Part shown: piece after piece, positions 1 to 37,948 of the stretch | Numbering within the stretch: the stretch's first letter is position 1 | How the letters are laid out: each line of letters opens with the position of its first letter | Assembly (NCBI GenBank): GCA_017940605.1 | Contig: JAGAYF010000033.1 | Location: 1-37,948 of the forward strand | From: Bacteroidaceae bacterium | GTDB lineage: Bacteria > Bacteroidota > Bacteroidia > Bacteroidales > Bacteroidaceae | Length of the DNA: 37,948 nt | Reading direction: 5' to 3' | The notes under the pieces: generated by a model | Told to the model about the DNA's origin: nothing | Database searches by the model: none | Seen by the model: only the letters and a program-made list of their open reading frames with translations | Program-made: the position numbers and the translations under genes

Positions 1-1
1 A

Positions 2-484
2 GAATTGGGTGAGCTTTTAAAGAAATACCCTCACTTCTATTTAGTAGATACGGCTGGTTTGAATGCTGCGCAAACAACGACGGTAAGAGGCATCTGTTTC
101 AAGAATGAAATCAAGATGGTGACTGTAAAGAATACTTTGTTGCAAAAGGCAATGGAGAATTCTGAAATAGATTTTTCGCCGTTATATGATTCTTTGAAAG
201 GTACTACTTCTGTGTTGTTTACGGAAAAGGCTAATGTGCCTGCGCGCTTGATTAAGGATAATGATAAATTTACTATTCAAGGTTTCAAAGGTGCGTACGC
301 TGAAGGTGGGTTGTATGATGCAACTCAACTTGAAACATTGGCAACACTTAAGAGCAAGGAGGAACTCATTGCAGATGTTGTATCCTTGTTGCAATCTCCT
401 ATCAAGAGTGTTGTTTCTGCACTTCAATCGGGTGGAAACAATATTCATGGTGTATTAAAAACATTATCTGAACGTTCAGAATAG
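2..484 (+). CDS. rplJ: 50S ribosomal protein L10, 5' end cut off by the window
   Basis: L10 anchors the L7/L12 stalk on the large ribosomal subunit, where translation GTPases bind. The reading frame is open from base 2 and the visible part begins LGELLKKYPHFYLVDTAGLN, which matches the L10 N-terminal region; only about the first dozen residues should be missing. No true start is inside the window, because the TTG at position 5 is an internal Leu codon. The C-terminal part (SPIKSVVSALQSGGNNIHGV) is the helix that binds L7/L12 dimers. It is followed after 50 AT-rich bases by rplL, the usual rplJL arrangement. In other bacteria L10 represses its own mRNA, but the leader is outside this window. 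Confidence 0.95.
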   Translation, partial: ELGELLKKYPHFYLVDTAGLNAAQTTTVRGICFKNEIKMVTVKNTLLQKAMENSEIDFSPLYDSLKGTTSVLFTEKANVPARLIKDNDKFTIQGFKGAYAEGGLYDATQLETLATLKSKEELIADVVSLLQSPIKSVVSALQSGGNNIHGVLKTLSERSE

Positions 485-534
485 AGTCGTTAAGGTATTT
501 ATATTTAGTAAAACAATTTAAAAATTAGAATAAG

Positions 535-915
535 ATGGCAGATATTAAAGCTATTGCTGAAGAATTGGTAAATTTGACAGTAAAAGAAGTAAATGAACTA
601 GTCACAGTGTTGAAAGACGAGTATGGAATTGAACCTGCTGCAGCTGCGGTTGCAGTAGCTGCTGGTCCTGCTGCTGGTGCTGCTGGTCCTGCTGCTGAAG
701 AAAAGACAGAATTTGACGTGATTCTTGCAAGCGCAGGAGATCAGAAGTTGAAAGTTGTAAAGGCAGTTAAAGAGGCTTGTGGCTTAGGCTTGAAAGAAGC
801 AAAAGATTTAGTTGATGCTGCACCGAAGCCTGTAAAGACTGGTGTGTCTAAGGAAGATGCAGAAGCGCTGAAGAAGGCTATCGAAGAAGCTGGTGCAACT
901 GTAGAGATTAAATAA
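535..915 (+). CDS. rplL: 50S ribosomal protein L7/L12
   Basis: This is the multi-copy acidic stalk protein that recruits EF-Tu, EF-G and IF2. At 126 residues it has the normal length. An N-terminal dimerisation domain (about residues 1-35, [20 protein letters not shown]) is followed by an Ala/Gly/Pro hinge (about 36-55) and the C-terminal factor-binding domain ([20 protein letters not shown], then [19 protein letters not shown]). The start is fixed by the conserved MADIK beginning. It sits between rplJ and rpoB, with a terminator-like hairpin directly downstream that probably reduces read-through into rpoBC. Confidence 0.98.
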
Positions 916-935
916 TCTTTTCTCAGAATAATCGA

Positions 936-971
936 GTTAAGAATCCTCTGGTAGGGGGTTCTTAACTTTTT
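936..971 (+). terminator. rplL-rpoB attenuator hairpin
   Basis: The gap between rplL and rpoB holds an 11-bp inverted repeat, 936-946 (GTTAAGAATCC) with 956-966, including one G.T pair, a 9-base loop and then five T at 967-971. This has the form of an intrinsic terminator inside an operon whose downstream genes are essential. It is most simply a partial terminator, comparable to the rplL-rpoB attenuator known in E. coli, that makes rpoBC expression lower than rplJL. The efficiency cannot be judged from sequence. Confidence 0.75.
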
Positions 972-999
972 GCATCTATAAATTTTAGAATCAATAAGA

Positions 1000-3900
1000 A
1001 TGTCGTCACAAACAGTAAATCAAAGAATCAATTTTGCATCAGTAAAAAATCCCTTACCATATCCAGATTTTTTAGATGTACAATTGAAGTCATTTAGGGA
1101 ATTCCTTCAATTAGATACGCCTCCTGAGTTGAGGAAAAATGATGGGTTGTATAAAGTCTTTAGCGAGAACTTTCCTATTATGGATACTCGTAATAATTTT
1201 GTACTCGAGTTTTTGGATTATTATATAGATCCTCCACGTTATACGATTGAAGAATGTTTAGTTAAGGGATTAACATATAGCGCATATCTTAAGGCGCGAC
1301 TAAAATTATATTGTACAGACCCGGATCATGAAGATTTCCCTGTTCAAACAAGTGATGTTTATTTGGGCCAAATTCCTTATATGACAAACAGCGGTACATT
1401 CATTATAAATGGTGCAGAGCGTGTTGTTGTTTCTCAATTACATCGATCTCCTGGAGTCTTCTTTGGATCTTCTATTCATGCAAATGGAACTCAATTGTAT
1501 TCTGCGCGTGTTATTCCGTTCAAAGGATCGTGGATAGAGTTTGCTACGGACATAAATAATGTTATGTACGCGTATATAGACAGGAAGAAAAAATTGCCTG
1601 TGACGACATTACTAAGAGCTATCGGTTTTGAAACTGATAAGGATATTTTGGATATCTTTGGATTATCCGAAGATGTTAAGGTTACAAAATCGACTCTGGA
1701 TAAAATAATAAAGGAAGCAGCGAAACAAAGTATACCAGGTGTTGAGTCTGAAGCATATGTCCATCGTCGTAAATTGGCGGGTAGGGTGTTGAAAAGCTGG
1801 ATAGAAGACTATGTTGATGAGGACTCTGGTGAGGTCGTGTCTTTTGAACGTAATGAAATAGTATTAGAGCGTGAGACGGAATTGGATGAAGATACGGCGC
1901 AGAAAATACTTAATAGTGGTGTAAAGAGAATATTGCTTCAAAAAGAGGATGCCAATCTAAAAGAATACGAAATAATATTTAATACTTTACAAAAAGATCC
2001 ATGTAATTCAGAAAAGGAAGCGATAGAGTATATTTATCGTCAGTTAAGGAATGCCGACCCTGCTGACGATGCAAGTGCTCGTGAAACAATAAATGGATTA
2101 TTCTTTTCTGATAGGAGATATGACCTTGGTGAAGTAGGACGCTTCCGTATTAATAGAAAATTGGGATTAAAAACTGAAATGGATGTCAGAGTCTTGACTC
2201 GTGAAGATATTATAGAGATTATTAAATATCTTATACGTTTGGTTAATTCCAAAGCCACTGTAGATGACATTGACCATTTGAGTAATCGCAGAGTTCGTAC
2301 CGTAGGTGAACAATTAAGCAATCAATTCTCCATAGGCCTGGCCCGAATGAGCCGTACGATTCGTGAACGAATGAATGTGCGTGACAACGAAGTCTTTTCA
2401 CCAATGGACTTGATAAATGCCAAGACTGTGTCTTCTGTAATAAATTCATTCTTTGGGGCAAATCCATTAAGCCAATTTATGGATCAGACAAATCCTTTGG
2501 CAGAAGTTACCCATAAACGCCGTTTGTCGGCTCTAGGTCCTGGCGGATTGACACGTGAACGCGCAGGTTTTGAAGTACGTGATGTGCACTATACTCATTA
2601 TGGAAGGTTGTGTCCCATTGAGTCTCCTGAAGGACCTAATATCGGACTCATATCTTCGCTTTGTGTATATGCAAAGATAAATTCATTGGGATTTATTGGG
2701 ACACCATATCGAGTTGTGAAGAATGCAAAAGTAAATCTGAACAATGACGAAGTGGTGTATTTAACTGCAGAAGAGGAAACGAACAAGATTATTGCGCAAG
2801 GCAACGCTCCGTTAAAAGATGATGGAACATTTATTCGCAAGACAGTAAAATGTAGGCAGGATGCTGACTATCCTGTTCCTACCCCAGACCAAGTTGAGTT
2901 AATGGATGTGTCTCCACAGCAAATTGCATCGATTGCAGCGGCGTTGATACCTTTCCTGGAACATGATGATGCGCATCGTGCATTGATGGGCTCAAACATG
3001 ATGCGTCAAGCAGTACCTCTTATTACGTGCGAAGTGCCAATTGTTGGAACAGGTATAGAAAAGCAGTTGTGTGAGGATTCGCGTACAATGATTGCCGCCG
3101 AAGGTGATGGTGTGATTGAGTATGTGGATGCTTCGAAGATTATTATTCGATATGATCGTACGGAAGATGAAGAGTTTGTGAGCTTTGAATCTCCAGTTAA
3201 AGAGTATGATTTGCCGAAATTCCGTCGCACAAACCAAAGTATGACAATAGATCTTCGCCCCATATGCGTAAAAGGCCAACGAGTAAAGGCAAAAGATATC
3301 CTTACGGAAGGTTATGCAACGTCCAATGGGGAATTGGCATTGGGCCGCAACTTGTTAGTTGCCTATATGCCTTGGAAAGGATATAATTATGAGGATGCCA
3401 TCGTTATAAGTGAGCGTTTAGTTCGTGAAGATGTCCTGACATCTGTCCATGTGGACGAGTTCTCTCTTGCTGTGCGCGAAACAAAACGTGGTATGGAAGA
3501 GTTAACTTCCGATATCCCAAATGTCAGTGAAGAAGCAACAAAGAATTTGGACGAAAATGGTATTGTTAGAATAGGTACACGCGTCGAACCAGGTGATATC
3601 TTGATTGGAAAGATAACGCCAAAAGGTGAAAGCGACCCATCGCCCGAAGAAAAATTGTTGCGTGCCATCTTTGGCGATCGTGCAGGTGACGTAAAGGATG
3701 CTTCTCTTAAGGCAACACCGTCTCTGTCAGGTGTAGTAATTGATAAGTGCTTATTCTCCAAGGCAGAGAAAACTCGTTCGTCACGTGCTGCTGAGAAACA
3801 GACTTTGCAGAGAATAGAAGAAGATTTCAATAAGAAAGTTGAAAAATTGAAGAATATACTTGTAGAAAAATTACTTGTATTAACAAAAGACAAGACCTCT

Positions 3901-4866
3901 ACAGGTATAAAGAACAACACAGGTGAAGTCGTCATAGCAAAGGGTGCTAAATTCAGCAAGACCACTCTTAAAAATATGGATTATTCATCCGTTCAGTTGA
4001 GCAAGTGGACTTCCGATTCCAAGAAGAATGCGTTGATTTCTACCCTCATTATTAATTATCTGAAGAAATATAATGAGTATGATGCGCAGTTCAAGAGAGA
4101 CAATTACAGTGTGACAATAGGCGATGACTTGCCATCTGGCGTAGTCAAAATGGCTAAGGTGTATATTGCTAAGAAGCGTAAAATCGGCGTAGGTGACAAG
4201 ATGGCCGGACGTCATGGAAATAAAGGTATTGTTTCCAAGATTGTTCGCATAGAAGATATGCCATTCCTCGAAGATGGAACACCTGTAGACATTGTGTTGA
4301 ACCCGCTAGGTGTGCCTTCGCGTATGAATTTGGGACAAATCTTTGAAGCTGTCCTGGGTTACGCAGGTTATAAACTTGGCGTTAATTTTGCAACTCCTAT
4401 TTTCGATGGAGCATCCTTGGATGACTTGGAAAAATGGACAGACAAGGCTGGTCTTCCGCATTTGGGCTTGACTCAACTATACGATGGCAGCACTGGTGAA
4501 CCATTTGACCAAAAAGCAACCGTAGGTGTGACCTATATGTTGAAATTGGGCCACATGGTTGAAGACAAGATGCATGCTCGTTCCATTGGTCCGTACTCAT
4601 TGATTACGCAGCAACCCTTGGGCGGTAAGGCCCAGTTCGGCGGTCAGCGTTTTGGTGAGATGGAGGTTTGGGCACTTGAAGCATTTGGCGCATCTCATGT
4701 GTTGCAGGAAATGCTGACTGTAAAGTCTGATGACGTAGTCGGTAGGGCTAAAGCATATGAGGCTATTGTCAAGGGTGACCCATTGCCAACGCCAGGTATC
4801 CCCGAATCTCTCAATGTGTTATTGCATGAACTGAAAGGTTTGGGCCTTGATATTAGATTAGAATAG
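1000..4866 (+). CDS. rpoB: DNA-directed RNA polymerase subunit beta
   Basis: This is the beta subunit of RNA polymerase, 1288 residues, within the usual Bacteroidota range. The rifampicin pocket is clear: [10 protein letters not shown] at 491-500, then [20 protein letters not shown]. Residues equivalent to E. coli D516, H526 and S531 (here D495, H505, S510) are wild type, so no common resistance change is seen at these three sites. The C-terminal active-site and switch motifs are present ([36 protein letters not shown]). It starts at ATG 1000 and lies 24 bases before rpoC. The 5' half is strikingly AT-rich compared with genes later in the window. Confidence 0.99.
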
Positions 4867-4890
4867 TAAACTCTTTACAAGAATATTGAC

Positions 4891-7800
4891 ATGAAGAAAG
4901 AAGTAAAATTAAAGAGTTCGTTTACAAAGATATCTATAGGGTTGGCTTCGCCGGAAGATATCCTGAGCGAGTCTTATGGAGAAGTGCTGAAACCTGAAAC
5001 GATTAACTATCGTACATACAAACCAGAGCGTGACGGCTTATTCTGTGAGCGCATCTTTGGACCGACAAAGGATTACGAGTGTAACTGCGGAAAATACAAG
5101 AGAATCCGTTACAAAGGCATCACATGTGATCATTGCGGTGTTGAAGTAACCGAAAAGAAAGTCCGTCGCGAACGCAGCGGCCATATATCTTTGGTCGTGC
5201 CTGTTGTCCACATATGGTATTTCCGTACACTGCCTAATAAAATTGGATATTTGTTAGGCATTCCTACTAAGAAACTGGATGCAGTCATCTATTACGAGCG
5301 ATATATCGTTCTTCAGGCAGGATGCATGGAAGGCAAGGAAATCATGGAGGGTAAAATCGTTCAGCGATACGAATTGCTGACGGAGGAAGAGTATTTATCC
5401 ATACTGGATAAGCTTCCGCAGGATAACCAATACCTGGAAGATTCCAACCCCGACAAGTTTATTGCCAAAATGGGCGGTGATGCCATCTATGATTTGCTGA
5501 AAGGTTTGGATTTGGACAGCCTTTCATATGAATTGCGTGACCGCGCGCACAATGATACCTCACAGCAGCGTAAGACAGAGGCGTTGAAACGTTTGCAGGT
5601 CGTTGAAGCATTCCGTGCAAGCAAGGAACGCAATCATCCTGAATGGATGGTGTTGAAAATCATACCTGTCATTCCGCCCGATTTGCGTCCGTTGGTGCCG
5701 TTGGATGGTGGACGATTTGCCACGTCCGACCTGAATGACCTTTATCGCAGGGTACTCATTCGCAACAACCGTCTAAAACGCTTGATGGACATCAAAGCGC
5801 CTGAAGTAATCCTCCGCAACGAGAAGCGTATGCTTCAGGAAGCAGTGGACAGCTTGTTTGACAATTCCCGCAAGAGTAGTTCCGTGCGCTCAGAGTCCAA
5901 TCGTCCCTTGAAGTCTCTTTCCGATTCGCTCAAGGGCAAGCAAGGACGTTTCCGTCAGAATCTTCTTGGTAAACGCGTTGACTATTCCGCTCGTTCGGTT
6001 ATTGTCGTTGGCCCTGAACTCAAGATGGGCGAATGCGGATTGCCTAAGTTGATGGCGGCCGAGCTGTATAAACCATTTATTATCCGTCGTTTGATAGAGC
6101 GTGGCATTGTCAAGACGGTCAAGAGTGCCAAGCGTATCATCGACCGCCGCGATCCTATCATTTGGGACATCTTGGAGTTTGTCATGCGTGGTCATCCCGT
6201 GCTGCTCAACCGTGCTCCGACCTTGCACCGCTTGGGTATTCAGGCATTCCAGCCCAAAATGATTGAGGGAAAGGCCATTCAGCTGCACCCATTGGCATGT
6301 ACGCCGTTCAACGCCGACTTCGATGGCGACCAAATGGCAGTTCACTTGCCGCTGAGCAATGAAGCCATCGTTGAGGCCCAGACATTGATGCTGCAGAGCC
6401 ACAATATCCTAAATCCTGCCAATGGCGCCCCCATCACAGTGCCATCTCAGGATATGGTGTTGGGTCTGTATTATATTACCAAGCTGCGTCCGGGCAGCAA
6501 GGGCGAAGGGCTTATGTTCTATGGCCCGGAAGAGGCAGTCATTGCCTACAATGAAAAGAAAGTTGACATCCATGCCATAGTCAAGGTTGTCGTAGATGAT
6601 ATTGATGCCGAGGGAAACTCCTATCAACATTTGGTAGAAACTTCGGTAGGCCGTATTATCGTCAACGAAATCGTACCTCAAGAGTTGGGCTACGTGAATG
6701 AAGTAATATCCAAGAAGTCATTGCGCGACATTATTACCAAGGTAATCAAACTTGCAGGTATGGCGCGTGCCTGTGACTTCCTTGACGGCATCAAGAACTT
6801 AGGATATAAGATGGCATACGAGGGTGGTCTGTCCTTCAACTTGGATGACATCATCATTCCCAAGGAGAAAGTCGACATTGTCCAGAAAGGCCATGACGAA
6901 GTCGATGCCATCATGAATAACTACAACATGGGTTTCATCACGGACAATGAACGCTACAATCAAGTCATTGATACGTGGACGCACGTCAATTCGGAATTGA
7001 AGCGGTTGGTGATGAAGCAGATGACCGAGGACCAACAGGGTTTCAATTCTGTGTTCATGATGCTGGATTCGGGTGCTCGTGGTTCTGGTGACCAGATTGC
7101 CCAGTTGGCAGGTATGCGTGGTTTGATGGCCAAGCCGCAGAAAGCCGGTGCTGAGGGTCAGACGATTATCGAAAACCCCATTCTTTCCAACTTCAAGGAG
7201 GGAATGTCGGTGCAGGAATACTTCGTGTCTACCCACGGTGCTCGTAAGGGTTTGGCCGATACGGCATTGAAGACGGCCGACGCCGGTTACCTGACCCGCC
7301 GCTTGGTTGACGTGGCACACGACGTGATCATCACCGAGGAAGACTGCGGAACGTTGCGCGGTCTCGAGTGCCGTCCGCTCAAGGATGGTGATGAAATCAT
7401 CTCCACGCTGGGTGAGCGCATCCTGGGCCGTGTATCGGTTCACGATGTCATTGATCCCGCAACGGGCGACGTGCTTGTGCAGGCCGGTGAGGAAATAACC
7501 GAATCCAAGGCCGCCGCTATCGAGGCTTCTTCCATAGAAAGCGTCGAGATACGTTCCGTATTGACATGCGAAAGCAAGCACGGCGTATGTATGAAGTGCT
7601 ACGGCCGCAACCTTGCCACGAACAACATGGTGCAGAAAGGCGAAGCCGTTGGTGTCATCGCCGCACAGTCTATCGGCGAGCCTGGTACGCAGCTGACTTT
7701 GCGTACGTTCCACGCCGGTGGTGTCGCAGGTAATGCCGCTGCCAATGCAACGATTGTCACACGCCACCGCGTGAAGTTGAAATTCGATGAATTGCGTACC

Positions 7801-9282
7801 ATCGACGCTGTTGATGAAGACGGCAGCGCAGTTAAGATTGTCACCGGACACTTGGCCAGCGTGCATCAGACCGATCTCAACACGGGCATCGTGCTTTCCA
7901 TGCAGGATGTGCCCTATGGCTCCAAGCTGTATGTGAACGACGGCGACGTTGTCGAGGCTGGTACGGTCATTGCCAAGTGGGATCCGTTCAACAATGTCAT
8001 TGTTACGGCCTATGCCGGTCAGGCACGCTTCAAGAACGTGATTGAGGGCGTTACCTACAAGGTGGAGGAAGACGAAGCCACGGGTATGCGCGAACTCATC
8101 GTGATAGAGGCCAAGGACCACAAGATATCGCCCGACTGCGAGATTGTCGACTCCAAGGGCAACGTCCTGCAAACCTATACATTCCCCATTGGCGGTCACA
8201 TAGCCATCAATGACAAGCAGAAGCTCAAGGCTGGTGACATCATTGTCAAGATTCCGCGCAACGTGGGCAGCATGGGCGATATTACCGGCGGTCTGCCGCG
8301 TGTGACCGAGCTGTTTGAGGCCCGCAATCCGTCCAATCCCGCCATCGTTTCCGAAATAGACGGAAAGGTGACGATGGGCGGCATCAAGCGCGGCAACCGT
8401 GAGATTATCGTGCAGTCGGTAACGAAGCCCAAGGACGCTGCCCAGGCCGTGAAGGACGGGCTGGTGCTGACCGACGACGGGTACATCATCGTGGATGAGC
8501 GTCGCTACCTGGTGCCGACGGGTCGTCAGATTCTGGTTCAGAACGATGATTTCGTCCGCGCGGGCACTCCGCTTTCCGACGGCGAGATTACGCCGGTGGA
8601 CATCCTGCACATCATGGGCCCCACAGCCGTACAGGAATACATTGTCAATGAAATCCAGAATGTATACCGCCTGCAGGGTGTGAAGATCAACGATAAGCAT
8701 TTCGAAGTCATTGTTCGCCAGATGATGCGCAAGGTTCAGATAACCGATCCGGGTGATACCAACTTCCTGGAGGAAGAACTGGTGGACAAGATTGAGTTCC
8801 TGAGCGAGAATGACCGCATTTGGGGCAAGAAGGTGGTCGTCGATGCCGGCGACAGCGAGAATATGAAGGTGGGCATGATAGTAACGGCGCGCAAGCTGCG
8901 TGACGAGAACTCCTACCTCAAGCGTCACGACCTGAAGACCGTTACGGTGCGCGATGCCCTGCCTGCTACCTCCAACCAAATCCTGCAAGGCATTACGCGT
9001 GCCGCATTGGCCACATCGAGCTTCATGTCGGCAGCATCCTTCCAGGAGACAACCAAGATTCTCAACGATGCTGCCATACGCGGCCGCGTGGATTACCTGG
9101 AGGGTATGAAGGAGAACGTCATCACCGGCCACTTGATTCCTGCCGGAACGGGATTCCCCGAATTCCGCCACGTCATTGTGGGCAGCAAGGAGGATTATGA
9201 AGAGAAGTTGGATGACGCATCATACGACTTTACGGAAGAAATAGCAGGCGAAGCCCTCCCTGAAAACCCAGAAGAGGCGTAA
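4891..9282 (+). CDS. rpoC: DNA-directed RNA polymerase subunit beta'
   Basis: This is the catalytic beta' subunit, 1463 residues. The Mg-binding motif NADFDGD lies at 474-480 (D476, D478, D480). Two zinc sites are intact: the N-terminal one with C64, C66, C79 and C82, and the second with C819, C893, C900 and C903. The bridge-helix and trigger-loop region is recognisable ([17 protein letters not shown], then [18 protein letters not shown]). It is cotranscribed with rpoB and ends 32 bases before a strong intrinsic terminator. Base composition rises along the gene from moderately AT-rich to clearly GC-rich. A long open frame on the opposite strand is a coding shadow. Confidence 0.99.
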
Positions 9283-9314
9283 CGCAGGCAGAACGCTGTT
9301 TCAACAATCAGCCG

Positions 9315-9356
9315 GCAGGCCCTGTCCCGAGTGAGGACAGGGCCTGCTGCTTTTTT
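9315..9356 (+). terminator. intrinsic terminator of the rpoBC operon
   Basis: A perfect 13-bp inverted repeat, 9315-9327 (GCAGGCCCTGTCC) with 9335-9347, encloses a 7-base loop. It is followed by TGC and six T, ending at 9356. It begins 32 bases after the rpoC stop and is the obvious end of the ribosomal-protein and RNA polymerase operon. Confidence 0.93.
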
Positions 9357-9462
9357 GTGCACAACTGCGATGTGCGGTAGTGGGTTGGAAGGAAAGGGAA
9401 CGGTACATGAACCAGTGTCCGTGCCGTTGGGTTTCACCAATGGTCACTGGATGACCTCCTGC

Positions 9463-9563
9463 GGGGCGTGAATGCTCTGCCTGCAAGGTGTAAAAGACCG
9501 ACGTATGCGGCTTGAAAAAAATCCTGCAAGGCGTAAGAATCCACCGAACAAGGCGTAAAATTT
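9463..9563 (+). repeat. 22-bp-phased GGCGTAAAA array, copy A
   Basis: Five motif copies start at 9465, 9487, 9509, 9530 and 9552, with spacings of 22, 22, 21 and 22 bp. They read GGCGTGAAT, GGTGTAAAA, GGCTTGAAA, GGCGTAAGA and GGCGTAAAA, three of them preceded by CAA. The array lies in the 470-bp gap between the rpoC terminator and the GH78 gene. I see no clear inverted cap at the 3' end, unlike in the other four copies. Apart from the array, the terminator and the promoter at 9697-9727, I see nothing coding or structured in this gap. Confidence 0.85.
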
Positions 9564-9696
9564 CATGGGCATCCATGTCGGCCATTGCCGACGCTGAAGC
9601 GTGATTGGCCTGTTGCATCAGGAATGGCGGCAGATGCCTTTCGTATGGCCTGTGACGTGCCATGGGCGGTCGCTGTGCTTTTTTCGTTCCGCGTTG

Positions 9697-9727
9697 TTGG
9701 CCGTGTGGTTTTGCTTTTGTAAATTTG
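9697..9727 (+). promoter_or_regulatory. Bacteroidota-type promoter of the GH78 gene
   Basis: A TTG at 9697-9699 is followed by 20 bases and then TAAATTTG at 9720-9727, matching the Bacteroidota pattern TTG / 19-21 bp / TAnnTTTG. The predicted RNA start near 9733 leaves a leader of about 20 bases before the ATG at 9753. Confidence 0.7.
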
Positions 9728-9752
9728 CATATCTGTTTATTTGAAGCTAAGA

Positions 9753-12434
9753 ATGAGATACATGTCCAAGACGTATTGGTTGTGCCTGCTGCTTTTCCCC
9801 TTGTCGGCATGGGCACAGTTGCGCCCCGTGGGGCTGCGAGTAGAACACATGACAAATCCCTCGGTCGTCGACACCAGAGTGCCGCGCCTGTCGTGGATCA
9901 ACCTTCCCTCGTCGGCCCAGGCACGGGGTGAGGTGCAGACGGCCTATGCCATTGAGGTGGCATCCAGCCGCGAGGCCTTGCTGGATGGTCGGGCCGACAT
10001 GTGGCGGTCGGGGCGGTGCAGGTCGGCCGAATCCTGCCTGATACCCTATGCCGGCACGGCCCTGAAGAGCACTGACGAGTGTTGGTGGCGCGTGCGCGTG
10101 TGGGACGGTCGCGGCCGTGCCTCGTCGTGGAGCGAGCCGGCGCACTGGGGCATGGGACTGCTGGACTCTTCCGATTGGCAGGCGCAGTGGATTGGCGCTC
10201 CCTTTGACGGGGCGGCTCCGTTGCTGCGCAAGGCTTTTTCGGTCAGGGGGAAGGTGAAGCGTGCCAAGGCTTACGTTTCCGGCCTGGGCTATTTTGAAAT
10301 GTATGTCAACGGCCGGCGCGTGGGCGACGACTGCCTCGTGCCCAATTTTACCAACTATACCTACCGGCCGGGCCTGGACCATGACCGAGTGCCCATTGAC
10401 GTGGAGTTTTCGCAGTACCGGGTGCTGTACCTCGGGTATGACATTACGGATTTGTTGCAGCCCGGGCGCAATGCCATGGGAGTGGTGCTGGGCAACGGTT
10501 TCTATGAATGCAATAAGACGTGGGTGAAGCGGTTTGGCAAGCCCTGCCTGCTGTGCCAGGTGCTGCTGGAGTATGCCGACGGTGGCCGTGAGTGGCTGGT
10601 GAGCGATACCTCATGGAAAGCAAGGCCTTCGGCCATCGTTGTCAACGGGCCGTATACCGGCGAGGTGTATGACGCGCGCCGTGAGACACCGCAGTGGGCC
10701 ACCGTGCAGGCCGACGAGGCCTCATGGGCGCAGGCCGTTCCGGCCGAAGCCCCCATGGGAAAGCTGACGACGCAGACATCGCCTGCCGACAAGGTGACCG
10801 AGGTGCTGCGCCCCCTGTCGTTGCAGCGGTTGGCCGACGGGAGCATTGAAGTGGACTTCGGCAAGGAGATTTCGGGCTGGATCAGGTTTCGGAACGTGAG
10901 CGGCAGGGTCGGCGACACGCTCAGGGTTAAATATGTGTGTGAATCGCCGCTGGGCGTGCAGGAATATATATTCAAGGGCGCGGAAACGGAAAGCTATGCG
11001 CCGCGTTTTACCTGGTATGTGTTCAGCAAGGCCGTCATTTCGGGCGTGGATCACCTGACGCAGGCGCAGCTCCAGGCCGAGGCGGTGAATACCGATGTGC
11101 CTCGTGCGGCGTGCTTCTCGTCGAGCAACCCGTTGTTTGACCGCATCAACGAGATATGGCAGCAGTCGCAGGTGGACAACATGCATGGCTGCATAGCCAG
11201 CGACTGTCCCCACCGCGAGCGCTCGCCCTATACGGGCGATGGCCAGGTGGCCATGACGACGGTCCTGCATAACTTTGATGCGGCGGCGTTCTATCAGAAG
11301 TGGATTCGCGACATGCGCGATGCGCAGGACAAACACACGGGCTATGAACCCAACGGAGCACCGTGGCAGGTGGGATGCGGCGGCGGCGTGGCCTGGGGCG
11401 CAGCCATGACGCTCATGCCGTGGGAGTTCTACAAGCATTACGGTGACCGCCGCATGTTGGAGGAGAGCTACGGGCCGATGAAGCGGCAGGCCGATTACAT
11501 GCTGGCTTGGATGACCTCCGACAGTACCATGAACCAGCAAATGGTAACGCCCGGAACGGACAAACCCTGCCGATGGCTGAACCTGGGAGACTGGTCGCCG
11601 GCGTTCGGACTGCCTGCCGATGAATTGGTACATACGTTCTACATGTGGCTGTGCCTTGACCATGTGGCGCGGGCCGCACGGGCCATGGACTCAACCGCCG
11701 ACGTGCAGCACTATCAGGCCTTGGCCGATGCCGTGTGGCGCGGATTCCACCGCAAGTTCTGGGATGGGGCGAAGCAAAGCTATGGCGATTTTGGCAGCAA
11801 TGTGTATGCGCTGCGCATGGGCGTTCCCGAGGACCGCTTGTCGGCAGTGAAGGCAACCTTGCGCAAGGAAATCATGGTGACATACAAGGGCCACATTAAC
11901 ACAGGCTTTGTGGCAGCCCGCTACTTCTTTGAAACGCTGGCCAGAAACGGCATGAACGATGTGGCATACGCCGCAATGAACCAGCGGGACTTCCCCAGTT
12001 TCGGCCACTGGCTTGCGCAGGGTGCGACAGTCACCTGGGAACAGTGGGACGGCGGCAATTCGCGCAACCATCCCATGTTTGGCGGCGGCTTGGTTTGGTT
12101 CTACCGCAACTTGGCGGGCGTGCAGGCCGACGAAGCGCGGCCGGGATTCCGTCATTTCAATGTTCGTCCGGTCTTGTGCAGCCAATTGGACAGCGTAAGC
12201 TATTCCCTGCAGACGCCCTACGGCGAAGTGCGCTCCACGGTGCGCAGGGTGGGCGCGAGGACGCGGCAGCAGGTGACCGTGCCCGTGGGAAGCACCGCCA
12301 GTGTTTGGCTGGGGAACGGCCTGACGCAGGATGTGCGCCGTCAGCTCAAGGCATACAAACTGAAGGCGCGGACGAAGGAAAATGGAGACGTTGTCGTGGA
12401 TGTCCCACAAGGCAGCTACACATTTTTATACTAG
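9753..12434 (+). CDS. secreted GH78 family alpha-L-rhamnosidase
   Basis: This enzyme should release terminal alpha-L-rhamnose from plant or bacterial polysaccharides or glycosides by an inverting mechanism, in the periplasm or at the cell surface. The start chosen is ATG 9753, giving 893 residues. An upstream in-frame TTG at 9741 is less likely because the predicted RNA start is just before it and the ATG gives a clean signal peptide (YWLCLLLFPLSAWAQ). After the signal comes the typical N-terminal GH78 segment (LRVEHMTNPSVVDTRVPRLS), then carbohydrate-binding beta domains, the (alpha/alpha)6 barrel and a C-terminal beta domain. The motif SDCPHRERSPYTGDGQ carries the likely general acid D496; TWEQWDGG carries the likely general base E763. 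There are no SusC/SusD genes nearby, so this is a stand-alone enzyme rather than part of a visible utilisation locus. Confidence 0.9.
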   Translation: MRYMSKTYWLCLLLFPLSAWAQLRPVGLRVEHMTNPSVVDTRVPRLSWINLPSSAQARGEVQTAYAIEVASSREALLDGRADMWRSGRCRSAESCLIPYAGTALKSTDECWWRVRVWDGRGRASSWSEPAHWGMGLLDSSDWQAQWIGAPFDGAAPLLRKAFSVRGKVKRAKAYVSGLGYFEMYVNGRRVGDDCLVPNFTNYTYRPGLDHDRVPIDVEFSQYRVLYLGYDITDLLQPGRNAMGVVLGNGFYECNKTWVKRFGKPCLLCQVLLEYADGGREWLVSDTSWKARPSAIVVNGPYTGEVYDARRETPQWATVQADEASWAQAVPAEAPMGKLTTQTSPADKVTEVLRPLSLQRLADGSIEVDFGKEISGWIRFRNVSGRVGDTLRVKYVCESPLGVQEYIFKGAETESYAPRFTWYVFSKAVISGVDHLTQAQLQAEAVNTDVPRAACFSSSNPLFDRINEIWQQSQVDNMHGCIASDCPHRERSPYTGDGQVAMTTVLHNFDAAAFYQKWIRDMRDAQDKHTGYEPNGAPWQVGCGGGVAWGAAMTLMPWEFYKHYGDRRMLEESYGPMKRQADYMLAWMTSDSTMNQQMVTPGTDKPCRWLNLGDWSPAFGLPADELVHTFYMWLCLDHVARAARAMDSTADVQHYQALADAVWRGFHRKFWDGAKQSYGDFGSNVYALRMGVPEDRLSAVKATLRKEIMVTYKGHINTGFVAARYFFETLARNGMNDVAYAAMNQRDFPSFGHWLAQGATVTWEQWDGGNSRNHPMFGGGLVWFYRNLAGVQADEARPGFRHFNVRPVLCSQLDSVSYSLQTPYGEVRSTVRRVGARTRQQVTVPVGSTASVWLGNGLTQDVRRQLKAYKLKARTKENGDVVVDVPQGSYTFLY

Positions 12435-12467
12435 TCTGGAAATCTCCTGTGCGGTTGGGGGAGTCCT

Positions 12468-12803
12468 TCAGGCCCATACCGTTTGCACCAAGAGCATGTA
12501 GGTGAGCGTTCCGCCCGCAATGGACAGCAGCATCTGGCGTTTCCAGGCGTGAAGCGCAACTGTGACGCCGATTCCCAGCAGTTCGGGTAACCCGTAGGGG
12601 CTTTGAAGGAAACTGACGTGGCGCAGACAGTAGACAATGAGCAGTGAAAACACGGAAAGAGGGAGCATGCGGCCCAGGTATTGCACGAAAGGCGGTGTCT
12701 TCCGCCCTGCCGGAAAAAACAGAAAGGGCAAAAACCGCGTCAGCATTGTTCCCAGAACGACGGCGGCAATGGTAATGATTTGCTGGAGCAGCGACATTTT
12801 CAT
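12468..12803 (-). CDS. azlD: AzlD family branched-chain amino acid export subunit
   Basis: This small membrane protein of 111 residues has about four hydrophobic helices and the AzlD pattern ([20 protein letters not shown] near the start, then [20 protein letters not shown]). AzlD proteins work with AzlC as two-component exporters of branched-chain amino acids or their analogues. The start is ATG 12803, which overlaps the azlC stop codon as ATGA, so the two are translationally coupled. Its 3' end faces the GH78 gene across only 33 bases, with no convincing terminator. The exact substrate cannot be told from sequence. Confidence 0.85.
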
Positions 12804-13501
12804 GCTGCGGCCCTCCTTTCCAGCGGTTTGCGTAAAAGGGTGATCAGAACCAGGATGCAGAGCATGGCGAGCAGGACAAATTGGTCCGGCCCCAGGACAA
12901 GCAGGCACAGAACCGATGTGCCGCCGCCAATCCACGCGCTGGTGTGGTCGCGCTCCTTGAACCATTGCTCCAAGAGGATGACAACGAACATGCTGGTCAT
13001 GACAAAATCGAGACCCTTGGTGTTAAAATGGATCATTCCGCCAAACAGGCCGCCGATTACCGCCCCGCTCACCCAATACAGCTGGTTCAGGAGCGTTACG
13101 TAGAACATAAACCAGCCGCGGTTGACCTGCGGCGGAATTTGCGCCGTGTAGTTGATGGAAAACGTCTCGTCGCACATGCCGTAGATGAGGTAAATCTTCT
13201 TCCGCCCCGTGCCGCGAAATCGGTCGAGCATGGAAATGCCGTAGAACAAGTGGCGTGCGTTGATCATGAGGGTCATGAGGAAGGCCTGGAGCGGGTTGAA
13301 TGAGGCCAGCAGCAGGTTGGCGGCCACAAACTCCATGCTTCCGGCAAAGATGGCCGCGCTCATGATGGCCGGATACCACACGCTGAACCCCAGAACGTTC
13401 ATATAGACACCGTAGGTGAGCCCCAGAAACCAGAACCCCGCGAAAATGGGGACGGTATAGGGGAAAGCGGTTTTCAGTGCGCGTAGTCGGACTCCGTCCA
13501 T
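12800..13501 (-). CDS. azlC: AzlC family branched-chain amino acid export permease
   Basis: This is the large subunit of the AzlCD exporter, 233 residues with several membrane helices. The family signature is clear ([15 protein letters not shown], then [20 protein letters not shown] and [14 protein letters not shown]). The open frame extends further upstream, but ATG 13501 ([15 protein letters not shown]) gives the normal family length, and a -7 box lies just upstream at 13537-13544, inside the longer frame. It is divergent from the GH20 gene, with 112 bases between the two starts. Confidence 0.88.
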
Positions 13502-13536
13502 CTTGTAAAAAATCGGTTGCAGTGCCAAAACGGGTG

Positions 13537-13544
13537 CAAAATTA
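13537..13544 (-). promoter_or_regulatory. -7 box of azlCD
   Basis: Read on the minus strand the site is TAATTTTG, fitting TAnnTTTG. It lies 35 bases upstream of the azlC ATG. I see no good TTG at the -33 distance, so this is a partial match supported mainly by its position. Confidence 0.5.
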
Positions 13545-13587
13545 CAGTTTTTCCGTCGCAGTCGGCCCTGAGCCGTCGTTTTTTGCT

Positions 13588-13595
13588 TATTTTTG
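13588..13595 (+). promoter_or_regulatory. -7 box of the GH20 gene
   Basis: TATTTTTG fits TAnnTTTG and ends 18 bases before the GH20 start at 13614. It is back to back with the azlCD box, 44 bases away, so the two transcripts share one short regulatory region. No clear -33 element is visible. Confidence 0.5.
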
Positions 13596-13613
13596 CAGCA
13601 AAATAACAAATAT

Positions 13614-15299
13614 ATGTCATTGAAATACGCGAAAATTCTGATTTTATGGGCCTCCTGCCTCTGTCCGTTGGGCTTGCAGGCCGAGTTGAACGCCTTGATT
13701 CCCATGCCGCAGCAGGTGCAGGAAGGCCAGGGCGAGTTTCTCCTGACCGATGGGCTGACAATCGGCTACAACCACAAGTCATTGCGCCCTGCCGCCGAGT
13801 ATCTGAAGGACAAGCTGGCCACGGCCACGGGCTATGGCGTGCGGGTGAAGAAGGGGAGCGGTACAATCAGCCTGCAACTGGCCGGCCAGCGCAATGATGC
13901 CGACGAAAGCTACACACTGACGGCCGACGGCAGCGGCGTGCATGTGACGGCGGCCGGCTACAAGGGCATCATCCACGGCATATCCACCTTGCGCCAGCTC
14001 CTGCCCCACGAAGTGGAGTCGGCGCGCGCCCAGACGGCCGTGAAATGGAGCGTTCCGTATGTCAAGATCAAGGACCGCCCCTCCTATGAGTGGCGCGGCC
14101 TCATGCTCGACCCTGCCCGCCACTTCTACACGATGGACGAGACGAAGCGATTCCTGGATATGATGTGCCTGTACAAGTTTTCCAAGTTCCATTGGCACTT
14201 AATCGATACCCAGGCTTGGCGAATAGAAATCAAGAAGTACCCCCTGCTGACGCAGAAGGGGGCATGGCGCAACCCCAACAGGGAAAAGATTGACTACGGC
14301 AGCGAAATGTGCGCCCAGGAATGGAACGACCCCAACATGCACCTGCCTCAGAACTTGATCAGGGTAGAAAACGGCGACACACTCTACGGAGGCTACTATT
14401 CGCAGAAGGAAATAGGCGAGATTGTGGCCTATGCGGCCGTGCGCGGCATAGATGTGGTGCCCGAAATCGACTTTCCGGGCCACAACCACAAGGCCACGCG
14501 CTGCTATGACTGGCTGTCGTGCCACCGCGACGGCCTGGACCCCCTGTGCGTGGGCAAGGATTCCGTCATCAAGTTCTGCCAGGATGTCTACAAAGAGATA
14601 TTCAAGCTCTTTCCCTATGAATACGTCGAGATAGGCGGCGACGAGGTGCGCCGCTACCGCTGGGAGACCTGCCCCAACTGCCAGGCGCGCATCCGGCGCG
14701 AGGGACTGAAGGACATCACCGAGTTGCAGGCGTGGTTTACGCGCACAATGGAGAAATACTTCAACCGCCACGGGCGCATGCTCATTGGTTGGGACGAGAT
14801 ACTTGAGGGCGGCGTGTCCAGGACCGCCACCGTCAACTGGTGGCGCGGCTACAAGGCCGGCGTGGTGCAGAAGGCCACCGACGGCGGCAACCAGGTCATT
14901 TGCTGCCCCACGACATTCTGCTACTTCGACTACGCACAAGACGACAGCACGTTGCAAAAACTGTATGAGGGCAACATAGTTCCCGCCCAGCTCACCCCCG
15001 CGCAGCTGCGGTTGGTAAAGGGGATGCAGGCCAACATATGGGGCGAGTACATTCCCACCGAGGCACGCATGCAGTTCATGGTGTTTCCGCGCGCCCTGGC
15101 CTTGGCCGAAAAGGCATGGAACACAACGACGCTGCGCCCCTGGACACAGTTTGCCGCCACCCTGACCGACCACCTGCCGCGCCTGCAGGCCATGGGTGTC
15201 AACTACCGTCCGCTGAAGGCGGGCTTTACCAACGGGTTCAACACGCGCCCCGTCCATCTGCGCACCACGGAAACGCCGTTGAACAAGCCCAAGAAGTAA
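13614..15299 (+). CDS. secreted GH20 family beta-N-acetylhexosaminidase
   Basis: This enzyme should remove terminal beta-linked GlcNAc or GalNAc from glycans such as mucin or N-glycans, using substrate-assisted catalysis. The start is ATG 13614, giving 561 residues; an upstream TTG at 13593 lies inside the promoter. A signal peptide (MSLKYAKILILWASCLCPLG) is followed by a GH20b-type N-terminal domain (about 27-145) and the catalytic barrel, opening with PSYEWRGLMLDPARHF. The catalytic pair is D343-E344 in EIGGDEVRR. Further family motifs are VPEIDFPGHNHKA and IGWDEILEGG. The protein ends soon after the barrel, with no visible C-terminal binding module. An intrinsic terminator follows. Confidence 0.94.
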   Translation: MSLKYAKILILWASCLCPLGLQAELNALIPMPQQVQEGQGEFLLTDGLTIGYNHKSLRPAAEYLKDKLATATGYGVRVKKGSGTISLQLAGQRNDADESYTLTADGSGVHVTAAGYKGIIHGISTLRQLLPHEVESARAQTAVKWSVPYVKIKDRPSYEWRGLMLDPARHFYTMDETKRFLDMMCLYKFSKFHWHLIDTQAWRIEIKKYPLLTQKGAWRNPNREKIDYGSEMCAQEWNDPNMHLPQNLIRVENGDTLYGGYYSQKEIGEIVAYAAVRGIDVVPEIDFPGHNHKATRCYDWLSCHRDGLDPLCVGKDSVIKFCQDVYKEIFKLFPYEYVEIGGDEVRRYRWETCPNCQARIRREGLKDITELQAWFTRTMEKYFNRHGRMLIGWDEILEGGVSRTATVNWWRGYKAGVVQKATDGGNQVICCPTTFCYFDYAQDDSTLQKLYEGNIVPAQLTPAQLRLVKGMQANIWGEYIPTEARMQFMVFPRALALAEKAWNTTTLRPWTQFAATLTDHLPRLQAMGVNYRPLKAGFTNGFNTRPVHLRTTETPLNKPKK

Positions 15300-15327
15300 A
15301 ACGCACAAGCGATTCCGCAGGCATATG

Positions 15328-15365
15328 TTCCGTTCCGGCCCTTGGCGGTCGGGGCGGAATTTTTT
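15328..15365 (+). terminator. intrinsic terminator of the GH20 gene
   Basis: A 13-bp stem, 15328-15340 with 15347-15359 and three G.T pairs, encloses a 6-base loop and is followed by six T at 15360-15365. It lies 28 bases after the GH20 stop. Confidence 0.85.
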
Positions 15366-15412
15366 GTGTCCGGTACTGAAAATGCGGCGCAGGGATGTGG
15401 CAAAGACGTTGC

Positions 15413-15527
15413 GGCCTGAAAATGGGAGAATAAGGCGTAAAGGATGGGCCGACGAGGCGCAAAAGGACGGCGTATGCGGCCCAAAAGATGGACCATCAAG
15501 GCGTAAAAACGCGGTCTTGCGCCTTGG
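15413..15527 (+). repeat. 22-bp-phased GGCGTAAAA array, copy B
   Basis: Five direct motifs start at 15413, 15434, 15456, 15478 and 15500, with spacings of 21, 22, 22 and 22 bp. They read GGCCTGAAAA, GGCGTAAAGG, GGCGCAAAAG, GGCCCAAAAG and GGCGTAAAAA. The last one is followed by an inverted motif TTGCGCC at 15517-15523. CAAGGCGTAA (15497-15506) pairs with 15518-15527 through ten pairs including one T.G. The array sits in the 365-bp gap between the convergent GH20 and GH2 genes. The rest of the gap holds the two terminators and nothing else I can recognise. Confidence 0.85.
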
Positions 15528-15586
15528 ATCTCTGTTCCTGACCCGAGAGGGAACTCTCTATGTGCTTGAGAATGTGCAGAAAATCA

Positions 15587-15629
15587 TTCCGTCTGCCGCT
15601 GGCTCATGGGCGCAGGGCGGCAGGCGGAA
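15587..15629 (-). terminator. probable terminator of the GH2 gene
   Basis: A 13-bp inverted repeat, 15587-15599 with 15617-15629 and one G.T pair, surrounds a 17-base loop. It lies 36 bases downstream of the GH2 stop on the minus strand and is followed there by GATTTTC. The short T-run and the long loop make it weaker than the other terminators in the window. Confidence 0.5.
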
Positions 15630-15664
15630 CGGGCCAATGGCGGAGTGGGTGTGTGGGCGGAGGG

Positions 15665-17779
15665 CTACCTGAGCTGCCGCCATGTCACCTCGTCGGACGT
15701 GCCGTCGGGGGCGACCACACGGAATGTGTCGCTGTCATGCTGGAACTTCAATGGGCCGAACCTGTAGATGACCCCTGTCGGCTCGCCGCTGCCCTGCATG
15801 GTGGCCACCTTTTGGCCGTTCTGGTAGAGGGTCAGGCTGGGGGCGTTGCTGTACACCTTGACCTGGACGGGCTTGCCGGCAGGCAGGGCGTGCATTCGCT
15901 TGGACGTGATGTGCACGGTGGTGGCTTGCTTGTTCCATGCTGCCTTGTACAGGTAGAACGGGTCTTTGCGCGTCTTCCTGTCACGCGTGATGAGCCCCTT
16001 GTCGTTCATGTACTTGCGCTCGGGGTTCTCGGTGAAGTTCACGCCGTCGTCGCTGTCCATGTACCCCTCGGTGCGGGCGGCCACGGGGAAGTCGAACAAT
16101 ATCCACAGCGAGGTGAAGTTGAGCCAAGGCATTTCCACAATTTGCCGCCAGTGGGTCTCGTGTATCAGGTTGCCGTATTCCTCGTAGTGGCGCGAGTCAT
16201 CCTTGCGCTTGGCCATGAGGGTCGAGTCCGTTGTGTGGCAGAAGGGGTTGATGCCGCCGCCGTATTCGGCAATGTTGCTCACGCGGCCCATGTCGCGCAC
16301 CGTGGTCATCTCCTTGGTCAGGTATTCAAAGTTGAATACCTTGTAGTACCATCCGTTGTATCGGTTTTCCGATACGTAGTCGGCCTGAAGCTGGTCGTAT
16401 CCCGGCATGCCCAGCACGCGGCAGTCGGTGAGGCCCACGTAGCGCTGCTTCTCCAGCCGCTTGGCGTGCAGGTACAGCTTGTTGCTCTCGCTGACGACCA
16501 GCGCAGGGTCGGTCTCGCCCTGCATGGACGCTTTCTTGCCGCGGTAGCGCACCTCGTTCCACAGTCCCCAGAAGCCAATGGACGGGTGGTTGTAGAGATT
16601 AATAATCATTTCCTCCAACTGTTGGTGCAGGTTCTTGAAGTAGTTGGGGCCTGCATGCGGTCCGCAGTCGTTGACCCAGGGAATCTCGGTCTGCACCATG
16701 ATGCCCAGGCTGTCGCACAGGCGGAACTCCAGGTCGCGGTGGGGGTAGTGGGCCAATCGCACGAAGTTGGCGCCCAGTTCCCTGACTACTTCGTAGTCGG
16801 CGCGTATGTTGTCGTCCGTCGGGGCGGATGCGCGCTCGTGCATGTCCTGGTGGATGGCCACTCCGCGCAGGGGATAGGGACGACCGTTGAGGAAGAAGCC
16901 CTTGTCCTTGTCCATGCGGAAGAATCGGTAGCCAATGGCGGTCTCGGCCTCGTCGAGCAGGCGGCCGCCCAGGGTGCTGAGCCGCAGTTGCACGGTGTAC
17001 AGGTAGGGATCGCTGAGTCCGTTCCACAGGTGGGGGTTATCCACGCTGAATGTGTGGCTGACGGTCTGTTCCTGGCCGGCGCGGAGTCGCAGGGTCTCCT
17101 TGCCCAGGTAGACGGAGTTGCCTGCCTTGTCTTTTAAAATGATGTCAAGCCGCAGCGAGCGGTTTCCGGAGGTGTTGACCACGTGGGTCTCCACCACTGT
17201 CTGGGCCTGGGCCGCTGTTACCGAGGGAGTGCTGACATGCAGGCGGTACAGCCCGAACTTTTCGGGGCTGAGGTACGCCTCGTTCATTTGCAGGAGGAAA
17301 ACTGGGTTGTGCAGGCCGTTGTTCTTGTTGAAGTCGGACGTGACGGGAGCGAGGGTGATGTCTTCGTGATTGTTGGTCTCGACCTCGATTTCGTTGTCGC
17401 CTGCATGGAGCAGACCGGTCAGGTTAACGCAAAAGGGCGTGTATCCCCCTTTGTGGTAGCGCAGCAGGTGTCCGCCCAGCGAGACCTGGGCTGCCTGGGC
17501 AGCACCTTGGAAGAGCAGGAACGTGGGCCGGCCTTGGTCGGCCTTGCCGATGTGGATCCGGCGCGTGTAGCGGGCCGTGCCCCGATAGTAGCGTTCGGAG
17601 TGGCCGTCGAGTGCGTTGCACGAGTGGGGCAGCGTTACTTGGTGGGGCGTTTCGCCCTGTTTGTTGAAATTCCAGTGGATTAGTTCCTTCTGCTGCCACC
17701 CTATGCGCTGGGCCGTGGCGTTGACGGGCAGGCACAGGCTGAAAAGCAGGGCTGCCGATAATTTTATAAGACGCATCAT
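15665..17779 (-). CDS. secreted GH2 family beta-galactosidase-like enzyme
   Basis: This is a retaining glycoside hydrolase, probably removing beta-linked galactose or a related sugar from glycans. The start chosen is ATG 17779 (MMRLIKLSAALLFSLCLPVN, a good signal peptide), giving 704 residues; a longer frame to 17830 runs through the -7 box. After the signal come a sugar-binding beta domain (about 25-175), an immunoglobulin-like domain (about 180-290) and the catalytic barrel (from about 295: GFFLNGRPYPLRGVAIHQD). The likely acid/base is E409 in GFWGLWNEV and the likely nucleophile E505 in SNIAEYGGG. The segment NDKGLITRDRKTRKDPFYLY is typical of Bacteroidota beta-galactosidases. It is shorter than E. 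coli LacZ and lacks its C-terminal domain 5. GH2 also contains beta-glucuronidases and mannosidases, so the substrate is an inference. Confidence 0.88.
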   Translation of the reverse strand: MMRLIKLSAALLFSLCLPVNATAQRIGWQQKELIHWNFNKQGETPHQVTLPHSCNALDGHSERYYRGTARYTRRIHIGKADQGRPTFLLFQGAAQAAQVSLGGHLLRYHKGGYTPFCVNLTGLLHAGDNEIEVETNNHEDITLAPVTSDFNKNNGLHNPVFLLQMNEAYLSPEKFGLYRLHVSTPSVTAAQAQTVVETHVVNTSGNRSLRLDIILKDKAGNSVYLGKETLRLRAGQEQTVSHTFSVDNPHLWNGLSDPYLYTVQLRLSTLGGRLLDEAETAIGYRFFRMDKDKGFFLNGRPYPLRGVAIHQDMHERASAPTDDNIRADYEVVRELGANFVRLAHYPHRDLEFRLCDSLGIMVQTEIPWVNDCGPHAGPNYFKNLHQQLEEMIINLYNHPSIGFWGLWNEVRYRGKKASMQGETDPALVVSESNKLYLHAKRLEKQRYVGLTDCRVLGMPGYDQLQADYVSENRYNGWYYKVFNFEYLTKEMTTVRDMGRVSNIAEYGGGINPFCHTTDSTLMAKRKDDSRHYEEYGNLIHETHWRQIVEMPWLNFTSLWILFDFPVAARTEGYMDSDDGVNFTENPERKYMNDKGLITRDRKTRKDPFYLYKAAWNKQATTVHITSKRMHALPAGKPVQVKVYSNAPSLTLYQNGQKVATMQGSGEPTGVIYRFGPLKFQHDSDTFRVVAPDGTSDEVTWRQLR

Positions 17780-17817
17780 GTGTGAATTTGTTGATATGAA
17801 AAGAATTGCAATGGCTG

Positions 17818-17825
17818 CAAAATTA
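17818..17825 (-). promoter_or_regulatory. -7 box of the GH2 gene
   Basis: On the minus strand the site reads TAATTTTG, fitting TAnnTTTG. It lies 38 bases upstream of the chosen GH2 start and supports ATG 17779 over the longer frame. No clear -33 element is seen. Confidence 0.5.
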
Positions 17826-17920
17826 CGCAAAATGGGCGGCGGAAAAATAAAAAATGTTCATTTTTTCGGGAAAAACGCAATTTATGGCGGCTCGCGTGTC
17901 GCCAAATCGCTGAAAAAGGG

Positions 17921-17928
17921 TATCTTTG
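17921..17928 (+). promoter_or_regulatory. -7 box of eno
   Basis: TATCTTTG matches TAnnTTTG. It predicts an RNA start near 17934 and a leader of about 55 bases, which is A-rich just before the ATG, as is common for Bacteroidota initiation without a Shine-Dalgarno sequence. The 210-bp gap between GH2 and eno contains nothing else I can identify. Confidence 0.6.
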
Positions 17929-17962
17929 CACGGATTTTCGGTATACGAAATGTTTTTCCTAA

Positions 17963-19300
<1,338 letters not shown>

Positions 19301-19342
19301 TCCGCAAGGCGGAATCAGTAGCATAACGATACAATGTTCTTT

Positions 19343-19381
19343 GTTCCAGTGCCGTTGGAAAACGGTGCTGGAACTTTTTTT
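19343..19381 (+). terminator. intrinsic terminator of eno
   Basis: A 14-bp stem, 19343-19356 (GTTCCAGTGCCGTT) with 19361-19374 and two G.T pairs, has a GGAA tetraloop and is followed by seven T. It begins 42 bases after the eno stop. Confidence 0.93.
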
Positions 19382-19447
19382 ATGTGTACCCCAAGGCTGT
19401 CGTTCTTTTCGGCGACTGTGCTGGTGGCGGTGCAGTGAAACAAAATG

Positions 19448-19479
19448 GCGGCCGCGTCTCAAGGCTGAGACGCGGCCGC
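19448..19479 (-). terminator. terminator hairpin of the POT transporter gene
   Basis: A perfect 14-bp inverted repeat, 19448-19461 with 19466-19479, encloses a 4-base loop. It lies 25 bases downstream of the transporter stop on the minus strand and is followed there by CATTTTGTTT. The stem is very GC-rich (it contains GCGGCCGC in both arms), so it should terminate despite the short T-run. Confidence 0.75.
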
Positions 19480-19504
19480 ATGGGTTTCTTACGACGGTGC
19501 GGCG

Positions 19505-21034
19505 CTACTGGCACACCTTTTCCAGACGCTTCATGATGGCAAACATGAAGAGCGCGGCCACGATGCACACGCCAATGAAGACGCTCCACACGGCCCACAG
19601 CGGCAGGTCGCCCCACAGGTAGCCGCCCACACCCACCAGCTTGTTGCCGATGGCGGTGGCCACGAACCAACCGCCCATCATAGTGCCTTTCAGCTTGGGC
19701 GGTGCTACCTTGGATACGAAGGAGATGCCCATGGGGCTGAGCAGGAGCTCACCAAAGGTCAGCACAAGGTAGGTCGAGATGAGCCAGTAGGGAGAAACGA
19801 GCGGCCCCAGCGTTCCGGCTTCGGCCATGGCGCGTTGGGCGTTGGGCGTATTGAGTCCCTGCGAGGCAAACATCATGAGAAAGAAGGCTACGCCTGCCAC
19901 GAGCATACCGTAGGCAATCTTGCGCGGTGCGGATGGCTCCTTGCCGCGCTTGGCCAGCGCGCCGAAGATGGCCAGGCTCACCGGCGTGAGGGCTACGACG
20001 TAGAAGGGATTGAACTGCTGGAAGATGGGAGCACTCACGGCCACTGCGCCGTCCAGCTGCGTGTATTTCCAAACCAGGATGCCCACTGCGGCGACGATGA
20101 CTGCGGCACTGATGCCCTTTGCCCTGGCTGTCTTACTCTGAAAGAGGGAGAAGAGGGCATACACAATGAAGATGATGCACACCAAGTTCCATACATCGAA
20201 AGCCATGGCCTGCACGCCTTCGCTGGACTTGGCAGTAAACTCATCGGCAAACCACGTGAGCGAGAGTCCGTTCTGGTGGAACGCCATCCAGAAGAAGATG
20301 ACGACGGCAAAGACGAGGCACAGGGCAATGACGCGTGCCTTGGTCTCCTGCGGCGAGATGCTTTCCACGGGCTGTGCGGCGGCATCGGCCTTCTTGCCCT
20401 TGCCGCCCTCGGTGTGGCGGAAGGTAGAGCGGAACGCATAGAAGATAATGATGCTCAGGATGAGCGATGCGCATGCCACGGCAAAGGCAAAGTGGTACGA
20501 GTCGGCTACGCTGACTCCCAGCCTGTGCTGTCCCCACTCCATGATCTTGACGGCGGCCGTCGGTGCGAACAGCGCGCCAATGTTGATGGCCATGTAGAAG
20601 ATGGAGAAGGCCGAATCGCGCTTGTCGGCCAGGGCGGGGTCGTCGTAGAGGTTGCCCACCATGACCTGCAAGTTACCCTTGAACAAGCCCGTGCCGAACC
20701 CGATGAACAGCAGCGCGGCCAGCATGGCCACGAGGGCCGGTGTGTCGCCCCCCAGCGGGATAGACAGGAGCAGGTAGCCCACAAACATGATGATGATGCC
20801 GTAGGTCACCATCTTGCCGTATCCAAACTTGTCGGCCATGAAGCCGCCGATGAGCGGAAAGAAGTACACGAGCATGAGAAAGTCGCTGTAAATCTCGCCC
20901 GCCCATCCTGCCGACAGGCCGAAGTTGGCATTCAGAAACAAAACAAAAACGGCGAGCATGGTGTAGTAGCCGAAGCGCTCGCCCGTGTTGGCCAGAGCCA
21001 ACGCGTAAAGTCCTTTAGGTTGTCCTTCAAACAT
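19505..21034 (-). CDS. POT family proton-coupled peptide transporter
   Basis: This is a major-facilitator-type symporter for di- and tripeptides in the inner membrane, 509 residues with about 12-14 membrane helices. The first helix carries LANTGERFGYYTM (15-27), the position of the POT ExxER motif; here the first Glu is Asn16, while E19 and R20 remain. The motif region GGFMADKFGYGKMVTYG and a highly charged cytoplasmic loop (about 205-240, FRSTFRHTEGGKGKKADAAA) fit the family. The start MFEGQPKGLYALALAN is typical of Bacteroidota members. A good promoter lies upstream and a hairpin downstream. It is convergent with eno. The peptide specificity is unknown. Confidence 0.9.
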   Translation of the reverse strand: MFEGQPKGLYALALANTGERFGYYTMLAVFVLFLNANFGLSAGWAGEIYSDFLMLVYFFPLIGGFMADKFGYGKMVTYGIIIMFVGYLLLSIPLGGDTPALVAMLAALLFIGFGTGLFKGNLQVMVGNLYDDPALADKRDSAFSIFYMAINIGALFAPTAAVKIMEWGQHRLGVSVADSYHFAFAVACASLILSIIIFYAFRSTFRHTEGGKGKKADAAAQPVESISPQETKARVIALCLVFAVVIFFWMAFHQNGLSLTWFADEFTAKSSEGVQAMAFDVWNLVCIIFIVYALFSLFQSKTARAKGISAAVIVAAVGILVWKYTQLDGAVAVSAPIFQQFNPFYVVALTPVSLAIFGALAKRGKEPSAPRKIAYGMLVAGVAFFLMMFASQGLNTPNAQRAMAEAGTLGPLVSPYWLISTYLVLTFGELLLSPMGISFVSKVAPPKLKGTMMGGWFVATAIGNKLVGVGGYLWGDLPLWAVWSVFIGVCIVAALFMFAIMKRLEKVCQ

Positions 21035-21077
21035 AATTATTAATGGTTTTTTGATAATGATTATTCAAATAGAAAGC

Positions 21078-21109
21078 AAAAATACAGAATTTTCATTCAT
21101 TTTGCAAAT
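21078..21109 (-). promoter_or_regulatory. Bacteroidota-type promoter of the POT transporter gene
   Basis: On the minus strand a TTTG (21109-21106) is followed by 20 bases and then TATTTTTG (21085-21078). This is the best full match in the window to TTTG / 19-21 bp / TAnnTTTG. The leader would be about 38 bases. Confidence 0.75.
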
Positions 21110-21239
21110 ATTTTTCATGCAAAATGAACCAAACGGCAGAAAACATCCCTGTCAGGTGGAAAACAAGGGCGGGGGCGGCCGCCGGTTGATGCTGCGTGGG
21201 GACGGCCACTCCTTACGTCAGGCCTGCGAAATGCCCTGC

Positions 21240-21350
21240 GCCGCAAAAGGCCGTCCGCCAAGGCGTGAAAAGCAGGCGGATGCGGCCTGAAAAAATTCCT
21301 GCAAGGCGTGAAAGTTCCAACAACAGGGCGTAAAAAAACATGCTTGCGCC
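21240..21350 (+). repeat. 22-bp-phased GGCGTAAAA array, copy C
   Basis: Direct motifs start at 21240, 21262, 21284, 21305 and 21327, with spacings of 22, 22, 21 and 22 bp. They read GCCGCAAAA, GGCGTGAAAA, GGCCTGAAAA, GGCGTGAAAG and GGCGTAAAAA. The last is followed by an inverted TTGCGCC at 21344-21350 that can pair with GGCGTAA. A possible sixth motif, GGCCTGCGAA, lies at 21221. The array sits in the 559-bp gap between the divergent POT and glycine-lipid genes. From 21351 to about 21560 I see no gene or clear structure beyond a short GCCCTTACGGGC hairpin near 21492. Confidence 0.85.
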
Positions 21351-21565
21351 AATGAGCATCGTTTCTTTTCTATATCAATAGTTTATGTCCTATGTTTCAA
21401 TGGGTATGATGCTCCTCGATGGTCGCTCTGTGCCACCCTGCCAACGACGGTGGCCCATGGGAAGGTGAAAGGTGGCATGGCCGAAAGTTCAGCCCTTACG
21501 GGCAAAAATGCAGGCCTGCCCTAAAGTTTTTTAACGCTAAGTGGTGTCATTCCTGCAAAAATGTG

Positions 21566-21573
21566 TACTTTTG
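21566..21573 (+). promoter_or_regulatory. -7 box of the glycine-lipid operon
   Basis: TACTTTTG fits TAnnTTTG and ends 20 bases before the ATG at 21594. No clear TTG is seen at the -33 position. Confidence 0.55.
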
Positions 21574-21593
21574 TAACATTGTTTTGATAAATA

Positions 21594-22418
21594 ATGTCAG
21601 AAGAAAAATCAAAGTTAATCGACATTGACCGCATCGTGCAGGAGAAGGCAGGCAGCAAGGCCAAGTATGTGCCCGGCTTTGTCCTGTCGTGGCTCAAGCG
21701 CGTGCTCCATCAGGACGAGGTGAACCGCTTCATGGCCGAGAGCGGCCACGAGCGCGGCGTGGAGTGGCTGAAGCACTGTGTGCGCTACCTGGACCTGAAC
21801 CTCAAGATCGTGGGCGAGGAGAACTTTCCGGCCGATGACGGCAGGAAGTACACCTTTGTGAGCAACCACCCCCTGGGGGGCGGCGACGGCGTGGCCCTGG
21901 GGGCCGTCATCGGCAGTCACTACGACGGCAACATCTGCTACCTGCTCAACGATATCCTGACCAACCTGCCCCCGCTCAAGGAACTGGGCATCCCCATCAA
22001 CAAGACGGGCGGCCAGAGCCGCAGCCTGCCCCAGCTGGTCGACGCCGGCTTCAGGAGCGACCGCCAGCTGCTGCTCTTTCCGGCCGGCATCTGCTCGCGC
22101 ATGAGGAACGGCGAGGTGAAGGACGTGGCCTGGAAGAAGACTTTCATCACCAAGAGCGTGGAGACCCAGCGCGACGTTGTGCCCATCCACTTCAGCGGCG
22201 AGAACAGCAAGCGGTTCTACCGCCTGGCCAACCTGACCGACTCGCTGCACCTGAAGTTCAACCTGGCCATGCTCTTCCTGGTCGACGAAATGTACCGCAA
22301 CGTGCACAAGACATGTGAGATAAGAATTGGAAAACCCATACCCTGGCAGACATTCGACCGCTCCCGCTCGGCCAACGACTGGGCGCAGTACGTCAGGGAC
22401 ATCGTCTATAAACTATAA
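21594..22418 (+). CDS. glsA: lysophospholipid acyltransferase family protein, probable glycine-lipid O-acyltransferase GlsA
   Basis: This 274-residue PlsC-like acyltransferase should add the second acyl chain to the hydroxyl of a 3-hydroxyacyl-glycine, giving the diacylated glycine lipid known from Bacteroides. The start is ATG 21594. The acyltransferase motif is SNHPLGGGDG (S90-G99): His92 and Asp98 are separated by five residues instead of the four of the classic HX4D motif. The glycerol-acyltransferase FPEG-type motif reads LLFPAGICSR. It lies 15 bases upstream of a GNAT-fold acyltransferase gene, the same pair as glsA and glsB of B. thetaiotaomicron, which is the main reason for the specific call. 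Databases often label this family hemolysin. Confidence 0.8.
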   Translation: MSEEKSKLIDIDRIVQEKAGSKAKYVPGFVLSWLKRVLHQDEVNRFMAESGHERGVEWLKHCVRYLDLNLKIVGEENFPADDGRKYTFVSNHPLGGGDGVALGAVIGSHYDGNICYLLNDILTNLPPLKELGIPINKTGGQSRSLPQLVDAGFRSDRQLLLFPAGICSRMRNGEVKDVAWKKTFITKSVETQRDVVPIHFSGENSKRFYRLANLTDSLHLKFNLAMLFLVDEMYRNVHKTCEIRIGKPIPWQTFDRSRSANDWAQYVRDIVYKL

Positions 22419-22433
22419 CCTGATACAGGGGAA

Positions 22434-23426
22434 ATGGAAGAAATAATACAGCCCATCGACCGCGAGATACTGAAATCGGAACTGACACCCGACCGAAAAT
22501 TGCGGCATACCAACAAGAGCAACAACGACATATACATAGTGACATGGCACGACAGCCCCAACGTGCTGCGCGAAATAGGCCGCCTGCGCGAGATAGCCTT
22601 CCGCGCGGCAGGCGGGGGCAGCGGCAAGAGCATGGACCTGGACGAATTTGACACCTGCGAGCACCCCTACCGCCAGCTGGTGGTGTGGAATCCCGAGGCC
22701 GAGGAAATCATAGGCGGATACCGCTATCTGACAGGCCCCGAGGTCAAGTTTGACGCCCAGGGGCAGCCCATCCTGGCCACGAGCCACATGTTTCACTTCA
22801 GCGACGAGTTCATAGAGAACTACCTGCCGCAGACGGTAGAGCTGGGCCGCTCATTCGTCACGCTGGAGTATCAGAACACGCGCCGCATGTCCTCCAAGAG
22901 CCTTTTTGCGCTCGACAACCTGTGGGACGGGCTCGGCGCGCTGACCGTGGTCATGCCCGACGTAAAGTATTTCTTCGGCAAGATGACCATGTATCCCAGT
23001 TTCATCCGCCGCGGGCGCGACATGATACTCTATTTCCTGCGCAAGCACTTTGGCGACAGGCAGCAATTGGTGACCCCCATCCACCCCATACAGCTTGAAA
23101 CCGACGAAAAAGAGTTGGAAGAAATTTTTAAGGAAAGCGACTTCAAGGCCGATTACCGCATCCTGAACGGCGCTGTGCGCAAGCTGGGCTTCAACATCCC
23201 CCCGCTGGTCAACGCATACATGGGGCTCAGCCCCACGATGCGCTTTTTCGGCACCGCCATCAACGAAAGCTTCGGCATGGTGGAGGAAACGGGCATCCTG
23301 ATTGCCGTCAATGAGATATTGGCCGAGAAGCGCGTCCGCCACATTGACAGCTTCATGGCCAATCACCCCGTTTCGCTGGAATCATTGCGCAAGTTGATTG
23401 CCGGAATAAGAAGTCTGAAGGAATAA
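22434..23426 (+). CDS. glsB: GNAT-fold N-acyltransferase, probable glycine-lipid synthase GlsB
   Basis: This 330-residue protein belongs to the OlsB-like (hemolysin-labelled) GNAT acyltransferases. GlsB of Bacteroides transfers a 3-hydroxy fatty acyl group to the amino group of glycine, the first step to glycine lipids and to the signalling lipid commendamide. Recognisable stretches are NVLREIGRLREIAFRAAGGG (the beginning of the fold), EIIGGYRYLTGPE and FVTLEYQNTRRMSSKSLF. The C-terminal part (about 215-330) includes NIPPLVNAYMGLSPTMRFFG. It follows the glsA-like gene by 15 bases, so the two are surely cotranscribed. The amino acid used cannot be proved from sequence; related enzymes use ornithine. 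Confidence 0.8.
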   Translation: MEEIIQPIDREILKSELTPDRKLRHTNKSNNDIYIVTWHDSPNVLREIGRLREIAFRAAGGGSGKSMDLDEFDTCEHPYRQLVVWNPEAEEIIGGYRYLTGPEVKFDAQGQPILATSHMFHFSDEFIENYLPQTVELGRSFVTLEYQNTRRMSSKSLFALDNLWDGLGALTVVMPDVKYFFGKMTMYPSFIRRGRDMILYFLRKHFGDRQQLVTPIHPIQLETDEKELEEIFKESDFKADYRILNGAVRKLGFNIPPLVNAYMGLSPTMRFFGTAINESFGMVEETGILIAVNEILAEKRVRHIDSFMANHPVSLESLRKLIAGIRSLKE

Positions 23427-23463
23427 GGAAGCTAGGCTGTGGGCGTAGGCTAAGTTGCCAGTG

Positions 23464-25221
23464 TTATTTCCTGATGTAGACTTTTTTGCCGTCTACGATG
23501 TAAATTCCATGGCGGGCTGGTTGGTTGGAACTGTGAGGGAGTTGCTGACCGTCCATGCTATAGAGAGTAGATTCCTTTGTTTGTTTTGCCTGAATGGGTA
23601 CTATGCCGTCGCTGCCAACTTCAAGCAGGCGGTCCATGGCCTTGAAATTAGTTTCGTACCATGAAATCATCTTGTTGGTCTCAGTGGTGAGGTCTGCGTC
23701 CAAGGTGATGGGGTTGCCATTCCAGCGTTCGTACTCTCTGGCCCAAGCTCCCGACTGAGTGAGTTGGTTGACATAGAGGTTGATGTGTTTCTTTACGTTT
23801 TCAACGGAAAAAGTGGTGTCTCGCAGTGCCATCCATTTTTCTCTCATCCTGGAAAAATAGTCGCCTTTCTTGTATACGAACAAAGTGGTGATGGGTTCTG
23901 TTCCCCACCAGGCCCATCGGTAGTCGGCGGCAAGGTGAAAAAGGTCTGTTCCTGTTCCGTCTCGCCCAAAACTGCCGTCCATGTCCCACGGAGTAATCCA
24001 GATGCGTTGGTCCTTCTGAACATTGGGGTTGGAAAGGAACGTGTTGTGCATGCAGTTGTCCTTGAGCATGAACGCTAAAGTGAATAGGGGATATGTGATG
24101 ATATTGTCTTCGTAGAAGTAGTCGTATAGGTGGTCGGCCACATAGTCAGTGTCGCTTCTCACCATGCCGGCAAAGTCCATGAGGTCGGCAAGAGGTTTCC
24201 ATTTCTTGGCTTCATTATAATTGTCAGGGTATTCGAGCATGTATCCCAGCCAGTCGTTTGCGTTGGTGGGAGTGGAATTGTCATCGGGCAGTAGTCGTGC
24301 AGAATTTGCTGTGGGGCTGGAACTCTTGTAAAGGACACCGCGGAGAGTAAGTTGTCCGTCACTTTCTTCCTTGAGCTTTTTGATGCCTAAAAGTTTGCGG
24401 TTGATCTTATCTGAAAGGAAGTAGATGCCATTGTATTTTCCGTTCAGAATCAGTTCGGCATAGTAGCCTGTTGTGCCGTTGCGAATCATATCCTTGGAGC
24501 ATAGTTCGTCGATTTCGTTCCAAATGTCGAAGCATACTTGGTTGCGCATTCTGGAGTAGTCTATGGCCAAGGCGTGGAGATGCCATTTGTCGTGTGAACG
24601 TATGCCCATGATGTTTTTCTCCAGTTCTTCTCCGTTGGAGTCTACCAATTCGATGGCGTAGTTCTTTTTGTCAAATCCTGAGGATGTAGCTCCTCTCCAG
24701 TGAGTAAAGCAATTGCTTGTGAAAGTAACGGCGTTGTCGGTGCGTTTCTGAGGGTCGATGATGGAGAAAACGGCGGGGGCTGATACAAATTTGCTGATGG
24801 GCTTTTCGGGATCGATGTCGAGTGTCAGCAAAGGAAGAGAGGTGAGATAAATTCCCCACGAGATCGTGCTGTCAGTAGCGTTTCCGCCGGTAGTGGAGCA
24901 GGTGAATTGCAGCGTATGCTTTTTGCTTAGGTTGTTTATAGAAATGGCTTGGCCATATTCTATACTGTGTCCGTCAAAAATAAAGTTTTTGAAAGAATAC
25001 GTTCCCTCTCGGCTACTGATTCCTAAAACCACTGATAGATTAGTGTCTTGAGAGGGAGCGATGGAAGCAAACCAGTTTTGCTTGTTTCCAGTTGTATCTG
25101 AAACGGCTTGAATCCCATTAATCTTTAATGAAAGGATTTGTCCATTTGCATGGTCTGTATTAAAGAATATAGATATACAAATGATAAATGTATAGAACAA
25201 ACGACGGCCTAATAAATGCAT
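23464..25221 (-). CDS. secreted CotH kinase-like protein
   Basis: This 585-residue exported protein has a CotH domain, an atypical protein-kinase fold first known from Bacillus spore coat. The N-terminal signal peptide is MHLLGRRLFYTFIICISIFF. About 110 residues resembling a beta-sandwich precede the CotH domain (about 135-500), which shows NGKYNGIYFLSDKINRKLL and the metal-binding WDMDGSFG (W412, D413, D415). The C-terminal segment STLYSMDGQQLPH then GIYIVDGKKVYIRK is the short tail seen on many secreted Bacteroidales proteins and resembles type IX secretion sorting domains. The gene is more AT-rich than its neighbours. It converges on glsB with 37 bases between and no clear terminator. The natural substrate is unknown. 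Confidence 0.85.
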   Translation of the reverse strand: MHLLGRRLFYTFIICISIFFNTDHANGQILSLKINGIQAVSDTTGNKQNWFASIAPSQDTNLSVVLGISSREGTYSFKNFIFDGHSIEYGQAISINNLSKKHTLQFTCSTTGGNATDSTISWGIYLTSLPLLTLDIDPEKPISKFVSAPAVFSIIDPQKRTDNAVTFTSNCFTHWRGATSSGFDKKNYAIELVDSNGEELEKNIMGIRSHDKWHLHALAIDYSRMRNQVCFDIWNEIDELCSKDMIRNGTTGYYAELILNGKYNGIYFLSDKINRKLLGIKKLKEESDGQLTLRGVLYKSSSPTANSARLLPDDNSTPTNANDWLGYMLEYPDNYNEAKKWKPLADLMDFAGMVRSDTDYVADHLYDYFYEDNIITYPLFTLAFMLKDNCMHNTFLSNPNVQKDQRIWITPWDMDGSFGRDGTGTDLFHLAADYRWAWWGTEPITTLFVYKKGDYFSRMREKWMALRDTTFSVENVKKHINLYVNQLTQSGAWAREYERWNGNPITLDADLTTETNKMISWYETNFKAMDRLLEVGSDGIVPIQAKQTKESTLYSMDGQQLPHSSNQPARHGIYIVDGKKVYIRK

Positions 25222-25252
25222 AAGGGTATGGTGTAAAAGTTATTTTGTACTG

Positions 25253-25260
25253 CAAAGGTA
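25253..25260 (-). promoter_or_regulatory. -7 box of the CotH-like gene
   Basis: On the minus strand the site is TACCTTTG, an exact TAnnTTTG match, with its end 31 bases upstream of the ATG at 25221. A TTG at 25278-25276 is slightly too close (15-bp spacer) to be a standard -33 element. Confidence 0.6.
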
Positions 25261-25361
25261 CGGATTAAATTCAAACAATCTTTGTGGGTGCTATTATTTT
25301 TTGTGAGTTTTGGCCCATTGAGGTATGAGTAGTAATGATATGGCAGAAAATAGAAGGATGG

Positions 25362-25394
25362 TTTGTTCCAGTTCAGACTTTTTACGTATCTTTG
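25362..25394 (+). promoter_or_regulatory. Bacteroidota-type promoter of murF
   Basis: TTTG at 25362-25365, a 21-base spacer and TATCTTTG at 25387-25394 form a full match. The predicted RNA start near 25400 lies inside the longer open frame and therefore supports ATG 25442 as the real murF start. Confidence 0.7.
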
Positions 25395-25441
25395 CATACC
25401 TAATTGTGTTGAGCAATGGAATCACTACTTTTTTGACGGAG

Positions 25442-26749
25442 ATGAATACCCCATCGCTATACGATCTATATCAAGCCTACCCTCATATAACGACGGACAG
25501 TCGCTGTTGTCCGCAGGACTCCATCTTTTTCGCGCTGAAGGGAGAGAACTTCAACGGAAACCAGTTTGCAGCTCAGGCACTGGCCAATGGGTGTGCCATG
25601 GCCGTTGTGGACGAAAAAAGCGCGGTCGTGGCTGGTGACGCGCGGTACGTCCTTGTTGAAGACGCATTGGCGGTCCTGCAACAGTTGGCGCAGCACCATA
25701 GGCGGCAGTTCAAGGGAACTGTCCTGGAGATAACGGGAACAAATGGCAAGACGACGACGAAAGAGCTCGTTGCCGCCGTCTTATCCCAAAAATACAAGGT
25801 CCTTGCCACCAAGGGCAACCTGAATAACCACATCGGCGTGCCCAAAACGCTGTTGGAATTGCGTCCAGAGCATGAAATGGCCGTGATAGAAACGGGGGCG
25901 AACCATCCAGGCGAGATCGCGTTCCTGGCAAATTTGGCAGAGCCCGACTTTGGTCTGATTACCAACGTGGGAAAGGCACATCTTGAGGGTTTTGGCTCGT
26001 TTCAGGGCGTGATAAAGACCAAGGGCGAGCTTTACGACTACCTGCGCACCAAACCAAACGGTAAAGTATTCTTAAATACCGACAATCCGTATTTGGAAGA
26101 CATCGTGGGCGACCTGCCTGCGGTGGGCTATGGCGTTGCAGGCGGGGAGGGGAACTATGTTGAGGGCGAGATTGACGGCTGCCACCCGTTCCTGACGCTC
26201 CGATGGCGCGTGACCGACGGTGGAGAATGGCACAAAGTGAAGACACACCTTATCGGTGCCTATAATTTCCAGAATGTACTGGCGGCAGTGTGCGTCGGAA
26301 AGTATTTTGGGGTGGAGGATGCCGCGATAGACAGGGCGTTGGAGGGGTATTTCCCCAAGAACGACCGCTCTGAGTTGCGCGTCACGGCCTTTAACCAGCT
26401 CATCGTTGACGCTTACAACGCCAATCCCACAAGTATGACGGCCGCCGTTGAGAACTTTGGGCAAATACGCGCCGATCACAAGATGGTCATCCTTGGTGAA
26501 ATGCGCGAATTGGGCGCGGCAAGCGAGGAGGAACACCAAAAGATAGTAGATTTGCTGAAAAGGCAGGATTGCTACGAGGCTGTGTGGCTGGTCGGCGACT
26601 TATTTCGCAAGGCGCACCACAACTTCCGCACGTTTGCCAATGTTGAAGACGTTAAGAGGGAACTTAGCGAGCATCCTGTCAGGGACAAACTGATTCTTAT
26701 CAAGGGAAGCAACGGAACGAAGCTGTTTCAGTTGCCAGAATACCTGTAA
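25442..26749 (+). CDS. murF: UDP-N-acetylmuramoyl-tripeptide--D-alanyl-D-alanine ligase
   Basis: MurF adds D-Ala-D-Ala to the UDP-MurNAc-tripeptide, the last cytoplasmic step of the peptidoglycan pentapeptide precursor, with ATP. The chosen start ATG 25442 (MNTPSLYDLYQAYPHITTDS) gives 435 residues, the family length; the frame is open from 25325, but the promoter lies inside that extension. Domains are the N-terminal substrate domain (about 1-85, with TTDSRCCPQDSIFFALKGE), the central ATPase (TGTNGKTTTKE, catalytic lysine K103; VIETGANHPGEIAFL; TNVGKAHLEGFG) and the C-terminal domain (VDAYNANPTSM; ILGEMRELG). It is found away from the dcw cluster here and is followed after 43 bases by an ABC exporter. 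Confidence 0.95.
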   Translation: MNTPSLYDLYQAYPHITTDSRCCPQDSIFFALKGENFNGNQFAAQALANGCAMAVVDEKSAVVAGDARYVLVEDALAVLQQLAQHHRRQFKGTVLEITGTNGKTTTKELVAAVLSQKYKVLATKGNLNNHIGVPKTLLELRPEHEMAVIETGANHPGEIAFLANLAEPDFGLITNVGKAHLEGFGSFQGVIKTKGELYDYLRTKPNGKVFLNTDNPYLEDIVGDLPAVGYGVAGGEGNYVEGEIDGCHPFLTLRWRVTDGGEWHKVKTHLIGAYNFQNVLAAVCVGKYFGVEDAAIDRALEGYFPKNDRSELRVTAFNQLIVDAYNANPTSMTAAVENFGQIRADHKMVILGEMRELGAASEEEHQKIVDLLKRQDCYEAVWLVGDLFRKAHHNFRTFANVEDVKRELSEHPVRDKLILIKGSNGTKLFQLPEYL

Positions 26750-26792
26750 AGGTTGCAACGCAACTTGTGAAAATAGAAATAAACATTGAAAT

Positions 26793-27707
26793 ATGAGCAA
26801 TTTTATCGAAGTACGCGATGTGCGCAAGGCTTTTGCCAATCATACGGCCCTTGACGGCGTGAGCATTGACGTTCCGGCGGGCAAGGTGTTCGGCCTTCTC
26901 GGGCCAAATGGTGCCGGAAAGACGACGCTGATCCGCATTATCAACCACATTACCGCTCCTGACAGCGGCAGTGTGACGTTTGACGGCCATCCGCTCCAGG
27001 CAAACGATGTCTACCGCATAGGATACCTGCCCGAGGAGCGCGGATTGTACCGCAAGATGAAGGTAGGCGAACAGGCGGTCTACCTGGCGCGGCTCAAGGG
27101 CATGGACGCCCAGGATGCCAAGCGGAAATTGAAGGAGTGGTTTGAGAAATTCGACATCATGGCCTGGTGGGACAAGAAGCTGGAGGAACTTTCCAAGGGC
27201 ATGCAGCAGAAAGTACAGTTCGTCATCACGGTATTGCACAACCCACCCTTGCTAATCTTCGATGAACCGTTCAGTGGTTTCGATCCCGTCAATGCAGAAT
27301 TGCTGAAAAAAGAGATATTGCAGCTGCGCGACGAGGGGCACACCATTCTGTTTTCGACTCACAATATGGCCAGCGTGGAAGAAATTTGCGACTCCATAGC
27401 ACTCATCAACCATTCCAAGGTTGTGTTGCAGGGTGATGTGGATGACGTGCGCCAACGCTACAAGGAGAATACCTATCAGCTGGAAATCCCCGCCGATGCC
27501 CAGTTTGACCCCTCGTGGGCCGAGATAGTGGCGCATGAGCATGGCGGAAAGAAGAACGTGCTGCTGGTGCGCAAGCCCCAGGACGAGACCAATTCGCAGT
27601 TTGTGGCCCGGCTGGCGCAGCACACCGAGATATTGGGATTCTCCGAGAAGCTGCCCACGATGGATGAAGTGTTCCTGCGTGCGGTCCTCCAGGAGGAAAT
27701 TCATTAA
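26793..27707 (+). CDS. ABC transporter ATP-binding protein (NatA-like)
   Basis: This 304-residue ATPase should drive the membrane protein encoded next to it. Walker A is GPNGAGKTT (37-45, K43), Walker B is LLIFDE (D157, E158), and the signature is LSKGM (133-137) instead of LSGGQ, a variant common in this exporter subfamily. The C-terminal extension (about 215-304) is typical of NatA- and Ccm-type ATPases. Homologues with ABC-2 permeases export ions, drugs or lipids; the substrate here is unknown. The gene starts 43 bases after murF, with only a short 5-bp hairpin and no T-run between, so transcription from murF is likely. Confidence 0.92.
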   Translation: MSNFIEVRDVRKAFANHTALDGVSIDVPAGKVFGLLGPNGAGKTTLIRIINHITAPDSGSVTFDGHPLQANDVYRIGYLPEERGLYRKMKVGEQAVYLARLKGMDAQDAKRKLKEWFEKFDIMAWWDKKLEELSKGMQQKVQFVITVLHNPPLLIFDEPFSGFDPVNAELLKKEILQLRDEGHTILFSTHNMASVEEICDSIALINHSKVVLQGDVDDVRQRYKENTYQLEIPADAQFDPSWAEIVAHEHGGKKNVLLVRKPQDETNSQFVARLAQHTEILGFSEKLPTMDEVFLRAVLQEEIH

Positions 27708-27725
27708 TCAAAAGAAGAAACGGTT

Positions 27726-29024
27726 ATGAACAAGATATTGATAGTCATTGAGCGCGAATTCCTGACGCGCATACGAAAAAAGTCATTCATCCTGCTGACA
27801 GTCCTGATGCCCCTGCTGATAGTGGGCATCATTTTCGTGCCCATCATCCTGTCCACGCTCGACAGCACCGAGCAGCAGAACGTTGCGGTGGTTGACGTCA
27901 CGGGAAAATATGCCCCGCTGTTGCAGGACACGGGGGCCATCCACTTCGAGACTGTGCCGGCCATGACAGCCGAGATGCAGACCGAGGACAGCCCCTATAC
28001 CTCCGTGATACAGATAACCGATGACCTGAACCAGGATTCCACAGCCGCAACCATCTATTCCCACAAGGAGGTCTCGCCCGCCCTGTCCAAGTATTTCAAC
28101 AGCGTTGTCTCAGCTCAGATACGCGCCGACCGTAAGGCGGAGTACAACATGCCCAACATGGATGAAATCGTGGCCCACTGCACCGTCGATTACGAGGTAA
28201 GGACCATCAAGTGGACCAAGGACGGCGACGAGAAACTGTCCAACTCTACCATTGCGGGCTTTGTGGGCATGCTGTTCACGTTTCTCATCTACATGTTCGT
28301 GATGAGCTACGGCGGCATGGTGATGCAGGGCGTCATGGAGGAAAAGACGAACCGCATCATGGAACTGATGGTGTCGTCGGTCAAGCCTTTCCAGATGATG
28401 ATGGGCAAAATCATCGGCATTGCCCTCGTGGGGCTGTTCCAGTTCCTCCTGTGGGGCGCGCTCATCGCGATAGTCCTGGCCGTGGCCGGCAGTTTCATCC
28501 ACATGGGCGGGTCTGAGGCTATTCCCATGGCCGAAGCCATGTCGGGCGGCGTGCCCGTGCCCGATTCGCCCGGTGCAGAAATCCTGCAGGTCGTGCAGGG
28601 AATGAACTTTACCGAGATTGTGTGCATGTTCATCCTCTATTTCATTGGCGGCTACCTGCTTTTTGCCAGCATATTTGCCGCCGTGGGGGCTAGCATCAAC
28701 GAGCAGGCCGACAGCAGCCAGTTCATGACACCGATAGTCATCATAATGATATTCTCGCTCTATGCCGGAATATTCAGCATTGAGAATCCCGACGGCCCAT
28801 TGGCCCTGTGGTGCTCCTACATCCCGTTCACGTCGCCCATCGTCATGATGGTGCGCCTGCCCTTTGGCGTTCCGGCATGGCAACTGGCCCTGTCGCTCGC
28901 CCTGCTCTATGCAACAGCCCTCGGGGTGGTGTGGCTGAGTGCCAAGATATACCGCGTGGGCATCCTCATGTACGGAAAGAAACCCAGCTTCAAGGAAATG
29001 ATGCGGTGGGTTCGTTTTAAGTAG
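27726..29024 (+). CDS. ABC-2 type exporter permease (NatB-like)
   Basis: This 432-residue inner-membrane protein is the partner of the ATPase gene 18 bases upstream. One N-terminal membrane helix (about 19-41, ILLTVLMPLLIVGIIFVPII) is followed by a large extracytoplasmic domain (about 45-170) and then five or six membrane helices (from about 178). The segment MEEKTNRIMELMVSSVKPFQ in the loop after the second helix is the characteristic ABC-2/NatB coupling motif. It is followed by a good terminator, so murF-ATPase-permease looks like one unit. Confidence 0.9.
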   Translation: MNKILIVIEREFLTRIRKKSFILLTVLMPLLIVGIIFVPIILSTLDSTEQQNVAVVDVTGKYAPLLQDTGAIHFETVPAMTAEMQTEDSPYTSVIQITDDLNQDSTAATIYSHKEVSPALSKYFNSVVSAQIRADRKAEYNMPNMDEIVAHCTVDYEVRTIKWTKDGDEKLSNSTIAGFVGMLFTFLIYMFVMSYGGMVMQGVMEEKTNRIMELMVSSVKPFQMMMGKIIGIALVGLFQFLLWGALIAIVLAVAGSFIHMGGSEAIPMAEAMSGGVPVPDSPGAEILQVVQGMNFTEIVCMFILYFIGGYLLFASIFAAVGASINEQADSSQFMTPIVIIMIFSLYAGIFSIENPDGPLALWCSYIPFTSPIVMMVRLPFGVPAWQLALSLALLYATALGVVWLSAKIYRVGILMYGKKPSFKEMMRWVRFK

Positions 29025-29051
29025 CAAATCTTCTATTGTTTTTAAATGGTT

Positions 29052-29086
29052 GCGCCTGTCTCCGCATGGAGGCAGGTGCTTTTTTT
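29052..29086 (+). terminator. intrinsic terminator after the ABC permease gene
   Basis: A 12-bp stem, 29052-29063 with 29068-29079 and two G.T pairs, has the loop GCAT and is followed by seven T at 29080-29086. It starts 27 bases after the permease stop. Confidence 0.92.
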
Positions 29087-29158
29087 GTTCTCCCTCGGTT
29101 GGTCCTGTGCGTGCAAACCGCTGAATGAAAACATGTTTTGGAAAGGGAAGACAGACGG

Positions 29159-29250
29159 GGCGTAAAGTTCGGATTTTTACGCCTTGTCTGCGGTTTTTTG
29201 CGCCCTGTCCATGGGCCTTTCACGCCTTGCTGGCGATGCTTTTGCGCCTT
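29159..29250 (-). repeat. 22-bp-phased GGCGTAAAA array, copy D (minus orientation)
   Basis: Read on the minus strand, direct motifs start at 29248, 29226, 29204 and 29183 (spacings 22, 22 and 21 bp): GGCGCAAAA, GGCGTGAAA, GGCGCAAAA and GGCGTAAAA. The last is followed by an inverted motif, seen on the plus strand as GGCGTAAA at 29159-29166. It pairs perfectly over eight bases with 29176-29183. The array lies in the 351-bp gap between the ABC permease and dGTPase genes. Confidence 0.87.
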
Positions 29251-29280
29251 GGAGATTTCATAAGTCTTGGGGTAGGGAGA

Positions 29281-29316
29281 CATGGGGCGCGCAAAGGATT
29301 CCCTGCACGCCCCATG
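29281..29316. repeat. perfect 9-bp inverted repeat near the end of the dGTPase gene
   Basis: CATGGGGCG at 29281-29289 is repeated inverted as CGCCCCATG at 29308-29316, with an 18-base loop. The arms resemble the GGCG core of the neighbouring array. A second short inverted repeat (GAATGGAA, 29332-29339, with 29342-29349) lies just beside it, about 30 bases past the dGTPase stop. Neither has a convincing T-run, so a terminator role for the dGTPase gene is only possible. Confidence 0.5.
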
Positions 29317-29375
29317 CGGTTTCTTCAGCCAGAATGGAAAATTCCATTCAGGGTCTTGTGGATGGAATAGTGAGC

Positions 29376-30731
29376 CTACACCATGGGGAGCGACTGGCCG
29401 TTGATTTTCCTGTACAGGTCCAGCGCGTAGACATCGGTCATGCCCGATATGAAGTCCAGCACGCCCTGCATGCGTTCGGTCAGCGTGGGTGCTTTCACCT
29501 GGTACTGGTTGGGCACGCGGTGCAGCAGCAGTTTGCTGTACGACTTGTCGGGAGCCAGTGCGGCATCGGTCAGCAAGTCAAGCAGTTCGTAGATGATTTT
29601 ATAGCCCGCCAACTCTACGTCAAGCACGCGGCGGTCGCGATAGATGTGTTCCTGGGCCAGATGGGCGCACGCCTGGAACGCCTGGTTCAGCCGGGGCTGC
29701 ATGTGGCCGATGAGCGAACCCTCGAAGCGGCCCTCCATGATGGCATCCTCGTGTTCCATGAACACCCGCACGCACTCCTGCTCAATGGCATTGATGACGC
29801 AGGCGCGCAGGTAGTTCACCCTTTCGTTGGGATCGGTCACGGAGGGGTGGGCAGTGCTGAGGCGGTGCTTTTCGCCGTCGTCAAAGAAATTCATGAACAG
29901 TTCGGTCGTCTGCTCAGTGGTGAGGATGCGCAGCTTGTGGGCATCCTCAATGTCCATAATCTCATAGCAAATGTCATCGGCAGCCTCTACGAAGTAAGCC
30001 ATGGGGTGGCGTCTGTACTGCAGCCGCCAGCCGTTGTCCTCCACGCATATCAGTCCCAGCGACTGGGCCACGCGGCGGAAAATGTCGGACTCCGTGTGGA
30101 AGAAGCCGAACTTGGGCTTCTTTCCGGCCAGCAGCGAGGAAAACGGATACTTGACGATGGCGGCCAGGGTGCTGTACGTCATGACGTAACCGCCCGGGCG
30201 TCGCCCCTCATACTGATGGGTGAGCAGGCGAAAGGCATTGGCATTTCCGTCGAAGTGCACGATGTCGCTCCACACGATGTCGCCTTTCTCCTGACCGCAT
30301 TCGGCCAGGATGCGTGGGCGTATGGCCGCCCCCTTGCCCTCGGAGAAATAGCTGGCAATGGCCCTTTCGCCGGCATGTCCAAAGGGGGGATTGCCCAGGT
30401 CGTGGGCCAGGCATGCCGTAGACACGATGAGCCCCATTTGGCCTATCTCGGTCCGGCCCAGTTCGGGATGCCGCCTGACGAGGGCGGCGGCCGTGTCATT
30501 TCCCAGGGAGCGGCCCACGCTGGAAACCTCCAGGCTGTGGGTCAGTCGGTTGTGGACAAAAATGCTGCCTGGCAGGGGAAAAACCTGGGTCTTGTTTTGC
30601 AGCCGCCGAAACGGAGATGAAAAAATAAGGCGGTCGTAATCGCGCTGAAAATCAGAACGAAACTCGTTGGTTTCGTAGGTGGAAAAATTTTGTCCAAGCC
30701 GCTGGCTTGAAATGAGCTTTTCCCAATCCAT
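29376..30731 (-). CDS. dgt: deoxyguanosinetriphosphate triphosphohydrolase (dGTPase)
   Basis: dGTPase hydrolyses dGTP to deoxyguanosine and tripolyphosphate and adjusts the dNTP pool. The start chosen is ATG 30731 (MDWEKLISSQRLGQNF), giving 451 residues; ATG 30749 (MTHSPRMDWEK) is an alternative in the same frame. The HD-domain metal ligands are H65 in NRLTHSLEVS, H110 and D111 in AHDLGNPPFGHAGE, and D252 in EAADDICYEIMD. FSSPFRRLQNKTQVFPLPGS is strongly conserved in this family. It is transcribed divergently from dut. The name dgt is by family; some members act on other dNTPs. Confidence 0.93.
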   Translation of the reverse strand: MDWEKLISSQRLGQNFSTYETNEFRSDFQRDYDRLIFSSPFRRLQNKTQVFPLPGSIFVHNRLTHSLEVSSVGRSLGNDTAAALVRRHPELGRTEIGQMGLIVSTACLAHDLGNPPFGHAGERAIASYFSEGKGAAIRPRILAECGQEKGDIVWSDIVHFDGNANAFRLLTHQYEGRRPGGYVMTYSTLAAIVKYPFSSLLAGKKPKFGFFHTESDIFRRVAQSLGLICVEDNGWRLQYRRHPMAYFVEAADDICYEIMDIEDAHKLRILTTEQTTELFMNFFDDGEKHRLSTAHPSVTDPNERVNYLRACVINAIEQECVRVFMEHEDAIMEGRFEGSLIGHMQPRLNQAFQACAHLAQEHIYRDRRVLDVELAGYKIIYELLDLLTDAALAPDKSYSKLLLHRVPNQYQVKAPTLTERMQGVLDFISGMTDVYALDLYRKINGQSLPMV

Positions 30732-30779
30732 TCGGGGGCTGTGGGTCATATTGAAATGTGCTTTTCATGAAAACTGATG

Positions 30780-30787
30780 CAAATGTA
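30780..30787 (-). promoter_or_regulatory. -7 box of the dGTPase gene
   Basis: On the minus strand the site reads TACATTTG, an exact TAnnTTTG match. It lies 30 bases upstream of ATG 30749 and 48 bases upstream of ATG 30731. It is only 65 bases from the oppositely directed dut -7 box. No clear -33 element is seen. Confidence 0.55.
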
Positions 30788-30852
30788 GGTAAAAATAAGA
30801 AGATTTACTATTTTTTCATATAAAAAACCTCAGTGTTTTACGGGGAATTCGT

Positions 30853-30860
30853 TATTTTTG
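30853..30860 (+). promoter_or_regulatory. -7 box of dut
   Basis: TATTTTTG fits TAnnTTTG and ends 18 bases before the dut ATG, implying a leader of about a dozen bases. It would drive the whole dut-led cluster, as I see no terminator before 37285. Confidence 0.55.
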
Positions 30861-30878
30861 CAATAAAATGCAACCGCT

Positions 30879-31313
30879 ATGAAAGTAAAGATAGTTAACC
30901 GTTCCCATCATGGGCTTCCTGCCTATGCAACGGAGCAGAGTGCAGGCATGGATCTGCGTGCTTCCATCGATGAACCCATCGTGCTGAAACCCCTTGAGCG
31001 CAGGTTGGTGCCCACGGGACTGTGCATGGAACTGCCGGCAGGCTATGAAGCCCAGGTGAGACCCCGTTCGGGCCTGGCATTGAAAAAAGGAATCACGCTG
31101 CTCAACACCCCGGGTACGATTGATGCCGACTACCGGGGCGAGATAGGCGTGATTATGGTGAACCTGAGCCAGGAAGACTTTGAGATTCAGGACGGAGACC
31201 GCATTGCCCAAATGGTAATCAGCCGGTATGAGCAGGTAGAGTGGGAGATGGTTGAGGTTTTGGAGGAAACGGCCCGCGGAGCGGGCGGATTCGGTCACAC
31301 GGGCAAGCAGTAG
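30879..31313 (+). CDS. dut: deoxyuridine 5'-triphosphate nucleotidohydrolase (dUTPase)
   Basis: dUTPase converts dUTP to dUMP and pyrophosphate, keeping uracil out of DNA and supplying thymidylate synthesis. It is the trimeric type, 144 residues. The five motifs are in order: [43 protein letters not shown] and [10 protein letters not shown] at the C-terminus. It is the first gene of a same-strand cluster whose next gene starts within 25 bases. Confidence 0.97.
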
Positions 31314-31336
31314 TCGTGAAGGAACAGGCACGGGCG

Positions 31337-33100
31337 ATGGCAAGAAAGGCGGTGTTCCTGCTTTTGGCAGGGGTACTCATGCTGTGTCCTGGTGCGCATG
31401 TCCTAGCAAAGGGAAAAAATGTGAAGAAAACACCTGCGTTGACGGAGGAGTCGCGCAGGAAATACGAGAAATACTATTTGGAGGCCGTGACACAGGCTGG
31501 GCTGGGGCATTTTGCGGCCCAGCAGGAGTTGTTGCGCAGGGCACTGAAGTACTGTCCCCATTCGCCGGAGGCGTTGTTTGCCATGGCCGACCTGTCATCG
31601 CAGAATCCGCTCTGTTCGGAGGAGGAGACGGCCGCTCTGTATAGGAAGGCAATTGCGTTGTGGCCCGATAACAATGAGTTTGTCTGGGAATTTGCGAAAT
31701 ATCAGATTAAAACGGGACAGGCTGACAGTGCGACGGTCTTGCTGGAACGCTTGACGAATGACCCGCTGCGGCGCGGCAATGCCTATTCCCTGTTGGGCAA
31801 TGTCTATGAGCACGCTGGAAAATTTGAACAGCTGCTGCAGGTCACCGACCGTTGGGAGAAGGACGAAGGCAAGGACGAGTCGATAGACTGGACGCGGGTG
31901 CGGGCGCTGATGCGGCTGGCCCGGTATGACGATGCCCTGTTGAGGGTGGATTCCATGTGCTTGGCGTATCCGCAGAGCGACTATTATCCTGTCGTGAAGG
32001 CGGAAATATACTTGGATCAAGGCGATACGGCCCGTGCTTTGGCGCAGAACGAAGCCGTGATGCAGGATAATCCGGATAATCGCCATGCGCAGATTTTTTT
32101 GGTGCGGTACTACCAAATGCGGGGCGAGCAGGCGCAACTGGAAAAGCAGATTGAAAAGGTGATTCTCAACCCGAAGCAGGACATGGAGCTCCGTGCGAAT
32201 TTCCTACAGACCTATATGAAGTCGAAAAGTGGGAAGGGACAGGACAATCAGGTGGACAGGATTTTCCGAAGCCTGTTGCAGGAACCCATGGAAAGCCCGG
32301 AGTTGATGAATGTCTTTGTCTCCAGCCTCTCGGCAAAGAATGCGCCCGACACAGCCTACGTTCCGGTGATGACGAAGCTGTTGGAGATTGACCCTACCGA
32401 CAAGGTGTCGCGTTTGCGTGAGGTGTGGGGGCTGTTCAGCCAAAAGAAATACGCCGCTGCGGCCCTTTCGGCCGAGGAAGGAATCAAATACAATCCACAG
32501 GAGTTGTTGTTGTATGTCCTGGGGGGCAACTCCTGCACCGTTTTGAAAGAAAAGGAGAGGGCTGAGCGCGTGTTCTCTGCGGGAATGCCCTATGCTAAAA
32601 ATAATAAGGACAAGGATTTGGTGTCTAATTACTATTCGGCGTACGGAGACCTGATGCATGAGGCAGGAAAGGCCGAGTACAGCTACGCGCTCTACGATTC
32701 CTCGCTGGTTTATAACCCGAGCAACGTGTCTACGCTCAACAACTACGCCTATTTCCTGGCACTGGAGAAATCTGAACTGGACAAGGCGGAACGAATGGCG
32801 GCATTGGCCGTCAAGTACGAGCCTGACGAGCCGACTTTCCTTGATACGTATGCGTGGGTGTGCTTTGTGCGTGGCGATTACGCGAAGGCCCAAATTTATA
32901 TTGAGCAGGCCCTGAAGAATATCAAGGGCGGCAGTACGGATAGCAGCCTGTATGAACACGCGGGGGATATCTATATCCATTTGGGACAAGTTGAAGATGC
33001 CGTAAATGCTTGGAAGCGGGCATTGGAAGCGGGTGGCGACAGCGATGTCCTGCTGAAGAAAATAAAGAAAAGGAAATATATAGAGAATGAGTCACATTAA
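31337..33100 (+). CDS. secreted tetratricopeptide-repeat protein
   Basis: This protein has 587 residues from ATG 31337; GTG 31316, 3 bases past the dut stop, would add seven residues and cannot be excluded. A signal peptide (MARKAVFLLLAGVLMLCPGA) is followed by TPR-like helical pairs over most of the length, for example LLRRALKYCPHSPEALFAMA near the N-terminus and YNPSNVSTLNNYAYFLALEK, EPDEPTFLDTYAWVCFVRGD and HAGDIYIHLGQVEDAVNAWK near the C-terminus. TPR proteins are scaffolds for protein complexes. Its setting, overlapping a lipoprotein gene by 14 bases, suggests a periplasmic or outer-membrane assembly role. The specific function is unknown. Confidence 0.85.
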   Translation: MARKAVFLLLAGVLMLCPGAHVLAKGKNVKKTPALTEESRRKYEKYYLEAVTQAGLGHFAAQQELLRRALKYCPHSPEALFAMADLSSQNPLCSEEETAALYRKAIALWPDNNEFVWEFAKYQIKTGQADSATVLLERLTNDPLRRGNAYSLLGNVYEHAGKFEQLLQVTDRWEKDEGKDESIDWTRVRALMRLARYDDALLRVDSMCLAYPQSDYYPVVKAEIYLDQGDTARALAQNEAVMQDNPDNRHAQIFLVRYYQMRGEQAQLEKQIEKVILNPKQDMELRANFLQTYMKSKSGKGQDNQVDRIFRSLLQEPMESPELMNVFVSSLSAKNAPDTAYVPVMTKLLEIDPTDKVSRLREVWGLFSQKKYAAAALSAEEGIKYNPQELLLYVLGGNSCTVLKEKERAERVFSAGMPYAKNNKDKDLVSNYYSAYGDLMHEAGKAEYSYALYDSSLVYNPSNVSTLNNYAYFLALEKSELDKAERMAALAVKYEPDEPTFLDTYAWVCFVRGDYAKAQIYIEQALKNIKGGSTDSSLYEHAGDIYIHLGQVEDAVNAWKRALEAGGDSDVLLKKIKKRKYIENESH

Positions 33101-33926
33101 AAAAATTGTAAAAGGCGTTGCGCTGCTTCTTGTGCTTACTTTGGCGGCGTGCCACAGGAATCCGAATTTGGAAAAGGGCGCTGCGGATGCCTCAGAACTG
33201 AGTGTAATAAAATATGGTCAGAAAGTAATTTCGCATGCTCAGACGGGAAAGACCGTGACCGCCAAGGCGCGGGTGCGCGTTCAGGCGGAAGGCAAGGATA
33301 TCACGCTGAATGGTAATTTGAAGATGATGCGCGACGAGGTTATCCAGCTTTCGCTGAGTTTGATGGGCTTTGAAGTGGGGCACATGGAGTTTTCAAAGGA
33401 CGAAGTGTTGGTGATAGACCGCGTCCACAGGCAGTTTGTGAAAGTTCCCTACCAGCAAGTGGATTTCCTCGGCAAGGCAAATGTCGATTTCAACGTGTTG
33501 CAGGCCGTTTTCTGGAATGAAATATTTGTGCCGGGCGTTTCCGATGTCAGCCAAGCCCTGAATCAATTTACGATGGCTTCGAGCGGCGACCACACCCTGC
33601 TTTCTCTGAGGACTGCACCCAAGTTAGATTATGGATTCCTCACGCAAACGGCATCGGCATTGTTGTCAAGGACGACCGTCACCCCCAAAAACATCAGCGA
33701 CGACGCAGAACTGGTGTGCAAATACGGAAATTTCTCAAAATTGAACGGGCGTGAATTTCCCACAAGCATTGATGTGAGTTTCAAGGGCGAAGGAAAGACT
33801 TTCAATCTTGTGATGACGCTCAGTGATTTGGGGTCTAAGACGGAATGGACTCCTCATTCGCAGGTAAGTTCCAAGTACAAGCAGGTGGATGCCCGTGGAA
33901 TCCTCAAGAAAATCATGTCAGAATAG
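33087..33926 (+). CDS. DUF4292-type outer-membrane lipoprotein
   Basis: This 279-residue protein has a lipoprotein signal: a basic start (MSHIKKIVKG), a hydrophobic stretch and the lipobox LAAC with the lipidated Cys at 22. The mature part starts HRNPN, without an Asp after the Cys. The rest looks like a LolA/LolB-like beta-sheet sandwich, with a TAKARVRVQAEGKDITLNGN strand region and a C-terminal NLVMTLSDLGSKTEWT segment; this matches what I remember of the DUF4292 family. Its start overlaps the TPR gene by 14 bases and its stop is 9 bases before the EnvC-like gene, so the three are translated together. The function is not established. Confidence 0.8.
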   Translation: MSHIKKIVKGVALLLVLTLAACHRNPNLEKGAADASELSVIKYGQKVISHAQTGKTVTAKARVRVQAEGKDITLNGNLKMMRDEVIQLSLSLMGFEVGHMEFSKDEVLVIDRVHRQFVKVPYQQVDFLGKANVDFNVLQAVFWNEIFVPGVSDVSQALNQFTMASSGDHTLLSLRTAPKLDYGFLTQTASALLSRTTVTPKNISDDAELVCKYGNFSKLNGREFPTSIDVSFKGEGKTFNLVMTLSDLGSKTEWTPHSQVSSKYKQVDARGILKKIMSE

Positions 33927-33935
33927 GCCCGTGCG

Positions 33936-35456
33936 ATGAAAAAGTTCCTTGCTGTTGCATTGTTTTTGCTCCTGACCCTTTCGCAAACCTACGGTCAGGC
34001 GCAGAAGCGCACGACCAAGCCTGCGCAAAAGACGACAGTAGCCAAAAAAACTACCACACCGGCAAGAAAAGTGACCCAGCCCGCGAGAACACAGACCAAA
34101 GGCACGCAAAAGAAGACTCCTGTGGCCAAAAAATCGACATCGGCGGCGACCAGGACGACAAAACGGGCCACAACAGCCAAGAAACCCAGCGAGACGACCT
34201 CCATTTCCAGCCTTCGCTCGCGGCGCAACGCCTTGCAGCAGCAAATCTCCAAGAATGAGGCGCAGCTCAAGGCAGCCGACCGAGATGTCAAGAAGCGGTT
34301 GAGCGACTTGGCTGTCCTTAACGGAAAGATAGACAAGCAACAAAAAGTCATCAGCGAGATACAGCTGCAGCTCGACTCGTTATCGAGCAACATCAGCAGC
34401 CTGACCAGGCAGTACGACACGCTTAGCAAGCAGTTGGACGCACGTAAGCAGAAATACAAGCAGTCATTGTTGTATTTGTACAAGAACGACAATTCCCAGA
34501 ACAAGTTGCTGTTCATCCTGTCGGGACACAATTTTCACCAAATGCAGCGCCGATACAGGTATGTCAGCGAATATGCCAAATACCAGCAGAAACAAGGACT
34601 GCTGATACAGAAAAAACAGGAGCAGGTGGCCCAAGTCAAGGCCGAACTGGAACGAAGCAAAAAGAACCAAAGCCAAAAGCTGGATGCCCAGAAGACCGAG
34701 ACGGAGAAACTGTCCAAACAGCAAAGCGAGCACAAGCAGCAGGTGACGGCCCTCCAGAAAAAACAGAAGGAAATCAGTCGCGTGATAGCTTCCAACAAGA
34801 AGGAAATGGCGGCACTGGATGCAAAAATAGACTACTATGTGAAATTGGCCATCGAGCGTGAGCGAAAGCGTCGCGAGGCCGAGGAGCGCGCACGCGCCGA
34901 GGCCGAAAGGAGGCGCAATCAGGCCCAGCAGTCGTCGCCGTCGGGCAAAGGCAGTACCTCGTCGGGGGTATCCAAGTCGAGCACAGGCTCGTCCAAGGCC
35001 GCTCCCATGCAACAATGGCGCAGCAACGACAAAGACTACACGCTGAGCAAGAATTTCACTTCCAACAAGGGCCGTCTGCCCATGCCCATCACGGGAAGCT
35101 ATGTCATCTCGGCCCACTATGGCAATTACAGCCTGAGCGGTGTCAAGGGTGTCCAGCTCAATAACCGTGGCATCAACATAACGGGCAAGCCCGGTGCGCA
35201 GGCGCGCTGCATCTTCCCGGGCGAGGTGAGTGCCGTCTTCCAATTGGGCGGCCTGTTCAATGTGCTGGTGCGCCACGGCAGTTACATTTCCGTCTACTGC
35301 AACTTGTCTTCCTCGGCCGTCAGACAAGGGCAGAAGGTGTCGACCCGTGCGGTGTTGGGCAATGTGGCACGCGATGCCTCGGGCAACTGCACGCTGCATT
35401 TTCAGCTTCGCAAGGAGACGGCCACCCTGAATCCCGAATCCTGGCTGGCCCGATAA
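33936..35456 (+). CDS. EnvC-like protein with degenerate LytM/M23 domain
   Basis: This periplasmic protein of 506 residues resembles the murein-hydrolase activator EnvC. Signal peptide: MKKFLAVALFLLLTLSQTYG. Residues about 22-85 form a Lys/Thr/Ala/Pro-rich low-complexity stretch. About 88-325 are heptad-rich coiled coil (YDTLSKQLDARKQKYKQSLL). A Ser/Gly linker (about 330-360) leads to the C-terminal LytM domain (about 385-506). The zinc site is lost: the HxGxD motif reads NRGIN (410-414), and the HxH motif reads TLH (486-488). It therefore cannot be a standard M23 endopeptidase and should act by activating amidases during cell division, as EnvC does. It is 9 bases downstream of the lipoprotein gene. 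Confidence 0.87.
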   Translation: MKKFLAVALFLLLTLSQTYGQAQKRTTKPAQKTTVAKKTTTPARKVTQPARTQTKGTQKKTPVAKKSTSAATRTTKRATTAKKPSETTSISSLRSRRNALQQQISKNEAQLKAADRDVKKRLSDLAVLNGKIDKQQKVISEIQLQLDSLSSNISSLTRQYDTLSKQLDARKQKYKQSLLYLYKNDNSQNKLLFILSGHNFHQMQRRYRYVSEYAKYQQKQGLLIQKKQEQVAQVKAELERSKKNQSQKLDAQKTETEKLSKQQSEHKQQVTALQKKQKEISRVIASNKKEMAALDAKIDYYVKLAIERERKRREAEERARAEAERRRNQAQQSSPSGKGSTSSGVSKSSTGSSKAAPMQQWRSNDKDYTLSKNFTSNKGRLPMPITGSYVISAHYGNYSLSGVKGVQLNNRGINITGKPGAQARCIFPGEVSAVFQLGGLFNVLVRHGSYISVYCNLSSSAVRQGQKVSTRAVLGNVARDASGNCTLHFQLRKETATLNPESWLAR

Positions 35457-35482
35457 GGCCATCTTTCCCATCCATTCCTTTT

Positions 35483-37285
35483 ATGCAAGAGGTCCACCTG
35501 TCCCAACTCATTGCCATTCAGGCCCTGCGTTACGGCAACCGCCGTGCCCTGCTGTCAAGGCATGACGACGGATGGCAGGAAATTTCGTGGCAAGCCCTGG
35601 CACAATGGGTGGAGCAGGTGGCCTGCTCGCTGGTCGCGATGCAGGTAGGTGAGGGCGAGGCCATTGCCGTCTTTGCGCCCAACATGGCCGAGGTGCTTGC
35701 GGTGAATTTCGGAGCCTATGCCGCCGGCGCGGTGGTCGTGCCGTTCTTTCCGTCAAGCAGTCCGCAGGACGTGGAGTTCATGCTCCGCGATGCGTCGGTC
35801 AAGGTGCTTTTTGTGGGTGGGCAACGCCAGTACGACACCGCCTTCCCCCTTTTTGCCCGTCTGTCCACGTTGCGCAAAATGGTACTGCTGGACAAGTCCG
35901 TCTGCCGACACCCCATGGACACCTTTTCCCTTCTGCTGGATGAATTCATCGGCCTGGGACGCGGGCAGCGCCATGTCAGCGAGGTGGCCCACCGCCGCAG
36001 CCGTGCCACGCGCCATGCCCTGGCCGATATCCTCTATACCAGCGGCACGACCGGCAGGAGCAAGGGCGTGCAGATTACCTACGGAATGTATGCCGCCGCC
36101 TTCAGGAACAACCAGCCCTACCTGAAAATTTCAGAACAGGACCAGTTGCTGTCTTTCCTCCCCCTGAACCACATCTTTGAGCGGGCCTGGACCTATCTGG
36201 CCCTGTCCTGCGGAGCTGCCATTGCCATCAACCGCGACCCTCGGCAGGTCTTGCAGGCCATGAGTGAGGTGCACCCCACGGCCATGTGTGCCGTGCCCCG
36301 TTTTTGGGAGAAAGTATATGCCGATGTCCTGCACCGCGCGGCACGCCGTGGTGTTTGGGCCAAGGCCGTCCTGCGCACGGCCCTCCGCCAGGGGCATCAA
36401 TACCATGTCTACTGCAGGGGTCGCGGCCTGCAGCCGTCGTTGGGACTCAGGCTGCGCTACATGCTGGCCGACCGTGCCGTGCTTGCCCCTATCCGCAAGG
36501 CCCTGGGGCTGGAGCGCGGGCGCATATTTCCCGTGGCGGGGGCTTCGCTGTCGCCCGTCGTGGAGGGTTTCCTGCATTCGTGCGGAATATGCATGGTGGC
36601 CGGCTACGGGCTGACCGAGACCACGGCCACTGTGTCATTTGACGTTCTGCGGCAGCCATTCACCCTGGGTTCGGTGGGTCGTGTCATACAGGGAATGGAA
36701 GTACACATAGCCCAGGACGGCGAAATACTGGTGCGCGGCGAAATGGTGACCAAGGGGTACTATAGGAATCCCGAGGAGACGGCGCGCGCCCTGGATGCCG
36801 ACGGATGGTTTCATACGGGCGACGCCGGCTACCTGAAAAACGGCGAACTGTACCTGACCGACCGCATCAAGAACCTCTACAAGACCTCCAACGGAAAGTA
36901 CATTGCGCCCCAGCAGGTGGAGAGCGCGCTGCTGGTAGACCGCTACATTGACCAGGTCATGGTCATTGCCGACCACCGCCGGTTCGTGAGTGCGCTCATC
37001 GTGCCCGATTACGAACTGCTCAGGCGTTACGCCGACCGCCACGGCATCAAGGTGGAACACCGCGAGGACATGTGTCGCAACGGGCGCATCCTGCAGTTCC
37101 TGCAGGGGCGCATTGACCAATTGCAGGCCCGACTGGCCGACTATCAGCGCGTCAAGCGGTTCATCCTGCTGAGCCGACCGTTCAGCCAGGAGCGAAACGA
37201 ACTGACCAATACGTCCAAGATGAAGCGCGACGTCATCTTTGACCACAACATTGATGCCATTGAGAAAATGTACAGGGAGTCATGA
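35483..37285 (+). CDS. AMP-forming long-chain acyl-CoA synthetase
   Basis: This enzyme activates a fatty acid to acyl-AMP and then acyl-CoA, for recycling exogenous or membrane fatty acids. It has 600 residues. The ATP-binding loop is TSGTTGRSKG (186-195). Further ANL-family motifs are FLPLNHIFERAW, GYGLTETTATVSF, DGWFHTGDAGYL, LTDRIKNLYKTSNGKYIAP (with the catalytic-lysine region) and the C-terminal lid. It follows the EnvC-like gene by 26 bases with no terminator between, so it is probably the last gene of the dut cluster. The chain length is not readable from sequence. Confidence 0.92.
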   Translation: MQEVHLSQLIAIQALRYGNRRALLSRHDDGWQEISWQALAQWVEQVACSLVAMQVGEGEAIAVFAPNMAEVLAVNFGAYAAGAVVVPFFPSSSPQDVEFMLRDASVKVLFVGGQRQYDTAFPLFARLSTLRKMVLLDKSVCRHPMDTFSLLLDEFIGLGRGQRHVSEVAHRRSRATRHALADILYTSGTTGRSKGVQITYGMYAAAFRNNQPYLKISEQDQLLSFLPLNHIFERAWTYLALSCGAAIAINRDPRQVLQAMSEVHPTAMCAVPRFWEKVYADVLHRAARRGVWAKAVLRTALRQGHQYHVYCRGRGLQPSLGLRLRYMLADRAVLAPIRKALGLERGRIFPVAGASLSPVVEGFLHSCGICMVAGYGLTETTATVSFDVLRQPFTLGSVGRVIQGMEVHIAQDGEILVRGEMVTKGYYRNPEETARALDADGWFHTGDAGYLKNGELYLTDRIKNLYKTSNGKYIAPQQVESALLVDRYIDQVMVIADHRRFVSALIVPDYELLRRYADRHGIKVEHREDMCRNGRILQFLQGRIDQLQARLADYQRVKRFILLSRPFSQERNELTNTSKMKRDVIFDHNIDAIEKMYRES

Positions 37286-37420
37286 CTTCCCAACCCTGTG
37301 CAGCCGTCGCTGATTGAGGAAGAACGGGACGGATTTTGGGTGAAATGCATGGAGTGACGTTTCCTGTGGTTTCGGCAAGTTCTTGGAAATAAGCGGAATC
37401 GACAGGCAATCCATCCCGTG

Positions 37421-37512
37421 GGCGCAAAATATGGTTTTTTACGCCCTGTATGATTTTTTTTACGCCTTTACGGTGTACCTTTCCCGCCCTGTCCGCACGG
37501 TTTTTACGCCTT
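37421..37512 (-). repeat. 22-bp-phased GGCGTAAAA array, copy E (minus orientation)
   Basis: On the minus strand, direct motifs start at 37510, 37488, 37466 and 37445 (spacings 22, 22 and 21 bp): GGCGTAAAAA, GGCGGGAAAG, GGCGTAAAAA and GGCGTAAAAA. An inverted cap, seen on the plus strand as GGCGCAAAA at 37421-37429, pairs with the last motif. The spacing pattern is the same as in copy D. The array lies in the 480-bp gap between the acyl-CoA synthetase and prfB genes. A loose, diverging pair of similar motifs (GCGCC at 37716-37720, GGCGC at 37729-37733) lies nearer prfB. Otherwise the gap shows only a weak promoter-like TAATTTTA at 37677. Confidence 0.87.
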
Positions 37513-37765
37513 GCGAAATGACGGTTTCCCTGCGTATGTTTCACATTGCCGCGCAGGAATGAAGGTTCATGCCGCCTGGGCTGTGTGACAGGCTGTGTGG
37601 GCTGCCCAAAATGGATTATTTTTCCTGCGGAAGTGGTTTTTTGCCGCACCTGTGCCTTGCTCTCAACTTTTTTTTGTAATTTTACACACAATTATCGCGT
37701 ATGATACGGCCTTTCGCGCCCTGGACGAGGCGCAAGGGTTGGGTAAAATACTATCAATCAATAGG

Positions 37766-37948
37766 ATGATTACCGCAGAACAACTGAAGGAACTGAACGA
37801 CAGGGTGGAGAAGCTCTGTCGCTACCTCAACATAGATGATCGGCGCATGCAGTTGCAGGAAGAGGAAATCCGCACGCAGGCGCCCGACTTCTGGGACGAC
37901 CCCAAGGCGGCCGAGGCCCAGATGAAGAAAGTCAAGGATTTGCAAAAA
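37766..37948 (+). CDS. prfB: peptide chain release factor 2, 3' part beyond the window
   Basis: RF2 ends translation at UGA and UAA codons. Only the first 61 codons are present, starting MITAEQLKELNDRVEKLCRY at ATG 37766. The N-terminal helical domain is recognisable by CRYLNIDDRRMQL and by PDFWDDPKAAEAQMKKVKDL. At the place where E. coli prfB has its in-frame UGA and +1 programmed frameshift (after ...GYL), this gene reads CTC AAC ATA GAT without a stop, so it is translated in one frame. It begins about 255 bases after array copy E. The catalytic GGQ domain lies outside the window. Confidence 0.93.
   Translation, partial: MITAEQLKELNDRVEKLCRYLNIDDRRMQLQEEEIRTQAPDFWDDPKAAEAQMKKVKDLQK

Follow-up and report, generated by a model that had tools for sequence, protein, structure and literature searches.

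Dispersed extragenic repeats are usually defined by their sequence, and often by a cognate transposase. According to the available parts of three papers, REP, BIME and REPIN elements are extragenic, species-specific, present in over a hundred copies and favored in convergent and unidirectional gaps, with a possible role in supercoiling (PMC1525189, PMC3733652, PMC2817692). The REP unit is a palindrome of 20-40 bp; its tag at one end is given as GTAG or CGTC in PMC3733652. The arrays analyzed here belong to a gut bacterium from the Bacteroidaceae family (the host) and are likewise extragenic, species-specific, present in more than 100 copies and preferentially located in convergent and codirectional gaps, a preference that does not extend to a set of 78 loci from the family. 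However, they are built from a direct, non-palindromic motif of 11 bp that recurs at 21/22 bp, arrays of different species share this register and not the word, and no RAYT was found in the host genome, which is 73% complete. Because the unit consensus is not palindromic, inversion being confined to an end copy, and by inspection lacks the GTAG or CGTC tag, the arrays are not REP elements by definition, and they would work like a BIME at most by analogy.

Plasmid iterons, associated with Rep_3 initiators, also combine direct repeats about two helical turns apart with an inverted operator copy. The arrays have a similar layout, but they occupy more than 100 chromosomal gaps with no origin, and the iteron reading was rejected, as no Rep_3 gene (PF01051) was found in any of eight genomes, while two of 14 control genomes were positive. 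Transposon ends of the TnsB/IstA/TniA type carry several 19-22-bp direct repeats at one end and opposed ones at the other; the arrays share the direct repeats and the opposed copy, but neither cargo nor transposase was present beside the arrays examined. The DR22 repeats of Porphyromonas gingivalis, a species of the same order, have a 22-bp unit; they are local repeats and are not known to form dispersed four-unit arrays. The available part of PMC5771137 contains no mention of them. Rfam gave no matches in the window at the gathering score, and the Y1 transposase family (PF01797) had none in the 73% complete host genome, with five of 14 control genomes positive. In these searches no known repeat family matched the arrays, whose family the original prediction had not recognized. 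Searches of an open-access collection, which leaves out most subscription papers, turned up no account of species-specific arrays phased at 21-22 bp in Bacteroidales. We file the arrays as dispersed extragenic repeats of a new variety.

The host draft genome consists of 2,014,376 bases in 66 contigs. The window, which is the whole analyzed stretch of 37,948 nucleotides, contains genes for rpoB, rpoC, a rhamnosidase, GH20 and GH2 proteins, enolase, a POT transporter, a CotH-domain protein, a Mur ligase, an ABC transporter and an HD phosphohydrolase. All five arrays that had been predicted from its sequence (A-E; Table 1) are present with the 21/22-bp steps claimed for them and comprise 23 units. 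With up to two mismatches, AAGGCGTAAAA occurs 28 times in the window versus 9.86 +/- 3.08 times in 100 shuffles (largest 18), and all 14 window matches with 0-1 mismatch fall within the arrays. As whole elements, the window arrays were detected with E-values from 2.9e-20 to 8.9e-17 in a genome search with a covariance model that had four of the five arrays or their loci among its training input. Two features had been overlooked, namely a distinct GCGGCcTGAAAAATTTC-like variant unit (one in A, two in B and one in C), which is the 21-bp unit genome-wide, and the inverted end copies of B, C, D and E. Array C is located in a gap between divergent genes, and arrays A, B and D lie beyond separate terminator-like hairpins. 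In array D, a stem of 16 pairs (29152-29190) joins the last unit to the inverted copy, and the plus strand is T-rich just after it.

Table 1. Phased arrays and neighboring hairpins in the window.
Feature	Position	Strand	Details
Window	contig 2, 1-37948		host draft genome
Terminator-like hairpin + T run	9313-9349	+	3' of rpoC, ahead of array A
Array A	9463-9560	+	5 units, steps 22,22,21,22; model match 9462-9545, E=1.2e-18; inverted end copy absent
Array A unit starts	9463, 9485, 9507, 9528, 9550	+	third unit (9507) is the variant
Terminator-like hairpin + T run	15327-15360	+	3' of GH20 gene, ahead of array B
Array B	15411-15525	+	5 units, steps 21,22,22,22; model match E=8.9e-17
Array B unit starts	15411, 15432, 15454, 15476, 15498	+	variant-like: 15411, 15476
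Array B inverted copy	15515-15525		after last unit
Array C	21238-21350	+	5 units, steps 22,22,21,22; model match E=5.2e-17
Array C unit starts	21238, 21260, 21282, 21303, 21325	+	first unit degenerate; one unit is the variant
Array C inverted half-copy	about 21343-21350		after last unit
Terminator-like hairpin + T run	29052-29079	+	3' of ABC transporter gene, ahead of array D
Array D	29157-29250	-	4 units, steps 22,22,21; model match E=2.9e-20
Array D unit starts	29250, 29228, 29206, 29185	-
Array D inverted copy	about 29157-29167		after last unit
Array E	37420-37512	-	4 units, steps 22,22,21; model match E=6.4e-18
Array E unit starts	37512, 37490, 37468, 37447	-
Array E inverted copy	about 37420-37429		after last unit

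The covariance model, which uses sequence only and was trained on 30 arrays (94 positions), identified 183 matches in the host genome at E<=1. Of the 150 matches listed, all with E<=3.9e-7 except the final three, which adjoin other listed matches, 147 represent separate places, so that the expectation of hundreds of copies per genome was roughly right (at least 147 separate places). Contrary to the refuting outcome named in the original prediction, the arrays are far more frequent than chance predicts. With one array as the query, blastn returned 41 host-genome matches. When 60 relatives were searched with this host-word model under stricter filters, 18 species from the same genus had no matches, and a single weak 38-bp match (E=0.007) was found in one same-family genome.

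The geometry was determined for 68 distinct host arrays with at least three motif matches. Although steps of 20 and 23 bp were permitted, 139 steps were of 22 bp, 70 of 21 bp and none of either other length. Four units are present in 51 arrays, five in 11 and three in six. Among the four-unit arrays, the steps are 22,22,21 in 33 and 22,21,22 in 17, with a 65-bp span in 50 of the 51; by inspection, the 21-bp step comes after the variant unit. The 11-bp motif of the host genome, approximately RRGGCGYRAAA, is 0.71-0.85 identical between arrays, versus 0.31-0.41 for spacers at the same position and 0.29 for spacers at other positions, and spacers within one array are no more alike (0.263) than expected by composition (0.254). 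These identities, together with the step pattern, indicate that the units are not recent tandem copies, that they follow an order, and that the motif is constrained and the spacers almost free. Beyond the last unit, 30 of the 68 arrays carry an inverted copy, at offset 17-18 in 22 of them, versus eight with one upstream (p=4e-5) and seven with one in a control stretch; the remaining 38 arrays have no recognized inverted copy.

Bent DNA and A-tracts, also proposed at the outset, find no support as a general principle. Across 185 arrays identified de novo in the host and related genomes, A-tract density per 21 bp is 1.22 in arrays versus 1.43 in array-free gaps; the corresponding values are 1.69 versus 1.54 in the host genome and 0.0 versus 1.7 in G027. 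Separately, we observed a slightly higher G+C content in arrays than in array-free gaps.

The placement of arrays among genes was analyzed in 374 kb of host DNA (the window and contigs C10, C9, C33 and C23), counting arrays among the matches listed; contig C22 was excluded because the model's listed matches give one array there. A naive longest-ORF caller, which assigned 26 of the 38 arrays to ORFs, was replaced by a codon-usage gene caller; with the latter, none of the 38 lies in a predicted gene, which confirms their confinement to intergenic DNA. The codon-usage caller underlies the placement counts, A-tract densities, weaker matches, Bacteroides comparison and lag rates of G015 and the 78 family loci, whereas the naive caller underlies the genus lag test, the first genus words, word recurrence and the lag tests of other families and E. 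coli; with either caller the family loci peak at lag 22. Eight of nine weaker model matches in the sampled stretches are also in gaps, one of them 151 bp long, and the ninth overlaps a predicted 153-bp ORF. Among the matches listed, arrays occur in none of 183 gaps shorter than 200 bp and in 37 of 73 gaps of at least 200 bp, the 38th array being at a stretch end. The rule of one array per long gap therefore holds in the window but not in the genome: in the same 374 kb, again among the matches listed, 35 of 61 gaps of at least 300 bp and two of 12 gaps of 200-299 bp have one. By orientation, arrays among the matches listed occupy 12/16 convergent, 21/37 codirectional and 4/20 divergent gaps of at least 200 bp (divergent versus the rest, p=0.0016). 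For 18 of the 21 arrays in codirectional gaps, the upstream stop is closer than the next start (p=0.0015); the strand of these 21 arrays is independent of that of the genes (12 co-oriented, nine opposite). Taken with the model matches and step counts, this placement bears out a dispersed, genome-wide intergenic element with strict two-turn phasing. In other genomes of the genus the orientation bias is moderate (convergent 14/41, codirectional 15/98, divergent 10/70), and in G027, whose loci were partly chosen for their arrays, the preference has p=0.09. The 78 family loci demonstrate no 3' preference (8/32, 34/150 and 29/111, respectively).

The same register is combined with other words in related genomes. 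We applied a lag test to intergenic gaps, using 12-bp windows with at least 10 identical positions and low complexity removed. The top lag was 21 or 22 in nine of 15 sampled genus genomes, the host included (G000, G004, G005, G007, G008, G010, G011, G013 and G016, with only about 1.4-1.5 kb of gap DNA each for G013 and G016), and a different one in G002, G003, G006, G012, G017 and G018. Among the latter, G002 and G012 possess 22-bp arrays despite another top lag, and G006 and G018 have arrays of 40-43 bp; no array was found in 20 kb of G017 or in 86 kb of G019. The array words include AGGTCGGATGTAGTTTAAACT in G008, GAAAACGGATTTAG in G011, TTCCATnnnATGGAACGTAAA in G005, GGTAAACATACGTTCACCATC in G004, TCTAAGAGCCTTGAAACCAAA in G007 and CTCAGCAAAAGAATCGTCGGTG in G002. 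Genome-wide counts were made for two words, both nearly absent elsewhere. The single-contig genome G027 contains 82 pairs of GTCGGTGTCA at 63 places, all 82 at a 22-bp step, and six other genomes contain none. Pairs of AAAACGGATWTAG at 21 bp, with up to three mismatches, number 160 in G011, four in G015, two in G007, one in G012 and zero in the other 57 of 61 genomes, and a reversed control pattern gave one match across all 61. Several G027 arrays have an opposed end copy, and no target duplication was seen by eye in a few of their flanks. Viral carriers of the G027 word were considered and rejected, since the five IMG/VR matches resemble chance repeats by eye and four lie in coding-like DNA or CGACAC-type runs. 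An array of 14 or so near-identical units in G002 (L225) and an 11-unit array in G027 resemble plain tandem amplification, and a hairpin with T run closes one G007 array. Arrays of equal spacing with different, often genome-specific words in many related species suggest that evolution keeps the spacing rather than the sequence.

Changes of the word in place were identified between the sister species G011 and G015. A few places in the latter carry the word of G011; the HD proteins of the two are 83% identical, and their syntenic DNA is mostly 77-80% identical, with one stretch at 91%. We sought nine stretches, comprising six around listed L207/L208 arrays (two more listed were left out) and three gaps that separate syntenic pieces. 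Of the nine, three were not located, one was coding and five were comparable, namely four listed arrays and the gap 16640-17020, where the G011 word is visible. At three of these five (10825, 13700 and 16640), a 21-bp array clearly occupies the same place with a changed word; at 13700, GCGGCGTCTC-type units are followed by CGGAcaTAG-type units in register. The 6265 gap keeps a weaker, palindromic form (10 matches at lag 21), and the 5880 gap has no recognizable counterpart. In the G015 stretches, lag 21 gave 131 matches in six of nine gaps and lag 42 gave 66, with at most 11 at other lags of 14-49 (threshold 9 of 12). Within Bacteroides, a diverged 22-bp array in L131, from a species 81% identical, corresponds to a B. 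rodentium array (L136, 9252-9318), of which B. muris has a decayed counterpart, seen by eye only. Place and word are both kept for two L127/L128 arrays and one L135/L136 array. The arrays at L136 14889 and L128 9816 have no counterpart in Bacteroides species that are 90% identical.

The register extends to the family level. A single-protein scan of genome contigs gave no loci. Of 80 loci from an alignment scan around the HD gene, two (L121 and L122) belong to the host genus, and the other 78 named Bacteroidaceae loci (L123-L200) form the family set. Here, lag-22 self-matches reach 10.28 per kb in gaps versus 0.085 per kb in coding DNA, and lag-21 self-matches 2.81 versus 0.416 per kb, the latter coding value being like that of other multiples of three. 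At least six matches were found at lag 22 in 31 of the 78 loci, at lag 44 in 26, at lag 21 in 21 and at lag 42 in 11, and at every other lag of 14-49 in at most 10; lag 41 is high (3.05 per kb) via few regions. Outside the host genus, one genome often carries different words at different places, and a word with at least three further copies in the same stretch was found at nine of 80 loci, one being an artefact of N letters. In these lag tests the 21-22-bp signal is absent from coding DNA and from E. coli K-12, where 200 kb with 86 gaps gave four matches at lag 21 and none at lag 22.

We tentatively favor, at somewhat less than an even chance, an interpretation of the arrays as phased double-stranded DNA sites for a putative cooperatively binding protein at the ends of transcription units, with a boundary or architectural role and co-evolution with the motif. 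Each 11-bp motif would be one site for a sequence-specific protein, and the step of two helical turns would put neighboring sites on one face of the helix, so that bound molecules could contact one another and bind cooperatively; in arrays whose last copy is inverted, this copy may form a dyad that caps the row. From position alone, given that the arrays occupy long gaps and chiefly 3' ends and convergent gaps, we infer that they could serve as boundary or architectural elements, either for topological insulation or as a read-through stop, comparable in role to the BIMEs of E. coli. Between species, the putative protein and the motif would change together while position and register are kept. 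A cooperative DNA-binding protein, among the ideas of the original prediction, is the best remaining reading because it fits the constraint on motif and register, the near-random spacers, the double-strand periodicity, the lack of a predicted RNA fold and the persistence of arrays in place while the word changes. We counted against it that two protein-family searches found no such protein, that the 3' preference is moderate in the genus and does not appear in the 78 family loci, that 38 of 68 host arrays have no inverted copy, that two arrays have no counterpart in 90% identical Bacteroides, that some arrays, such as those of 14 or so units in G002 and 11 units in G027, look like tandem amplification, and that the stretches of G019 (86 kb) and G017 (20 kb) have none. 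It is possible, if rather doubtful, that the element is family-wide, its helical register and long-gap position being inherited and its word replaced between species unit by unit, in register.

Mobility offers an unlikely, though serious, alternative. Non-autonomous MITE-like elements, with direct repeats and the opposed end copy as transposase-binding sites like those of TnsB/IstA/TniA-type transposon ends, would explain the amplification to more than 100 copies species by species, the defined four-unit order with the opposed copy (30 of 68 host arrays and several in G027) and the presence or absence at two places between 90% identical Bacteroides; the 3' bias would be left by insertion and selection. 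However, decay of dead copies does not predict a motif kept amid almost saturated spacers, nor does mobility fit the place kept with a changed word in three of five G011-G015 gaps, the many unrelated words in one register or the absence of Y1 transposase matches from the 73% complete host genome. Spacers within host arrays no more alike than chance argue against neutral repeats without function, which replication or repair would create by duplicating about 21-22 bp in gaps, as do the unit number of mostly four and the single word at 147 or more places, since slippage would not disperse a word chromosome-wide. Such a process, which we consider improbable, is still consistent with the different words within one genome outside the host genus and their rare recurrence, with the homogeneity of some arrays and with the lags of 20-23 bp in other families of the order.

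Two further readings concern gene expression. Some regulators, such as those of the AraC type, typically use direct repeats spaced by two turns, and the word kept with its place in B. stercorirosoris and relatives would suit operators of an ordinary regulon bound by such a regulator. Nonetheless, the promoter-bearing divergent gaps are the poorest in arrays in the host and 18 of 21 codirectional-gap arrays lie nearer the 3' end, making this very unlikely. As for a terminator or other RNA element situated 3' in transcripts, which we regard as highly improbable, hairpins can form from the last unit and inverted copy, with T runs in array D and the G007 array; yet RNAalifold predicted no pairs over 76 aligned matches, some from overlapping loci, in an alignment that spans the four units but hardly reaches into the inverted copy. 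Moreover, arrays A, B and D already follow separate terminator-like hairpins, array strand is unrelated to gene strand in codirectional gaps, and a helical register is meaningless for RNA.

If the element is family-wide as outlined, it would entail a fast-evolving DNA-binding partner with more than 100 chromosomal sites. PRDM9 hotspots and centromere repeats are fast-turnover systems of which the arrays may be a bacterial counterpart. What a major gut family has in common here is the two-turn helical spacing. Should a protein read this spacing, an undescribed fast-evolving system for chromosome organization or boundaries would exist among Bacteroides and Prevotella relatives; otherwise, some process must write units of 21-22 bp into gaps, and that would be new as well. 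The lag test on gaps can look de novo for the word of any sequenced Bacteroidaceae genome. Among nine genomes from nine other families of the order (124 gaps), it gave a mixed picture with lags of 20-23 bp, 23 bp being the top among lags 14-69 (101 matches in three gaps).

In the single-contig genome G027, 38 of the 63 places holding exact array pairs (counted by hand) lie between about 1.37 and 2.47 Mb of contig C1, a part of 1.1 Mb in a chromosome of 2.99 Mb. In the draft genome that contains the window, the long contig C22 (168,583 bp; sampled as L118–L120) accounts for just a single array among the 150 listed; weak matches to the array model are present within it. The G+C content of its samples (0.53, 0.64 and 0.59) is mostly above that of other samples, and C22 is possibly a mis-binned contig or a distinct region.

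Among several Bacteroides loci (L127, L128, L132, L135 and L139), two CACCCRAAAACTATCAA units at a 22-bp step are followed by an inverted copy. Both the position and the word of this element are conserved among these loci, and the pair may not belong with the variable arrays but instead be an operator or attenuator of the ordinary kind.

Heptad repeats of the GGAGTTA/GGAATTA type recur in the gaps of L092 and L093, from two species of the window's genus (G007 and G016, respectively), alongside the 21-bp arrays. In L097, from a further species, three gaps share long mutual similarity.

Gaps with long mutual similarity in L097 (G012, contig C1)
Gap	Start	End
1	943	1799
2	3599	4246
3	12949	13633

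The stretches common to all three comprise a GCAGCCGCTGGTAC hairpin region together with short minus-strand DNA that is ORF-like and similar from gap to gap; they perhaps represent paralogous small-peptide genes.
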